Assembly: GCF_000832065.1 (NCBI RefSeq)
Contig: NZ_JXQM01000008.1
Location: forward strand, 124,001 to 188,000
Length of the DNA stretch: 64,000 bases
Reading direction: 5' to 3'
DNA from: Nitrosospira sp. NpAV
GTDB lineage: Bacteria > Pseudomonadota > Gammaproteobacteria > Burkholderiales > Nitrosomonadaceae
Both the position numbers and the translations under genes were made by a program. Position 1 is the stretch's first letter, and every line of letters starts with the position of its first letter. The notes below the pieces were generated by a model. The model had not been told where the DNA came from. It did not search any database and saw nothing but the letters and a program-made list of their open reading frames with translations. This document shows positions 1-64,000 of the stretch, piece after piece.

Positions 1-1
1 G

Positions 2-397
2 ATTAAGGCGGTCAAGGGCAATGGTAAGCGCAAGCTGGTAGTTTTTTCCGATCCAAATTGCCCTTATTGCAAGCGTCTGGAGAAGGAACTGATCAAGGTT
101 ACCGATGTGACCATTTACACGCTGCTTTATCCGGTACTTAACGGTTCGTTACCCACCGCCACGGCGATATGGTGTTCTACTGACCGGCTCAAGGCGTGGG
201 ATGACTTCATGCTGAAAGGTACCGCTCCGACCGGAAAGAACTGTGAAACGCCCATCGACACGCTTCTTCAGGTTGGCCGGAAAAATGGGATAAATGGTAC
301 CCCGACGTTGATTTTTGCCGACGGCTCGGTTATACCGGGAATGATAACCACCGAGGCCATAGAAAAGAAATTAGGCGGGGGAGCAGCCGCAAAATAA
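2..397 (+). CDS. dsbC: DsbC/DsbG-like thiol:disulfide interchange protein, 5'-truncated by the window edge
   Basis: The open frame enters from the left edge, so only the last 131 residues are seen. This is the catalytic thioredoxin-like half of a periplasmic disulfide isomerase. An active-site CPYC follows a hydrophobic strand and the word FSDPNCPYC (about codons 16-24 of the visible part), and a cis-proline loop NGTPTLIF lies near the C-terminus. Family knowledge: DsbC is a homodimer kept reduced by DsbD and reshuffles wrong disulfides in exported proteins. The N-terminal dimerisation domain and signal peptide are outside the window. A GTG at 107 lies inside the domain and is not the start. 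DsbG is possible, but the CPYC motif and the length of the visible domain suit DsbC. Confidence 0.85.
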   Translation: MKAVKGNGKRKLVVFSDPNCPYCKRLEKELIKVTDVTIYTLLYPVLNGSLPTATAIWCSTDRLKAWDDFMLKGTAPTGKNCETPIDTLLQVGRKNGINGTPTLIFADGSVIPGMITTEAIEKKLGGGAAAK

Positions 398-443
398 CAA
401 GCATACGGGTTTGGCGGCAACCCGGTGGAGAGGTCAACGCATT

Positions 444-1637
444 CTAACGGGCCTGGGCTTGCGGTTCATAACCGGCGGGCATTAATACCCACATCCTGCC
501 GCTCTGCCTCATCTTCCCCGCCTGGTCCCCGGCCTCTGGACCAAAGCCCCAGAAGAAATCGGCACGTACGCTTCCCTTGATGGCGCCGCCGGTATCCTGC
601 GCCACCATTAGCCGATGAAGCCTCTTATCGGTATTCGGCCAAGTCGTGGCAAGAAACACTGGCGCCCCCTGCGGTACCGCGCGGGGGTCGATAGCGAGAC
701 TTCTGCCTGCGGTCAGGGGCACACCGAGCGAACCGAGAGGCCCTGGCACCCCGGCGGGCAGTTCCCGAAAAAAAACAAAGCTCGAATTCTGCTGCAACAA
801 CTCATTCAATCTGCCCGGATTTTTCTGACCCCATGTCTTGATTCCCTGCATGGAGGCCTTTTCCAGCGGCAACTCCCCACGCTCCACCAGCAACCGTCCA
901 ACGGATCTATAGGGATGGCCATTTTGCTCCGAATACCCGACACGCACGATCTCTCCATTTTCAAGCGCCACCCGACCCGATCCCTGGATCTGCAGGAAAA
1001 ATAAATCAATCGCGTCATCCACCCATAAAAGTTCTTTCCCCTGCAGCGATGCCGGGTTTCTTTCTATTTCAGAACGGCTGTAATACGGCACCACTTTGCG
1101 TCCTTGCACACGTCCGCGCAGCCGCATACTCTTGAGTTCGGGATAAATCTCGCCTAAATCGATCACGAGAAGCTCATCGGGCGTGGTATAAAGTGGAAAG
1201 CGGTAACGCTTCGACTGTTTACGGCTACCTTTCAACAAGGGTTCATAGTAGCCGGTGATTAAGCCATCACCGCTACCGTCGGAATTCAAGACTTGATGCG
1301 GAACGAAACGGCTCTCGAAGAATTGCCGTAGGGCGGCGCTATCCTGTCCCCGCATGGTAGCGGCCTGAAGACAGGTTTCCTGCCATAGCGGCTGATTTTT
1401 GAGGACGGCGCAGCTTTGAAGGAATGCATCCCATGCGGGTAGAATATCGTCATCGGTCCAACCCGTCAGCGCGTCCCAATCCGCCGGCTTGAGCACGGCC
1501 ACAGGGACGGGCGCAACTGGCGGAACTGTGGATGCCGCCGGTTTTTCCGGAACGACAGCAGGGCTTTTGGGCACGGTCGTACAGGCATTGAGCAATAGCA
1601 ACCAAGCGACGGCGAGAAAACTTAATTGGTTTTTCAT
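444..1637 (-). CDS. mltA: Membrane-bound lytic murein transglycosylase A (MltA), lipoprotein
   Basis: 397 residues. It cleaves the MurNAc-GlcNAc bond of peptidoglycan to give 1,6-anhydro-muropeptides and is anchored in the outer membrane. The N-terminus has a signal peptide with lipobox LLNAC (lipidated Cys19), then a Pro/Ala/Val linker to about residue 50. The MltA barrel domain follows, with the phrases DGLITGYYEP and IQGSGRV, and a C-terminal 3D domain carrying the Asp-rich motif AQDTGGAIKG, which holds the catalytic Asp in this family. The start ATG at 1637 places the signal sequence correctly. It is divergent from the small ORF at 1676, with only 38 bp between them. No frame damage is seen. 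Confidence 0.95.
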   Translation of the reverse strand: MKNQLSFLAVAWLLLLNACTTVPKSPAVVPEKPAASTVPPVAPVPVAVLKPADWDALTGWTDDDILPAWDAFLQSCAVLKNQPLWQETCLQAATMRGQDSAALRQFFESRFVPHQVLNSDGSGDGLITGYYEPLLKGSRKQSKRYRFPLYTTPDELLVIDLGEIYPELKSMRLRGRVQGRKVVPYYSRSEIERNPASLQGKELLWVDDAIDLFFLQIQGSGRVALENGEIVRVGYSEQNGHPYRSVGRLLVERGELPLEKASMQGIKTWGQKNPGRLNELLQQNSSFVFFRELPAGVPGPLGSLGVPLTAGRSLAIDPRAVPQGAPVFLATTWPNTDKRLHRLMVAQDTGGAIKGSVRADFFWGFGPEAGDQAGKMRQSGRMWVLMPAGYEPQAQAR

Positions 1638-1675
1638 TGAATTTTGGTTAAAGTTGCATTTGACAAATATACATC

Positions 1676-1801
1676 ATGCCAGACCCTATGTGGATACTAC
1701 TGCTGGAAGCGGGCGTAGCGTTATCGCTACTGATTCTCATCGTCTGGTGGACGAGGCCGCGGAAAAAAGATGACGATAAAAAAGATGACGAGCCGGGTTG
1801 A
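1676..1801 (+). CDS. Small single-pass membrane protein, 41 residues, unknown function
   Basis: A short ATG-TGA frame of 41 residues: about ten residues, a hydrophobic stretch (WILLLEAG through LLILIVWW, roughly residues 6-25), then a highly charged tail of Lys and Asp (RPRKKDDDKKDDEPG). This is the layout of a genuine bitopic small membrane protein, with the positive residues just after the helix. It is divergent from mltA and 103 bp upstream of gdhA in the same direction. No clear Shine-Dalgarno sequence precedes it, and TTGACA lies just upstream of the ATG. I infer that it is real from its composition and remember similar peptides in related bacteria, but no function can be named. Confidence 0.55.
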   Translation: MPDPMWILLLEAGVALSLLILIVWWTRPRKKDDDKKDDEPG

Positions 1802-1883
1802 TGCAGGCGGGTAATGCAATGCGATTCAGAAAGTAGTTTGGCGAAGTATGCATTTTGATAGAATGGTTTTGTATTTTGTATAA

Positions 1884-3248
<1,365 letters not shown>

Positions 3249-3457
3249 CCCGGATATTTCACTGGATGCGGCCTTAAAATTATCGTAAACAGCATGAATA
3301 ATGGCACTGGATGAATGAGGCAGTGAATTCAGTTTGTACCACCGACCTTCGTGGGTGCCTCGCAACCCGAAAACTTATTCAGAAATTCTCGGATCTGACA
3401 AAAAGCCACGATGCCGTCCTCCGCACACTGGAGCAGGTGGGCGGCTCCACTGAAGCT

Positions 3458-4822
3458 TTATCGTATCCAGACTGTTTTGATATTAGCAAATTCGCGAATG
3501 CCATGGTACGACAGCTCCCTGCCAAAACCGGAAGCCTTGGTACCGCCAAAGGGCAGGCGGGGATCAGATCGAACCATGCCATTGATAAAAGTGCAACCCG
3601 CCTGAATTTGCCGCGCGACTTTCTCCGCTTGTCCGGTATCACGGCTCCAGACGCTGGAACCAAGACCGAAACGGGTATCGTTGGCAATTTGAACAGCCTC
3701 TTCTTCATCCGTTGCGCGTATCACGGCGGCGACCGGCCCGAATAATTCTTCGTGATACGCCCGGGTTTTCGCCGTTACTCCGTCAAGTATCGATGGCGGG
3801 TAGAATGCTCCATCTCCCGATATCGGCTCGCATCCGAGAATTGCTTGTGCACCTTGCGCGATCGAATCGGTTACCTGTTCATGCAACGCCTCCCGCAAAT
3901 CAAGCCGCGCCATTGGGCCCATTTGTGTTGCTTCGTCCAGCGGATCACCCACTTTCAACTCCGCCGTTTTCTTAATGAACAGCGATAAAAATTCGTCGGC
4001 GATTTCCGCAACGGGAATAATGCGTTTGGCTGCAATGCACGATTGGCCACAGTTCTGAAACCTCGACTTCACCGCGATATTGGCGGCCTGTTCCAGATCG
4101 GCATCTTTCAATATAATGAACGCATCCGAGCCGCCTAGTTCTAATACACATTTCTTCAAATGCTGCCCCGCGTGCGCGGCAACTTTACGCCCGGCGGTCT
4201 CCGAGCCGGTGAGCGTCACCGCATGAACGTAATGACTGGCGATGGCCTCACCCACATCGGCAGCCTCGATCATGAGCGTGGTAATAAGATGCGGAGCGAA
4301 TCCTGCATCGCGAAACAATTGCTCCAGCACTAACGCGCATTGCGGCACGTTGGAAGCATGTTTCAGGACGCACGCGTTACCCGCCATCAGTGCGGGCGCC
4401 GCAAAGCGGATAACCTGAAAGAACGGAAAATTCCAAGGCATTACACCCAGGACGACACCCAACGGATCATAGGAAACATAGCTCTTTCCGGCATCGGTTC
4501 GAACCATTTCGGCTTGCATGAAATGTTCGGCATGGACCGCATAATAATCACACGCAAGCGCACATTTTTCGACTTCTGCGCGACCTTCGCGCAGGGGCTT
4601 TCCCATTTCTACAGCCATTAGTCCGGCATATTCGTCAGCCCTCTGGTGTAGCAGCATGGCAGCGCGATTCATATGCTCCGCGCGTTCGGCAAATGTTGTG
4701 TGTGCCGAAAGTTGCTGAGCGTTGTATGCCTGCTCCAGAATTGACGCGAGATGATGGCTGTCCCAGCTGGTATAAGTTTTCAAGGTTTTATTGGTCGCGG
4801 GGTTTAGGCTGATATACGGCAT
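3458..4822 (-). CDS. NAD(P)-dependent aldehyde dehydrogenase, succinate-semialdehyde dehydrogenase (Sad/GabD-like)
   Basis: 454 residues of the ALDH superfamily. It has the cofactor loop GVMPWNFPFFQ (residues 126-136), the general-base Glu228 in LELGGSDAF, the catalytic Cys262 in NCGQSCIAAKR, and the late motif EELFGPVAAV. The shortness (no N-terminal extension) and the opening 'ISLNPATNKTL' resemble the Sad/YneI branch, which oxidises succinate semialdehyde to succinate. The next gene, convergent with it, is glutamate dehydrogenase, and both would touch the 2-oxoglutarate/glutamate/succinate node, so the substrate guess is reasonable. It remains an inference, because ALDH specificity is hard to read from sequence. 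The start ATG at 4822 gives the usual family N-terminus. Confidence 0.85.
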   Translation of the reverse strand: MPYISLNPATNKTLKTYTSWDSHHLASILEQAYNAQQLSAHTTFAERAEHMNRAAMLLHQRADEYAGLMAVEMGKPLREGRAEVEKCALACDYYAVHAEHFMQAEMVRTDAGKSYVSYDPLGVVLGVMPWNFPFFQVIRFAAPALMAGNACVLKHASNVPQCALVLEQLFRDAGFAPHLITTLMIEAADVGEAIASHYVHAVTLTGSETAGRKVAAHAGQHLKKCVLELGGSDAFIILKDADLEQAANIAVKSRFQNCGQSCIAAKRIIPVAEIADEFLSLFIKKTAELKVGDPLDEATQMGPMARLDLREALHEQVTDSIAQGAQAILGCEPISGDGAFYPPSILDGVTAKTRAYHEELFGPVAAVIRATDEEEAVQIANDTRFGLGSSVWSRDTGQAEKVARQIQAGCTFINGMVRSDPRLPFGGTKASGFGRELSYHGIREFANIKTVWIR

Positions 4823-4936
4823 GATGTGCTATTCTTTAAATGAGATATCAAAGTTAAAGGATGGTCAGCAGTCAAAAAAAACCAACCGCTGTCCGTTCGA
4901 TTTTTCATTCCGGATATTTATTATGTATAGCAGGTT

Positions 4937-6925
4937 ATGAAAAAGTTTTTTGCGGGATCAGCCGGGTTAGCGGGATTAGTAGGCTTCTCCGTTGCGATTT
5001 GCGCAGGTAGCCTGGCGGCCAGCCAGGACGATGATTTCATGGCCATGAGGCAGGCGTTCCAGGTAGGAGACTCCGCCCGCGTGGCCTTTTATGCCCAGCG
5101 GTTGCAGGGGTATGTGCTGGAACCCTACGCAGCGTACTATCAGCTCCGTCCACAGTTGGAAAATACGATTGTGAGTGCGGACACCATAAAAAAGTTTCTT
5201 GACCGCTATCAGGATAGTCCGCTGGGCGACCGCTTGCAAGGTGATTGGCTGAAAGCCTTGGGCAAGACACAGCAGTGGAAGTTATTCGCCGAAGGGTATC
5301 TGGAGCTGATCAACGGCGACACCGAACTCACCTGCTATTCCCTGCAGCAACGCCTTAGCGTAAACGATGACAGCGCCTACAATGCCGCGCGCCCGCTATG
5401 GTTCAACGGACGCGATCTACCGGAAAGCTGCACGCCGGTATTCGACATACTTATCAGCGCAGGCACATTGACAATGGAAGACGTGTGGACACGGCTGCGT
5501 CTGGCGCTGGAAATGGGTAATGTGAGCGTGGCGAAACGAATCAACCAGTATCTCCCGGTTAATCAGGCACTTAATGAACGAAAGTTAACCGCGGCCACGG
5601 ACAATCCCCTGCGGTATCTGGAGAAACACCGGAACCAAATAAAGACGCGGGCCGACCGGGAGATTGCCCTTTTTGCGATGCTACGCCTGCTGCGTAGCGG
5701 CCCTGATCAGGCTTACACTTATTGGGGCAGGATACGCGGTCAATTCACCGAAGCGGACCGTGCGTACTTCATGGTGCAATTAGCGGATCAGGCAGCGCGC
5801 AGACTTAATCCGCATGCATTGGACTGGTTCAGGGAAGCTGCCAATATTGGAAGCACACCGCTTCCGCTATCGGATGCACAACTTGGCTGGAAGGCGCGGG
5901 CGGCGTTGCGGATTGGGAACTGGGGGCTGGTACTGGAGACCATCGAAGCCATGTCGGCCGCGGAACAAGAGATGGGAGTATGGCGTTACTGGAAAGCGCG
6001 AGCCCTGAAAGCGCAGGGCAAGACAGTGGAAGCGAATGCTATTCTTGCTCCATTAAGTACCGAGCACAATTTTTACGGCCAATTGGCCGAAGAAGAATTG
6101 GGTGTCGTGATGAGTGCGCTGGCCGAACCCTATAAAGCCACAAGGGAGGAAATCGCCGTAATCGAGCGGTCACCGGGAATTCAACGGTCGTTGGCTTTGT
6201 ATCGCCTGAACCTGCGTACCGAGGCTATCCGCGAGTGGGCTTGGGCGATCCGCGATTTCGACGACCGGCAGCTGCTTGCCGCCGCTGAAGTCGCACGGCG
6301 TAACGGGCTCTACGATCGTGCCATACATACCGCTGATAGAACCCGTCTACAGCATGATTTCAGCCTGCGCTTCCTTGCCCCTCATCGCGAGGTTATGCGC
6401 GATGTCCTGAAGCAACAAGAGCTTGACGAAGCCTGGGTATACGGTCTTATCCGCCAGGAAAGCCGCTTCATCAGCGATGCCAGATCCAGCGCCGGCGCAA
6501 TGGGCCTGATGCAATTGATGCCGGCTACCGCAAAATGGGTAGCAAAAAAAATGGGAATGCAGAAATACCATAAAACGCTTGTGACCGAAGTGAATACCAA
6601 TCTGATGTTGGGCACATACTATCTCAAGCACGTTCTGACGTTGTTCGATAACCAGTCGCTGATGGCTTCTGCGGCTTACAATGCCGGTCCGGGACGGGCA
6701 CGGCAATGGCGCGATGAGAAACCGCTGGAAGGCGCCATCTACGCCGAAACCATTCCCTTCAGTGAAACCCGGGATTATGTAAAAAAGGTGATGAGCAATT
6801 CCATGTATTATGCGAGCACATTCGGTCATCAGATGAGGACACTGAGGCAACGGCTTGGCATCGTCCCGTCGAAAAACGGCGCGGATGTTTCCGAAGAGGA
6901 AGATAAGCCAGATGAAAATCAATAA
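4937..6925 (+). CDS. slt: Soluble lytic murein transglycosylase (Slt70-type)
   Basis: 662 residues with an N-terminal signal peptide (MKKFFAG through about residue 30). A long all-alpha superhelical 'doughnut' region of TPR-like helices runs to about residue 480. A C-terminal goose-lysozyme-like SLT domain follows, with catalytic Glu in RQESRF (about residue 509), then SSAGAMGLMQLMPATA and the AYNAGPGR motif. It degrades peptidoglycan exolytically in the periplasm. The acidic C-terminal tail (EEEDKPDENQ) overlaps the start of the next gene by 14 bp, so the pair is probably translationally coupled. Length and motif order are normal for Slt70. Confidence 0.94.
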   Translation: MKKFFAGSAGLAGLVGFSVAICAGSLAASQDDDFMAMRQAFQVGDSARVAFYAQRLQGYVLEPYAAYYQLRPQLENTIVSADTIKKFLDRYQDSPLGDRLQGDWLKALGKTQQWKLFAEGYLELINGDTELTCYSLQQRLSVNDDSAYNAARPLWFNGRDLPESCTPVFDILISAGTLTMEDVWTRLRLALEMGNVSVAKRINQYLPVNQALNERKLTAATDNPLRYLEKHRNQIKTRADREIALFAMLRLLRSGPDQAYTYWGRIRGQFTEADRAYFMVQLADQAARRLNPHALDWFREAANIGSTPLPLSDAQLGWKARAALRIGNWGLVLETIEAMSAAEQEMGVWRYWKARALKAQGKTVEANAILAPLSTEHNFYGQLAEEELGVVMSALAEPYKATREEIAVIERSPGIQRSLALYRLNLRTEAIREWAWAIRDFDDRQLLAAAEVARRNGLYDRAIHTADRTRLQHDFSLRFLAPHREVMRDVLKQQELDEAWVYGLIRQESRFISDARSSAGAMGLMQLMPATAKWVAKKMGMQKYHKTLVTEVNTNLMLGTYYLKHVLTLFDNQSLMASAAYNAGPGRARQWRDEKPLEGAIYAETIPFSETRDYVKKVMSNSMYYASTFGHQMRTLRQRLGIVPSKNGADVSEEEDKPDENQ

Positions 6926-7850
6926 CGTATGCATTATTGGCGGCAGCGGATTTGTCGGCAAGCATATCGCCAACGTACTGACGACACAGGAAATCAACCT
7001 CCGTATCCCGACTCGCCACCGCGAACGCGCTAAAGAACTGCTGGTGCTGCCGACGGTGGATGTCGTGGAAACCAATGTCCATGATGACGCGGCACTTGAT
7101 CGCCTGCTCGTGGGAATGGATGCGGTCATCAATCTGGTGGGTATTCTGCATGGCGACTTCAAAACTGCGCATGTGGAATTACCGCGTAAAATCGTGGCTG
7201 CGTGTACCCGTAACGGAATAGCGCGGCTATTGCATATGAGTGCGCTTAAAGCAGGTACCGACCGCCCCAGCGAGTATTTGCGCACCAAGGGAGAAGGCGA
7301 ACAGATCGTGATGGCGTCCAGTTTGACGACCACCACTTTCAGGCCATCGGTCATCTTCGGACCCGGGGATTCTTCTATTAGTCTATTTGCCAGGCTGGCC
7401 CGGCGGCTGCCGATATTGCCGCTGGCGTCGCCCGATGCGAAATTCCAGCCGGTATTTGTCGAAAATGTGGCGCACGCATTCGCCGCCAGCCTGGAAAATC
7501 CTGACACTTTCGGTCAGAGTTACGATCTATGCGGCCCCCAATGCTACACCCTGCGGCAATTGGTAGAATACGCGGCGCATGTAACCGGACATAAGCCGGC
7601 CATTATCGGTCTTGGTGACGGCCTCTCTTATCTGCAGGCACTGATGATGGAGTCTCTGCCCGGCAAGCTCATGACCCGGGACAATTATTATTCGATGAAA
7701 GTGGATAGTGTATGCGATTCCGGTCACAATAATCTCGCGGAAGTCTGGGGCATCCGGCCCACCGCGATGGAAGAGGTGGCGCCGCTGTATCTGGCAAACC
7801 GTATGCCGCGAGAGCGGTACGATCGCTTCCGCCATCGGGCAGGGCGATAA
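6912..7850 (+). CDS. NAD(P)-binding epimerase-like protein (atypical SDR, NDUFA9/complex-I-associated type)
   Basis: 312 residues from the ATG at 6912, which directly precedes the Rossmann motif GGSGFVGKH. An upstream in-frame ATG at 6855 would add 19 residues read from the slt tail and is unlikely. After the nucleotide loop come the strand VINLVGIL and a region where the classical SDR YxxxK appears as the weaker EYLRTKGEGE. This matches the atypical SDRs related to the mitochondrial complex I subunit NDUFA9. The substrate is unknown; NAD(P) binding is all that can be claimed. The start lies inside the last codons of slt, and cca follows after 21 bp, suggesting an slt-epimerase-cca transcription unit. 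Confidence 0.82.
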   Translation: MKINNVCIIGGSGFVGKHIANVLTTQEINLRIPTRHRERAKELLVLPTVDVVETNVHDDAALDRLLVGMDAVINLVGILHGDFKTAHVELPRKIVAACTRNGIARLLHMSALKAGTDRPSEYLRTKGEGEQIVMASSLTTTTFRPSVIFGPGDSSISLFARLARRLPILPLASPDAKFQPVFVENVAHAFAASLENPDTFGQSYDLCGPQCYTLRQLVEYAAHVTGHKPAIIGLGDGLSYLQALMMESLPGKLMTRDNYYSMKVDSVCDSGHNNLAEVWGIRPTAMEEVAPLYLANRMPRERYDRFRHRAGR

Positions 7851-7871
7851 AATTCTCGTTCTTCATAACTC

Positions 7872-9104
7872 ATGAAAATCTACCTGGTAGGCGGCTCCGT
7901 ACGCGACGAGATTCTGGGTCTGCCGGTTACCGACCATGACTACGTCGTGGTGGGATCCTCGCCGGATGAGATGGTGCGGCTTGGCTATCGCCCGGTGGGG
8001 AAAGACTTCCCCGTTTTCCTCCATCCTCAAAGCCAGGAGCAATATGCGCTTGCCCGTACAGAGCGCAAAGTTTCCCGTGGCTACAAGGGCTTTGAAGTTT
8101 ATGCTTCCCCTGAAGTCACATTGCGGGAGGATCTGGCACGGCGCGATCTCACGATCAACGCCATCGCCAAGGATCAGGACGGCAACATCATCGACCCATT
8201 CGACGGCGTGGGCGACCTCGAAGCCGGGCTGCTGCGCCATATCAGTCCGGCATTTACCGAAGACCCGGTTCGGGTACTGCGGACAGCACGTTTCGCCGCG
8301 CGCTTCGCATTTCATATTGCGCCTGAAACCCTCGCGCTGATGAGTGAGATGGTACACAACGGTGAAGTGGATGCCCTGGTACCGGAACGGGTGTGGCAGG
8401 AGTTTGCTCGCGGCTTGATGGAACACAAGCCTTCGCGCATGTTTTATGCGCTGCGGGAATGCAGTGCGCTGACCCGCATCATGCCCGAAGTGGATGCGTT
8501 GTTCGGCGTACCTCAGCCGGCACAATATCATCCCGAAATTGATACGGGGGTGCATGTGATGATGGTGATCGATCACGCTGCTTCAAGAAATTATTCGCTG
8601 CCGGTACGCTTCGCTTCCCTGACCCATGACCTCGGCAAAGGCACCACACCGCCAGAGGAGTGGCCCCGCCATATCGGTCACGAAGCCCGCAGCGTAAAGC
8701 TGGTGAGGGACTTATGCGAGCGCATCAGAACACCTAACGATGCCCGTGATCTGGCATTGCTGGTCGCCCGCTACCATGGTGATGTACATCATGCGGCGGA
8801 ACTGCGTCCCGCAACCATTGCAAACATGCTGCAAGGCGTGGATGCCTATCGCAAGCCGGAACGCTTCGAAGAATTTCTGCAAGCTTGCGCGTGCGACTTT
8901 CATGGCCGGCCGGGTTATGCCGAAAAACCTTATCCCCAGGCGGAACGGTTGCGCGAAGCATTTGGTGCAGCCAGGAGCGTGGATTCAGGTGCAATTGCCG
9001 CCGAGTTGGCCCGGTCCGTTCCTGATTCCGTCCGTTTGCCGACCGCAATCAACACCAAGGTGAGCGAAGCGCGTATCGCCGAAATCAAAATGCGGCTGGC
9101 CTGA
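7872..9104 (+). CDS. cca: Multifunctional CCA protein: tRNA nucleotidyltransferase with HD domain
   Basis: 410 residues. It adds or repairs the 3'-terminal CCA of tRNAs. The class II nucleotidyltransferase head has LVGGSVRD at the very N-terminus, followed by the metal-binding DHDY (DxD) motif and the motif [10 protein letters not shown]. Tail motifs such as [16 protein letters not shown] follow. The C-terminal third holds an HD phosphohydrolase domain with THDLGKG. Family knowledge: the gammaproteobacterial-type enzyme with this domain also has phosphatase and 2',3'-cyclic phosphodiesterase activity. The start ATG at 7872 matches the family N-terminus (MKIYLVGG). It is third in the slt-epimerase-cca group. 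Confidence 0.96.
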
Positions 9105-9245
9105 GCTGCAGAGGATGGGCGGGATATGTCACAACAGGCTTCGATCTGGTTCTTGAGCAGCCTATGCCAATTTGTCAGGTTTCTCACCGGCATTTTTGGT
9201 GCTTTTTGGGAACGCGGTGATGATAATCGCTAAGCCCGGTGATGA

Positions 9246-9998
9246 TTACCGCGGTTTGCGGGGCGCCTTGGCGAACAGCCAGTCATAGAGGAAATCAGGA
9301 AGTAATTTTAAAAGCCGCGCGACAATCGCCATTTGCCAGGGAATCACGGCGAACAATGTTTTATTCCTGATAATACAAGCAATTCTTTCAGCAGCCTCAT
9401 CCGCTGTGAGGATGAAGGGCATGCGAAAAGGATTATTCGCCGTCATCGGTGTGACGATATAGCCGGGACAAACGGTAATGACGGATACACCCCTGCCATA
9501 CATTTCCACGCGCAGGCTTTCCAGATAGCTAATGGCGGCTGCTTTGGATGCTGAGTAAGCACCACCGCCGGGAAGACCTCGATAGCCGGCAACACTGGCG
9601 ATGCCGACCAGGCTGCCTCGGCCGGATGTCCGCATGGCGACAATAAACGGCTGAAAAAGGTTGACCATCCCCGTAACATTGGTAGCGAGAATGTCCTCGA
9701 AAACCTCGCTGTCTTCGGCGTATTCCGTGAGAGTGCCGCGACTAATACCGGCATTGGCGATGACGATGTCGGGACAGCCATGACGCTGCATGAAATCCCG
9801 CGCAACCGCCTGGATTGCAATCGTATCGCGGACATCCGCGACGTAGGCTGACGCGCTGGGTAGTTCCGACGAAAGGTTTTCCAGCAGGGCTCTGCGCCTT
9901 GCAATCAAACCAACCGTTGCACCCATGCCTGTATAGTGTTGCGCCAGTGCTCGGCCCAAGCCGCTGGATGCACCGCTAATGATGACTTTTAACGGCAT
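9246..9998 (-). CDS. Short-chain dehydrogenase/reductase
   Basis: 250 residues of a classical SDR. It has the cofactor motif GASSGLGRA (TGxxxGxG type) at residues 9-17, the structural NAG in 'IANAGIS', a Ser in the strand GIASVAG, and the catalytic pair YSASKAA (YxxxK). The C-terminus is hydrophobic with basic residues (FLYDWLFAKAPRKPR) and may touch the membrane. An NAD(P)-dependent oxidoreductase is certain; the substrate is not readable. It ends 40 bp before the dsbA start-side neighbour and shares its strand, but no functional link is evident. The 141 bp between cca and this gene hold nothing recognisable. Confidence 0.9.
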   Translation of the reverse strand: MPLKVIISGASSGLGRALAQHYTGMGATVGLIARRRALLENLSSELPSASAYVADVRDTIAIQAVARDFMQRHGCPDIVIANAGISRGTLTEYAEDSEVFEDILATNVTGMVNLFQPFIVAMRTSGRGSLVGIASVAGYRGLPGGGAYSASKAAAISYLESLRVEMYGRGVSVITVCPGYIVTPMTANNPFRMPFILTADEAAERIACIIRNKTLFAVIPWQMAIVARLLKLLPDFLYDWLFAKAPRKPR

Positions 9999-10038
9999 TA
10001 GCGCCGGGTTTGCATGAAACAGCCAGCCAGATATCGCG

Positions 10039-10689
10039 CTATTTCTTTATCCTCTCCCTGCGTACTTTCTCAATCAGTTCATCCAGTGTCTTGATAGTAT
10101 CCTCGGGTGTGCCTCCCATTCTTCCACTGGTCAGGTACCTGCCATCCACCACCAACGCAGGCACGCCGGAGAGCCGGTACTCCTTCGACATACGTACGGA
10201 CTGGGGCACCTGCTGGTTCTGAACCGAAAAAGAATTATAGGCATCGATAAACTTCTGCCGGTCTACTCCCTGTTTGGCTACCCAATCGAACAATACCTCA
10301 TCTTTAGTCAGATCAATTTTGCCGATATGAATCGCGTCGTAGACTTTATCATGCAGCCGGTCTCTTACCCCAAGTGCTTCCAGTGCATAAAAAGTTTTTG
10401 CACCGGGAGTCCAGTTGATGCGAAAGATAGCGGGGACGTAACGAAAGCTTACATCTTTCGGCATGGTCTTGAGCCAGGCGCTGATGTGTGGATGTAAAGC
10501 GTAGCAGTGCGGGCAGCCGTACCAGAAGAATTCGAGAACTTCGATATTTTTTCCGCTATCCGTTGGCTGAGGTTGCGGCAGAACTGTGTAATCACGTCCT
10601 TCCACTAGCTCTGCTTGGGCGCCGGAGATGCCGGTAATGCCCATGCCGGCAAGCAGAAGAACTACCGCAAGTAAACGCATTGAATTCAT
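10039..10689 (-). CDS. dsbA: Thiol:disulfide oxidoreductase DsbA
   Basis: 216 residues. It introduces disulfide bonds into exported proteins in the periplasm and is re-oxidised by DsbB. A cleavable signal peptide ends near AQA-EL (residues 24-28). The thioredoxin fold carries the DsbA-type active site CPHC (Cys59-Cys62) in FFWYGCPHCY, and the cis-Pro loop SGVPALVVDG near residue 170. The ATG at 10689 is preceded by a strong AAGGAG ribosome site. The gene lies 56 bp downstream of the SPOR-domain gene and may be cotranscribed with it. Together with the DsbC-like gene at the left edge, the window encodes both the oxidation and isomerisation arms of the Dsb system. Confidence 0.95.
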   Translation of the reverse strand: MNSMRLLAVVLLLAGMGITGISGAQAELVEGRDYTVLPQPQPTDSGKNIEVLEFFWYGCPHCYALHPHISAWLKTMPKDVSFRYVPAIFRINWTPGAKTFYALEALGVRDRLHDKVYDAIHIGKIDLTKDEVLFDWVAKQGVDRQKFIDAYNSFSVQNQQVPQSVRMSKEYRLSGVPALVVDGRYLTSGRMGGTPEDTIKTLDELIEKVRRERIKK

Positions 10690-10745
10690 TCTTTTCTCCT
10701 TGAGATAAATGGGATACTTTATTCACACCGGAATAGGCGGCCTTC

Positions 10746-11360
10746 TTATTGCGCATCCTCATGTACTTTGATGAGACTGCTCGGTACGCCATTTTGTTGC
10801 AGGGAAGCGCGAACCTGATTGAGGTCGGTAATCGAGGTAAAAGGCCCCACGCGCACCCTGTGCCAAACCCCTTTTTCCGACAAATCGGCGGATTGAACAG
10901 CTGCCTCTACGCCGAGCATGGCCAGTTTCGCCTTCAGATTATCCGCATCATCGCTATTCTGGAAAGATCCGGTCTGAAGAAAATACTTATCCCCGGAAGA
11001 TGGCTGTTGTGCCGCCTGTTTGAATTGCTGTTCGGTTACAGGCTCCTCGGCGCCGGGCAGTATTTTGTAAAATTCAAAGCGAGGCTTGCTGTCGGGCGCT
11101 TTGACCGTTTTATCTGCTGTACCGGGGGACTGCGTACTTCTTTGCGTTGGGTCAGTTTGACTTGTTGCGCTTTTCGCCACCGCGTTATCCGCGAGCCTGT
11201 CCTGGGAAATGAACGGACTCGGCGCATTGCTGATTATCATCCACATGCCAATGGCACTAAGAATACCTAGCGCATAGCCAATGAACAGCCCCAACAAAAG
11301 AGGATTACCCATTATGCCGGAGGCTGGAGAGCTAGGGCGGGTTTTGTAATCTCGACTCAT
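10746..11360 (-). CDS. SPOR-domain membrane protein (FtsN-like)
   Basis: 204 residues in the FtsN plan: a short cytoplasmic segment rich in Ser/Pro, one transmembrane helix (LLLGLFIGYALGILSAIGMW, about residues 21-40), a low-complexity periplasmic linker, and a C-terminal SPOR domain (YFLQTGSFQNSDDADNLKAK to the end). SPOR domains bind denuded septal glycan. It might be FtsN or another septal SPOR protein; with only 204 residues and no clear essential FtsN peptide visible, I leave it unnamed. It sits between argS (upstream) and dsbA, an arrangement I remember from other betaproteobacteria. Confidence 0.85.
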   Translation of the reverse strand: MSRDYKTRPSSPASGIMGNPLLLGLFIGYALGILSAIGMWMIISNAPSPFISQDRLADNAVAKSATSQTDPTQRSTQSPGTADKTVKAPDSKPRFEFYKILPGAEEPVTEQQFKQAAQQPSSGDKYFLQTGSFQNSDDADNLKAKLAMLGVEAAVQSADLSEKGVWHRVRVGPFTSITDLNQVRASLQQNGVPSSLIKVHEDAQ

Positions 11361-11371
11361 AAAAAATATTA

Positions 11372-11400
11372 TTCCAAATCCGGCAGTTGATCGCTCATGG
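11372..11400 (+). repeat. Dispersed intergenic repeat copy (CCAAATCCGG core)
   Basis: CCAAATCCGGCAG followed by TTGATCGCTCAT, the near-consensus of the dispersed repeat described in the findings. It lies in the 156-bp gap between argS and the SPOR gene. The following bases contain a second GCTCAT and a GATGAGC/GCTCAT pairing, so it could fold as a hairpin. Confidence 0.7.
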
Positions 11401-11516
11401 GCCGCTCATTTTTGTGATGAGCGTCATGACCCACCACGACGTTTTGCATCAATTGATCCTTACTTTCTTGTTGAGTTCGCCACCGGCCATCAGATCGACA
11501 AATATCGATATGCTTT

Positions 11517-13265
11517 CTACATTTTCTCGGGGGCGCTCACACCCAGCAGTTCCAGTCCGTTGACCAGCACCTGCCTTACTGCGGCAATCAGCCCCAGGCG
11601 GGCGAGCCGCAGTGGAGCTTCCGGCACAAGAAATCGGGTAGCATTATAGTAACTGTGGAATTCTCCGGCCAGTTCCCTTAAATAAAATGCGATCAGATGA
11701 GGGGAAAGTTCCTTCGCCGCCGCTTCCACCATTTCGGGATAATCAATCAACTTTTGCAGCAGAGATAATTCCGCGGGGCTGGTAAGCAGAATCATATCTA
11801 CGGCAACAAGCGTCTCCCACTCCCCGCCCCATTGCTCCAGCACGCTGCAAACTCTTGCATGCGCATACTGGATGTAATATACGGGATTATCGTTGCTTTG
11901 CGACTTGGCCAAATCCAGATCAAAGTCCAGATGCTGGTCGCTTTTGCGCAGCACGTAAAAAAATCTTGCCGCATCGTTGCCCACCTCCTGGCGTAATTCC
12001 CGCAACGTCACGAATTCCCCTGAACGGGTAGACATGGAAGCTTTTTGACCATTGCGGTAAAGTATCGCGAACTGCACCAGAGCGATTTCAAGTTTTGCCG
12101 GGTCAAGCGCCAATGCTTGCAAGGCACTTTTCACCCGCGGGATATACCCGTGATGATCGGCTCCCCACACATCGATTACGCGTTCGAAGCCACGCTCGAA
12201 TTTGTTGAGATGATAGGCAATGTCGGAAGCGAAGTAGGTGAACTGTCCGTTTTCCCGTTGCACAACGCGGTCTTTTTCGTCGCCGAAATGCGTTGAACGG
12301 AACCACTTGGCACCATCCTGCCGATACAGATAATTCTGTTGCTCGAGCAATTGCACCGCCTGCGCTACCGCCCCGCTATCAAATAACGATTGCTCGGAAA
12401 ACCAAGTGTCGAAAACAACTCCGAATTCCATCAAGTCATTGCGGCAGTCGCCCAATTGCTCGGTAAGAACAAAATTGTGGATATATGCATAATCCTGTCC
12501 CAGCAGCCCCTTGGCATTGGCGATTAGCTGGTCGAGCTGAGCCTCGGTATCTGAATCCGCTTCCGGAGAGATGTCCTCAAACAGCAAATCGGGTTGATGC
12601 AGATAGCGCCCCCCATGCGCCTTTTGAATCAGCCGCGCCATGTCACGCACGTACTCGCCCTGATAGGCATTGCTGGGAAAGCGCAGCAGGACCCCATGGA
12701 GTTCCAGATAACGCAGCCAGGTGGAAAGCGCCAAAATATCCATCTGCCGTCCCGCATCGTTGACATAGTATTCGCGTGAGACGGAAAACCCCGCCGCCGC
12801 CAGTACATTCGCCAAGCTTGCGCCAAACGCCGCACCGCGCCCGTGGCCTACATGCAGCGGGCCTGTCGGGTTGGCCGACACAAACTCCACCTGGATTTTC
12901 CTGCCCGCACCAATATTGCCATGACCAAATCTTCCGCCACTCTCCAGCACATAGCGCGGGAACTGCTGTTTGACAGAAGTCTTGAGAAACAGGTTGATAA
13001 ACCCCGCCCCCGCAATCTCGATTTTCTCCAGGTAAGGGGAAGCGGACAGCGCACTGATGAGTAATGCGGCAATATCACGCGGATTTTGACGCAACGGCTT
13101 GGCCAGTTGCATTGCAAGATTGCAGGAGTAATCACCATGGCTTGCTTGCCTGGAACGTGCAAACTCGATATCCAGATCCAAACCCAGCGGTGCGATTTCA
13201 CTCAAGGCCGGGCGCAGAAGTTCGATAAAGTGGGATCTGAAGTTGGGCGGGGCTGGCGGAAACAT
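11517..13265 (-). CDS. argS: Arginyl-tRNA synthetase
   Basis: 582 residues, a class I aminoacyl-tRNA synthetase charging tRNA-Arg. It has the N-terminal Add1 domain, the HIGH signature in the form HVGHGRG within ANPTGPLHVGHG (about residues 132-145), a degenerate KMSK loop (KASMSTRSG), as is usual for many ArgRS enzymes, and the C-terminal DALR anticodon-binding domain with YIQYAHAR at its start. Length is normal. The ATG at 13265 gives the family N-terminus; no strong ribosome site is visible. A TATAAT hexamer on the minus strand at 13306-13301 could be its -10 element, but no good -35 is seen. Confidence 0.96.
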   Translation of the reverse strand: MFPPAPPNFRSHFIELLRPALSEIAPLGLDLDIEFARSRQASHGDYSCNLAMQLAKPLRQNPRDIAALLISALSASPYLEKIEIAGAGFINLFLKTSVKQQFPRYVLESGGRFGHGNIGAGRKIQVEFVSANPTGPLHVGHGRGAAFGASLANVLAAAGFSVSREYYVNDAGRQMDILALSTWLRYLELHGVLLRFPSNAYQGEYVRDMARLIQKAHGGRYLHQPDLLFEDISPEADSDTEAQLDQLIANAKGLLGQDYAYIHNFVLTEQLGDCRNDLMEFGVVFDTWFSEQSLFDSGAVAQAVQLLEQQNYLYRQDGAKWFRSTHFGDEKDRVVQRENGQFTYFASDIAYHLNKFERGFERVIDVWGADHHGYIPRVKSALQALALDPAKLEIALVQFAILYRNGQKASMSTRSGEFVTLRELRQEVGNDAARFFYVLRKSDQHLDFDLDLAKSQSNDNPVYYIQYAHARVCSVLEQWGGEWETLVAVDMILLTSPAELSLLQKLIDYPEMVEAAAKELSPHLIAFYLRELAGEFHSYYNATRFLVPEAPLRLARLGLIAAVRQVLVNGLELLGVSAPEKM

Positions 13266-13472
13266 GGTTACGTCATAATGACAGGTTGTTTGAAGCCGTT
13301 ATTATAACGATGTTGCGGCAGATTACGCGCCAGTTTGATTTACGCGGCAATGGAAAAGAACCTATAGTCAGGAAAACGGCGTTGCCACCGCGCCGAAGGG
13401 TGGCGTCGCATGTGTCGGCATGCGGCTACCGAAGTCAATTCATCGAGTTGTTGCCAAGGCGTATCACTCTTC

Positions 13473-14513
13473 CTAAAAGACGATGGTCCAACCGGGTTGA
13501 TTCGCTTGTTGCTTGGTATAGGATACGCCATGCACTTTCAAACCGTTCTGGTTCAGCAGTGTGATGATCCCGCCCTTATTGGACAGCACAGTAGGCGGCT
13601 GCACGTCAACACGAAGCGTGGCGCCAGGTTCGAGTGCTCCGCTCAAGGGCATCTTCGCTTTCTGCTTGTCGGCCAGATGCCATCCGGCCAATGAAATGAG
13701 CCGATCACTGGGATTCATTATCTGGACCCACTCTTTCTCGGGAGATTCTTTCGAATTAACCAGCGCCGCGACAATACGCACCAGTCCATCGGGCAATGAT
13801 TCCGTCGGCTGCGGCACGATCGGATCGGGGTTTACCGGTTCGCCCCCCTCCTCTCCCGTTCTCAACGTGTGCCCTGTCACATCGTCAGTATGCCAACTTT
13901 GTGACTGAAACTTCAGGAAAATGGCTGTCCACTGTTGTTGAATGGGAAAATGAAAAAGGAGGCCGCCGTCCTGCCACACGCCATCATCCTGTACGAAGTT
14001 GCCCACATTGCCCTGATTCATGTGGATATCATGAATACCGTTACCGGGAACAAAGCCGAAGTACTTATCGGCTCTATTGCTCTCCGGTCCCCAGCGTTCG
14101 CCGAAGGCATAAACCAGCGCGTCCTCATCAGCCATGGCGCGCTGTACGATCTGATCAAGTTTCTCGTTCAGATCATTGTCGGGTCCCGGTAAATTGAAAG
14201 CGAGAGGGGTCATCATTCCAGGCTGGACCAGGTTGCCGCGGATCAGGTCGAGTGCTCCCGAGGTCGGGCTTGGCGCAAGCGGATTGAAGCCGCTCGGCAG
14301 GACAGAGACTGCGTCCGTGAGGGGATGGACAAAATGCGATTTGATATGATACATCAACTCCGACGGCGCCAATTGAGACTTCACATTGACCGCAATCCGG
14401 TAACTGGTGCCAATTTCATCCACAATATGGAGCTGATAATGTGGGGAGGATCCCGAACCCAAGCGGCGGGCAATGGCCCTCCCCTTCAAAACCCCATAGT
14501 TCTTTAGAGCCAT
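13473..14513 (-). CDS. DUF2278 (YukJ-like) protein with C-terminal lamin-tail domain
   Basis: 346 residues from the ATG at 14513, chosen because an AGGAGG ribosome site lies at the right distance. An ATG nine codons upstream would place that site inside the gene. The N-terminal about 220 residues match the DUF2278/YukJ pattern (opening ALKNYGVLKG, then AFGERWGPE and GIHDIHMNQGN). After a Pro-rich linker, the last about 110 residues look like a lamin-tail/LTD beta-sandwich (EWVQIMNPSD, LAGWHLADK). No signal peptide is visible, so it is probably cytoplasmic. Family function is unknown; links of LTD domains to nucleic acid or surface binding are only suggestive. It seems to be monocistronic. Confidence 0.8.
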   Translation of the reverse strand: MALKNYGVLKGRAIARRLGSGSSPHYQLHIVDEIGTSYRIAVNVKSQLAPSELMYHIKSHFVHPLTDAVSVLPSGFNPLAPSPTSGALDLIRGNLVQPGMMTPLAFNLPGPDNDLNEKLDQIVQRAMADEDALVYAFGERWGPESNRADKYFGFVPGNGIHDIHMNQGNVGNFVQDDGVWQDGGLLFHFPIQQQWTAIFLKFQSQSWHTDDVTGHTLRTGEEGGEPVNPDPIVPQPTESLPDGLVRIVAALVNSKESPEKEWVQIMNPSDRLISLAGWHLADKQKAKMPLSGALEPGATLRVDVQPPTVLSNKGGIITLLNQNGLKVHGVSYTKQQANQPGWTIVF

Positions 14514-14611
14514 GCTTCCTCCTAAAATAATGGTTTGCATGCGATGCCGGATGACCAGAATAAATAATCAGCCGCCTGCAACATCTTGTAGGAAAATCCC
14601 GTATCCGGACA

Positions 14612-14636
14612 ATATCCCAAATCCGGTGGCTAATGG
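14612..14636 (+). repeat. Dispersed intergenic repeat copy
   Basis: ATATCCCAAATCCGGTGGCT is a diverged copy of the window's dispersed repeat. It is preceded at 14597-14609 by ATCCCGTATCCGG, which looks like a partial tandem duplicate. It lies between the DUF2278 gene and the TIGR03790 gene. Confidence 0.6.
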
Positions 14637-14671
14637 CTTATCCGTCAATCCAAGCTCATGATTCGATCAGG

Positions 14672-15907
14672 TCACCATCGGACTCTAAGATAACCACCTT
14701 TTTCAGCAAAATTAAAGCGTATCAGATTCGCGCCGCGGTGCAAGGGAGAATGCCGGGTAATCAGCTTGAACGGTCCGGCGGCTGAGGGAGATCGCTCAAT
14801 TCGCAGCAGCCGTTCGCGCGGCGAGAAAATGCGCAATTCGAATTGTCCGGCGCGTACTTCCCGCAGGCTGGGTGAAAACGGCCGGGCCAGCGGTTCACCC
14901 ACGAATACGCCTTCTCCCGGCCACGCGACGCTCTTCCAGTAGGCTTCAATGGCGCTTGCGCCAAGGGCATAATGAAACATGACAATACCTGGAACAGGAA
15001 ATTTCTGCATATGATTACAGGGCTCCACTACGGTGCCGTAGCTTGCCGTGGCGCCAGCTTCCAGCCAGCGCAAACTGCTCATCTGACTCGAATCGGTAAG
15101 CTGGCCTCCGGTTGACGTCAAATGATCAGCCAATGCACCTGGCAGGAAATCCAATGTATGGAGCTGCGGCACATGCGCCAATCCTGTGAAATAAAACAGA
15201 ATATCGTGGCGGTCGGTGATTGCCTCGGTCTCGAGAATGTCAATAGGGAAAACGCCGGTCAGTTCTTTTGCGGTTCGCTCGAAATAATTTGCCCGCACGC
15301 TACGCGCTTTATCGGGCGTAATGATCAGATAAGCGCGCCCCTCCGGAAAGCTGTGGTCAGCAGCGACGCCCCGGTCGATCAACGCTTTGACCTGTTCAAA
15401 ACTGGTGCCAGCCAACATCATTGCCGGTCGCAATTTATGATCGGTGGCGGGATTAAGACTGGAAGAGTTAAAGTAGGGGCTGGGCGCGGTCGGACCGCAT
15501 TCGGACGAGCAATAGTCTTCATCGAAGCCGAAAGCCAGTGCGGAAGTCAGAGACATGCAGCCCACCCGGTAGGGATCTGCCCAAGCTACAGCATAGGCTT
15601 GAACATGAGTGGGCGCTGTCCGGTCGATCTCTGCCTTCAATTGCTGAAACTCATCCCTCGAAAGCGCTTTACGGCCGGGTTGGAAACGCAGATGGATCAT
15701 GTTGGCTGCCGGGATATGGCGTATCTTCTGGTAGTAATCTCCGATTTGTTTTGATAGGGGATCATCGTCATTAATGATGACAGCAAGATCATCCGGCGTC
15801 AGCCCCGTGCGTGGTAACTGGACCCGCTCCTGAGCATCGGCAAACGATGGCTGGAAAAATAGAACGATCAGCAGGCTGATCGAAAATTGGATTAAAAATT
15901 TCATCAT
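14672..15907 (-). CDS. TIGR03790-family secreted protein, unknown function
   Basis: 411 residues from the first of two adjacent ATG codons at 15907/15904. An upstream in-frame ATG at 15937 would put ten charged residues before the signal peptide (MMKFLIQFSISLLIVLFF, cleavage near SFADA). The mature part matches my memory of the TIGR03790 family: an opening on independent 'INDDDPLS' and 'YYQKIRHIPAANMIHL' phrases, the mid-protein YAVAWADPYRVGC and a Cys-containing DEDYCSSECG patch. A YFTG..HVP region and a GATASYGTVVEPCN motif suggest a hydrolase-like fold. No catalytic function is established for the family. No strong ribosome site is seen, so the exact start is uncertain. Confidence 0.75.
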   Translation of the reverse strand: MMKFLIQFSISLLIVLFFQPSFADAQERVQLPRTGLTPDDLAVIINDDDPLSKQIGDYYQKIRHIPAANMIHLRFQPGRKALSRDEFQQLKAEIDRTAPTHVQAYAVAWADPYRVGCMSLTSALAFGFDEDYCSSECGPTAPSPYFNSSSLNPATDHKLRPAMMLAGTSFEQVKALIDRGVAADHSFPEGRAYLIITPDKARSVRANYFERTAKELTGVFPIDILETEAITDRHDILFYFTGLAHVPQLHTLDFLPGALADHLTSTGGQLTDSSQMSSLRWLEAGATASYGTVVEPCNHMQKFPVPGIVMFHYALGASAIEAYWKSVAWPGEGVFVGEPLARPFSPSLREVRAGQFELRIFSPRERLLRIERSPSAAGPFKLITRHSPLHRGANLIRFNFAEKGGYLRVRW

Positions 15908-16083
15908 AGACAAGCGGCATGCGGCATGGCGCGGCATAATGACATCTGATCATTGTAGCCCGCCATCTGACATGCTACATCAGATTGGAAGCCTATCCAC
16001 AGAACCGATTCCGATGCTTGTAATCAAAAATTGAAGGATGTTTTTGTTCCTTATCGGATAAGCAAACTCCATCCTCATGCATG

Positions 16084-16110
16084 ATAATCCCAAATCCGGC
16101 GGTTGACTCC
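16084..16110 (+). repeat. Dispersed intergenic repeat copy
   Basis: AATCCCAAATCCGGCGGTTGACTCCC is a near-consensus copy of the dispersed repeat. It lies 64 bp upstream of the rhomboid gene, in its probable promoter or leader region. I see no inverted partner nearby. Confidence 0.65.
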
Positions 16111-16173
16111 CAGTCTCTTAGTTTAATGCCATGTCCCGCAGCAACCTTTTCAGGAAAATAAATCCACCGGCCC

Positions 16174-17259
16174 ATGCTGTCTCTCCATGATCTTCTTTAC
16201 CAGCGGACACCGCGGGTGCCCGTGACGAAATTGCTGGTAGGCATCAACCTGCTGGTTTTCGTGGCAATGCTCGCCGGCGGAGCGGGCCTGTGGCATTCGT
16301 CCAATAACGTGCAATTGGCCTGGGGAGCGAATTTTGGCCCGGCTACGCAGGATGGGGAATGGTGGCGCCTGGGTAGCGCCATGTTCCTCCATTTCGGCGC
16401 CGTCCATCTGACGCTGAATCTTTGGGCGCTTTGGGATGGGGGACAACTGGTTGAGCGCATGTATGGGCACACCCGTTTTGCGGCCATCTATTTCTCCAGC
16501 GGGCTGACGGGCAATCTGCTATCGCTTGTCGCGCACAAAGGATTAGCCGTTTCCGGCGGCGCCTCGGGCGCTATTTTTGGCCTGTATGGCGCTTTGCTGG
16601 TGTTTCTCTGGCGGGAGCGGCGCAATCTTGACCCACAGGAATTCCGCTGGTTTTTCTGGGGAGCGGCGGGTTTTGCGGTAGCCACCCTTATTCTCGGTTT
16701 TCTAATTACGGGTATCGACAATGCCGCTCACATAGGCGGTTTTTTAACCGGAGCTCTTGGAGGAATAGTGCTTGCGCGGCCTGTGAATGGAATAAAACGG
16801 GTAGCCCATCGCAGCCGCCTGCTTGCAGGAGGCGCTTTTACGTTGGCCGTTGCCATCCTGATCAGCCAGATTCCCGTACGGGCCTACCGATGGAGCGAAG
16901 AAGTGCTGACGCGCAAGGAGATTGGGGAATTTTTGCGTGATGATGCGGCGATCAGCCAGGCGTGGCAAAGCATACTTGATGAGGGCAGGCGTGGCGGCAT
17001 CTCATTCGAAGAGCTTGCGGGACGCATCGATACGGCGGTTGGAGATCGTTACGAAGAAAACTTCGAGCAGCTTTCCCACCTTCCGCCCAATCCTGCTCTG
17101 CCTTCCTCCGCGACAGTGGAAATGCTGCGCCACTATGCGGAGCGCCGCAGGGATGCTTCCCGTGCGTTGGCTGAAGGACTGCGCGCCCACAAGCCGGAAC
17201 AGATTCGCGATGCCCTCGAAATGGCAAATCAGGCGCGGCAACTGTCTCAGCCTGACTGA
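16174..17259 (+). CDS. Rhomboid-family intramembrane serine protease
   Basis: 361 residues with at least six hydrophobic helices. The catalytic dyad is present: Ser131 in GASGAIFG (GxSG) and His186 in NAAHIGG. The HLTLN motif (His78, Asn82) gives the oxyanion residues. It cleaves transmembrane helices of client proteins within the inner membrane. After the seventh helix (around residues 213-231) a soluble C-terminal extension of about 130 residues, rich in Arg, Glu and Ala, has no obvious domain. This exceeds the minimal rhomboid core. A dispersed repeat copy sits just upstream. Substrate unknown. Confidence 0.9.
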   Translation: MLSLHDLLYQRTPRVPVTKLLVGINLLVFVAMLAGGAGLWHSSNNVQLAWGANFGPATQDGEWWRLGSAMFLHFGAVHLTLNLWALWDGGQLVERMYGHTRFAAIYFSSGLTGNLLSLVAHKGLAVSGGASGAIFGLYGALLVFLWRERRNLDPQEFRWFFWGAAGFAVATLILGFLITGIDNAAHIGGFLTGALGGIVLARPVNGIKRVAHRSRLLAGGAFTLAVAILISQIPVRAYRWSEEVLTRKEIGEFLRDDAAISQAWQSILDEGRRGGISFEELAGRIDTAVGDRYEENFEQLSHLPPNPALPSSATVEMLRHYAERRRDASRALAEGLRAHKPEQIRDALEMANQARQLSQPD

Positions 17260-17399
17260 TTCAGACTGATGGAGCGGAAGCGGGTTATTGTCGCTTTTGC
17301 ATTTCAGTAGTTTATTTTCTTTTAAGGCAAGCGTCATTTACGATAATTTTAAGAAAAATTTTGACACACATCGAAAAATATTGCACTATGACGCGGCGT

Positions 17400-17443
17400 A
17401 CTAGTAATAGTAAATCGTGTCCGATAAGAGTACTAGATGTAGT
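17400..17443 (+). promoter_or_regulatory. Two putative NrdR boxes upstream of nrdA
   Basis: Two near-palindromes, ACTAGTAATAGT at 17400-17411 and ACTAGATGTAGT at 17432-17443, both fit ACTAnnnnTAGT, the centre of the known NrdR-box consensus. Their 32-bp spacing, about three helical turns, is what NrdR tandem sites usually show. They lie 77-120 bp before the nrdA start. A candidate -35 (TTGACA, 17371-17376) is just upstream, which suits repression of nrdAB by NrdR when dATP/ATP levels are high. The nrdR gene is not in the window. Confidence 0.7.
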
Positions 17444-17519
17444 GGTTTGTCAGCGCCACAGCATCCACTTCAGTCAATGGGAAAGCATACGTTTCCCGTA
17501 TCGATGAGGAGAATCCAAT

Positions 17520-20354
17520 ATGCAGCTTGTAACAGACAATACGACCCCCCCGGTAGCACCCGGGTACGATTTTTCTTCAACCCATTACACACCGGATTCC
17601 CGCTATTCCCAATACAAGATCATTCGCCGCAATGGCTCTGTCGTCGCATTCGAGCCGAACAAGATTTCCATTGCGATGACAAAGGCATTCATTGCCGTCA
17701 ATGGCGGTCAAGGCGTGGCTTCCGCCAGGGTCCGCGAAGTGGTGGCGCGGCTGACCGATGATGTGGTGAATGCGTTGATTCGCCGCCAGCCCACGGGTGG
17801 AACCTTTCATATCGAAGATATCCAGGATCAGGTAGAGCTGGCATTGATGCGTTCCGGTGAGCACGATGTGGCACGTTCTTATGTACTTTATCGCGAGGAT
17901 CGTGCGCGCAAGCGGGCAAAACAGAAGGAAATGGCGGTGGTGGAGATCCCGGCCAGCATTCTGAATGTGGTGGAGAATGGGCGCAAAATGCCGCTTGACA
18001 CAGCCCAGCTGCTGGCGCTGATCGAGTCTTCCTGCGCGGATTTGGGCGAGGTGGTGAACGCCAAACTGATACTTAAGGCCACATTGAAAGACCTGTACGA
18101 TGGAGTGCCGGTAGAAGAGGTAAGGAAATCGGTTGTACTGTCGGCGCGCGCACTCATTGAGAAAGAACCCGCCTACAGCTACGTCACCGCGCGCCTGTTG
18201 TTGCATACCATCCGTTTCGAGGTGCTGGGCGAAGAAGTCGTGCAGCAGGAAATGTCAGATCGCTACGTGGATTATTTTCCTGATTTCATTAAACGTGGTA
18301 TCGAAGCTGAGTTGCTGGATGAGCGTCTGGCGCAGTTTGATCTCCCGCGTTTGGCTAAAGCTCTGGATGCCGGCCGCGACCTGAAATTTGGTTATCTCGG
18401 TTTACAGACCTTGTATGACCGCTATTTCCTGCATGTAGAGGATCGGCGCATCGAATTGCCGCAGGCATTCTTCATGCGTGTGGCAATGGGGCTCGCGCTG
18501 AACGAAATTGACCGCGAGGGACGCGCCATAGAGTTCTATCACGTGCTGTCAAATTTCGATTTCATGAGTTCCACCCCGACTCTGTTTAATTCAGGCACTC
18601 GCCGCTCTCAGTTATCTTCGTGCTATCTCACCACGGTGGCGGATAATCTCGATGGCATTTACGAAGCCATCAAGGAAAATGCCTTGCTTGCCAAGTATGC
18701 CGGAGGCCTCGGTAATGATTGGACGCCAGTGCGGGCGATGGGTTCGCGCATCAAAGGCACCAATGGCAAATCACAAGGCGTGGTTCCGTTTCTCAAGGTG
18801 GTGTCCGACACCGCGGTCGCGGTGAATCAAGGCGGCAAGCGCAAGGGCGCGGTATGCTCTTATCTGGAATCATGGCATCTGGATATCGAGGAATTTCTGG
18901 AATTGCGCAAGAATACCGGCGATGACCGTCGCCGTACCCATGATATGAATACCGCTACCTGGGTTCCCGACCTGTTTATGAAACGGGTAATGGAGGGAGG
19001 TGAATGGACACTTTTCTCACCCTCCGACGTGCCTGATCTGCATGAAAAGTTTGGCAAACAGTTTGAGCAGGCCTACCTTGCCTACGAGGAAAAGGTCGCG
19101 CGCGGCGAGCTGAGCCTGCACAAAAAAATTCCCGCGCAACAATTATGGCGCAAAATGCTCAGCATGCTGTTTGAAACGGGGCACCCATGGATTACCTTCA
19201 AGGACCCATGCAATATCCGCTCACCGCAAAACCACACCGGCGTAGTGCATAGCTCCAATCTCTGTACGGAAATAACCCTGAACACCAATGATCATGAAAT
19301 CGCGGTATGCAATCTGGGTTCGGTCAACCTGGCGGCCCACATCCATGATGGAGAGCTTGACGCTGACAAGCTCAAGCGCACTGTCAGCACCGCCATGCGC
19401 ATGCTGGACAACGTAATCGACATCAACTTCTACGCCGTCGCCAAGGCGCGCAACTCAAACCTCAGGCACCGCCCGGTGGGACTGGGTATCATGGGCTTCC
19501 AGGATTGCCTGCATAAGCTGCGCGTCCCCTACGCCTCACAAGAGGCGGTAGAGTTTGCCGATCATGCGATGGAAGCGGTCGCATACCATGCCTATTGGGC
19601 TTCCACCGAGTTGGCCGAAGAGCGAGGGCGTTATGCTTCTTATCAGGGGAGTCTGTGGGATCGCGGCATCCTGCCTCAGGATACCCTTGATCTGTTGCGT
19701 GAGGAACGGGGGGGTTATGTCGACGTGGACATGTCGGCCACGATGGAATGGAATGCATTGCGCGAACGCATAAAAAAACATGGCATGCGTAATTCCAATT
19801 GTCTTGCGATTGCACCGACCGCCACTATTTCAAATATCATCGGCGTATCCGCCAGCATCGAGCCGACTTTTCAAAACCTTTATGTCAAATCCAACTTATC
19901 GGGAGAGTTCACCATGGCTGGCGAACACCTGGTAAACGACTTGAAAAAACTCGGGCTCTGGGACGAAGTCATGATTTCCGATCTCAAGTATTTTGATGGC
20001 GCCTTAAGCAAGATAGACCGGGTACCGGCCGATATTCGCAGACTTTACGCCACCGCCTTCGAGATTGATCCCCAGTGGTTAATCGAAGCAGCGGCACGGC
20101 GGCAAAAATGGATTGATCAGGCACAATCACTCAACATTTATATGGCGGGCGTTTCCGGTAAAAAACTGGATGAAACCTATAAACTGGCCTGGCTGCGGGG
20201 TCTGAAAACCACCTATTATTTGCGCTCTCTGGGAGCAACTTCAGCGGAAAAATCCACAGTCGAAGCAGGCGCTCTGAACGCGGTACCCGCGGAAGGAAAC
20301 ATGACTGCGATGAGTTGCGCGATTGATAATCCCGAGTGCGAGTCATGTCAATAA
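17520..20354 (+). CDS. nrdA: Ribonucleoside-diphosphate reductase, class Ia alpha subunit
   Basis: 944 residues, the large catalytic subunit that reduces NDPs to dNDPs. It begins with an ATP-cone allosteric domain (roughly residues 35-135, [17 protein letters not shown] onward). The NrdA barrel carries [10 protein letters not shown] (active-site Cys), the NLGSVNL and NLCTEI phrases holding the catalytic Asn/Cys/Glu, and PTATISNI. The C-terminal redox tail ends [12 protein letters not shown], with the Cys pair that thioredoxin or glutaredoxin reduces. ATG at 17520 follows GAGGAGAATCCAAT. nrdB follows after 34 bp. The gene is preceded by probable NrdR boxes. Confidence 0.97.
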
Positions 20355-20388
20355 TTTGCGAGATATCAGAAATAAAAGGAGAGAAGGT

Positions 20389-21591
20389 ATGCTGACATTT
20401 GAGGATAAGACAATGCAATCTGGAGTGCCGCGGATAAATGGGCTATTTAATGATGCACAAATGCCGGCCGCATCCAGCCTGAACCTGCAAGCTTCCGGTC
20501 ATGTGACAGATATCAGGAATACAGAAATGGAGAATGGCAAGAGAGACGAGCATTATGCCGCCGGCAATACCAATCGCCGCTTGTCGGTGGAGGATAAGCG
20601 CATTATCAATTGCAAGGCGGATGTTAATCAGTTGGTGCCGTTCAAATACAAGTGGGCATGGGAAAAATATCTTGCCGCCTGCGCGAACCACTGGATGCCG
20701 CAAGAAATCAATATGAGCCGCGACATCGCCCTTTGGAAAGACCCCAACGGATTAACCGAGGATGAGCGCCGCCTGGTTAAACGTAATCTGGGTTTCTTTG
20801 TTACCGCTGACTCGCTGGCCGCCAACAATATCGTGCTCGGCACTTATCGCCACATTACCAATCCGGAATGCCGTCAATATTTGTTGCGGCAGGCATTCGA
20901 AGAGGCGATTCATACACATGCTTATCAGTACATCGTCGAATCGCTGGGACTGAATGAAGGGGAGATTTTCAACGCTTATCATGAAGTGGCATCAATTCGC
21001 GAAAAGGACGAGTTTCTGATTCCGTTCATTGACACGCTCACCGATCCGGAATTCAAGACCGGCACGCCCGAGGCAGATCAGAAACTCCTCAGAAGCTTGA
21101 TCGTATTCGCCTGCATCATGGAAGGATTGTTCTTTTATGTGGGTTTTACGCAAATCCTGGCGTTGGGGAGGCAAAACAAAATGACGGGTGCAGCGGAGCA
21201 ATATCAGTACATTCTGCGAGATGAGTCCATGCACTGCAATTTCGGTATAGATGTTATCAATCAGATCAAAATGGAAAACCCACACCTATGGACCAAGGAG
21301 TTCCGCAACGAAATCAGCTCACTGATGCAGAAAGCCGTGGAACTGGAATACCGTTATGCCGAGGACACCATGCCGCGCGGAGTGTTGGGAATGAATGCAC
21401 CGATGTTCAAGGAATACTTGCGCTATATCGCGAACCGCCGCTGCCAGCAGATCGGTCTGGATGCCCTTTATCCGGGGGCCGGAAATCCCTTTCCTTGGAT
21501 GTCAGAAATGATTGATCTAAAAAAGGAGAAGAACTTTTTTGAGACCCGTGTAACCGAGTATCAAACCGGTGGTGCGCTGAGCTGGGATTAA
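20389..21591 (+). CDS. nrdB: Ribonucleoside-diphosphate reductase, class Ia beta subunit
   Basis: 400 residues from the ATG at 20389, which has a perfect AAAGGAGAG site seven bases upstream. A frame extension to 20323 reads into the nrdA tail and is rejected. The ferritin-like R2 fold supplies the diiron centre and tyrosyl radical. Visible iron-ligand phrases are [16 protein letters not shown] (Glu and His ligands), the E in CIMEGLFFY and [10 protein letters not shown]. The first 75 or so residues are not part of the conserved fold and look low in constraint. The C-terminal QTGGALSWD should dock on NrdA. It forms an operon with nrdA. Confidence 0.97.
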
Positions 21592-21664
21592 AAAAAGAAA
21601 CAAGGCTGATGTGTGTCGCGCCTTTTATGTGTCAATAAATGCTTTCAATCGGCCAGATTCAGCC

Positions 21665-21720
21665 GACCGATATCCGTACACCCGGTTGACATTGATGTCA
21701 TGGGGAAGGGGATATCGGTC
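21665..21720. repeat. Nested inverted repeat between nrdB and the histone-like gene
   Basis: Outer arms GACCGATATCC (21665-21675) and GGATATCGGTC (21710-21720) are a perfect 11-bp inverted repeat. Inside the 34-nt loop a second perfect stem is formed by TGACAT (21687-21692) and ATGTCA (21695-21700). No U-tract follows on either strand, so an intrinsic terminator is not obvious. It could be an operator or a cruciform/RNA structure. The whole gap 21592-21903 has no credible gene. A TATAAT at 21779-21784 without a good -35 may serve the downstream gene. Confidence 0.6.
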
Positions 21721-21903
21721 TGAGTGCCGGGCATACTTAAGGATTATCTTGCAAACATGGCCGAAAAGCCATGCTGCATATAATGAACTGCCGTCTGATG
21801 GGGTTGAATGCGGCTCGATTTATCCGCTGACCCGTATTATGCATGTAGCGGTAGTGTAGTAAACGTGAGTAGTAATCCCTGTAACTTTTATCTGGAGGTT
21901 GAA

Positions 21904-22452
21904 ATGGCAACTACCAAGAAAACCGCAGCAAAGAAACCTGCCGACAAGAAGCCGGCGGCTGTGAAAAAGCCGGCGGCCAAAAAAGAAGTCTCAGCCAAAA
22001 AAGAAGTGTCCGTCAAAAAAGTAGCAACCAAGAAACCGGTTGAGAAGAAAGCCGAGAAGAAAGTAGAGAAGGCAGCAGAAAAAAAAGTCACGGCTTCAAC
22101 AAAAAAACCGGCGGCGCCCAAAGCTTCGGCCAAGAAAGCGGCCCCCGCTAAAAAAGCGACGGCGAAAAAAGAGGCTCCAGTCAAGAAAGCGGCAGCGAAG
22201 AAGCCGGCAGAGGAAAAAACCACTGCCTCAGCTAAAAAACCGGCGGCGAAGAAAGATGCTTCAACCAAGAAAACCACTCCAGCCAAGAAAGCCGGCGCAA
22301 AGGAGCCCGCAGGAAAAAGCGCTTCAACCAAGAAACCCGCAGCTCAAAAAAAAGCCCCCGCCAAGAAACCAGCACCGAAGGCAACGAATACTTCAGACAC
22401 GGCCAGCCCTGCTTCCAGCTGGCCGTTTCCACTTTCGGGATCGCGCTCTTAA
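21904..22452 (+). CDS. Lys/Ala/Pro-rich histone H1-like DNA-binding protein
   Basis: 182 residues from the ATG at 21904 (ribosome site TGGAGG); a longer frame back to 21808 is not supported. Almost the entire protein is a degenerate repetition of KKPAAKK-type units, with a short uncharged Ser/Pro/Trp tail (ASSWPFPLSGSRS). This is the composition of bacterial histone H1-like proteins (AlgP, BpH1 and Hc families), which bind and compact DNA non-specifically through lysines. No folded domain is visible. Repeat-unit number in such genes commonly varies between strains by slippage, an inference here. It stands alone, between nrdB and a repeat-rich gap. Confidence 0.85.
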   Translation: MATTKKTAAKKPADKKPAAVKKPAAKKEVSAKKEVSVKKVATKKPVEKKAEKKVEKAAEKKVTASTKKPAAPKASAKKAAPAKKATAKKEAPVKKAAAKKPAEEKTTASAKKPAAKKDASTKKTTPAKKAGAKEPAGKSASTKKPAAQKKAPAKKPAPKATNTSDTASPASSWPFPLSGSRS

Positions 22453-22518
22453 GCTTGACGATTGCCACTGCGGATCAGTCTATTTTCTTTTGAGATAATA
22501 GGCTACTCCGCAGGTTTT

Positions 22519-22728
22519 TATCCTAAATCCGGTGATTGGAAGGGTGAACTGTACGGTTTTTGAAACGCAGGGCAAGGCGCAATAACACGGCCATGTATCA
22601 CAAAAGCAGTATAATCCGCTCCCCGTAGCGGCTCACCCCGACGATGAGAACCCAATAGCACAGAAATTCTCTACGAATCATAGTGCTAGACTGACAAATG
22701 AGCGATTAACTACCGGATTTAGGATTAT
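22519..22728. repeat. Paired dispersed repeats forming a ~210-bp MITE-like unit
   Basis: A forward copy (TATCCTAAATCCGGTGATTG, from 22519) and an inverted copy (AATGAGCGATTAACTACCGG followed by ATTTAGGA, ending at 22726) face each other. Read inwards, both begin TCCTAAATCCGGT. Between them is about 150 bp with no ORF, including a stretch rich in CCGTAGCGGC. The outer bases are TA-rich on both sides. No transposase is associated. This, with the copy at 22891, fills most of the 562-bp gap 22453-23014. Confidence 0.65.
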
Positions 22729-22890
22729 ATTAGGGTTATATAGAGACCGGTTTCCTTTAAAAGCCGGGTGGATTCTTGTCTTTATTGCAATAATAAATCC
22801 CACTCGCATCAGTTTCCAGGCGGACTTCCTTTCATATCGAGCTTGAGGATCGGTATCCTTCAGGATTTTTCTTTCCGATCTACAGGACCC

Positions 22891-22918
22891 CATCCTGAAT
22901 CCGGCAGTGGATTCGCGA
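22891..22918 (+). repeat. Dispersed intergenic repeat copy
   Basis: CATCCTGAATCCGGCAGTGG then ATTCGCGATT matches the dispersed repeat, with CCTGAATCC instead of CCTAAATCC. It is the third copy inside the gap before the small gene at 23015, about 100 bp from its start codon. Confidence 0.6.
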
Positions 22919-23014
22919 TTAAGTTTACGCAGTGAATATTTACACTGGTAAAATTTGACAGACAGGGTTAACATTAACGCTAATTCAAACCGATAATTCG
23001 TTGTGAGGGTGGTC

Positions 23015-23293
23015 ATGGCTCATACAATTCCACAAACGTCACGCGACTATGACACCACGCGTGTTGTAGAACGTCCCGATGGTTTTTATTGGCATGATAA
23101 GAACGAGAGCGAGAAGGTTTTCGGTCCCTTTCCCACCCTGCTCGAAGCCATTCAGGATATGGAATATACCGCTGAATCAGATTATGAACCGGGAGAAACC
23201 CTGGAGCAGGCGGAAGACGAGATCGGCATATCCGGCTGGATCGACCAGGAGACGGGAGAGCCAAGTGAGGAATCATTCCGTCATGACAACTAA
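23015..23293 (+). CDS. Small acidic conserved hypothetical protein
   Basis: 92 residues from the ATG at 23015, preceded by GAGGGTGG; a GTG four codons upstream is less likely. The protein is acidic and soluble, opens with RVVERPDGFYWHD, and contains GPFPTLLEAIQDMEY and a very acidic C-terminal half (EPGETLEQAEDEIG, SGWIDQETGEPSEE). The first part looks like a small beta-rich fold with aromatic contacts; there is no signal peptide, Cys pair or helix-turn-helix. I recall similar short proteins in betaproteobacteria but no named family or function. Normal codon use and a good ribosome site support it as a real gene. Confidence 0.7.
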   Translation: MAHTIPQTSRDYDTTRVVERPDGFYWHDKNESEKVFGPFPTLLEAIQDMEYTAESDYEPGETLEQAEDEIGISGWIDQETGEPSEESFRHDN

Positions 23294-23488
23294 TTAGTAG
23301 CGGCTAATTCTGATAGGCTTTGATCAATATCCGGTGCTTTTCTGAGTGATCTAGAAACGGCCTGTCACTTATTGGCGCCAGAAAATACCCGTGATACGAC
23401 CGCGTTGCAAAGAAAACTTACTGAGTCGTCAACCAGAATCCTGTGCGGTTGATGCCATCCATTAAAAGTTGCATCCTCTTCAGGCATT

Positions 23489-23612
23489 AAACCTAAATCC
23501 GGCAATCGACCGCTCATTTCCCGGTTTAGTGTCACGATCAAGAAATTTTTTTTGCGTTACCAGCCTTCCACCTTTAGGGTAAAAATTTGCCGCTATCGGA
23601 TTTAGGCTAAAG
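23489..23612. repeat. Paired dispersed repeats forming a ~120-bp MITE-like unit
   Basis: Left arm AACCTAAATCCGGCAATCGA then CCGCTCATTT at 23490-23519 (near-consensus). Right arm GCCGCTATCGGATTTAGGCT (23589-23608) is the inverted counterpart. The interior includes a T8 run and CCTTCCACCTTTAGGGT, which resembles the interior of the element at 33351-33476. It lies in the 406-bp gap 23294-23699, about 90 bp before fumC, and could influence its expression. Nothing else is recognisable in the gap. Confidence 0.7.
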
Positions 23613-23699
23613 CCGGATCCCATGGTCAAACAGGCATTGAGCTGACGCCGCAATGCAGAATATGAGCCGTTTCTTTTATTTCTCCAGCCAAAGGTCTGC

Positions 23700-25094
23700 A
23701 TGAGCCATCGCGAAGAACAAGACACCATGGGCGTGGTGCAGGTGCCAACTACTGCACTGTGGGGCGCGCAAACACAACGCTCCTTGCAGAACTTCAGAAT
23801 TTCCGGCGAACGGATGCCGGCCGCATTACTTCACGCGCTTGCGCTGGTGAAACTGGCAGCGGCGAAGGTAAACCGGGATTTGGGTCTGCTCGAAGCGAAT
23901 AAGGCCAATGCCATTATTCAGGCCGCTGACGAGGTAATCAAGGGTCGTCACGAAGCAGAATTTCCTCTGGTAGTGTGGCAGACAGGCTCGGGAACGCAGA
24001 CCAATATGAATATGAATGAGGTGCTGGCTAACCGTGCCTCCGAGTTGCTCGGCGGCGGGCGGGGCATTGAATGCAAAATTCATCCCAATGATGATGTGAA
24101 CATGGGACAGTCGTCCAATGACGTTTTTCCGTCAGCCATGCATGTGGCGGCAACCCTCTCTATCCATCATCAGCTGAAACCCGCCATCGGCACGTTACGA
24201 CAAACTCTTGCCGTCAAAGTAAAAGAATTTTCCGGTATCGTCAAAATCGGCCGCACGCATTTACAGGATGCGACACCTCTGACACTGGGACAGGAATTCT
24301 CGGGGTATGTTTCGCAACTGGATCACGGATTGGCGCATGTGAATGCATCGCTTCCGCATTTATATGAGCTGGCCATGGGCGGCACAGCCGTAGGTACAGG
24401 CTTGAATACTCATCCCGAATTCGGCGTGCGTGTGGCGGGTGAATTGGCAAGATTGACGGAACTGCCATTTATTACCGCGTTCAATAAGTTTGAGGCCCTC
24501 GCCGCCAATGACGCGCTGGTTCACGCGCATGGTGCGCTGAAAACACTGGCGGCATCCTTGATGAAACTCGCCAATGACATCCGCTGGCTCGCGTCAGGGC
24601 CCCGTTGCGGCATCGGCGAACTAAAAATTCCTGAAAACGAGCCCGGCAGTTCCATTATGCCTGGCAAGGTCAACCCAACTCAATCGGAAGCGGTAACTAT
24701 GTTGTGCTGCCAGGTGATGGGCAACGACGTGGCGATCAACATGGGCGGAGCAATGGGTAACTTCGAGCTTAATGTCATGAAGCCGCTTATTATTCATAAT
24801 TTCCTGCAAAGCGTGCGCCTGCTTTCGGATGGAATAATAAGTTTCAACGATCATTGCGCAGGCGGAATAACCGCCAATATTAAGCACATTGACGAGTTGA
24901 TGCATAACTCCTTGATGCTGGTGACAGCGCTGGCCCCCCACATCGGTTACAACAAGGCAGCGGAAATTGCCAAGAACGCACACCGCGAGGGCACGACACT
25001 GAAGGAAGCCGCAATTGCGTCCGGTTATGTCACAGCGGAGCAATACAAGCTTTGGGTCAGGCCGAGGGATATGACGGGGCAGCAGATAATATAA
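23700..25094 (+). CDS. fumC: Fumarate hydratase, class II
   Basis: 464 residues. It interconverts fumarate and L-malate in the TCA cycle and, unlike class I enzymes, needs no iron-sulfur cluster. Superfamily signatures are present: SGTQTNMN (about residue 100), [28 protein letters not shown] (with the catalytic His), and the flexible serine loop [13 protein letters not shown]. Length is exactly that of the FumC family. Start ATG at 23700; the ribosome site is weak (CCAAAGGTCTGC). A MITE-like repeat unit lies upstream. It appears monocistronic. Confidence 0.97.
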
Positions 25095-25283
25095 AAAACC
25101 ACTCCCGAGCTCTCTCCGCTTCCCTCGCATAAACAGTCTGCTCCCCGCGCTGACTGGCACTTCGTTGATAATGAGTGGTTCGGCATCCCACTAATCCTAT
25201 ATAACGACTATATAGCTATGTGTGATTATGGCTTGTTGCAGTATCATATCATACGCCTTGTATCGGCATAATCAGGACCTGCC

Positions 25284-25538
25284 ATGCCCCACACATTGAA
25301 AGAACAGGAAATTTCCATGCTGCGCGCTGAAATCGAAATGCTGATAAACGAGCGCCAGGGTCTGCTCAAAACCACTGGTGCGGCAGCAGTATTTATCGCC
25401 AATCTGGACAGTGACGCATTGCCGGAAGGTACGTATGAAGCGGCTGAGATGTTGTCCAACTGCCTGAATGATCTTCCGGAGGAAACCTTGCGGGATGCGC
25501 TGGAAAAGGTAAAGGCGGAGTTGGCCGCCGGTGAATGA
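25284..25538 (+). CDS. Small helical protein coupled to the patatin gene
   Basis: 84 residues, mostly predicted helix. The first about 30 residues (KEQEISMLRAEIEMLINERQ) have heptad-like hydrophobics and may form a coiled coil. The acidic C-terminal half contains LNDLPEETLRDALEKVKAEL. No signal peptide or known motif. The last four bases overlap the patatin start (ATGA, 25535-25538), which implies translational coupling and suggests a role tied to that lipase, such as a partner or regulator. That link is inference from layout only. An internal ATG at residue 12 is an alternative start. The 189 bp upstream hold an AT-rich CTATATA/TATATAG patch. Confidence 0.65.
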   Translation: MPHTLKEQEISMLRAEIEMLINERQGLLKTTGAAAVFIANLDSDALPEGTYEAAEMLSNCLNDLPEETLRDALEKVKAELAAGE

Positions 25539-26701
25539 GTCTAATACATCTGTCATCCTCTCCTAAGGTCGGGCTTATTTTGACCGGAGGTGGTGCCCGC
25601 GCCGCCTATCAGGTTGGGGTATTGCAAGCCATTGCGGCCATGTTACCGGAAAAAGCGCATAATCCCTTTCCTGTAATTTGCGGCACCTCCGCAGGCGCGG
25701 TAAATGCTGCCAGCCTTGCCCTTTCCGCGCGAAATTTTCATGAAGGCGTGCGTCTACTATCAGCGGTATGGGAAAATGCCCATGTCAATCAGGCTTACCG
25801 CACCGATCCCATCGGTGTTTTTGGAAATGTCGCGCGCTTGCTGTCTTCGCTGCTGTTCGGTGGATTAGGAAAGCGCATCCCGGTCTCGATGCTGGACAGT
25901 ACGCCCCTAGCACAATTGCTGGAACGGAGTTTATCGCTTCGCGGCATCCAGCGGAGTATCGAGACAGGCGCCTTGTACGCCCTGGGTATTACCGCTTGGG
26001 GCTATACCTCCGGCCAATCGGTCACCTTTTATCAAGGCGCGGAAAACATAGTACCCTGGAAACGGGAGCGCCGTATCGGTGTCCCGGCACGCATCGGCAT
26101 CGAGCACCTGATGGCGTCTTCCGCGATCCCGGTTCTTTTTCCCGCAATAAGAGTCAATCGCGAATATTTCGGTGACGGCTCCATGCGCCAGCTTGCGCCC
26201 ATCAGTCCGGCACTGCATCTCGGTGCCGAGCGCGTGCTGGTGATAGGCGTGCGTAAAACCGCCGAGACGCAACCTGAACGCGTTACCGTAGACAGTTATC
26301 CAACATTGGCGCAAATCGGCGGCCACATCATGGGGAGTATTTTTCTCGATAGCCTTGACTTGGATCTGGAACGCTTGCAACGTATTAACAGCACGCTACG
26401 AATGATCCCAGACGAGAGACTGAGAGATAACAACATGCTGTTACGTCAGGTGAAGTCGATGGTCATTTCTCCCAGCGTGGAAATCAATACGATTGCGGAA
26501 CACCACGCCCACACCCTGCCCCGTACCATACGTCTTTTTTATCGCGCCATTGGCGCGTTGAGGCGTGATGGTTCATCACTTTTGAGCTACGTTCTGTTTG
26601 AAGAACCCTTCTGTCGCGCATTGATAGACCTGGGTTACCAGGATACGATGCCGCGCAGATCCCAGATTTTGCAATTTATCGGAGCTGAGACAAGCGACTG
26701 A
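25535..26701 (+). CDS. Patatin-like phospholipase (RssA/YlbK-like)
   Basis: 388 residues. The patatin domain begins at once with the oxyanion motif GGGARAAYQVG (residues 18-28), followed by the nucleophile elbow GTSAG (Ser in the GxSxG, about residue 52) and the dyad Asp in GDGSM (DGS in place of the more common DGG/DGA). It probably hydrolyses acyl chains of phospholipids. The last about 120 residues form an Arg-rich helical extension ending in QFIGAETSD. No signal peptide. It starts inside the stop of the upstream 84-residue gene. A physiological substrate cannot be named. Confidence 0.88.
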   Translation: MSLIHLSSSPKVGLILTGGGARAAYQVGVLQAIAAMLPEKAHNPFPVICGTSAGAVNAASLALSARNFHEGVRLLSAVWENAHVNQAYRTDPIGVFGNVARLLSSLLFGGLGKRIPVSMLDSTPLAQLLERSLSLRGIQRSIETGALYALGITAWGYTSGQSVTFYQGAENIVPWKRERRIGVPARIGIEHLMASSAIPVLFPAIRVNREYFGDGSMRQLAPISPALHLGAERVLVIGVRKTAETQPERVTVDSYPTLAQIGGHIMGSIFLDSLDLDLERLQRINSTLRMIPDERLRDNNMLLRQVKSMVISPSVEINTIAEHHAHTLPRTIRLFYRAIGALRRDGSSLLSYVLFEEPFCRALIDLGYQDTMPRRSQILQFIGAETSD

Positions 26702-26705
26702 GCGG

Positions 26706-26720
26706 ACGCTGGTATAATAA
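26706..26720 (+). promoter_or_regulatory. Extended -10 promoter element for terC
   Basis: ACGCTGGTATAATAA contains an extended -10 (TGG then TATAAT at 26713-26718), 88-93 bp before the terC start. No good -35 is visible, as is allowed for extended -10 promoters. The same 15-mer recurs at 29691-29705 upstream of another gene. Confidence 0.45.
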
Positions 26721-26805
26721 CGATACAGTCACCACTCAGTCCCGAACAGCGCCAAACTTTCTCATCTGTCATTTCACGAGTCGCTCATTTTCTCAGAGAT
26801 TATTT

Positions 26806-27534
26806 ATGGATATCGCAAATCCACAATTTTGGGTCGCGGTATTGCAAATCATCGCCATTGATATTGTACTAGGCGGAGACAATGCAGTTGTGATTGCGCT
26901 TGCATGCAGGCGGCTACCGGAGAAGCAACGCAATCTGGGCATTTTCTGGGGGGTGTTCGGCGCTATCGGCCTGCGCGTTGTTTTGATTTTTTTTGCGCTT
27001 TCGCTGCTTGCGGTTCCGTTTTTGAAAATAGTAGCCGCATTGCTGCTGTTGTGGATCGGTATCAAGCTGCTTCAGCCCGAACCGGATAATAGCGGTCACC
27101 AGATTGACGCCAGCACCACGCTGGTGGGTGCCATAAAGACAATCATTATCGCCGATGCCGTAATGAGCCTCGATAACGTTATTGCCATTGCAGGCGCCGC
27201 TAAAGATAGTATCGGCCTGGTCATTTTCGGTTTGGTGATAAGCGTGCCCATCATTGTCTGGGGCAGCAAACTGGTGATGAAACTTATGGATCGTTTTCCC
27301 ATCGTCATTGTCATGGGTGCTGGCTTGCTTGGCTGGATCGCGGGAGACATGAGCGTTACCGACGCTGTCACCAGGGAATGGGTGAATGTTAACGCGGCCT
27401 TTTTACATTGGCTGGTTCCTGCCGGCGGAGTATTGCTGGTAGTCGTCATCGGCAAATGGCTTGCGGCGAGAACACAGGCAAAAATGGCGCCTATCGTTGA
27501 TCTGGCGGATGACATAAACAAACCGTTACCTTGA
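26806..27534 (+). CDS. TerC-family integral membrane protein (YjbE-like)
   Basis: 242 residues, about seven transmembrane helices. The two family hallmark motifs are GGDNAVVIALA (about residues 25-35) and SLDNVIAIAGA (about 122-132), whose Asp-Asn pairs are thought to bind metal in the membrane. TerC proteins are implicated in tellurite resistance and, better supported, in manganese export during metalation of exported proteins. The YjbE branch, with this length and C-terminal amphipathic tail, is the best fit. Start ATG at 26806 after a weak site. A dispersed repeat copy overlaps its last codons and 3' flank, and a stress protein gene follows on the same strand. Confidence 0.88.
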   Translation: MDIANPQFWVAVLQIIAIDIVLGGDNAVVIALACRRLPEKQRNLGIFWGVFGAIGLRVVLIFFALSLLAVPFLKIVAALLLLWIGIKLLQPEPDNSGHQIDASTTLVGAIKTIIIADAVMSLDNVIAIAGAAKDSIGLVIFGLVISVPIIVWGSKLVMKLMDRFPIVIVMGAGLLGWIAGDMSVTDAVTREWVNVNAAFLHWLVPAGGVLLVVVIGKWLAARTQAKMAPIVDLADDINKPLP

Positions 27535-27547
27535 ATCCGGTGGCTGC
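27530..27547 (+). repeat. Dispersed intergenic repeat copy at the 3' end of terC
   Basis: CTTGAATCCGGTGGCTGC begins in the last terC codons, so that the stop codon TGA is part of the repeat. It is a diverged copy of the dispersed repeat and has no visible inverted partner. Confidence 0.45.
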
Positions 27548-27655
27548 GGCGAACCGAGAAACAAACAACAAATGCATTAAAAATGAGCGCCGTCACCTGC
27601 CGGGTTCAGAATTACAGTCGCCGTGAATATAACTGCCGTATTAAGGGGGGATACA

Positions 27656-28081
27656 ATGTTGAAATTCCTGCTGCCCGTGGATGGCTCCCATGCCTCCAAT
27701 CAAGCGGTTGCCAGATTCATTAAACGGCTCGACTGGTATAAGGAAGCGCCGGAGATTCATTTGCTGAACGTACAATTTCCACAGCACGGGAATGTAACTT
27801 TGTTTATCGACAAAGAAAGCATCAACCTGTATCACCAGGAAGAGGGCTTGAAAGGGTTGCAAACCGCACGGGGCTTGCTGGACCGGGCGGGAATTGACTA
27901 CCAGTTTCACATCATGGTAGGCAGTCCGGTGGAAATAATTACACGCTATGCAAAAGAAATGGAGTTCGACCAGATAGTTATCGGACCGCGCGGGCTCGGC
28001 GTGGTGAAAGGTTTGCTGCTAGGTTCCGTAGCCAGCAAGGTGATGCAGCTTTCGACCGTGCCCATACTACTGATCAAATAA
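27656..28081 (+). CDS. Universal stress protein (UspA family)
   Basis: 141 residues from the ATG at 27656 with an AAGGGGGG site; an upstream in-frame ATG at 27623 would add eleven residues that do not fit the family. It is a single Usp domain opening KFLLPVDGSHASN and closing with the nucleotide-binding signature G-x2-G-x9-G-S (GPRGLGVVKGLLLGSVAS), so it is of the ATP-binding type. It is a cytosolic dimer with a role in stress survival in the family; its signal is unknown. It lies 121 bp after terC, possibly in the same unit. Confidence 0.9.
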   Translation: MLKFLLPVDGSHASNQAVARFIKRLDWYKEAPEIHLLNVQFPQHGNVTLFIDKESINLYHQEEGLKGLQTARGLLDRAGIDYQFHIMVGSPVEIITRYAKEMEFDQIVIGPRGLGVVKGLLLGSVASKVMQLSTVPILLIK

Positions 28082-28195
28082 ACCCGGGAACCGACCGCCA
28101 GCATTCGTACAGGCTCGCACAGCAGCCCAATGGATGATCAGATTAATGGCGCGCATTAAAGAATATGGATATCAATCAAAAGGAGTTTTATCAAG

Positions 28196-28684
28196 ATGGA
28201 GCAGGATCAAAAAGGTTTAACTTTGATCGAAACAATGATGACGTTCGCTATTATTGGCATCCTGGCGACGATAGCTATTCCGCCAGCATACCAGCTTTAT
28301 GAGGACTCCGTGGCGCGGGACCAGGTGATGGAAGCCTTCGGTCTCCTGCAAAGCGTGGAATCACCTGTTGTCGCGTTTTATTCCGATAAGGGGAGATGGC
28401 CGACAAAACTGGAATTTGATAGCCTGGTGACGGCCCGGACAGGGCGATATGTCGCCAGTCTCACGCCTTTGCCACTTGCCTCCGGTTTTCAGGTTACGGC
28501 GACATTCAAGATTAATGGGGTTAGCGCAAGCCTTTTGAACGAAGGAGTTGGCAGAACCCTGGTAGTCGCGACAAAAGATGGCGCGCAATGGATTTGCAAC
28601 GATAATACCGATCCCGCGACCGGGGTTCCCGGTCTTGTTGCGGGCAACGTACTCTCTCAACATCGTCCTCCGGTGTGCAAGTAG
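28196..28684 (+). CDS. Type IV prepilin-like protein (pseudopilin or minor pilin)
   Basis: 162 residues. A short leader MEQDQKG is followed by the canonical prepilin peptidase site and N-methylated helix: cleavage after Gly7, then LTLIE with Glu at +5, and a hydrophobic helix through IIGILATIAIPPAY. The C-terminal part has two Cys (WICNDN and PPVCK) that could form the disulfide loop of a pilin. Ribosome site AAAAGGAG. No other pilus genes are nearby, so it depends on a PilD/PilB machinery encoded elsewhere. Whether it is a major pilin, minor pilin or type II pseudopilin cannot be decided. Confidence 0.85.
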   Translation: MEQDQKGLTLIETMMTFAIIGILATIAIPPAYQLYEDSVARDQVMEAFGLLQSVESPVVAFYSDKGRWPTKLEFDSLVTARTGRYVASLTPLPLASGFQVTATFKINGVSASLLNEGVGRTLVVATKDGAQWICNDNTDPATGVPGLVAGNVLSQHRPPVCK

Positions 28685-29055
28685 CGTGATATTACCAATA
28701 ATGGGACCCGAGATTGATGACAAATAATTGAGTTGATAACAGGGGGTAATCCAAATGTTTCTAGGTGATAGTATTTTTGGCGCGCTGCGCATGGTTGGCT
28801 GAGATCCATTTATTGGACAATTGACCGTAATCCCTTAAAGTTTATAATCCCCTATAACCGTTTGCTCCTATCAGGCTGAACCGTGTCGTGTCGCGCCGCG
28901 AATCGATCCATCAGAATTTAACCGCTACCCCACCCGCGGGTTTTCAGAAGAAGTAGCAAAAAAGAGAGAGAAAAAATAAATCAGCTAATCAGGATCACAG
29001 GGCACGGTGCCCATCCATAAGTCTGTAACACAATTGGAAACCCCGAAAGGAATAC
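28685..29055 (+). other. 371-bp intergenic region with a 15-codon ORF behind a good ribosome site
   Basis: No normal gene is present. A tiny frame at 28755-28802 (ATG to TGA, MFLGDSIFGALRMVG) is preceded by AGGGGG eight bases upstream, a better site than many real genes here. It may be a leader peptide or a chance hit. A GGGCAC/GTGCCC hairpin lies at 28997-29009, just before the gene at 29056. The segment around 28960 is purine-rich (AAAAAAGAGAGAG). Confidence 0.3.
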
Positions 29056-29505
29056 ATGAACGAATACACCGATCAAATATCTGGATACTTCAATCAAGTG
29101 CCTATGTGGCCCTTGGTTTTACTCGCTGTGGCAATCGTTATCTCGGGAATATACGAACTGTTCCACCGCAAGCAACGTGCTCATGCCATTGATGATTTCC
29201 GTTCCGCTATTCTCTCCACGCTCTCCGGTCTATATCCTGAACCTACCCATTGGCCTAAAAGTATCGATACTTATCTTTGTGCCCGATTGCCCGTCATGCA
29301 GGAAATCATCGACGATTTCAAGCCTAACGTACGCCAGGAGAGCCTCCCTGCCTACAACAGGGATTGGGATAACTATTATCAGTTCTGCCGCGCAGAGGTG
29401 ACCGACGACAAGTGCACCGCGGCAGACCTGAATCCCGGCGCGGAGCCAGACCCCAAAAAACAATTCCACACACTTGTCTCGAATCTTTTGCGTCATGCAA
29501 GCTGA
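29056..29505 (+). CDS. Membrane-anchored protein of unknown function
   Basis: 149 residues. One transmembrane helix near the N-terminus (WPLVLLAVAIVISGIYELF, about residues 18-36) is followed by a soluble domain rich in Tyr, Asp and Pro with four Cys (DTYLCARLP, YQFCRAE, DDKCTAA), ending in a helix LVSNLLRHAS. The basic residues just after the helix (HRKQR) suggest the domain is cytoplasmic. Ribosome site GAAAGGAATAC. The sequence does not match a family I can name; the spacing of Cys does not look like haem or zinc binding. An orphan between a prepilin gene and the His-rich repeat protein. Confidence 0.65.
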   Translation: MNEYTDQISGYFNQVPMWPLVLLAVAIVISGIYELFHRKQRAHAIDDFRSAILSTLSGLYPEPTHWPKSIDTYLCARLPVMQEIIDDFKPNVRQESLPAYNRDWDNYYQFCRAEVTDDKCTAADLNPGAEPDPKKQFHTLVSNLLRHAS

Positions 29506-29519
29506 ATTCTTGATTACAT

Positions 29520-29703
29520 TTTGACCGGGAATTAATTTAACTATAATATGAACTGACCCTTTGAAACCCCACCTATCGATCAAGTCTCTTGCGCCCGCAA
29601 TTTCAAAAGGGAAATCCGGGTGGCAGTTCCGCCAATAGATCTGTTTTGGGGGCGATAAGTCTCGATACCTGTCAACCGTTGCGCCAAGCTACGCTGGTAT
29701 AAT
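29520..29703 (+). promoter_or_regulatory. Two candidate promoters before the repeat-protein gene
   Basis: The first is TTGACC (29521-29526) with TATAAT (29542-29547), a near-consensus sigma-70 pair, though the spacer is only 15 nt. The second is an extended -10, TGG plus TATAAT at 29698-29703, inside a 15-mer shared exactly with the terC upstream region. Between them, 29602-29626 has GGAAATCCGGGTGGCAGTTCC, possibly a decayed copy of the dispersed repeat. Confidence 0.4.
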
Positions 29704-29783
29704 AAAAAGAAGCAGGGAAATACAGGAGTGGAGAATCAGCTTTATTTTACCGACTAATATCGTACTGAACTTTGGAGAGAAAA

Positions 29784-30056
29784 ATGAACAAACTGTTACC
29801 GATGCTTGCCGCAATAGCCTTCGCCACTACCTTCAGTTTTAACGCCGTCGCCGAAAAACATGATGGTCATGGCGATCATGGTTCGCATTCATCCAAGGCC
29901 CACGGCGACAAAGGGCACGCCGAGAAGGATGAAGCCCATGCCAAGAAGGCGCGGGAACACGCCGAAAAAGATGAGGCCCATGCCAAGAAGGCGCGGGAGC
30001 ACGCCGATAAAGATGAGGCCCATGCCAAAAAGGCACGAGAAGACGAGAAAAAGTAA
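29784..30056 (+). CDS. Secreted Lys/His/Glu-rich protein with 14-residue tandem repeats
   Basis: 90 residues from the ATG at 29784 (site TTTGGAGAGA); a TTG four codons upstream is rejected. A signal peptide (MNKLLPMLAAIAFATTFSFNAVA) is followed by a His/Gly segment (HDGHGDHGSH) and three tandem copies of a 14-residue unit, HAEKDEAHAKKARE, in DNA a 42-bp repeat. The charge pattern predicts a long single helix with salt bridges; the His residues could bind divalent metal. Copy number may vary between strains by recombination. An intrinsic terminator follows directly. Function unknown; small periplasmic metal-buffering proteins have similar composition, but this is only a suggestion. Confidence 0.75.
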   Translation: MNKLLPMLAAIAFATTFSFNAVAEKHDGHGDHGSHSSKAHGDKGHAEKDEAHAKKAREHAEKDEAHAKKAREHADKDEAHAKKAREDEKK

Positions 30057-30080
30057 TCCCGGCTCATTTCCCATTCACGT

Positions 30081-30109
30081 AAAGGCAGGCTTATCCCTGC
30101 CTTTTTTTA
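30081..30109 (+). terminator. Rho-independent terminator
   Basis: AAAGGCAGG and CCTGCCTTTTTTT form a GGCAGG/CCTGCC stem with a short loop (CTTATC region) followed by seven T residues. It lies 25 bp after the stop of the repeat-protein gene and would end that transcript. Confidence 0.85.
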
Positions 30110-30157
30110 TCGCGCTATTTTGAGGTGGTTTAAGACCTGCATCGGCTGTAAGGAATG

Positions 30158-30619
30158 TCAATACTCTTGCTTGGCAAATGCCTTGTAGACGCCAGCCATC
30201 GAAATGCCAAACATGATATGCGTAACGACTGTAATCCAGTCGCGGACCTCCGAGAACCAGGGAAAAATGATCGTTACGCCATACATATTTATCCCATAAA
30301 GGGTCAGTCCGTAGATAGCGCCTGCAAGCAACGACGGCAACATCCGCAGACGCGCGATCAAACCAGCCAGAACGAGGCTGTATGCGACAGAAATCACAAA
30401 ATGAATCAACGTCGCGACCATCATCACGGTCCAGTCAAAAGTGGCAGGGGGCGGCAAGACCTCCCGCCCCATTATGATTGCCGCAGTCAGGCGCGCATCC
30501 CTATATAACATCCAGGGCACGGCATCCAGAAAAATCCACCAGAGAAAAAGCTGTATCCCCGTGGCTAATATTCCCGCGACAATACCGGCGACAACCGCGG
30601 CGGCCCAGTTCACACCCAT
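30158..30619 (-). CDS. Conserved integral membrane protein, unknown function
   Basis: 153 residues with four predicted helices (about 7-28, 63-85, 93-115 and 128-146). It opens GVNWAAAVVAGIVAGILATG and contains FDWTVMMVATLIHFVISVAYS. The loop after the first helix has LDAVPWMLYRDARL, with two Trp. No transport, quinone or metal motif can be recognised. I recall similar proteins in betaproteobacteria carrying unreliable transporter names, so no function is given. It is isolated and convergent with the repeat-protein gene, whose terminator separates them. Confidence 0.75.
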   Translation of the reverse strand: MGVNWAAAVVAGIVAGILATGIQLFLWWIFLDAVPWMLYRDARLTAAIIMGREVLPPPATFDWTVMMVATLIHFVISVAYSLVLAGLIARLRMLPSLLAGAIYGLTLYGINMYGVTIIFPWFSEVRDWITVVTHIMFGISMAGVYKAFAKQEY

Positions 30620-30808
30620 AGGTCACCAAACAAGAAAATTGGTCAAGTCCTGCATAACTACCGCTGTGGCAGCGTGAATTCCAGAGTTCCTGCAAAACGT
30701 ACTACTGGAAACCGATTCGTTCTACAATGATAAGCATAGCATTGAGACCCATGCGCTCAAATCAGGATTCCAGAGATACGCAATAACCACTATGTGGCCA
30801 GCCCATTT

Positions 30809-31369
30809 ATGCAAAGCGTCGATTTGACCAACCATTTTCTGATCGCCATGCCCGCTATGGCGGACCCTTTCTTTTCCAAGACGCTCACATACATCTGTGA
30901 GCACAATGAACAGGGTGCGTTGGGTTTGGTAGTCAACCGCCCCATTGATCTCACGCTGAAAGATCTCTTCGATCAACTGGGTATTTCTTCTGATGATGAG
31001 GCCGCCGCGGGCCTGCAAGTAATGTTTGGCGGACCTGTACAACTGGATCGGGGCTTCGTGCTGCATCAACCGGTAGGCGACTGGCAATCCACCATGACCG
31101 TAAATCAAGAAGTTGGACTTACCACATCACTTGATATTTTACGGGCCATTGCCAGTGGAAACAGTCCCAAACAAATACTGGTTGCCCTCGGCTACTCAGG
31201 ATGGGCGCCCGGTCAGATAGAGCATGAATTGTCTCAGAATGCCTGGTTGACAGTACCCGCATCGCCCACCATCATATTCGAGCTTCCGTCCGAAGAGCGC
31301 CTGACCGCGGCGATGCACTCGCTGGGAATAGATTTCTCAAGCCTGTCGGACGAAGTGGGGCATTCCTGA
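30809..31369 (+). CDS. yqgE: YqgE/AlgH family protein
   Basis: 186 residues from the ATG at 30809, which places the family start [12 protein letters not shown] eight residues in. A GTG five codons upstream is possible, and neither has a good ribosome site. Typical phrases are [52 protein letters not shown] and NAWLTVPA. The biochemical role of this family is not established, although it was once thought to regulate alginate genes. It starts the yqgE-ruvX-pyrR-pyrB-pyrC' cluster, the same order as in Pseudomonas. Confidence 0.93.
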
Positions 31370-31373
31370 GAGA

Positions 31374-31402
31374 ACCTAAATGAGCGGCCGGCTGCCGAAT
31401 GA
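31374..31402 (-). repeat. Inverted copy of the dispersed repeat at the ruvX start
   Basis: AAATGAGCGGCCGGCTGCCG then AATGAG reads, on the minus strand, as CTCATTCGGCAGCCGGCCGC then TCATTT, a diverged repeat copy. It fills the yqgE-ruvX gap and contains the annotated ruvX ATG, so that gene's start may have been altered by the repeat. Confidence 0.45.
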
Positions 31403-31911
31403 GTTTAATATCTATGAGTGGAACCGCAACCATGCAAATGCAGACAACACAACACTTGTCACCGGATATCGGAAGCAGTCATCGTTCCATAGGCGCGATT
31501 CTGGCTTTTGATTTTGGTAAAAAGCGCATCGGCATAGCGGTGGGTGATCTGGAGGTGGGTTTGGCGCATCCGCTTGCCACGGTTAGCGACGAAAATACGG
31601 TGCGGCGTTTCGATAGTATCGCCAATCTCATTGCCGAATGGCAACCAGTCCTGCTGGTGGTAGGACTGCCCGCTTATGCCGATGGCACGGAACATGAATT
31701 AAGCCGGTTGAGCCGACGTTTCGCGCGGCGGCTCGAAGGCCGATTTGGCATTAAGACTGTGCTGGTGGATGAGCGTTATACTTCGGTTAGCGCCAGCGTC
31801 ATATTGCGGGAAGCGGATGTCAAAAAAAAGAAGCGGAAACCGGTACTTGATCAAGTAGCGGCACAATTGATATTGCAATCCTATTTCGATGGACAAGATG
31901 CGGCTACCTGA
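31399..31911 (+). CDS. ruvX: Putative Holliday junction resolvase RuvX/YqgF
   Basis: Up to 170 residues. The RNase H-like fold begins at [16 protein letters not shown] (catalytic Asp in AFDFG) and includes [11 protein letters not shown] and [10 protein letters not shown] (second acidic pair). Family knowledge: it acts in 16S rRNA 5' maturation and/or junction resolution. About 30 residues precede the fold, which is long for the family. Alternative ATGs at 31414 and 31432 (the latter with GGA nine bases upstream) may be the true start, because the first ATG lies inside a repeat copy. It overlaps pyrR by 14 bp. Confidence 0.9.
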
Positions 31912-32407
31912 TGCGGAACAATTGCTGGCCGGTCTGGCCGACGTGATGCGGCCTGACGTTACCGCGAACACCGCGCTGGTGGGAATCTATACGGGAGGCG
32001 TATGGCTGGCGGAACGGCTGCATCAGGGTCTGGGACTCGCTCTCCCCCTGGGTACGCTGGATGTTTCGTTCTATCGCGATGACTTTGGTCAAATCGGCCT
32101 GCATCCCCAGGTTAAGCCTTCGGATATCCCGTTCGAAGTGGAAGGCAGTCATATCATCCTGATAGATGATGTGCTCTATACCGGACGCACCATTCGCGCC
32201 GCCATCAACGAATTGTTCGACTATGGGCGGCCAGCGAGCGTCCGCCTCGCGGCACTGATAGATCGGGGTGGCAGAGAGCTGCCTGTGGCCGCCGAATACG
32301 TTGGCGCGACGCTCGTTCTACCATCAGATAAAATGCTGGCGCTGGAAAAAGACATCGACGGAAAATTGGGTTTGAGCCTGTATAACAAAAACTCTCCGGG
32401 ACAATGA
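31898..32407 (+). CDS. pyrR: Bifunctional pyr regulator / uracil phosphoribosyltransferase PyrR
   Basis: 169 residues from the ATG at 31898 ([10 protein letters not shown], the usual betaproteobacterial N-terminus; GGACAAG upstream). A start at 31889 has no ribosome site. The PRPP-binding loop is [15 protein letters not shown], the type I phosphoribosyltransferase signature. In Gram-positives PyrR binds pyr mRNA and causes attenuation. In pseudomonads it has a different regulatory role, and either is possible here. It overlaps ruvX upstream and pyrB downstream (ATGA), so the three are tightly coupled. Confidence 0.94.
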
Positions 32408-33351
32408 ACAATCCGCAACTGAACAAGAACGGAGAATTGCAACACCTTCTTACCACCGAGGGACTCCCCGCCTCCATTCTGCTTCACATACTGAATACGG
32501 CCGAATCCTTTGTCGGAGTTACCGAGCGAGACATCAAAAAAGTACCCCTGCTACGTGGAAAATCCATATTCAATTTATTCTTCGAGCCCAGTACCCGTAC
32601 CCGCACCACCTTCGAAATCGCGGCAAAACGTCTTTCAGCCGATGTGGTCAATCTGAATATCGCGGCCTCCTCGCAAACCAAAGGCGAGACGCTGCTGGAC
32701 ACGGTCGATAACCTCGCCGCCATGCATGCCGACATGTTTGTGGTGCGGCATTCACAAAGCGGTGCGGCACACTTGATAGCACGCCACGTTCGGCCCGAAA
32801 TTCACGTTATCAATGCCGGGGATGGCCGGCATGCACACCCCACTCAGGGATTGCTCGATATGTTTACCATCCGCCACTATAAAAGTAACTTCCATGATCT
32901 GCGCGTGGCCATCGTTGGCGATATCCTGCACTCGCGGGTGGCACGCTCCCAGATTCACGCGCTGACCACACTCGGTGTGCCCGAAGTACGCGTCATTGCG
33001 CCTAAAACCCTGTTGCCCGCCAAAGTGGAGCGGCTAGGCGTCCATGTTTATCACGAAATGGCGCAAGGGTTGAAGGATGTGGATGTGTTGTTGATGCTGC
33101 GCCTGCAGAATGAACGCATGCTCAGTGCGCGCCTTCCCAGCACGGAAGAATACTTCAAATACTATGGACTTACGCCGGAAAAACTGTCTCTGGCGAAGCG
33201 CGATGCCATTGTCCTGCATCCGGGCCCGATGAATCGCGGCGTGGAAATTGATTCCGCGGTAGCCGACGGCGGACAGTCGATGATTCTGCCGCAAGTCACG
33301 TTCGGAATCGCGGTCCGGATGGCGGTGATGTCGATTCTGGCGGGTAACTAA
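32404..33351 (+). CDS. pyrB: Aspartate carbamoyltransferase, catalytic subunit
   Basis: 315 residues. It condenses carbamoyl phosphate with aspartate, the first committed pyrimidine step. The carbamoyl-phosphate site is [13 protein letters not shown] (about residues 60-72), with the 80s loop SSQTKGETL and the HPTQGLLD and LHPGPMNRG motifs. The N-terminal about 25 residues before the fold resemble the extension of class A ATCases, which assemble with an inactive dihydroorotase-like subunit; that partner is encoded just downstream. It starts inside the pyrR stop. The stop codon TAA is also the first bases of a MITE-like unit. Confidence 0.96.
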
Positions 33352-33476
33352 ACCTGAATTTCGGCAGGCGATTGTTCATTTATTAAATGGATATATGACT
33401 CATAAGGATATATTTTGCTGTTCAAAACCTCATCTTTGGGTGAGCCCGCTACCGTTCAACTGCCGGATTTAGGTTA
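33351..33476. repeat. 126-bp MITE-like unit of paired dispersed repeats inside the pyr operon
   Basis: Left arm AACCTGAATTTCGGCAGGCG then ATTGTTCATTT (33351-33381). Right arm reads inverted AACCTAAATCCGGCAGTTGA then ACGGTAGCGGGCTCA (33476 back to 33442). The interior has TTTTGCTGTTCAAAACCTCA followed by TCTTTGGGT, which parallels the interior of the unit at 23489-23612. It sits between the pyrB stop and the pyrC' start eight bases later, so it must be transcribed with the operon and could form a long RNA hairpin. Confidence 0.75.
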
Positions 33477-33483
33477 AAACAGA

Positions 33484-34758
33484 ATGAAACTCCTTATTAA
33501 AGGCGGCCGTGTTATAGACCCCGGAAACGGGATTGACGCTGTTATGGATGTTTTCATCGCTGCCGGAAAAATTGTCGGCATGGGAGCAAACCCGCCTGGC
33601 TTCCATGCCAATCGCGAAATAAACGCGGCGAATCTGGTGGTATGCCCCGGCCTGGTAGATCTATCCGCACGCCTGCGCGAGCCCGGTTTTGAGTATAAGG
33701 CCACGCTGGAATCCGAAATGGGAGCGGCTGTAGCGGGCGGCATCACCAGCCTGGCATGCACGCCAGACACCGATCCGCCCCTGGATGAACCGGGGCTGGT
33801 GGAAATGCTGAAGCATCGTGCCAGAAGCCTCAATCAGGCCCATGTCTATCCCATTGGGGCGCTCACTCAAGGTCTGAAAGGCGAAAGGCTCACGGAAATG
33901 GCTGAACTGCGTGATGCGGGCTGTGTCGCTTTTGGCCAGTCCGATATGCCGCTCACCAACGCACGAGTCATGATGCATGCAATGCAATACGCTTCCACCT
34001 TCGGTTTTGGAGTATGGTTGCGTCCCCAGGATGCGAGCCTCGCCGATGGCGGCGTAGCCCATGATGGCGAAGTGGCGACGCGGTTGGGCCTGCCAGCGGT
34101 TTCCGTATGCGCGGAAACCGTAGCCTTATCGAATATTATTTTGATGGCGAGGGAGACAGGCGCCACCGTGCATTTGTGCAGAATTTCCAGTGCAGAAGGC
34201 GTCGCCATGGTGCGGGCAGCGAGGCAGCAGGGCTTGCCGGTTACCTGCGATGTAACGGCCAATCACATACACCTCTCGGAAATGGATATCGGCTTTTTCG
34301 ATTCCAATTGCCATCTTGTTCCTCCGCTGCGGGGACTCAGTGATCGTAATGCGCTGCGAGCCGGCCTGCTGGACGGGACGATAGATGCGGTGTGTTCCGA
34401 CCACACACCAGTGGACGACGATGCCAAGCAATCACCTTTCGGCGAGGCGGAAGCTGGTGCCACCGGCCTGGAGTTGTTGCTGCCGCTGACCTTGAAATGG
34501 GCGAGGGAAATGAAGATTCCATTGGCTGCCGCCATGGCCAGGATTACCATGGAGCCCGCCCGGATACTAGGTATAGATGCGGGCCACCTATCTCTCGGTG
34601 CCGCCGCTGATCTTTGCATTTTCGACCCCGATCAATACTGGAAGGTGGAGGCGGCAGCGCTCAAAAGCCAGGGCAAAAACACGCCGTTTCTGGGTATGGA
34701 GCTGCAAGGCAAGGTAAAATACACTTTGGTCAACGGCACCATTGTGCATGAAGGCTAA
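33484..34758 (+). CDS. pyrX: Dihydroorotase-like protein, probably inactive PyrC' (PyrX)
   Basis: 424 residues with the type I dihydroorotase/amidohydrolase fold, but key metal ligands are missing. The HxH of active enzymes (usually in DxHxHLREPG) is replaced by Ser61-Ala-Arg63 in VDLSARLREPG, and the His of the usual CHVS motif is Arg (HLCRISS). The late SDHTP motif is kept. Family knowledge: pseudomonads have just such a non-catalytic subunit, encoded after pyrB and needed for assembly of the ATCase dodecamer; a true PyrC is encoded elsewhere. The same gene order here supports that role. It is separated from pyrB by a repeat unit. Confidence 0.88.
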   Translation: MKLLIKGGRVIDPGNGIDAVMDVFIAAGKIVGMGANPPGFHANREINAANLVVCPGLVDLSARLREPGFEYKATLESEMGAAVAGGITSLACTPDTDPPLDEPGLVEMLKHRARSLNQAHVYPIGALTQGLKGERLTEMAELRDAGCVAFGQSDMPLTNARVMMHAMQYASTFGFGVWLRPQDASLADGGVAHDGEVATRLGLPAVSVCAETVALSNIILMARETGATVHLCRISSAEGVAMVRAARQQGLPVTCDVTANHIHLSEMDIGFFDSNCHLVPPLRGLSDRNALRAGLLDGTIDAVCSDHTPVDDDAKQSPFGEAEAGATGLELLLPLTLKWAREMKIPLAAAMARITMEPARILGIDAGHLSLGAAADLCIFDPDQYWKVEAAALKSQGKNTPFLGMELQGKVKYTLVNGTIVHEG

Positions 34759-34816
34759 ACCAATTCGCAGCTGAACGTTCACCCATAACAATCTGTAATC
34801 ACTCTCCTGGAATACC

Positions 34817-36892
34817 ATGACAAACCCTCTACTCGATTTTTCCGGACTCCCGCGCTTCGCAGATATCCGAACCGAGCATATTACTCCGGCGATAAAGCAA
34901 CTACTTGCCGATAACCGCGCCATCATGGCCAGGATACGTGCCGATACCGCCATACCAGCCTGGCAAAATTTCGTGCAGCCGATGACTGACGCCAACGAGC
35001 GTTTGTCTCGCGCCTGGAGTCAGGTCTCGCATTTAAACGCAGTGGTGAACAGTTCGGAATTGCGTGAAATATATAACACCAACCTGCCGCACGTTACGCA
35101 GTATTATGCTGAATTGGGCCAGGATCAGGCTTTATTCGAAAAATTCAAACAGCTTCGCAATAATCCGGAATTTGAAAGCCTGAATCGCGCACGGCAAAAA
35201 ATTATCGAGAACGAGTTACGAGATTTCCGCCTGGGCGGAGCGGAGCTCCCGCCGCGGGAAAAAGAGCGTTTTCTCAAAATTCAGGAAGAGCTGTCGGCGC
35301 TCTCATCCAGATTCAACGACAATCTGCTGGATGCCACCAATAGTTTTATCCTGCATGTGGAGAATGCGGACGAGCTATCGGGCATCCCCGCGGACGTCCT
35401 GGAAACGGCCAGGGAAATCGCGGCGAAAGAAGGTGCACCAGGCTGGAAATTCACGTTGCATGCCCCATCCTATATGCCCGTCCTGCAGTATGCGGATAAT
35501 CGGGCGCTTCGCGAGAAAATGTATCGCGCCTATTCCACCCGCGCGAGTGAACTGGATAAAGTGGAATGGGATAACACCCCGCTCATCAACAAGATACTTG
35601 AATTACGTAAGGAAGAGGCGCGGATGCTGGGGTTTGATTGTTACGCCGAGGTGTCGCTCGCAACAAAAATGGCCTCGACGCCGAAACAGGTCCTGGATTT
35701 TCTGGGAGAGCTTGCCGTCAAGGCCCGGCCCTACGCTGAACGCGATCTGAAAGAGTTGTCTGAGTTCGGTGCGAGTAAGTTGCAGTTGGGAAAACTGGAA
35801 GCATGGGATCTGGCTTATGTCAGCGAAAAACTGCGCCTTGACCGCTATGCGTTCTCCGAGCAAGAGGTGAAGCAGTATTTCCCTGAAACCAGTGTGCTGC
35901 CGGGAATGTTCAATCTGGTGGAGAATCTCTACGGCATTATTATCACTCCACCCCCAGAGGCGGCCGGTATTCAACTCTGGCACCCTGATGTAAAGTTCTT
36001 CACGATAAAGAACGCTGAAGGAAGCCTGATCGGACAATTTTATCTCGACCTTTATGCACGTCCCGGCAAGCGTGGGGGGGGATGGATGGACGACGCCATC
36101 AGCCGCCGCCGGATCGGATCTGGAGAACTTGGCATCCAGGCGCCGGTAGCGTATCTCACTTGCAATTTTTCCGCACCCGTCGCTCTTAATGGGCAAATCC
36201 GCCCTGCTCTGTTTACTCATGACGAAGTCATCACATTATTCCATGAATTCGGCCATGGGCTCCATCATCTGCTCACCCGGATTGAAGACCTGGGTGTATC
36301 GGGGATCAATGGCGTGGAATGGGATGCGGTAGAACTACCCAGTCAATTCATGGAAAACTTTTGCTGGGAGCGCGAAGTGCTGATAAATATGACCAAGCAT
36401 GTGGACACAGGTGAATCGATCCCGCCTGCGTTATTCGACAAAATGCTGGCCGCGAAAAACTTCCAGAGCGGCCTTCAGATGCTTCGCCAGATAGAATTTG
36501 CATTATTTGATATGCGGCTGCATTCTGATTTCAACCCAGGCGGGACGAAAACGGTACAGCAATTACTGGATGAAATTCGCGAGCAGGTCGCTGTCATTAT
36601 TCCACCCCCATTTAATCGTTTTCCCAACAGTTTCTCGCATATTTTTGGTGGAGGCTATGCGGCCGGGTATTATAGCTACAAATGGGCGGAAGTATTGTCC
36701 GCTGACGCATTCAGCCTGTTTGAGGAAAGCCATGCCGGGGAAGTGATCAATGCCGAAACCGGTGCACGCTTCCGAAATGAGATTCTCGCCGTCGGCGGCA
36801 GCCGCCCAGCGCTCGAATCATTCATTGCATTCCGGGGACGTGAGCCGAAAATCGATGCGCTATTGCGCCATAACGGCATGGCAACTGCATGA
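34817..36892 (+). CDS. prlC: Oligopeptidase A (M3 family zinc metallopeptidase)
   Basis: 691 residues, close to the E. coli enzyme. It degrades short peptides, including cleaved signal peptides, in the cytoplasm. The zinc-binding motif HEFGHGLHH starts near residue 476 within EVITLFHEFGHGLHHLL, and the downstream Glu ligand lies in WDAVELPSQFMENF. The C-terminal motif FGGGYAAGYYSYKWAEVL is typical of the family. No signal peptide. ATG at 34817 follows TCTCCTGGAATACC. It follows pyrC' after 58 bp and may be partly cotranscribed. Confidence 0.95.
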   Translation: MTNPLLDFSGLPRFADIRTEHITPAIKQLLADNRAIMARIRADTAIPAWQNFVQPMTDANERLSRAWSQVSHLNAVVNSSELREIYNTNLPHVTQYYAELGQDQALFEKFKQLRNNPEFESLNRARQKIIENELRDFRLGGAELPPREKERFLKIQEELSALSSRFNDNLLDATNSFILHVENADELSGIPADVLETAREIAAKEGAPGWKFTLHAPSYMPVLQYADNRALREKMYRAYSTRASELDKVEWDNTPLINKILELRKEEARMLGFDCYAEVSLATKMASTPKQVLDFLGELAVKARPYAERDLKELSEFGASKLQLGKLEAWDLAYVSEKLRLDRYAFSEQEVKQYFPETSVLPGMFNLVENLYGIIITPPPEAAGIQLWHPDVKFFTIKNAEGSLIGQFYLDLYARPGKRGGGWMDDAISRRRIGSGELGIQAPVAYLTCNFSAPVALNGQIRPALFTHDEVITLFHEFGHGLHHLLTRIEDLGVSGINGVEWDAVELPSQFMENFCWEREVLINMTKHVDTGESIPPALFDKMLAAKNFQSGLQMLRQIEFALFDMRLHSDFNPGGTKTVQQLLDEIREQVAVIIPPPFNRFPNSFSHIFGGGYAAGYYSYKWAEVLSADAFSLFEESHAGEVINAETGARFRNEILAVGGSRPALESFIAFRGREPKIDALLRHNGMATA

Positions 36893-37001
36893 AATGACGT
36901 CGAAGGAATACGGCATAATACTTTCGGAAATTCCATTGGAGTCCCGCAGACAGCGGTGTGTATTAATTCTTGCAACGACATCGGTCCAACGCTAGTATAG
37001 C

Positions 37002-37061
37002 GAAGGCATTCCGGCATCCTACAATTCAAAGCCATCGTATAAATATCACAAGAATGCCTTC
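37002..37061. repeat. Inverted repeat upstream of the P460 gene
   Basis: GAAGGCATTC (37002-37011) and GAATGCCTTC (37052-37061) form a perfect 10-bp stem around a 40-nt AT-rich loop. It lies in the 255-bp gap between prlC and the cytochrome P460 gene. No U-tract follows, so it is more likely regulatory or an RNA structure than a terminator. Confidence 0.45.
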
Positions 37062-37147
37062 CGTCATATGTGGCCTCAACCGGGAAGCTATCGGCCAAAT
37101 TGACGGAGGAAAGGTAATTAATCCCGCTCGATAACAGGAGAAACCAC

Positions 37148-37702
37148 ATGAAATGTGTTAGATGGGTTGTTACAGCCACCATATTGACGACAGTACTAAT
37201 GGGCTGCGCGCAGACGCCACCCGCGCCCCAGGCCCAGCAATATAAGGATAGTGAGTTACCCGTTCCCGCTGACTACAAGAGCTGGCCTAAATTTTTGTCC
37301 GAAATCCAGCGTACCGACACTAAACAGGTACGTGAGATCTATATCAATCCTATCGGGCATAGCACAAAAATGGGCGAGGCTTTCCCCAACGGGACTATTT
37401 CGGTAATGGAAATCTACAAGGCGCGTGAAGCCGCTGACGGCACGCCGCTGAAAGGTGCGGATGGCAAGTTTGTCAAGGGTGACCTGCTCAAAGTGGCGGT
37501 AATGGGCAAAGGCGCCGGCTGGGGTGAAAGCGTAACGCCCCAAGACCTCAGGAATGGCGACTGGATATACGCCATGTATATGGCAGATGGAAAAACGAAA
37601 GCGCCGGATGATATTGTTACCTGCCGTGCCTGTCATCTGCCGCTGACAGACAAGGATTACATTTTCCGCTATGACGAGTATTTCCAGAAGCGGGTAAACT
37701 AA
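37148..37702 (+). CDS. Cytochrome P460-family c-haem lipoprotein
   Basis: 184 residues. Signal peptide with lipobox (LMGC, lipidated Cys20), then the Cytochrom_P460-type domain: YKSWPKFLSEIQ, REIYINP, a Gly/Lys-rich hairpin region, RNGDWIYAMYMADG, and a single haem c site CRACH (Cys159-Cys162-His163) near the C-terminus, as in the family. Nitrosomonas P460 oxidises hydroxylamine and NO, and has a Lys crosslinked to the haem; related cytochromes c'-beta lack it. Here Lys74 follows YINPIGHST and is a candidate, but I cannot align it safely. Ribosome site ACAGGAG. It is monocistronic and converges on secA. Confidence 0.82.
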   Translation: MKCVRWVVTATILTTVLMGCAQTPPAPQAQQYKDSELPVPADYKSWPKFLSEIQRTDTKQVREIYINPIGHSTKMGEAFPNGTISVMEIYKAREAADGTPLKGADGKFVKGDLLKVAVMGKGAGWGESVTPQDLRNGDWIYAMYMADGKTKAPDDIVTCRACHLPLTDKDYIFRYDEYFQKRVN

Positions 37703-37723
37703 TCAGCGGATACACGACTACCC

Positions 37724-37757
37724 ATTGCGCTCGGCTGCCCCGTGCAGCGAGCGCAAT
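37724..37757. terminator. Hairpin between convergent P460 and secA genes
   Basis: ATTGCGCTCG (37724-37733) pairs with CGAGCGCAAT (37748-37757), and CTGC/GCAG continues the stem after one bulged G, leaving a CCCGT loop. This is a very stable structure touching the secA stop codon. U-tracts are missing on both sides, so factor-independent termination is uncertain, but position suggests a bidirectional end. Confidence 0.55.
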
Positions 37758-40495
37758 TAGCTCAGTTTACCGTGGCATTGCTTATACTTCTTTCCTGATC
37801 CGCATGGACACGGATCGTTGCGGCCGACTTTCCCACCCTGGCGCACGAACGGTTGATGCTTTTCCAGGCGCTGTTCGTCATGATCTTCATGATCGCCCGC
37901 TTCATCCAGCGCCTCCTCGTAAGCCGCGTGATGATATTGGACGTTCACCGGCGCACGCTGTGTTTCCGCCACCGCCTCCACCTGTTGCTCGCTTCTGATT
38001 TGAACGGTCATGAGCACCTTGGTGACCTCTGTCTTGATCTCTTCCAGCATGGAAGTAAATAGCTCAAAGGCTTCGCGTTTATACTCCTGTTTGGGATTTT
38101 TCTGCGCATACCCGCGCAAATGAATACCCTGGCGCAGATGATCGAGCGCCGCCAGATGCTCCCGCCAATGAGTATCGAGACTTTGCAGCATCACCGCCCG
38201 CTCATATTGATGCATGACATTGACGCCGACCTGATCCACTTTCCCGGAATAATGTTCCTGTGCTATTCCGGCGATACGCTGATGCAGGCTTTCTTCATGC
38301 AGATCGGGTTCTTTCTCCAGCCATTCCCGCAGCGGCAACGACAACTGATATTCGGCAACCAGTGCCTTTTCCAGTCCCGGTATGTCCCATTGCTCCTCGA
38401 CGCTTTGTGGCGGGATATACAGGGCGATGAGACCCCCCAATACATCTGCGCGCATGGCGGTAATCGTCTCTGAAATATCCTGAGATTCGAGAAGCTCGTT
38501 ACGTTGTTCATAGATCACCTTGCGCTGATCATTGGCAACATCATCGTATTCCAGCAATTGCTTGCGCATGTCGAAATTACGGGCTTCCACCTTGCGCTGG
38601 GCATTCTCGATGGCACGCGTAACCCAAGGATGCTCAATGGCCTCGCCTTCCGGCATGTTGAGCTTCTGCATAATGTTTGCCACGCGATCGGATGCGAAAA
38701 TGCGCAGCAGCGGATCCTCCAGCGAAAGATAAAAGCGACTGGAGCCAGGGTCGCCCTGACGCCCTGAGCGGCCACGCAACTGGTTATCCACGCGGCGGGA
38801 CTCATGCCGTTCAGTGCCGATGATATGTAGGCCCCCTTGCTTCAGCACTTCCTCGTGAAGCAATTGCCATTGCCCTTGCAATTCTCCTGTGCGCTCAAGC
38901 TTGGCGGTCTCGCTTATGGTTTCATCGACACGAATGCGCTCAAGTTCCGGCTCCGGGTTGCCCCCCAGCACGATGTCGGTACCCCGGCCCGCCATATTGG
39001 TGGCGATGGTGATCATTTTTGGACGGCCGGCCTGGGTGACGATTTCAGCTTCTCTCGCATGCTGCTTGGCATTAAGTACCTGATGGGGCAGCTGCTCATG
39101 AGTGAGCAGTCCGGACAGCAGCTCATTGTTCTCAATAGAGGTGGTTCCGACCAGGACAGGTTGCCCCCTCTCATAGCAGTCCTTAATATCCGCGATGATG
39201 GCGCGATTCTTTTCATCCATGGTACGGAATACCTGGTCCATGCGATCATTGCGTATCATGGGACGATGGGTCGGGATGATCACCGTTTCCAACCCGTAAA
39301 TCTGCTGAAACTCATAGGCTTCAGTATCCGCCGTACCCGTCATGCCGGCCAATTTTTGGTACATGCGGAAATAATTCTGAAAAGTGATCGAGGCAAGCGT
39401 CTGGTTTTCCTTCTGGATCGGAACGCCTTCTTTGGCTTCCACGGCCTGATGCAATCCTTCCGACCAGCGCCTGCCGGACATCAATCGACCGGTGAATTCA
39501 TCGACAATGACGACTTCGCCATTCTGAACCACGTAATGCTGATCGCGAAGAAATAAGGCATGGGCTCGTAAAGCAGCGTAAAGATGGTGAACAAGATTAA
39601 TGTTGGCGGGATCATAGAGGCTGGTTCCCGGTGTTAGCAAGCCGCTCTGGGCAAGCAATTTTTCCGCGTGCTCGAAACCCGCCTCACTCAACAACACCTG
39701 CTGGGATTTCTCGTCCACGCTGAAATCACCCGGACTCTTCTCTGTTTCCTGACGGGCAAGTTTGGGAATCAGCGTGTTCATACGCACATACACGTCGGTG
39801 TTGCCTTCCGCCTGACCCGATATAATCAATGGAGTGCGTGCTTCGTCAATCAGAATGGAATCCACTTCATCAACGATGGCATAATTGAGCACGCGTTGCA
39901 CACGCTCGACAGGGTGATTCACCATATTGTCGCGCAGGTAATCAAACCCATATTCGTTGTTGGTACCATAAGTGATGCCAGCAGCATAGGCTGCCTGCTT
40001 GTCGCCGTGATCCATCTGAGAGAGGATCACACCGACACTGATACCAAGGAACTGATAGATGCGCCCCATCCATTCCGCATCCCGCTTGGCGAGATAGTCA
40101 TTCACCGTCACCAGGTGAACCCCTTTGTCGGCCAGGGCATTGAGGTACGCGGGCAAAGTCGCCATCAGCGTTTTTCCCTCACCCGTACGCATCTCGGCAA
40201 TTTTGCCGCTATGCAGCACCATGCCGCCGATCAACTGTACGTCAAAGTGGCGCATCCCGAGTATCCGTTTGCTGGCTTCGCGCACCACGGCAAACGCTTC
40301 CGGCAGCAAGGCATCGAGCGTGGTTCCATCGGCAATCCGTTGCCGGAACTCATCGGTCTTCGCACGTAGCTCCGTGTCAGTGAGCGCCCCAAACTTGGCC
40401 TCCAGCGCGTTGATCGTCCCCACCATCTGGAAATACTGTTTGATCAGCCGGTCATTCCGGCTTCCGAAGACCTTCTTGAGCAGATTGTTCAGCAT
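37757..40495 (-). CDS. secA: Preprotein translocase ATPase SecA
   Basis: 912 residues from the ATG at 40495 ([16 protein letters not shown], the family N-terminus); the open frame reaches 40531, but those twelve residues do not fit. It is the motor that drives unfolded preproteins through SecYEG. Walker A is MRTGEGKT (about residues 103-110), Walker [17 protein letters not shown], followed by the preprotein crosslinking domain, [12 protein letters not shown] and the helical scaffold. The C-terminal linker ends in a zinc-binding SEC-C motif, [16 protein letters not shown], used for SecB/ribosome contact. It follows the M23 peptidase gene, with a strong terminator between them. Confidence 0.97.
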
Positions 40496-40529
40496 GAAAT
40501 TCCAGAAAATTCTATTTAAACAAACGTCC

Positions 40530-40563
40530 AAAAAATAAGGGGTGAGGTTTTTGGCCTCACCCC
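40530..40563 (-). terminator. Rho-independent terminator after the M23 peptidase gene
   Basis: On the minus strand GGGGTGAGG (40563-40555) pairs with CCTCACCCC (40547-40539) around a CCAAAAA loop and is followed by TTATTTTTT. It lies 22 bp after the M23 stop and 35 bp before the secA start, so secA probably has its own promoter in this very short space or depends on read-through. Confidence 0.85.
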
Positions 40564-40585
40564 CGCAGCAGAGTATTGATCCGGC

Positions 40586-41503
40586 TCAACTAGGCATCTT
40601 CAAGAATCGTGATGGATTTTGCGGCAAGCCTCTGTGCCTGACTTCAAAATGCAAATGCGGACCGGTGGAACGGCCAGTGCTGCCCACTTCCGCGATCTTC
40701 TGTCCACGTACCACCACTTGGCCTACTTTGACCAAACGCTTGGATGCATGGGCATAGCGACTGACGAGATCATTACCGTGGTCAACATCGATCATATTAC
40801 CATATTCGGAATGGAAACCGGAATACACGACCACACCTCCCGCCGCGGCGACGATCGGGGTGCCTGTCGCGGCTGTGAAATCCACCCCTTCGTGGAAAAC
40901 GCTCCTTCCGGTGAAAGGATCAATGCGCACGCCAAATCCGGAAGAGTGCCACTTCGTGCTTACCGGCATAATGGAGGGAAGCATTTTTTTCTTGAGCCTG
41001 TCTTGCATCATTACGGAATCCAGCGCGCCGAGCTTATCGGCGCGATCGTCCAGCATGAGCGACAGCTCCTGGATTTTATTGCTGACTTCTAAAAATGACA
41101 TATCCCGAGACGGCAGGGTAGAAGCGACACCTCCCTGCCCAGGATTTTGGTTGAACAGAAATTCCTGCGGCTTGATGCCTGACAGCTCCGCCAGACGCGC
41201 GCCCACTGAATCAAGCCGCAACAGCTGGGCTTGCATCTGGCCCATTCTGACCGCCATGGCGTTGAGGCTATCGCGCAAATACGACTGGGTTTTTTGATGT
41301 TCTTCCGCCTGTACGCTCAAAACCAGCGATCTCAAGGTGGGACTGTCAATCTTGTCGGCATAACGCAGGGAAAGATAATTCAATCCCATCGCCAGTAACA
41401 CAGCACTGAACAGGAACCCTCCCGCGAAAAGTGCGAGGTGCACGCGGGTCACTGTCAGGGTTCTTGCCTTTGCCAAATTATTGGAAACTAGAATAATATT
41501 CAT
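40586..41503 (-). CDS. M23-family peptidoglycan endopeptidase, membrane-anchored
   Basis: 305 residues. An N-terminal cytoplasmic segment and one transmembrane helix (LALFAGGFLFSAVLLAMGLNY, about residues 24-44) precede a coiled-coil-like region (to about 160) and a C-terminal LytM/M23 domain. Zinc ligands are intact: His..Asp in FHEGVDFTA and HLHFEVR (HxH), with YAHAS and STGRSTGPH between them. A murein hydrolase acting in the periplasm is expected. It lies between the DUF721 gene (divergent) and secA, a conserved betaproteobacterial neighbourhood. A terminator follows immediately. Confidence 0.93.
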   Translation of the reverse strand: MNIILVSNNLAKARTLTVTRVHLALFAGGFLFSAVLLAMGLNYLSLRYADKIDSPTLRSLVLSVQAEEHQKTQSYLRDSLNAMAVRMGQMQAQLLRLDSVGARLAELSGIKPQEFLFNQNPGQGGVASTLPSRDMSFLEVSNKIQELSLMLDDRADKLGALDSVMMQDRLKKKMLPSIMPVSTKWHSSGFGVRIDPFTGRSVFHEGVDFTAATGTPIVAAAGGVVVYSGFHSEYGNMIDVDHGNDLVSRYAHASKRLVKVGQVVVRGQKIAEVGSTGRSTGPHLHFEVRHRGLPQNPSRFLKMPS

Positions 41504-41528
41504 CTTTATTCCCTATCATTGTTCAGCC

Positions 41529-41987
41529 ATGACCGCACGCAAGATCAATTTTTACCTCGGCGCCCTCAGCACTATGCCCGCTCATCAACGACTATTCGAT
41601 CACATGGACAAGTTAACTGCGATGCAACGGGTATTCATGGAAATTGCTCCGCCGCAACTGGCTCAACGCTGCACTCTAGGCGGGTTCTTCGAAGGGAACC
41701 TGACTCTATGCGCATATAACGGTGCGATTGCAGCAAAACTCAGGCAAATCTTACCGTCGTTATTATTAAAATTTCGGGTGAGAGGTTATGAGGTTACTGC
41801 AATTCGGGTTACTGTGCAAGCAAATTACCGTTCTATTACAGGACGTGAACTAGCCGCAAACGGGCCGGCTGGGAAGCGGCAAATAGGCCAGGCTGGCATG
41901 AAAAGTCTGGTCGGGCTCGCTGCCGGATTGCCCCGGTCACCCCTGAAAAGTGCCATCGAATCATTACTGAAAAAGAAAAATGAATAG
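41529..41987 (+). CDS. DUF721 / DciA-like protein
   Basis: 152 residues from the ATG at 41529 (MTARKINFYLG); a frame start at 41481 lies in the divergent gene's promoter space. It resembles the small DUF721 proteins: the pattern LQKL..AMQRVFMEIAPPQLAQRC, then LTLCAYNGAIAAKLRQILPSLL and RVRGYEVTAIRVTVQ. Some members (DciA) recruit the replicative helicase; others are uncharacterised, so the role is tentative. The C-terminal tail is Lys-rich (SLLKKKNE). It is divergent from the M23 gene with only 25 bp between starts. Confidence 0.75.
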   Translation: MTARKINFYLGALSTMPAHQRLFDHMDKLTAMQRVFMEIAPPQLAQRCTLGGFFEGNLTLCAYNGAIAAKLRQILPSLLLKFRVRGYEVTAIRVTVQANYRSITGRELAANGPAGKRQIGQAGMKSLVGLAAGLPRSPLKSAIESLLKKKNE

Positions 41988-42026
41988 AACAAATGCGGAT
42001 GGCGATACGCTGGCAGTATGGGTAGC

Positions 42027-42048
42027 TGGGCTAGCGAAGCGTAACCCA
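42027..42048. repeat. Short palindromic repeat (TGGGCTAGCGAAGCGTAACCCA)
   Basis: The 22-bp block begins TGGGCTAGCG and ends CGTAACCCA; its ends pair (TGGG/CCCA), with a GCGAAGC mini-hairpin inside. It resembles the GGGTTAGCGAAGCGTAACCC elements seen widely in bacterial intergenic DNA. It lies in the ftsZ-DUF721 gap, where lpxC normally stands. Confidence 0.5.
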
Positions 42049-42187
42049 ACAACTCAACCCATTCTCTTAATTTCCATTCTTCCCCACTCCACGGATCACA
42101 GAACAATCGCCGGCATTCCACTGTAACGACGGTGAAAAGAACGAACTCCCCACGATCCGGGGCTTACCGCGTATCTCATAACCTTTT

Positions 42188-42213
42188 GTCGGATTACGCG
42201 ACGCTAACCCGAC
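42188..42213. repeat. Short palindromic repeat, second type copy
   Basis: GTCGGATTACGCGACGCTAA then CCCGAC: outer GTCGG/CCGAC arms and inner ATTACGC-GA-CGCTAA imperfect arms. It appears to belong to the same class as the block at 42027, 140 bp away, and sits 19 bp after the ftsZ stop; it may end the dcw transcript. Confidence 0.5.
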
Positions 42214-42231
42214 TAAACTTCTGGTGTACTC

Positions 42232-43398
42232 TCAATCAGCTTGTTTCCTCAAGAATGCGGGAATATCCAGCATATCCACCCCCGACTGTTTCATGGCTTC
42301 CACCGTGGCATCGCGCCTCCTGTTCGTGCGGATCGCAGCGGGCGCATCCAGCTCCTTCCAGTTTACGGTGTCCGAGAACATGATATTGTCCGTCCCGGTA
42401 CGTGTGTGAATCACGCTTAGCGGTTTGGGCTGCATGCGATTACCCACGCCGCCGAGGCCTGTCGCGACCATGGTGACCCGCAGGTTGTCCTGCATGTTTT
42501 CGTCGATCACGGTGCCGACAATCACGGTGGCATCATCGGCGGTAAAGCCCTTGATGGTGCTCATCACTTCGTGGACTTCCCGCATTTTCATTCCCGAGCT
42601 GGCGGTAATGTTGACCAGTATGCCCCGCGCGCCCGAGAGATTCACATCTTCCAGCAAGGGGCTGGCTACCGCCTGCTCCGCCGCTGCGTGAGCACGGTCC
42701 ATCCCCGCGGCGGTTGCGGAACCCATCATTGCCATGCCCATTTCCGACATGACGGTTTTCACGTCGGCAAAATCGACGTTCACCAGGCCCGGGCAATTGA
42801 TCACCTCCGCGATTCCCGCGACGGCACCATATAGCACATTATTGGCGGCCTTGAATGCATCCAGCATGCTGACATCGTCGCCCAGCACCACCATGAGCTT
42901 GTCATTGGGAATCACGATCAACGAATCGACATGTTGCGACAGGGCTTCCATACCGGCCTGCGCCGCTTTGAGCCGTCTTCCTTCAAAGGAAAAAGGCTTG
43001 GTAACCACCGCCACGGTAAGAATATCCAATTCCTTCGCCACCTGCGCGACCACTGGCGCGGCACCGGTACCGGTGCCGCCGCCCATTCCGGCGGTGACAA
43101 ACAGCATGTCGGCGCCTTCTATCAATTCCGCGATGCGGTCGCGGTCCTCCATCGCGGCGTCGCGTCCGATTTCAGGATTGGCCCCCGCACCCAGTCCCTT
43201 GGTGATTGCGGATCCCAATTGCAATTGCGTGCGCGCTTGATTGCGTTTCAATGCCTGGGCATCGGTGTTGGCGGAAATAAACTCGACACCTTGCACCCCA
43301 TTCTGGATCATGTGATCCACCGCATTGCCGCCGCAGCCGCCGATGCCAATGACCTTGATAACGGCTTCCTGAGTTTGTGTATCCATTATTTCGAACAT
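42232..43398 (-). CDS. ftsZ: Cell division GTPase FtsZ
   Basis: 388 residues. The tubulin homologue that forms the division ring. The GTP-binding signature GGGTGTGAAPVVA is at about residues 106-118, with GIGGCGGNAVDHM at the N-terminus and NVDFADVKTVM with the T7-loop residues around 208-218. The linker is short and the C-terminal peptide LDIPAFLRKQAD carries the conserved IPAFLR that binds FtsA and ZipA. Ribosome site AAGGAG before ATG at 43398. Last gene of the dcw cluster here; lpxC does not follow. Confidence 0.98.
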   Translation of the reverse strand: MFEIMDTQTQEAVIKVIGIGGCGGNAVDHMIQNGVQGVEFISANTDAQALKRNQARTQLQLGSAITKGLGAGANPEIGRDAAMEDRDRIAELIEGADMLFVTAGMGGGTGTGAAPVVAQVAKELDILTVAVVTKPFSFEGRRLKAAQAGMEALSQHVDSLIVIPNDKLMVVLGDDVSMLDAFKAANNVLYGAVAGIAEVINCPGLVNVDFADVKTVMSEMGMAMMGSATAAGMDRAHAAAEQAVASPLLEDVNLSGARGILVNITASSGMKMREVHEVMSTIKGFTADDATVIVGTVIDENMQDNLRVTMVATGLGGVGNRMQPKPLSVIHTRTGTDNIMFSDTVNWKELDAPAAIRTNRRRDATVEAMKQSGVDMLDIPAFLRKQAD

Positions 43399-43463
43399 GG
43401 CGCTTCTCCTTTAAAAATTGTTAATCAAACTTTATGCGGGTTCCTGCTTTTAACCGCCCGCTA

Positions 43464-44702
43464 TCAAAAATTGCCCTGAAACCAGCTCTTCATTCTTTCA
43501 AGAATCCGTTTGAATGAATTGCCTTGCAGCCGGGTATGCTGATGCCGTTGAACCTGCTCCATGCCGGCCATGATCAACCCTACCCCCGTAGAGCATCGCG
43601 GCGTGAGCACCACTTCCGCCAGCCCGCCGCGATAGTGCGGCAACCCCAGCCGCACGGGCATGTGGAATATCTCCTCGCCGAGCTCCACCATGCCCTGAAG
43701 GGAACTGCTGCCGCCGGTAATTACGATTCCCGATGAAAGCAACTCCTCGAAACCGCTGCGGCGCAACTCAGCCTGCACCAGGGAATAGAGTTCCTCCACA
43801 CGCGGCTCGATGACTTCCGCCAGTGTCTGCCGCGAAAGCTGGCGCGCAGCCCGCTCGCCCACACCTGCCACTTCCACCATTCCGCGCGGGTCAGCCATGC
43901 CGCGCAACGCGCAACCGTAACGGCATTTGATATCTTCCGCATCCTTGGTGGGCGTGCGTAATGCCATCGCAATGTCATTGGTAATCTGGTCTCCGGCAAT
44001 CGGAATCACCGCGGTATGGCGAATCGCGCCATGTGTGAATACCGCAATATCGGTCGTGCCGCCCCCAATATCCACGAGGCATACACCCAGATCTTTTTCG
44101 TCTTCCGACAGCACCGCCATTGCCGAGGCAAGCGGTTGCAGCACCAGATCCCGCACTTCCAGCCCGCAGCGGCGCACGCATTTCATGATGTTCTGTGCCG
44201 CGGACACCGCACCGGTAACGATGTGCACTTTCACCTCCAGCCGCACGCCGCTCATGCCGATAGGCTCACGCACATCTTCCTGCCCGTCTATGATGAATTC
44301 CTGATTGAGGACATGCAGGACTTGCTGGTCGTTGAGAATATTCACGGCCTTGGCGGTTTCCATCACACGCTCCACGTCCAGCTGCGACACCTCCTTGTCC
44401 TTGATCGCAACCATTCCATGCGAATTAAAACTTTTGATATGACTGCCGGCAATGCCGGTGTATACCTCGCGGATTTTGCAATCGGCCATGAGCTCCGCTT
44501 CTTCCAGCGCACGCTGGATCGCGCTCACCGTCGTCTCGATGTTGACGACCACGCCTTTTTTCAAACCGCGCGAGGGATGGCTGCCCATGCCGATCACCTC
44601 GAATCCACCCTCGGGCTTCACCTCCGCGACAATGGCGATGATCTTCGAGGTACCGATGTCGAGGCCGACGATCAGATTTTTATTTTCGTTACTTCTAGTC
44701 AT
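43464..44702 (-). CDS. ftsA: Cell division protein FtsA
   Basis: 412 residues, an actin-like ATPase that tethers FtsZ to the membrane. Phosphate-1 motif VGLDIGTSKI at residues 11-20, SHMFtsA subdomain in the N-terminal half, phosphate-2 CLVDIGGGTTDIAVF, and adenosine motif GIVITGGSSSL. The extreme C-terminus FKRILERMKSWFQGNF is the amphipathic membrane-targeting helix. Its ATG overlaps the ftsQ stop by four bases, giving translational coupling; 65 bp separate it from ftsZ. Confidence 0.97.
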   Translation of the reverse strand: MTRSNENKNLIVGLDIGTSKIIAIVAEVKPEGGFEVIGMGSHPSRGLKKGVVVNIETTVSAIQRALEEAELMADCKIREVYTGIAGSHIKSFNSHGMVAIKDKEVSQLDVERVMETAKAVNILNDQQVLHVLNQEFIIDGQEDVREPIGMSGVRLEVKVHIVTGAVSAAQNIMKCVRRCGLEVRDLVLQPLASAMAVLSEDEKDLGVCLVDIGGGTTDIAVFTHGAIRHTAVIPIAGDQITNDIAMALRTPTKDAEDIKCRYGCALRGMADPRGMVEVAGVGERAARQLSRQTLAEVIEPRVEELYSLVQAELRRSGFEELLSSGIVITGGSSSLQGMVELGEEIFHMPVRLGLPHYRGGLAEVVLTPRCSTGVGLIMAGMEQVQRHQHTRLQGNSFKRILERMKSWFQGNF

Positions 44703-45433
44703 CTACTTGTTTTCACTCGTGGGATCACTTCGGTTCGCACAGCGAATCCGTCGGGGTAACGCAAATCCACATAACTCAATGGCCGGTTTAACTGTGCAAT
44801 GCTGTAGTCATACACTAGGGCATACCGCGCCAATCGTGATTCCATCTGTTGGCGCCCGAGTTCCAGTATGGTTCCATTATCCAGATGGACCCGCCAAGCA
44901 CGGCGGGGCGAAAGATTCATCCGCTCTATGCGCTGTTGCAGAGGCCGCAGCAGTTCCGTAAAGACGGCATACTGCCGCGCCATGTCGTGCGAGGTCCCCG
45001 CCGGCCCATCGAATACCGGCAGTATTTCGTCAGATGCGGCATTGAAAGTTTCACCATGCGTATTCACCAATGCGTTGCTGCCCCAGCGGGCCAGCGCGAC
45101 ATGTTCCTCCAGCGTCACTTCCAGGTTTTGCGGCCAGTGCCGCCGTACGCTTGCAACACGCACCCAGGGCAGCTTCCCGAAGGCATGACGCATGACATTG
45201 AGGTCAAGTGTCAGGAAGCTTCCTATGAACTCGCTGCGAACAGCGCTTTCTATCTGTTCCCGTGTGACATGCTGCAGTTTTCCGTTACCGCTGTTGCCAC
45301 TAACACTCACGGTCTTTAACGGCAACACCGGCAGACTCAGCGCCCACTGGCCGGCGGCATAAATCACCATCAGCGCAACCAGCATAAAGAGCGAGTTGGC
45401 CAGCAGGTCCATGGCCTGATGGTCATCCCACAT
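44699..45433 (-). CDS. ftsQ: Cell division protein FtsQ
   Basis: 244 residues from the ATG at 45433 ([15 protein letters not shown]), which overlaps the end of ddl by 11 bp. The longer frame to 45505 would read 24 residues from inside ddl. One transmembrane helix ([18 protein letters not shown], about 14-31) precedes the POTRA domain ([11 protein letters not shown]..) and the FtsQ beta domain with [21 protein letters not shown]. It bridges FtsK to FtsL/FtsB at the septum. The C-terminus ends [12 protein letters not shown]. Coupled to ftsA downstream. Confidence 0.95.
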
Positions 45434-46340
45434 GGGCCAGCTCCAGTATTCGCAGCACCAAATCATCAAACGATATTCCCACCGCCTTTGCCGCCATCGG
45501 CACAAGGCTGTGATCGGTCATGCCAGGCGAAGTGTTGGTCTCAAGAAAATAGGGCCTGCCGGATTTATCCAGTATGACATCCACCCTTCCCCATCCTTCA
45601 CACCCCAATGTGCGGTGCGCTTGCAGCGCCTGCGCCTGAATTGCCTGTTCTTCCATGGCGGATAAACCGCTTGGGCAAAAATACCGCGTATCATCGGAAA
45701 TGTATTTCGCCTGATAATCGTATAAACCGCTCGCTGTCTCTATCCGCACCAGAGGCAGCGGGATTTCTCCGAGAATGCCGACTGTCAATTCCACGCCTTC
45801 GATAAACTGCTCTGCCAGCACCATGGTGTCGTGCTTCGCCGCTAATTCATAGGCAGCCGGCAGGTCGATGGCGGCCATGACCTTGCTCAAGCCGATGGTT
45901 GATCCTTCGCGAGATGGCTTGACAATCAGTGGCAGGCCCAGCGCTTCCGCCACCGCATCAAAGTCACTTTGGGCATTCAGCAAAATATGGCGAGGGGTAC
46001 TGATCCCTGCCGCCTGCCAAAGCAGCTTGGTACGCCATTTATCCATGGCCAGCGCACTCGCCATGACCCCGCTGCCGGTATAGGGCAAACCCATGAGCTC
46101 CAGAGCGCCTTGCACGGTGCCGTCTTCGCCATAGCGCCCATGCAAGGCAATATGTGCCCGGTCGAACCCCTGTTGCAGAAGCGCCTCCATATGCTGTTCG
46201 GAGGGATCGAAGGGATGGGCGTTTACACCTCGGCGCCGGAGCGCATCGAGCACAGCGCGACCGCTTTTGAGTGAAATCTCCCGCTCAGCGGAGCGCCCCC
46301 CCAACAGGACCGCAACTTTTCCGAAATCATGGCTGCTCAT
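45423..46340 (-). CDS. ddl: D-alanine--D-alanine ligase B
   Basis: 305 residues. It makes D-Ala-D-Ala for the UDP-MurNAc pentapeptide. The ATP-grasp fold shows [12 protein letters not shown] at about residues 64-75, the P-loop-like [13 protein letters not shown], and the C-terminal metal and substrate motifs [15 protein letters not shown]. This is the short DdlB form usual inside dcw clusters. It starts within the murB stop (four-base overlap) and runs into ftsQ. Confidence 0.97.
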
Positions 46341-47362
46341 GATGGGTCTTTCCTTATGAGACTATCAACGGGAAAATTTTGAATCTGACCGGATTCACGC
46401 GGCAATCCGATAATTCGCACTTCCTGCACCAACTCAATTCCGGTTTGTTCCTTCACCGCTTTTCGTACCGCAAGAATCACCATTTCGATTTCCTCAGCGG
46501 TAGCATTGCCGGTGTTCACGATAAAATTTGCATGCTTGGCCGAAACCATCGCACCGCCCCTCCGAAGACCCTTCAGCCCGCAGAACTCGATCAACCGTGC
46601 GGCATGATCGCCCGGGGGATTGCGGAACACTGATCCGGCATTGGGCAGATTCAATGGCTGAGTGGTGATACGCCTGGAGAGCAATTCCTTGATCTTTTTG
46701 CGCGATGCCGCATCTTCGCCACTCGCCAATCTGAAGCCACCTCCTACAAACCATTCCTCGCCGGAAGAATTCCCCATCTTCGGGTCCTCGATTACCATCT
46801 CCGGCTTCAACGCCACGTGCCGGTAACCTATCTCATAGTCCGCGGGCGCGCGGGCGCGCAATTCCCCCGTGCGGCTGAGTATGCGCACTTGTTCGACAAT
46901 TCCCCAGGTTTCGGCGCCATAGCACCCCGCATTCATTGCCAGCGCTCCGCCCACCGTACCGGGTATGCCCGCCAAGAATTCCGCGCCCGACAGATTGTGC
47001 ACCGCCGCGAATCGCGCGACCTTCGCACACGCCACACCCGCTCCGGCGGCAATCAACCCGCCATTCTTGTCTTGCTGCACCAGCCGTAGATCGTTGAGCC
47101 GCGCGTGCAGCACGACTACGGTGCCTCGCACGCCCCCGTCGCGCACCAGCAGATTGCTGCCAAGGCCCACCATATGCACCGGCTCATCCTCCGGCAGGCC
47201 GCGTATGAATTGAGCAAGATCGGCCAAATCGGCCGGTATATAGATACGCTCCGCTTCGCCGCCCGCGCGCCAGGAGGTATATTTCTTCATCGACTCATGC
47301 ATGCGCATCTCCCCGCGAAGGGCGCGCAACCCCTGAGTTAATTTTATTTCTGACATATCCAT
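46337..47362 (-). CDS. murB: UDP-N-acetylenolpyruvoylglucosamine reductase
   Basis: 341 residues if started at the ATG at 47362, with GGA seven to ten bases upstream. The open frame begins at a TTG (47377), and a further ATG at 47356 is also possible. FAD enzyme that reduces the enolpyruvyl group to lactyl, finishing UDP-MurNAc. FAD-binding motifs: [34 protein letters not shown], and the catalytic region with NAGSVFRNP (Ser) and EIEMV near the end. It looks like the type I form. It overlaps ddl by four bases; murC lies 76 bp upstream. Confidence 0.94.
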
Positions 47363-47438
47363 GCATGCATCCAGCAATGAGTCTCTCTTATGAAGAAACC
47401 ATGGCGCCCACTGTCCCCTTCCGCGACTGCGGGCATGC

Positions 47439-48854
47439 TCAGGCCTGCGATCCTTTCACGAGATCAGGCGCCACCGTTCCCACCGATCCCGCTCCCATCA
47501 CCAATACGACGTCATTGTCCCGCGCCACGCTATGAATGGCGGCTGGCAACTCGTCCACTGTCTCGAAAAATATCGGTTCAACCTTGCCCAGCACTCTCAG
47601 CGCACGTGCCAGCGACTTGCTGTCGGCAGCGACGATAGGCGCTTCGCCTGCCGGGTAAACCTCTGTCAACAGCAGTACATCGGTGGTGGACAGCACTTTG
47701 ACGAAATCCTCGAACAAATCGCGGGTGCGGGAATAGCGATGCGGCTGGAATGCCAATACCAGCCGGCGGTCTGGAAATGCACCACGCGCGGCCGCGATGG
47801 TGGCCGCCATTTCCACCGGATGATGACCATAATCATCGACCAGCGTAAAACTCCCCCCCTCACCTGCTTCCTCGCTGGTCAGCTTGACTTCGCCATAGCG
47901 CTGGAAACGCCGGTCCACACCTCGAAAACTGGCCAACGCCTTGATTATGGCGGTGTCTGCCACGCCCACCTCATTACACACGGCGATTGCCGCGAGCGCA
48001 TTCTGTACGTTATGCAACCCCGGCAGATTCAGCATGATCTTGAGTTTGCGGGTCTTGCCATTCAAGCCTACCAGTGCGGTAAAGTGCATCCGTCCGTCAC
48101 TATGGCGAATATCGGTGGCACGGATCTGCGCGGTATCCGATAAGCCGTAAGTGGTGATGGGTTTGGTCACATCAGACAGGATTTCACGTACATTGGCGTC
48201 GTCCACGCACAAGACTGCCATCCCGTAAAAAGGCAGGTGCCGCAAAAAATCAACGAATGCCTGCCTGAGTTTGCTGACATCGTGACCATAGGTTTCCATA
48301 TGATCGGCATCTATATTGGTCACTACCGCCAGCACCGGCTGCAAGTAGAGGAACGAAGCATCCGATTCGTCAGCCTCAACCACGATAAATTCGCCACGTC
48401 CGAGTTTGGCATGAGAACCCGCGGCTTCCAGCCTGCCGCCGATAACAAACGTCGGATCCATTTCCGCTTCCGCAAGAATGCTGGCAACCAGACTTGTGGT
48501 GGTCGTCTTGCCATGCGTACCCGCAATGGCGATTCCCTGACGCAACCTCAGCAACTCCGCCAGCATGATGGCGCGAGGCACCACCGGTACATTTCGCTCG
48601 CGCGCGGCAATCAGTTCGGGATTGTCCGGGCTGATTGCCGTAGAGGTCACAACGGCGTCCGCCGATGCGACATGATTGCTCGCATGGCCGGCATGAATAA
48701 CCGCGCCCAGTTTCTTCAGGCGCCGGGTAATGGCAGTACTGGATAAATCGGAACCGCTAACCTTGTAGCCCAGATTGAGCAGCACTTCGGCGATTCCGCT
48801 CATACCCGAGCCGCCGATGCCGACAAAATGCACATGTTTGACCTTATGTTTCAT
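47439..48854 (-). CDS. murC: UDP-N-acetylmuramate--L-alanine ligase
   Basis: 471 residues. First Mur ligase, adding L-Ala to UDP-MurNAc. N-terminal Rossmann motif [17 protein letters not shown], the ATP site [12 protein letters not shown] (about residues 112-123), the [13 protein letters not shown] motif and the C-terminal-domain phrase [12 protein letters not shown], all normal. ATG at 48854. murG lies 78 bp upstream, one of the larger gaps in this cluster. Confidence 0.97.
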
Positions 48855-48932
48855 ACCCGGGATAGGTAAGCCGCGAGATATAAACGCGATGATTTGAAAA
48901 CGCCGGTTTTTTTCATTTTCTGAGCCTCATTC

Positions 48933-50006
48933 CTATGCTTTCTTCATTCCCATGCATGCTTCCGCCACCAGCCGGGTGGCCTCCGGTTTTGCCAGTTCGC
49001 GTGCGCTCGTCGCCATTTGTAGAAGTGTTTCGCGAGTAAACCCCATCAGTAATTCCGCCAGTCCTTGCGGGGTCAGCTCATTCTGCGGCAGCAGCACCGC
49101 CGCATTTCGATCACTCAAGAATCGCGCGTTACTTGTCTGATGATCATCTACCGCATAGGGAAAAGGCACCAGAATGCTGGCGACACCTGAAGCGGTCAGT
49201 TCGGCGATAGTAAGCGCCCCGGCACGGCAAACCACCAGATCACTATCGGCGTAACGAGCGGCCATGTTTTCAATGAACGTGACCAGTTCACCTTCCACTT
49301 CCGCTTCGGCATAATTCTTTCTTAACGCGTCCAGATGCCTTGTTCCGGCCTGATGTGTCACCAATGGGCGCAGCTTTTCAGGAATCAACTTCAACGCCTG
49401 CGGCACTACAGTATTGAGTGCCTGCGCGCCCAGGCTGCCGCCAATTACCAGCAACTTCAATTTTCCGCTGCGTGTGGCATATCTTTTGTCCGGTGCCGCC
49501 AACTGGCTGATTTCGCTGCGTACCGGGTTGCCGGAAAATACCACCTTGCTGTCGCCTCTGATTACACCGGGGAAACCCAGCAAGACTCTGTCGGCAAGTT
49601 TCGCCAATATCCTGTTGGCGAGACCAGGAACCGAGTTCTGCTCATGTATGAGCAATGGCTTATTCAGCAAGGAGGCCATCAGCCCGCCGGGGAATGCGGG
49701 ATAACCCCCCATGCCCAGTACCACGTCGGGACGCACCCGGCCTATCACCCTGGCGCTCTGCCATAACGCACGTAACAGACGTAGCGGCAGCGTGAGCCAG
49801 GTCGCAATGTTCTTCCCGCGCAAACCGGAGAAACGAATAGTCTCCATGTCATACCCCCGCTGCGGCGCCAGGGTCGTTTCCATTCCTCGCTCTGTCCCCA
49901 GCCATACCACATGCCAGCCCGCCATCCTCATGTAATCCGCCACTGCCAGCCCTGGAAACACATGCCCGCCGGTCCCTCCCGCCATGATGAGAATGGTGGG
50001 GATCAA
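48933..50006 (-). CDS. murG: Undecaprenyldiphospho-muramoylpentapeptide beta-N-acetylglucosaminyltransferase
   Basis: 357 residues if begun at the TTG at 50006, which has GGAGA seven bases upstream and puts the family start IPTILIMAGGTGGH in place. An ATG at 50057 would add 17 residues overlapping ftsW. It converts lipid I to lipid II at the inner face of the membrane. Motifs: first G-loop GGTGGHVFPGLAVA, HEQNSVPGLANR, second G-loop VIGGSLGAQALN, and the UDP-sugar motif CRAGALTIAELTASG. A TTG start could lower its synthesis rate, an inference. Confidence 0.95.
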   Translation of the reverse strand: MIPTILIMAGGTGGHVFPGLAVADYMRMAGWHVVWLGTERGMETTLAPQRGYDMETIRFSGLRGKNIATWLTLPLRLLRALWQSARVIGRVRPDVVLGMGGYPAFPGGLMASLLNKPLLIHEQNSVPGLANRILAKLADRVLLGFPGVIRGDSKVVFSGNPVRSEISQLAAPDKRYATRSGKLKLLVIGGSLGAQALNTVVPQALKLIPEKLRPLVTHQAGTRHLDALRKNYAEAEVEGELVTFIENMAARYADSDLVVCRAGALTIAELTASGVASILVPFPYAVDDHQTSNARFLSDRNAAVLLPQNELTPQGLAELLMGFTRETLLQMATSARELAKPEATRLVAEACMGMKKA

Positions 50007-50046
50007 GACAAAGTCTCCATGCCGGCCCGGCGGTGCGGCATTATTT

Positions 50047-51210
50047 TCATACCGCATACCCTTTCATCAGCTGCCGGTTTTCCCAATCCACCCGCATCAG
50101 CACCGCCAAGGCGACGCAGCTGGCGACAATACTGCTGCCGCCAAAGCTCATCAGCGGCAGAGTCAATCCCTTTGTCGGCAATACACCCATGTTCACCCCC
50201 ATGTTGATCAGGGCTTGCACGCCCAGCCATACGCCGATCCCTTGCGCCACCAGCGCGGAGTAATGACGTTCCCGTACAGCGGCCTGACGACCTATGACGA
50301 ACGCCCTTATCACCAGCAACGCAAACAGCGCTGTTACCGTCATCACGCCGATGAAGCCAAGCTCTTCCGCGATTACCGCAAGCAAAAAATCAGTGTGCGC
50401 TTCCGGCAGGTAGAAAAGTTTTTCCACGCTCCCTCCCAGGCCTACGCCCAGCCATTCACCGCGTCCGAACGCAATCAAGGCATGACTCAACTGGTAGCCT
50501 TTTCCATAGGGATCGTCCCACGGATCCATGAACCCGAAAAACCGCTGCATGCGATAAGGTTCAACCCAGATCAGCGCCAGCAGGCAGATGGCCAGAAAGC
50601 CGGTCAATCCCGCGAACAGCCTCAGGTCCATGCCTCCCAAAAATAATATCGACATCATGATGACGGTGATGACAACGAATGCTCCCAGATCCGGTTCGAG
50701 CAGCAGGAGCGGACCTACCATCAGCATAACAATCAACATCGGGAAAAAACCTTTGCGAAAACTGTTCAGGTAGGCTGCCTTGCGAATGGTATAGTTCGCG
50801 GCATAAAACACCACAAACAGCTTCATGAACTCCGACGGCTGCAAATTCACTATGAACAGCGATATCCAGCGCCGGCTGCCGTTGACCTCACGGCTCACTC
50901 CAGGAACCAGCACCAGCACCAGCAGCGCCAGTCCCAGCAAAAACAGGTGCAACGAATACTTCCGCCATGCGGACACCGGCACCTGGAATGCGATCAGCCC
51001 CGCCAGCAAACCCACTGCCAAATAAGCCCCATGCCGGACAAGAAAATAGGCAGGGTGGCCATTTGTACCCCGCCCCGCTTCGGCAATGGCGATGGAAGCT
51101 GAATAAACCATCACCAATCCCAGGCTTAGCAGCAATATCGCGGACCAGATCAGGGACTGATCGAAGTTGGGTAGACTTCTCTGGTAATTGATATCGCTCT
51201 GGTAGATCAT
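50047..51210 (-). CDS. ftsW: Peptidoglycan glycosyltransferase FtsW (SEDS family)
   Basis: 387 residues from the ATG at 51210, whose first base is the last base of the murD stop (TGATG). Longer frame starts read from murD. Ten hydrophobic helices of the SEDS fold with [38 protein letters not shown] (substrate loop) and LIAEELGF. It polymerises lipid II at the septum with FtsI (PBP3), encoded in the same cluster. The C-terminus (KGYAV) overlaps the long form of murG. Confidence 0.96.
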
Positions 51211-52625
51211 CAGCTGGATACCGCTTTTATCGTGTCCGGCGCGCTCGTCTGCAAAGTTCTTACCGCCGCAACGAATACCTCGGCGCGGTGAACGTAATTT
51301 TTGAACATGTCGAAACTTGCACATGCCGGTGACATCAATACCGCATCTCCTTTCTGTGCCAGCGCAAAACTCCTTTGCACGGCTTCTTCCATGGTCGCCG
51401 CGTGATGCAACGGCACCCCGCGGCCATCAATCGCGCTGGCGATTCTCTTCGCATCGCGCCCGATCAGCACCACCGCGCGCGCGCGTTGTGCGACTGGCTG
51501 AGCCAATGGCGAAAAATCCTGCCCCTTGCCATCGCCGCCCGCGATCAGCACCACACCTTGCGTCATCCCGTTGAGCGCCGCCACCGTTGCGCCCACGTTG
51601 GTCCCTTTCGAGTCGTCATAGAATGTGATGCCACTGAGAGACGCCACTTTCTCCATTCGATGCGGCAGCCCCTTGAATTCGCGCAAGGCTTGCAGCAACG
51701 GGGCAAATGGCAGATCGATGGCACGGCAGAGTGCCAACGCCGCCAGCGCATTGCCCACATTGTGCAGGCCCGTGACGCCAAGCTCGCTGGTTTTCATCAA
51801 CCGGGTTTTTGCCTGCATCAGCCAGATATCTTCTCCTTCGTGGAGCAAACCGAAATCATCATCGCCAACGGGTGTATCCAGACCGAAAGTCATCTGCTTT
51901 CTGGTGGTCAACGCCATCGTGCGCACAATAGGATCATCGCGATTCAGAACTTGAACGCCGCCACGGCTGTTCTTCTGAAATATCCTTGCCTTGGCGGCGG
52001 CGTAATCGTCCATTCCCGCATAGCGATCGAAATGGTCCTCGCTTAAATTCAGCACCGTCGCCGCATCGGGATCAAGATTTCGTGTAGTTTCCAGCTGGAA
52101 ACTGGAAACCTCCAGTACCCATGCCTGCGGCTGCTTTCCCAAGTCTTCCCGCCGCATCAGCGCATCCAGCACCGCCGGGCCGATATTGCCGGCCACCTCG
52201 ACATCCCATCCCGCTTTCCTCACCATCGCGCCCGCCATGGCGGTTACCGTAGTTTTGCCGTTGGAACCGGTAATGGCGATAATTTTTGGCCGCGAAATAT
52301 TGGATTGCTCGATCGACAGGGCGAAAAGTTCCATGTCTCCCATCACGGGCACACCCTCTTTCACGGCCGCCTGCACCAGCGGCTCCGCTACTGGCACGCC
52401 GGGACTGATGGCGATAAGGTCTATACCGGCGAAGATTTCGGCTGTCAGTGCGCCACTGAATGCCCAGATGCCCGGCAAAGCCTGTTTCAACCCCTCCAAG
52501 CAGGGGGGTGCCGCGCGGCTGTCGGTCGCGCGCACGATCGCACCTCTGCGCGACAGCCATTTGGCCATGGAGAGTCCGGTTTCGCCTATTCCGAGCACCA
52601 GCGCGGTTTTGCCTCGCAAATTCAT
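51210..52625 (-). CDS. murD: UDP-N-acetylmuramoyl-L-alanine--D-glutamate ligase
   Basis: 471 residues. Adds D-Glu in the cytoplasm. N-terminal [19 protein letters not shown]-binding loop, ATP motif [23 protein letters not shown] and [11 protein letters not shown] (with the catalytic His), and C-terminal [12 protein letters not shown]. The start ATG at 52625 follows mraY by eleven bases; stop shares a base with the ftsW start. Family length. Confidence 0.97.
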
Positions 52626-52636
52626 ATCAGATCGTT

Positions 52637-53722
52637 TTATCTCAACTTCAACGAAGACAATCCAAACAGCACCAGCATCATGGTGATGATCCAGAAACGC
52701 ACCACTACCTGGTTTTCCTTCCAGCCCTTCAATTCGTAGTGATGATGCAGCGGCGCCATGCGAAAAATGCGTTTACCCACCAACTTGAAGGAGGCCACCT
52801 GAAGCATTACCGACAAGGTTTCCACCACGAAGACGCCACCCATGATGACCAATACGATTTCCTGACGTACTATCACCGTCACAATGCCGAGTGCGGCACC
52901 GAGCGCGAGCGCCCCGACGTCACCCATGAACACCTCCGCCGGATAGGCGTTAAACCAGAGAAAAGCAAGCCCTGCGCCCGCCAGCGCACCGCAGAAAACG
53001 GCCAGTTCACCTGCATGGGGAATATGTGGAATGCCGAGATACTTTGCGAACACGGCGTGACCCGCCACGTAAGCAAAGATTGCCAGGGCACTGCTGATCA
53101 TCACGGTGGGCATGATCGCCAGACCATCAAGCCCGTCGGTCAAATTTACCGCGTTGCTGGTCCCTACGATGACGAAATAGGCAAGCGTCACGAATCCGGC
53201 CACGCCAAGCGGAATTGCCACTTGCTTGAAGAACGGTACAATCATGGTGGTCTGGGCAGGCAACTCGGCCGTCAACGCAAGATACAGTGCTACCGAGACA
53301 GCAATTGCCGACTGCCAGAAAAGCTTTGCGCGGGCGGAAAGGCCCTTCGGATTGCGGTATACCACCTTGCGGTAATCATCTACCCAGCCGATTATGCCGA
53401 AACCCAGTGTGGTCACAAGCACCACCCATACATAGCGATTGCTTAGATCCGCCCAAAGTAATGTGGAAATGGCAATGGATACCAATATCAGCGCACCACC
53501 CATCGTGGGCGTGCCCGCCTTAATGAGGTGACTCTGGGGGCCGTCATCACGTACCGACTGGCCGATCTTGTAAGCAGTGAGCTTACGTATCATGGCCGGT
53601 CCGATGATGAAGGAAATCACCAGAGAGGTCAGCGCCGCCAGCACCGTGCGCAAGGTAATGTAATTGAACACATTGAATACGCGAATATCCTTCGCAAGCC
53701 ATTGGGCAAGTTCTAGCAGCAT
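52637..53722 (-). CDS. mraY: Phospho-N-acetylmuramoyl-pentapeptide-transferase MraY
   Basis: 361 residues with ten membrane helices. It transfers phospho-MurNAc-pentapeptide to undecaprenyl phosphate, giving lipid I. The catalytic signatures are [15 protein letters not shown] (DD motif), [13 protein letters not shown] (second Asp) and [14 protein letters not shown], with the [10 protein letters not shown]-terminal cytoplasmic loop. ATG at 53722. A 95-bp gap separates it from murF upstream, containing no recognisable feature. Confidence 0.97.
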
Positions 53723-53817
53723 GGCAGTCCTCTGGACAAGACTTTATCTTTCGGAACTTGCAGGCTGGCAAATCGGATCAGCTTATTCATGACTCCCACA
53801 TGATTGAAATTCGTAAT

Positions 53818-55194
53818 TCATAATTCGAACTGCTTGACCACCCGCTCCATTTGCATAAAGCGCGATCCCTTTATCAGAAACGTCACATCGGCTGCCAGTT
53901 GGCTCTTTACCTCCGCCAGCAGTTGCTCGATCTTTTCGAAATGCCTTGCCCCGGGGCCGAATTTCGCTACCGTATAGGCGCTCAGTTCACCCAGCGCAAA
54001 TAATCCGTCGATTCCTGCACGACGCGCCTCCTCACCGATGCGCTCGTGAAAGTCTCTGGCGTTTTCCCCTAGCTCGCCCATATCGCCAAGCACCAGGATT
54101 TTCTTGCCCGGCGCTTTTGCCAGCACAGCCAGCGCGGCTCGCACCGATTCGGGGTTGGCGTTATAGCTGTCGTCTATCAACGTCGCATCATGCAAGCCGT
54201 GTTTTTTCTGCAAACGCCCTTTTACTCCACGGAACCCGCCGAGCCCCGATGCGATCGCTTTGGGATCAATTCCCATGGCCACCGCCACCGCCGCAGCCGC
54301 CAGCGCATTGCGCACATTGTGTTCACCTGGCACTTGCAATTCCACTTCTTCGACTCCGTCAGGCAGAATCAACGTCATACCGCTACCAAGAAAATCCAGC
54401 CGATAGCGGGCCCTCACCTTGGGTCCCCCGTCAAGACCAAAATCCACCACTTTTCTTCTACCGGCGAGTTTTCGCCATAACGGAGCATTCGGGTCATCGG
54501 CGTTGATAACGGCTATGCCGTGTTGATCGAGTCCCGAAAATATCTCACCCTTGGCGCGAGCAACCGCTTCCACCGAACCCAGCCCTTCGACATGCGCCGC
54601 CCCCGCGTTCGTTATCAACGCCACGCTGGGCTTTGTCAGCCGGGTCAAATACGCAATTTCTCCCGCATGATTCATGCCCATTTCGATCACCGCATAAACA
54701 TGATGTTCGCGCAATCGCAACAACATCAGCGGCACGCCGATATCGTTATTAAGATTGCCTTCCGTCGCCAATACCTTGTCAGGATTATCCACCCCGTCCG
54801 CCGCCCGCACTGCTCGTCGCAATATGGATGCGATCATCTCTTTTGCCGTGGTCTTGCCATTACTGCCGGTTACCGCAACCACCGGAATGCTGAAACCGTT
54901 ACGCCAGTGCGCGGCCAGTTGCCCCAATCCCTGACGGGTATCCTTCACCAGGATGAGCGGAATTCCTGTTTCCTGGCTTTCAGCCGCTGATTCCAAACAA
55001 ACCATCGCTGCGGCAGCACCCTTTTTCTTCACTTCGGCTATAAAATCATGGCCATCGAATTTCTCGCCTATCAAAGCGACAAACAGATCGCCGTGCCCCA
55101 CTGTACGGCTATCGGTACTAACGGCGGTGAAACGCACATCTTGACCGCGCCACTCTCCATGCAGCGCCCGGGCTGCTTCCCGCACCGTCATCAT
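53818..55194 (-). CDS. murF: UDP-N-acetylmuramoyl-tripeptide--D-alanyl-D-alanine ligase
   Basis: 458 residues. Adds D-Ala-D-Ala made by Ddl. ATP motif GSNGKTTAKEMIAS (about residues 110-123), EMGMNHAGEI, ALITNAGAAHVEG, and C-terminal DDSYNANPESVRAAL. ATG at 55194 overlaps the murE stop by four bases (ATGA); an adjacent ATG three bases on is equivalent. Length and motif set are normal. Confidence 0.97.
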   Translation of the reverse strand: MMTVREAARALHGEWRGQDVRFTAVSTDSRTVGHGDLFVALIGEKFDGHDFIAEVKKKGAAAAMVCLESAAESQETGIPLILVKDTRQGLGQLAAHWRNGFSIPVVAVTGSNGKTTAKEMIASILRRAVRAADGVDNPDKVLATEGNLNNDIGVPLMLLRLREHHVYAVIEMGMNHAGEIAYLTRLTKPSVALITNAGAAHVEGLGSVEAVARAKGEIFSGLDQHGIAVINADDPNAPLWRKLAGRRKVVDFGLDGGPKVRARYRLDFLGSGMTLILPDGVEEVELQVPGEHNVRNALAAAAVAVAMGIDPKAIASGLGGFRGVKGRLQKKHGLHDATLIDDSYNANPESVRAALAVLAKAPGKKILVLGDMGELGENARDFHERIGEEARRAGIDGLFALGELSAYTVAKFGPGARHFEKIEQLLAEVKSQLAADVTFLIKGSRFMQMERVVKQFEL

Positions 55195-56768
55195 GTTTGC
55201 ATGGGTAGCTTGGACAGATCCCGCAGTACTTGTCTCGCCACCTCGGCATCGTTGAACGGAAACCTTTCTCCATCTATTTCCTGATAGGTTTCATGCCCTT
55301 TTCCAGCGATCAATACTGCATCGCCCTTTTGCGCACCTTGAATCGCTTGGTGAATGGCTGTCCTCCGGTCTTGCTCGATACGATGATTGGCGCTTGCACC
55401 GGCTACGATCTGGCGGATGATCACATGGGGATCCTCCTTCCGCGGATTGTCGCTGGTGATAATGACTTCGTCGGCAAGGCGCGTCGCCACAGCACCCATT
55501 AAGGGGCGCTTGCCGCGGTCACGCTCACCTCCACAGCCAAACACGCAGATCAATTTTGCATTTGATTCTCTGTTTGTTCCGGAACGGGCACGAAGCATTT
55601 CGCGCAGTGTTGCCAGCACCTTTTCCAGGGCATCCGGCGTGTGGGCATAATCCACCACTACAAGCGGTTGATCGCCGCCCCCCATTTGCTCCATTCGTCC
55701 GGCTACAGGCCGGGCTTGCCGCAAGACGCGCACCGCTTCAGCCAGTTTGATGCCGCTGGCCAGCAACGCGGCCAGCACTCCTAACAAATTTGAAGCATTG
55801 AAGCTTCCCACTATGCTCGTTTCAAATCTCGAATACTCGGTTTCAGACCCGCTTTCAAACTCAATATCAAACTCCAATCCTTGCGGGCTTACTTTTAGAT
55901 TCCGGCCCCGTACCACCCAGAATCTTTCCGACCCCCGACCCCGCAGTGCCGGCTCGGCAAATCCATACCCGATTACCTTTGTCTCCGTGCCGGAAAGCTG
56001 TTGCGACCATTCAACACCATACGCATCATCCAGATTGAGTACGGCGTATCTGAGTCCGGGCCAATGGAACAGTCTCGCCTTGGCAGCGGCATATGTTTCC
56101 ATGCTGCCGTGATAATCCAGATGGTCTCGCGAGAGATTGGTGAACACCGCGATTGCGAATGTCGATCCGCTAATGCGCCCTTGCGCTATCCCATGCGACG
56201 ATACTTCCATTGCCACGCATTGTGCGCCGTGCAGCAAATAATCCGCCATCTTCCGGTGCAATAGAACCGCATCCGGCGTGGTGTTGGCGGTTAATTCGAG
56301 CTCACCCGGAAAACCGGCTCCCAACGTGCCGATGATTGCCGCTTTTTTTCCCAGAGCGGTCATGGCCTGAGCAATCCAATGGCTGCAAGAGGTCTTGCCA
56401 TTCGTTCCGGTAATACCGATGAGCCATAGCTTTTGCGAGGGGTGACCATAAATGTGGTCGGCAATGGCGCCCGCCCGGGCACGCAACCCGGCTATGGGTA
56501 AATTGGGCACCCGCCATGCGGGATCCCATGCGAAACCCCGGCGTTCCCATAGCACCGCATTCGCCCCCGCCGCTATCGCTTGAGGAATGAACTTGCGAGC
56601 ATCCGACTGTTCTCCGGTATATGCCAGGAAAGTATCTCCCGGCTTCACCATGCGGCTGTCCGTAACCAGGCTGCCGATCCTGACACCCAGATCTTCAAGG
56701 GCATGAAAATCAAAGCACACCTTTGAGGCCATGGATTTCGGATCTTCGAATCTGGATTCCGGTTTCAT
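55191..56768 (-). CDS. murE: UDP-N-acetylmuramoyl-L-alanyl-D-glutamate--2,6-diaminopimelate ligase
   Basis: 525 residues. The ATP motif is GTNGKTSCSHW, with NTTPDAVLLH, VAMEVSSHGIAQGR and NLSRDHLDYHGSME. The specificity motif DNPRKEDP indicates meso-diaminopimelate (DNPR), as in Gram-negatives. The N-terminal 17 residues (MKPESRFEDPKSMASK) are more than usual; an internal ATG at residue 13 could be the start, but the present ATG overlaps the ftsI stop by four bases, as elsewhere in this cluster, so I keep it. Confidence 0.96.
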   Translation of the reverse strand: MKPESRFEDPKSMASKVCFDFHALEDLGVRIGSLVTDSRMVKPGDTFLAYTGEQSDARKFIPQAIAAGANAVLWERRGFAWDPAWRVPNLPIAGLRARAGAIADHIYGHPSQKLWLIGITGTNGKTSCSHWIAQAMTALGKKAAIIGTLGAGFPGELELTANTTPDAVLLHRKMADYLLHGAQCVAMEVSSHGIAQGRISGSTFAIAVFTNLSRDHLDYHGSMETYAAAKARLFHWPGLRYAVLNLDDAYGVEWSQQLSGTETKVIGYGFAEPALRGRGSERFWVVRGRNLKVSPQGLEFDIEFESGSETEYSRFETSIVGSFNASNLLGVLAALLASGIKLAEAVRVLRQARPVAGRMEQMGGGDQPLVVVDYAHTPDALEKVLATLREMLRARSGTNRESNAKLICVFGCGGERDRGKRPLMGAVATRLADEVIITSDNPRKEDPHVIIRQIVAGASANHRIEQDRRTAIHQAIQGAQKGDAVLIAGKGHETYQEIDGERFPFNDAEVARQVLRDLSKLPMQT

Positions 56769-58501
56769 ACATCACTCTTCAATTCTGGCACCGCCTTGAA
56801 TGACATGACGTTATTGGCGGGTGCATCATACGGGACGTTACGCATGCGCAACGCGCCCGCCATGACCTGGCTGAACACCGGCGCCGCCACCGCGCCACCA
56901 AAATATTGGCCTGCGGAGGGCTCATCCAGCATCACCGCAATGACAAAGCGCGGACTGGAAGCCGGCGCATAACCGACAAATGTGGACAGATAACGGTTTT
57001 TTGCGTAGCCGTTGCCCTCCAGCTTATGTGCAGTGCCGGTTTTGCCAGCAACCCGGTAACCACTCACCTGGGCTCTCGGCGCAGTGCCTCCCGGTTGCGC
57101 CACCATCTCCAGCATCTTGCTCACAGCGAGCGCAGTGTCGCGCGATATCACTTGCTTGCCTGCCGCGGGTGCATCAAGCTTCAATAGCGACACGGATTTC
57201 AACTCGCCCTCGGCGGAGAACAAGGTGTAGGCACGCGCCAGCTGCAGCAGACTCACCGCAATGCCGTGGCCATAGGACATCGTGGCCTGTTCGATGGGGC
57301 GCCAGGTACGATATGGGCGAAGCCTGCCAGCAACTTCTCCGGGAAATCCTGAACCGGTGGAGACGCCAAACCCAGAGTCGCTCAGCATCTCCCACAACGT
57401 TTGCGGCGGCAATGACAAGGCAATCTTTGCGGAACCGACGTTGCTGGATTTCTGGATCACTTGCGCAACCGTCAACGAGTCTTCTTTATGCGCATCGCGT
57501 ATCGTCGCCCTGCCTATGGTAAACGTCCCGGGCGCGGTTTCGAATACCGTATCGGGTTTCACTCCTCCAGCCTCCAACGCTGCCGCTATGGTAAAGGGTT
57601 TAAGGGTTGAACCCGGCTCGAATACGTCGGTCAAGGCCCTGTTGCGGGCTCGCGCGCCACTCATCCTCGCCCGGTTATTGGGGTTGTACGCGGGCAGGTT
57701 GACAAGCGCCAGCAACTCGCCCGTCTGCGCATCCAGCACCACGATGCCGCCTGCTTTGGCTTTGTTGGCTTCGACCGCCTGCTTCAATTCCCGGTAAGCG
57801 AGATACTGAATTTTGCTGTCTATGGACAGGGCGATATTTTGTCCCGACCGGGGAGCCCGGATACTTTCCACGTCTTCGACAATGCGGCCTTTGCGATCCT
57901 TGATGACACGGCGGCTTCCAGGTTTGCCCGCGAGTTCGTCCTGCCACGCCAGCTCGATTCCCTCCTGCCCCTTGTCGTCGATATCGGTAAAACCAAGCAT
58001 GTGAGCCGTCAATTCGCCCGCCGGATAATACCGGCGGTATTCACGTTTAAGAAATACACCCGGCAGGTTGAGTTCGACTACCTTGGCCGCGACTTCCGGT
58101 GATAAATGCCGCTTCAGGTATACGAAATCCCGCCGAGCGCCATGGGATGGTTCATTCAGGCGCCTACGAATTTCCTGGGCGTCCATCTCGATCAAGCTTG
58201 CCAGTTTTTTTAACTGCTCCGGTGTTGCATTCATATCCTGCGGACTCGACCATACTGATTCCACCGGTGTACTGATTGCGAGCGGCTCCCCATGCCGGTC
58301 TGTGATCATTCCCCGATGCGCGCTCATTTCCAGTACGCGGCTGTACCGTGACTCACCTTTCTGCTGCAAAAAGCCGTGGTGCATCCCCTGCAAATAGGCC
58401 GCGCGCGCCACCAATCCCAACAATCCGAGCAACAAACAAGCGACCAGTAAGCGTGAGCGCCCGGCTGGCAAGATAATGCGTGTTGCGTGACGTGGCGTCA
58501 T
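56765..58501 (-). CDS. ftsI: Septal transpeptidase FtsI (penicillin-binding protein 3)
   Basis: 578 residues. One N-terminal membrane helix (LLVACLLLGLLGLVARAAYL, about 18-37), the pedestal domain with RGMITDRHGEPLAIS, and the transpeptidase domain with all three penicillin-binding motifs: SxxK in FEPGSTLKPF, SxN in QKSSNVGS, and KTG in GKTGTAHK. It crosslinks septal murein with FtsW. The ATG at 58501 overlaps the ftsL stop by four bases. Confidence 0.97.
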   Translation of the reverse strand: MTPRHATRIILPAGRSRLLVACLLLGLLGLVARAAYLQGMHHGFLQQKGESRYSRVLEMSAHRGMITDRHGEPLAISTPVESVWSSPQDMNATPEQLKKLASLIEMDAQEIRRRLNEPSHGARRDFVYLKRHLSPEVAAKVVELNLPGVFLKREYRRYYPAGELTAHMLGFTDIDDKGQEGIELAWQDELAGKPGSRRVIKDRKGRIVEDVESIRAPRSGQNIALSIDSKIQYLAYRELKQAVEANKAKAGGIVVLDAQTGELLALVNLPAYNPNNRARMSGARARNRALTDVFEPGSTLKPFTIAAALEAGGVKPDTVFETAPGTFTIGRATIRDAHKEDSLTVAQVIQKSSNVGSAKIALSLPPQTLWEMLSDSGFGVSTGSGFPGEVAGRLRPYRTWRPIEQATMSYGHGIAVSLLQLARAYTLFSAEGELKSVSLLKLDAPAAGKQVISRDTALAVSKMLEMVAQPGGTAPRAQVSGYRVAGKTGTAHKLEGNGYAKNRYLSTFVGYAPASSPRFVIAVMLDEPSAGQYFGGAVAAPVFSQVMAGALRMRNVPYDAPANNVMSFKAVPELKSDV

Positions 58502-58809
58502 GGCTTTACCGCCTCCACAGCGATAGAATTGCCGGCATCAGCCGCATTCATCAGTGAAACGACCTGAACGCGCGATGCATCGGGCACTTGCATATGTAGT
58601 TGTCCCGTAGCGATTTTTTCAATGCGGGTATGCATCGCCCATGTGCTCTGTTCGAGCTGCAATTGCCCCCATTCCACCGCCAGCCGCCCCGCCTGCTCCT
58701 GCTCTCTCTCCAACTCCACAAAAAGCTTGCGCGCCTTGTGCTGTGAAGTCACAACACTCAGCGCGCAGGCGATGAGGATTAAAATCAATAGCATATTTAT
58801 CCTGATCAC
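58498..58809 (-). CDS. ftsL: Cell division protein FtsL
   Basis: 103 residues. A short cytoplasmic N-terminus, one membrane helix (INMLLILILIACALSVVTS, about 4-22) and a periplasmic coiled coil (KARKLFVELEREQEQAGRLAVEWGQLQLEQ) ending in a small amphipathic segment. This is the FtsL layout, and the position between rsmH and ftsI confirms it. It forms the FtsQLB complex. Sequence is poorly conserved, so identity rests on layout and position. Stop overlaps ftsI. Confidence 0.92.
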   Translation of the reverse strand: MIRINMLLILILIACALSVVTSQHKARKLFVELEREQEQAGRLAVEWGQLQLEQSTWAMHTRIEKIATGQLHMQVPDASRVQVVSLMNAADAGNSIAVEAVKP

Positions 58810-58853
58810 GTCAGTCTCTCATTAGCCGTGAACGCCACGATAGCGACCTTGCA

Positions 58854-59825
58854 CTACGTTGTATTGACTCGTTCCGCCACCCGCATTACCGCGCTTCTGG
58901 CCCTGGGGTTAACCGCCAGCTCGTTTGCGCCCGGACGTGTCGCCCTGCCTATCAGACGCAATTTGTGATGGCCCAGAAGCCGTACCTCTTTTTCCCGCAA
59001 AGGCAATCTGCGCGGTAACATGTCGGCATTTGCCGACTCGCGCATAAAACGTTTCACTAACCGGTCTTCCAATGAATGAAAACTGATGACCACGAGCCGG
59101 CCCCCGGAATTCAGTATTTCCACGCATTGCGGCAGGGCCAGCGACAACTTGTCGAGTTCCTGATTGAGATAAATCCGTATAGCCTGGAAAGTGCGCGTCG
59201 CCGGATTCTGCTTTTCCCGGGTACGCTCGCGCGAACGCACGGCCGCCGCCACAATCGCGGCAAGCTGAAGGGTGGTAACGACGGGCTGTCGCGCTCTTGC
59301 CGCAACAATCGCTCTTGCAATCTGTTTAGCAAACCGTTCTTCGCCATAGCTTCTTATCACCTCTTCCAAATGTGCTTCTGAAGTGCCAGCCAGCCATTCC
59401 GCAGCTGTCTGTCCCTGGCTGGTATCCATGCGCATATCAAGCGGGCCATCCTGGCGAAAGCTGAATCCGCGCAGCGGCTCTTCAAGTTGCGGCGACGATA
59501 CGCCCAAGTCCAGCAGCACCCCATCCACCCGCTCCACACCCAATTGCCGCAACACCTGCCTGATTTCCGAGAAACTATTATGAATCAAGCAAAAACGAGG
59601 ATCACCAATGGTTCGTCCTGTGGCCAGCGCGGCCGGATCTCTATCAAACGCAATCAGCCTGCCTCCCTTTTCCAACCGCTCCAATATCATCCGGCTGTGA
59701 CCGCCGCGCCCGAAGGTGCCATCCACGTAGATTCCGTCTGGCTTGATAGCCAGCGCGTCCACCGCTTCATGCGGCAAGACCGTGACATGCATGGACGTAT
59801 CAACCACATCACAGCGAAAAACCAT
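58854..59825 (-). CDS. rsmH: 16S rRNA m4C1402 methyltransferase RsmH (MraW)
   Basis: 323 residues from the ATG at 59825, which lies within the mraZ 3' end (17-bp overlap) and has CGGAG five bases upstream. The open frame continues to 60023 through mraZ, which is artificial. The SAM-binding domain has [16 protein letters not shown] and FDRDPAA, then [10 protein letters not shown] and the inserted [16 protein letters not shown] helix region and [16 protein letters not shown]4-methylates C1402 of 16S rRNA. An internal ATG at 59792 is an alternative. Confidence 0.96.
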
Positions 59826-60252
59826 TAAGCTCCGCCGGGATACCGTCTTTGAAAGCGAGCGCATTATCCATTTGCAAATTCCATTTCTCGTCATCCCACA
59901 ATTCGAATTTCGCACCCTGTCCCACCAGCACCACATCTTTGCTAAGGCCAGCAAACTGACGCAAGAGAGGCGGCACCAATATACGGCCGGCGCCATCCAT
60001 TTCCACATCGCTGGCGTTACCAACGAGAAGACGTTGCAGACTACGGATTTGTGGATTAAAGCTGGAAAGACTATTGAGCTTCTGCTCCAGGGGCTCCCAT
60101 ACGGGGTACGGATAAACCAGCAAACACCGGGAGGGATCAGCGGTTACCACCAGACGACCGGCGCAAAGAGACATAAGTCCCTCACGGTATTTCGCGGGCA
60201 CCGCGAGTCTACCCTTGTTGTCCAGACTGATAGGTGTGCCGCCGCGAAACAT
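59809..60252 (-). CDS. mraZ: Transcriptional regulator MraZ
   Basis: 147 residues, two AbrB-like swapped-hairpin repeats. The first opens [21 protein letters not shown], the second is [25 protein letters not shown]; the DxxGR(L/I)xxP motif occurs in each. In E. coli MraZ binds GTGGG repeats before its own gene and represses the dcw operon. Matching repeats lie 40-70 bp upstream here. It is the first gene of the cluster and overlaps rsmH. Confidence 0.96.
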
Positions 60253-60283
60253 CTTGTTCCCTTATTTTTGGGGGGAAATAAGT

Positions 60284-60320
60284 CTTATAATTTCCCCACT
60301 TTCTCCCACTTCTGCCCACT
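60284..60320 (-). promoter_or_regulatory. MraZ operator: three GTGGG repeats at 10-bp spacing, with -10 element
   Basis: On the minus strand three blocks read AGTGGGCAGA, AGTGGGAGAA and AGTGGGGAAA (60320-60291), each exactly 10 bp long, so that the GTGGG faces are one helical turn apart. This is the known MraZ box layout. A TATAAG -10 candidate (60289-60284) follows directly, and the boxes cover the -35 region, fitting repression. Confidence 0.85.
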
Positions 60321-60618
60321 GTAATTAAAAACAATGGTGAAGTCAAGGGAATACAGGAGTTTTTTGTTATGTGACAATGACTTAAATTAAAAATCGATGG
60401 AAACTCATCATTTAACAAATAAGTTATGTAAATAAATGAGATATATAAAAATATTAATGTAATTTATCTAAAAACGCCGCATGACGCAGCTGTTACCTGA
60501 AAAAAGTATAAGGATCTGTTGACTTGAAGAGGAAAGCGGCAATCTCATGCATTGCCTTAGGCAGGAACAGCTAGATCTCTCAATATTGGGGTCTATTAAA
60601 AAAACCCATAGGTGATCA
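60321..60618. other. AT-rich intergenic region between relA and mraZ
   Basis: About 298 bp upstream of the MraZ boxes. Its middle (about 60355-60475) is markedly AT-rich with ATATATAAAAATATTAATG-like sequence, in contrast to the surrounding DNA, and no ORF fits. It may carry upstream promoters of the dcw cluster or bind nucleoid proteins. No match to the dispersed repeat is seen. Confidence 0.4.
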
Positions 60619-62910
60619 TCACTTTCTCGACGCCGACATCACGCCGGGTACGCCTTGTATCAGCCCAAGTACGCGGCGCAACTGCGCCAGGCCAGTAATT
60701 TTAAGCGTGAATTGCATGGTGGCAGTAACGCCCCGGCTTTGAGTATGCGTGGCGATTACATTGATTTTTTCACGCAAAAGAATAGTGGAGATGTCGCTGA
60801 GCAACCCTTGCCTGTCCAGCGCCTCGATCTCGACATCGACCGGATAACTTGCTTCCCCCTTCGATGCATCCCAATCCGCGGCTACCAGACGCTCCGCGCT
60901 TTCCGCGGATAACCGTGACAGGCTGGCGCACCCATGACGGTGTATCGTGATGCCACGCCCACGCGTGACAAAACCGACGATCGGATCGGGTGGCGCCGGT
61001 TTGCAGCACTTTGCCAACGTCGTGAGCAACTTGTCCACGCCGACGATGAGTACACCGCCATCGGATTGCGGAATGGCTTTCCTACCAGCCGGCAACTCCG
61101 GCCCGGTCACCGCTATGCCCACTGAGCCAGCTGAACCCGCTGTGACGGCTGGCTCGGCCTTGCCGCTTAAAAATGCGCCCAACTGGTGGCTATTGATGTC
61201 GCCCCGGGCGACCGCGGCGAGGAAAGCATCAAGTTTGGCAAACTTGAATCCCCCTGCCAGTTTATCCAGTCCCAGCGCCGTCATGCCGTGGCGCTGCAAT
61301 TCCTTTTCCACTATCGCCCGGCCTTGTATCAGCGAATCTTCGCGTTGCTGAGTGCTGAACCACTGCCTGACCTTCGATCGCGCACGATGACTGGTGAGAT
61401 AGCCCAACGCGGGATTGAGCCAATCACGGCTCGGTCCGCCCTGTTTAGCCGAGATGATTTCCACCCGCTGCGCGTTTTGCAGCGGGTAGTCAAGCGGTAC
61501 CATGAGGCCGTCAACTTTCGCGCCGCGGCAATGGTGACCGAGATCAGTGTGCACATGGTAGGCAAAATCCACCGGTGTAGATCCCTTGGGCAAGGAAATC
61601 ACTCTCCCCTGCGGGGTCAACACATAAACCGAGTCCTGGAATAGCGCGGTCTTGAAGTGCTCCGCCAGCTCCCCGGCATCCTCCACGTCATTTTTCCATT
61701 CCAGGATCTGCCTCAACCAGGCGATTTTCTCCTCATACCTGGCGTCGCGTCTCGCACCTTCCTTATAGCGCCAGTGCGCGGCGACGCCCATCTCGGAATG
61801 ACGGTGCATCTCGTACGTGCGTATCTGGATCTCGACCACCTTGTCTTCCGGACCAATGACGGCAGTATGCAATGACCGGTAATCATTACCTTTCGGTCTC
61901 GCGATATAGTCATCAAATTCCTTGGGGATCGGCACCCATAAATTATGGACCATCCCCAACGCGGCATAGCAATCCCTCACATCGTTCACAAGAATCCGCA
62001 CCGCGCGCGCATCATGGATTTCCTTGAAATCCACATCCTTGCGTTTCATTTTTTTGTGGATGCTGTAAATGTGCTTTGGACGCCCGGTAACTTCAGCCTT
62101 GATGCCGGCCTGCTGCAACTCGCGCTGCAACTCATCCACCACTCGCCCGATATACTGTTCCCGGTTGACGCGGGTATCTTCGAGCAGTCTCGCAATTTTT
62201 CTATAGCGTTCCGGTTCAAGAATCCGGAACGACAAATCTTCCAGCTCCCACTTTATCTGCCAGAGCCCCAGACGATTGGCCAGGGGTGCAAATATATCCA
62301 GCGTTTCGTGCGCAATCTCCACCCTTTCCGGAATGCTGTTTGCAGCGATATATCGCATCGTTTGCGTCCGATCCGCCAGAGCGATAATGACCACGCGAAT
62401 ATCTTCCGCCATCGCCAGCAGCATTTTTCGCAATGCCTCGATCTGCGCATTGTGATTTGTACCGCTTCCCTCACCTCTTGCGCCCAGCGTCCGGATGCGG
62501 CCCATGCGCACCACCCCCTCCACCAGGTGAGTCACAGCCGGACTGAAGGTTGTTTGCAGCTTTTCCTCGTAATCATCCAGATAACCCGCAGCTGCATGAA
62601 GCAAACCTGCCATCAGGGTATCGCTATCGACCCGCAACGATGCAAGAACCGACGCTGCGCCCAGCACATGCCGGGTGACCGGCTCGCCGGTGGACAGATG
62701 TTTGCCCGCATACAGCGGCTGGGAAAATTCCAGCGCATGCCGGAGTACTTCGATCTCGCCGGGAGATAATGCGGGTAGCATGGGTAACGCGGATTCAAGC
62801 CAGGAAAATCCATCTCGTCCACCCGCAGCGGAGAAAAGCGCTGCGGATGAATGTTCCGGCGAAACTATTGCAGCTGAATCGGGCAACCCATCATTTTGTC
62901 TTGATTTCAT
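60619..62910 (-). CDS. relA: (p)ppGpp synthetase RelA, with apparently inactive hydrolase domain
   Basis: 763 residues. The N-terminal pseudo-hydrolase domain (about 50-200) has LLHAAAGYL (His105, then Ala) where Rel/SpoT hydrolases have the metal-binding HD. The synthetase domain (about 240-385) has HKKMKRK, FKEIHDARAVRI, KEFDDYIARPKGNDYRSLHT and EIQIRTYEMHRHSEMGVAAHW. A TGS domain (VLTPQGRVISLPKGSTPVDFAYHVHT, about 430-475) and a C-terminal ACT domain follow. This is the RelA plan: ribosome-associated synthesis of (p)ppGpp in response to amino-acid starvation. A SpoT hydrolase is expected elsewhere. ATG at 62910 overlaps the comEC stop. Confidence 0.94.
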   Translation of the reverse strand: MKSRQNDGLPDSAAIVSPEHSSAALFSAAGGRDGFSWLESALPMLPALSPGEIEVLRHALEFSQPLYAGKHLSTGEPVTRHVLGAASVLASLRVDSDTLMAGLLHAAAGYLDDYEEKLQTTFSPAVTHLVEGVVRMGRIRTLGARGEGSGTNHNAQIEALRKMLLAMAEDIRVVIIALADRTQTMRYIAANSIPERVEIAHETLDIFAPLANRLGLWQIKWELEDLSFRILEPERYRKIARLLEDTRVNREQYIGRVVDELQRELQQAGIKAEVTGRPKHIYSIHKKMKRKDVDFKEIHDARAVRILVNDVRDCYAALGMVHNLWVPIPKEFDDYIARPKGNDYRSLHTAVIGPEDKVVEIQIRTYEMHRHSEMGVAAHWRYKEGARRDARYEEKIAWLRQILEWKNDVEDAGELAEHFKTALFQDSVYVLTPQGRVISLPKGSTPVDFAYHVHTDLGHHCRGAKVDGLMVPLDYPLQNAQRVEIISAKQGGPSRDWLNPALGYLTSHRARSKVRQWFSTQQREDSLIQGRAIVEKELQRHGMTALGLDKLAGGFKFAKLDAFLAAVARGDINSHQLGAFLSGKAEPAVTAGSAGSVGIAVTGPELPAGRKAIPQSDGGVLIVGVDKLLTTLAKCCKPAPPDPIVGFVTRGRGITIHRHGCASLSRLSAESAERLVAADWDASKGEASYPVDVEIEALDRQGLLSDISTILLREKINVIATHTQSRGVTATMQFTLKITGLAQLRRVLGLIQGVPGVMSASRK

Positions 62911-64000
62911 CGGTATTCAGTATCCTGCCAGTAACGGCGGCGCAACGCACGCGAAGTTTCGACTGCGAGCGTATTATCCGCAAAGCGCAACAGTATTGCC
63001 CCATCGTTATCGCTGCGCAGCAATGTGGTTCCCAGCGTCCGATAGCGCTCCATCACTTCTTCCCTGGGATGTCCGAAACGATTGCGATAACCTACGGTGA
63101 ATACTACCAGCCGGGGATTCACCTGACGCACAAACTCGGTGGTAGATGACGTTTTGCTGCCGTGATGGGGCGCCACCAGCACCGTTGAGGAAAGCGCGTT
63201 ACCATCGTTTGCGAGTAGCTGATACTCGGATTGTTTTTCGATATCGGCCGGCAGCAGTACACTACCATGGATTGTCGTGATTTTCAGCACACAGCTCAAA
63301 GCATTGGTTTTAAGCCTGGGGTTGCTGTAACTTTGTTCGACTGGGTGCAGCATGTCGAAGCGTACTCCATCCCATTGCCACGACTGTCCCGCACGGCACT
63401 GGCGTTTATTGGAAGCAGCCAGCTGAATCGGGTGATCGGCATGCAAAGATGAAACCAGCCACTCCACCGGCACCGCCTCCAGCACCGACAATGCCCCGCC
63501 ACTATGATCGGAATCGGCGTGCGTGACAATCATTGCATCCAGATGCTTGATCCCCTCCCCGCGCAGAAAGGGAACGATGGTGCGGTTGCCGCTATCCGCC
63601 TCGGGACTGAAAGCGGGGCCGGTATCGAAGAGCAGCGCATGACCTTCTGTGCGAGCCACCACCGCCAGCCCCTGGCCGACATCCAGCACGGTGAGCCATA
63701 ATTCTCCCGATGCCGGTTTTGGCGGCAATACCAGAAATATCGGCAGCAGGGCAATGGCTCCCAGCCAGCGAGCGGGAAAACCTGTAGCCAGCCCCGATCC
63801 GCCCCTCAAACCCGGTCCTAATCCTCCGGGCAGCAGCATCCAAACAATGCCGGCCATGCCGGCGGCCACTGCCCATGCGGGGGGCGCATGCTGACTCCAT
63901 ACCGCCTGCGGTACATCGCTCATCCATCGCAGCATCTCCATGCAGCCGCTCAGCACCATGTGTGCAGGCAGCAGCATGAAGTCGAGCAGCGGCAGTGTGG
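62907..64000 (-). CDS. comEC: DNA internalisation protein ComEC/Rec2, C-terminal part (cut by window edge)
   Basis: The frame runs through the right edge without a stop, so at least 364 residues of the C-terminus are seen. The visible part starts at the end of the competence membrane domain (hydrophobic stretches at WAVAAGMAGIVWMLLP and AIALLPIFLVL) and continues with the metallo-beta-lactamase-like domain: LTVLDVGQGLAVV, LFDTGP and THADSDHSGG (HxHxDH type, here with His-Ala-Asp-Ser-Asp-His). It forms the inner-membrane channel for transforming ssDNA. The ATG at 63977 is internal. It overlaps relA by four bases. Confidence 0.93.
   Translation of the reverse strand, partial: TLPLLDFMLLPAHMVLSGCMEMLRWMSDVPQAVWSQHAPPAWAVAAGMAGIVWMLLPGGLGPGLRGGSGLATGFPARWLGAIALLPIFLVLPPKPASGELWLTVLDVGQGLAVVARTEGHALLFDTGPAFSPEADSGNRTIVPFLRGEGIKHLDAMIVTHADSDHSGGALSVLEAVPVEWLVSSLHADHPIQLAASNKRQCRAGQSWQWDGVRFDMLHPVEQSYSNPRLKTNALSCVLKITTIHGSVLLPADIEKQSEYQLLANDGNALSSTVLVAPHHGSKTSSTTEFVRQVNPRLVVFTVGYRNRFGHPREEVMERYRTLGTTLLRSDNDGAILLRFADNTLAVETSRALRRRYWQDTEYR

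What the first reader, a model, noticed from the sequence alone, without database searches (positions are those of the whole stretch)
11372..33476. A family of short dispersed intergenic repeats, some paired as MITE-like units
The core AACCTAAATCCGGCAGTTGA followed by CCGCTCATTT, or close variants, recurs at 11372, 14612, 16084, 22519, 22700 (inverted), 22891, 23489, 23591 (inverted), 27530, 31374 (inverted), 33351 and 33442 (inverted), with a possible decayed copy near 29605. All copies lie between genes or just at gene ends, none in the dcw half. Three times a forward and an inverted copy face each other with outer ends AACCTAAATCC-like, which is the arrangement of a MITE or palindromic repeat, but no transposase is in the window. 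I know of no named family with this core.
Basis: partly seen in the sequence, partly recalled or inferred. Interest (0 to 1): 0.8.

Follow-up and report, generated by a model that had tools for sequence, protein, structure and literature searches.

The report
Miniature transposons with IS1380-type ends
The scattered repeats are the two ends of tiny transposons without genes of their own; their ends and target site resemble those of a group of full-sized jumping genes (IS1380 family) that turned up in related bacteria but not in this genome.

Summary
The 20-mer is the end of a non-autonomous transposon of about 81-388 bp; neighbouring forward and inverted copies are the two ends of one element. 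The window holds five good elements (11373-11487, 22522-22723, 23492-23606, 27530-27610, 33353-33473), one partial (16089-16160) and one likely remnant (31375-31403). 14612 and 22891 are unproven; 29605 is not a copy. A profile finds 121 matches in the own genome and 0 to 150 (scoring cap) in genus relatives. Of 100 ends, 82 are flanked by NTNAN (background 5.3%), and paired ends show 5-bp duplications. Orthologous empty sites prove insertion. IS1380-family elements of other Burkholderiales, such as a 1,639-bp one in UKL13-2, have similar ends (16 and 15 of 17 bases) and the same NTNAN duplication, so an IS1380-type transposase is the likely mover; none with such ends was found intact in the own genome or genus. 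Copies come in nested ~116, ~236 and ~376 bp forms, the longer ones with a large palindrome; relatives can carry one insertion with different amounts of interior, so elements probably shrink in place. New family of a known kind.

The parts
11373..11487 (+). MITE copy between an ftsN-like gene and argS; left end and interior kept, right end lost
   Evidence: nhmmer 56 bits, R1 59.8 bits; flank ATTAT (NTNAN); filled also in G012, G021, G004, empty in G018
16089..16160 (+). partial MITE copy upstream of a rhomboid-like gene
   Evidence: R1 20 bits, E 5e-5; flank ATAAT; absent at this point in G021 and G012, while G012 has a separate insertion roughly 70 bp away
22522..22723 (-). 236-class MITE with the tip of its palindrome missing (202 bp); flanks TTTAT / ATTAT
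   Evidence: nhmmer 100.6 bits; flanks (L211); empty in G021 and G012
23492..23606 (+). short-form MITE (115 bp) upstream of fumC; flanks TTAAA / CTAAA
   Evidence: same site holds a 236-bp form in G012 and a short form in G021; empty in G018 and G004
27530..27610 (-). trimmed MITE (81 bp); flanks GTTAC / ATTAC; its first bases supply the stop codon of the YjbE-family gene 26806-27534
   Evidence: G012 has about 149 bp here; G018 and G004 are empty, with the stop TAG
31375..31403 (-). probable heavily trimmed remnant, overlapping the listed start of the ruvX ORF (31399)
   Evidence: similar sequence in G012 and G021, not in G018 or G004; not found by R1
33353..33473 (+). short-form MITE (121 bp) between pyrB (ends 33351) and pyrC (starts 33484); flanks CTAAA / TTAAA, the left one holding the pyrB stop codon
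   Evidence: filled in G000, G012, G021, empty in the other 19 of 22 genomes read at this locus
22894..22911 (+). end-like sequence without partner or NTNAN flank; unproven
   Evidence: 16 of 18; no R1 match
14616..14633 (+). end-like sequence, 13 of 18, near chance level; unproven

Best explanation
A family of MITEs. The 17-18 bp ends CCTAAATCCGGCAGTTG(A) are transposase-binding terminal repeats. An IS1380-type DDE transposase acting in trans cuts and inserts the element at NTNAN sites and duplicates the 5 bp. Longer forms carry a nested imperfect palindrome. After insertion, copies lose interior sequence in place, presumably by slippage or hairpin-dependent deletion. Shown: ends, target motif, duplications, insertion against empty sites, size classes, different interiors at the same site, and IS1380-family elements with similar ends and the same target in other Burkholderiales. 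Inferred: mobilisation in trans by such a transposase, the direction of change (loss rather than gain) and the mechanism of shortening.
For: Copy number against control. NTNAN at 82 of 100 distinct ends in the own loci fetched against 5.3% of positions. Identical 5-bp flanks in 17 of 51 MITE pairs and at least 4/5 in 38 (shuffled control for identical flanks: mean 2.5, maximum 8), T at position 2 and A at position 4 in 17 of 17. Of 59 IS loci examined, 49 had both ends at least 11/17 like this one, with identical duplications in 31 (shuffled control mean 1.9, maximum 7), T and A in 31 of 31. UKL13-2 IS: 1,639 bp, near-identical copies, ends 16 and 15 of 17 like the MITE end. Transposases match PF13701 and NF033539 IS1380. 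Empty and filled sites. Fold and covariation of the 236 form.
Against: No intact IS with these ends was found in the own genome or the genus. MITE and IS resemble each other only in the 17-18 bp end: four MITE motifs are not above reversed control in the sampled IS loci, so the MITE is not a plain deletion product of any of them. NCBIfam IS1380 scores of the two transposases (151.9, 153.4) lie below its cut-off of 180. 18 of 100 ends lack NTNAN; 34 of 51 pairs and 18 of the 49 IS loci lack an identical duplication. A canonical IS1380 copy of the genus with quite different ends also sits in a site that fits NTNAN (TTAAT), so the target motif alone does not single out one subgroup. Transposition was not observed.
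Confidence: 0.85

Rival explanations
1. REP/BIME-like palindromes spread by a RAYT (TnpA-REP, HUH) transposase.
For: Mostly intergenic, many copies, hairpins.
Against: Terminal inverted repeats with 5-bp duplications at a fixed motif point to a DDE enzyme; HUH single-strand transposition leaves no such duplication (recalled knowledge). RAYT genes were not searched for.
Confidence: 0.03
2. MITEs moved by another DDE transposase that has similar ends and target motif by descent or convergence.
For: No intact IS1380 with these ends found in the genus; interior unlike the sampled IS; open frames with weak PF13701 matches exist in G021 (five copies) and G018 whose own ends were not worked out.
Against: 49 of 59 IS1380-type loci have both ends at least 11/17 like the MITE end, 31 of them with an identical NTNAN duplication. 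A canonical IS1380 copy in the genus has other ends, CCCAGATTTTCCATTAG.
Confidence: 0.1
3. A conserved structured RNA or regulatory element carried in mobile-looking units; the nested palindrome is the selected part.
For: Compensatory changes at 14 of 33 pairs, reached by 0 of 500 shuffles; GTGAGTNCGCTAC-like block and palindrome plan persist in elements from other families (L031, L033).
Against: No Rfam match at gathering scores; insertions come and go between close species, and the palindrome differs or is missing at the same sites. The structure tested was predicted from the same alignment, and covariation in the outer stem also follows if both ends must fit one transposase.
Confidence: 0.1

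Closest known systems
IS1380 family (subgroup with the UKL13-2 element, mostly Betaproteobacteria)
   Same: Ends like CCTAAATCCGGCAGTTG (UKL13-2: 16 and 15 of 17; 49 of 59 loci at least 11/17 at both ends) and 5-bp NTNAN duplication
   Different: About 1.6-1.75 kb where both ends were found, with a transposase gene; no similarity found inside the ends
Correia elements (CREE/NEMIS) of Neisseria (recalled; one passage each in PMC4133298 and PMC9330008)
   Same: Short multi-copy MITEs without transposase
   Different: Most often a TA duplication (passage); other ends and transposase (recalled)
MITEPye1 of Paracoccus yeei (passages of PMC11578231)
   Same: MITE with terminal repeats, direct repeats and long stem-loop, tied to an IS family by its ends
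   Different: IS1182-type ends, 1-3 copies per chromosome

Membership tests
MITE | Short, no transposase gene, terminal inverted repeats | tested here: met
   81-388 bp, ends of 17-18 bp
MITE | Target site duplication | tested here: met
   17 of 51 pairs identical, 38 at least 4/5; shuffled control maximum 8 identical
MITE | Multiple copies and insertion polymorphism | tested here: met
   (between species, not strains)
MITE | Mobilisation in trans by an autonomous element | not testable with these tools
   Only inferred from similar ends and target
IS1380-mobilised | Ends and duplication like those of an IS1380-family element | tested here: met
   49 of 59 IS loci have both ends at least 11/17 like the MITE end, 31 with identical NTNAN duplication; the transposases score below the NCBIfam cut-off but above Pfam's
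IS1380-derived (deletion product) | Interior taken from such an IS | tested here: inconclusive
   Four MITE motifs not above reversed control in the IS loci held, but only 79 of 430 relatives were fetched
REP/BIME | No target duplication; RAYT partner | tested here: not met
   Duplications present; RAYT not searched

The most novel reading that the evidence does not exclude
The nested palindrome is not passenger DNA. Its plan (about 236 bp, GTGAGTNCGCTAC-like block, long palindrome) is kept in elements from different families although the letters change, so it may act in cis, for example by folding the two ends together on single-stranded DNA to help an IS1380-type transposase, and its loss in place would switch a copy off.
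Probability: 0.15. Interest if true: 0.65.

Novelty: new member of a known kind. Interest (0 to 1): 0.45.

Why it matters
It gives an orphan repeat family a likely mover, a target rule (NTNAN, which can contain the stop codons TAA and TGA) and insertions that can be dated among close species, so that MITE birth, shortening and loss become measurable site by site. The searches made here showed no MITE family tied to IS1380 in print; IS1380 members such as ISEcp1 and ISPme1 are known for moving neighbouring genes (passages of PMC9330008).

Tried and rejected
Rfam: no match at gathering scores. Plasmid and phage collections: no match to a 236-bp copy (plasmids) or a 376-bp copy (plasmids and phages). 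PF13701 in the own genome: 0; in 41 genomes, 10 with a match, mostly fragments or weak. MITE interior motifs in the IS loci held: not above control. Viral contigs: 9 stretches with the end, 2 with a related transposase; the 6 stretches with the inner left-end pattern showed no full end within 3 mismatches.

Preference for stop codons: against random positions, 18 of 100 ends lie near a gene stop versus 2.4%. Against non-coding NTNAN sites it is 5 of 82 ends versus 126 of 2057 sites counted for either strand, so there is no clear preference beyond avoiding genes.

AMO family search to identify the host: 0, but its control rang nowhere, so inconclusive. I therefore do not name the organism; only the order is shared with UKL13-2. 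Searching the papers for Nitrosospira rested on a guess.

Literature searches. For PMC11578231, PMC4133298 and PMC9330008 I saw passages only; for all others the search listing only.

Dropped rows: of the 79 IS loci, 20 were left out (14 further UKL13-2 copies, 3 further Dechloromonas agitata copies, 3 truncated or partial loci). One search used the duplication when choosing ends; one search did not. The 51 MITE pairs (both ends within 4 mismatches, 60-600 bp apart; some may be false pairs) include 9 from outside the genus set, one of them (L183) a deletion product of the UKL13-2 IS. In one search some elements appear twice because loci overlap.

Full report
What is there. The 18-mer CCTAAATCCGGCAGTTGA occurs 6 times in the window with up to 3 mismatches (0.05 expected) and 111 times in the 3.45-Mb own genome (61 forward, 50 reverse; reversed control 0). 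Facing pairs recur at fixed spans. Extracting them showed one element type with nested size classes near 116, 236 and 376 bp. The left end is CCTAAATCCGGCAGTTGACCGCTCATTT, followed by a variable stretch and the block GTGAGTTCGCTAC. In the 236 form an imperfect palindrome of about 120 nt follows that block; in the 376 form about 140 nt more sit in its tip. A 236-nt consensus folds at -94.7 kcal/mol, z -7.5. In an alignment of 22 copies, 14 of 33 pairs show changes on both sides, reached by 0 of 500 shuffles. The structure was predicted from the same alignment, and covariation in the outer stem may reflect transposase binding rather than folding.

Window inventory. Profiles find 11373-11487, 16089-16160, 22522-22723 (minus), 23492-23606 and 33353-33473 (boundaries refined by eye). 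Comparison with relatives adds 27530-27610 and, less surely, a remnant at 31375-31403, and removes 29605. 14616 and 22894 remain unproven.

Target site. Without using duplications for the choice, 82 of 100 distinct ends in the own loci fetched have T at -4 and A at -2, against 5.3% of positions. In 51 paired elements the flanking 5-mers are identical in 17 and match at 4 or more positions in 38; shuffled pairing gives 2.5 identical on average, 8 at most.

Insertion is real. At 33353 the element lies between pyrB and pyrC. Of 22 genomes read at this locus it is present in 3 (own, G012, G021) and absent in 19. In G018, for example, the two genes are joined by GGT AAT TGA AT ATG: the empty target TTGAA holds the pyrB stop codon, as the left flank CTAAA does here (frame from the ORF end). 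At 22522 the own genome is filled while G021 and G012 are empty; more distant genomes were too different there to judge. At 11373 four of the five genomes compared are filled and G018 is empty. At 16089 only the own genome is filled; G012 has a separate insertion roughly 70 bp away, and G021 has neither. At 27530 three are filled and two (G018, G004) empty; in the empty ones the YjbE-family gene ends in TAG, in the filled ones the element's first bases give TGA.

Different lengths at one site. 23492 is 115 bp here and 236 bp in G012; 27530 is 81 bp here and about 149 bp in G012; at 33353 the three species differ in the junction after GCTAC. Among 10 distinct short-form junctions in the own loci, 6 share AACTRCC-like starts and 4 differ, so both a short subfamily and repeated independent loss are possible. 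That the change was loss rather than gain is inferred.

Gene context. By a crude ORF call, 59 elements of the own loci lie between co-directional genes (33), divergent (10), convergent (7) or overlap an ORF of at least 100 aa (9).

Distribution. Profile R1 finds matches in 18 of 23 genus genomes, the own included: own 121, G012 150, G021 132, G005 107, G006 97, G002 97, G004 76, G010 50, ten others 20 or fewer, five with none. At most 150 candidates per genome were scored, so 150 is a ceiling, and an element can match on both strands, so these numbers are approximate. In the order, 23 of 300 genomes, the own included, have a 17-mer match with at most 1 mismatch; the reversed control matches once in each of 6 genomes, so some single matches are chance. 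Elements of the same plan occur in other families (L031, L033, L152).

The likely mover. A related IS with ends of this type and duplication ATTAG lies on a viral contig (L168). Their transposases (47% identical to each other) match PF13701 above its cut-off and NCBIfam IS1380 below its cut-off. A scan of the species genomes found 430 relatives; 79 loci were fetched and 59 examined: 49 have both ends at least 11/17 like the MITE end, 31 of these with identical duplications, always NTNAN. A canonical IS1380 copy in the genus (L059, G016) has other ends but flanks TTAAT, which also fit NTNAN. In the own genome no PF13701 match or relative of the UKL13-2 enzyme was found. In the genus there are fragments, among them one in G003 with stops and an end-like CCTAAATAAAGCAG, and open frames with weak PF13701 matches in G021 and G018, around which I saw no pair of such ends.

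Judgement. The elements meet the MITE criteria that could be tested. Their ends and target point to an IS1380-type mover, but their interior does not resemble any IS sampled, so 'IS1380-mobilised' is better supported than 'IS1380-derived'. The own genome may have lost its transposase, never have had one, or carry it in an unassembled gap (315 contigs).

Noticed in passing
window 27525-27615: A MITE inserted at a stop codon: empty relatives read CCG TTA TAG (G004) and CTG TTA TAG (G018), while the filled copies end the gene with TGA from the element's own end.
   Followed up: partly
window 33348-33483: An element of 121 bp sits at the pyrB stop codon, between pyrB and pyrC, which lie close together in 19 relatives; an effect on joint transcription is possible.
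   Followed up: no
G092 = UKL13-2, L177-L188: High-copy, nearly identical IS1380-type element, and a 473-bp deletion product of it (L183) with both ends and duplication TTGAT: a MITE-like product in the making.
   Followed up: partly
L172 (IMG/VR contig), 869-1104: A 236-bp member of the same MITE family on a contig listed as viral, a possible route between genomes.
   Followed up: no
window 29849-30052: In-frame tandem repeats of 42 nt in a small charged protein gene with a signal-peptide-like start.
   Followed up: no
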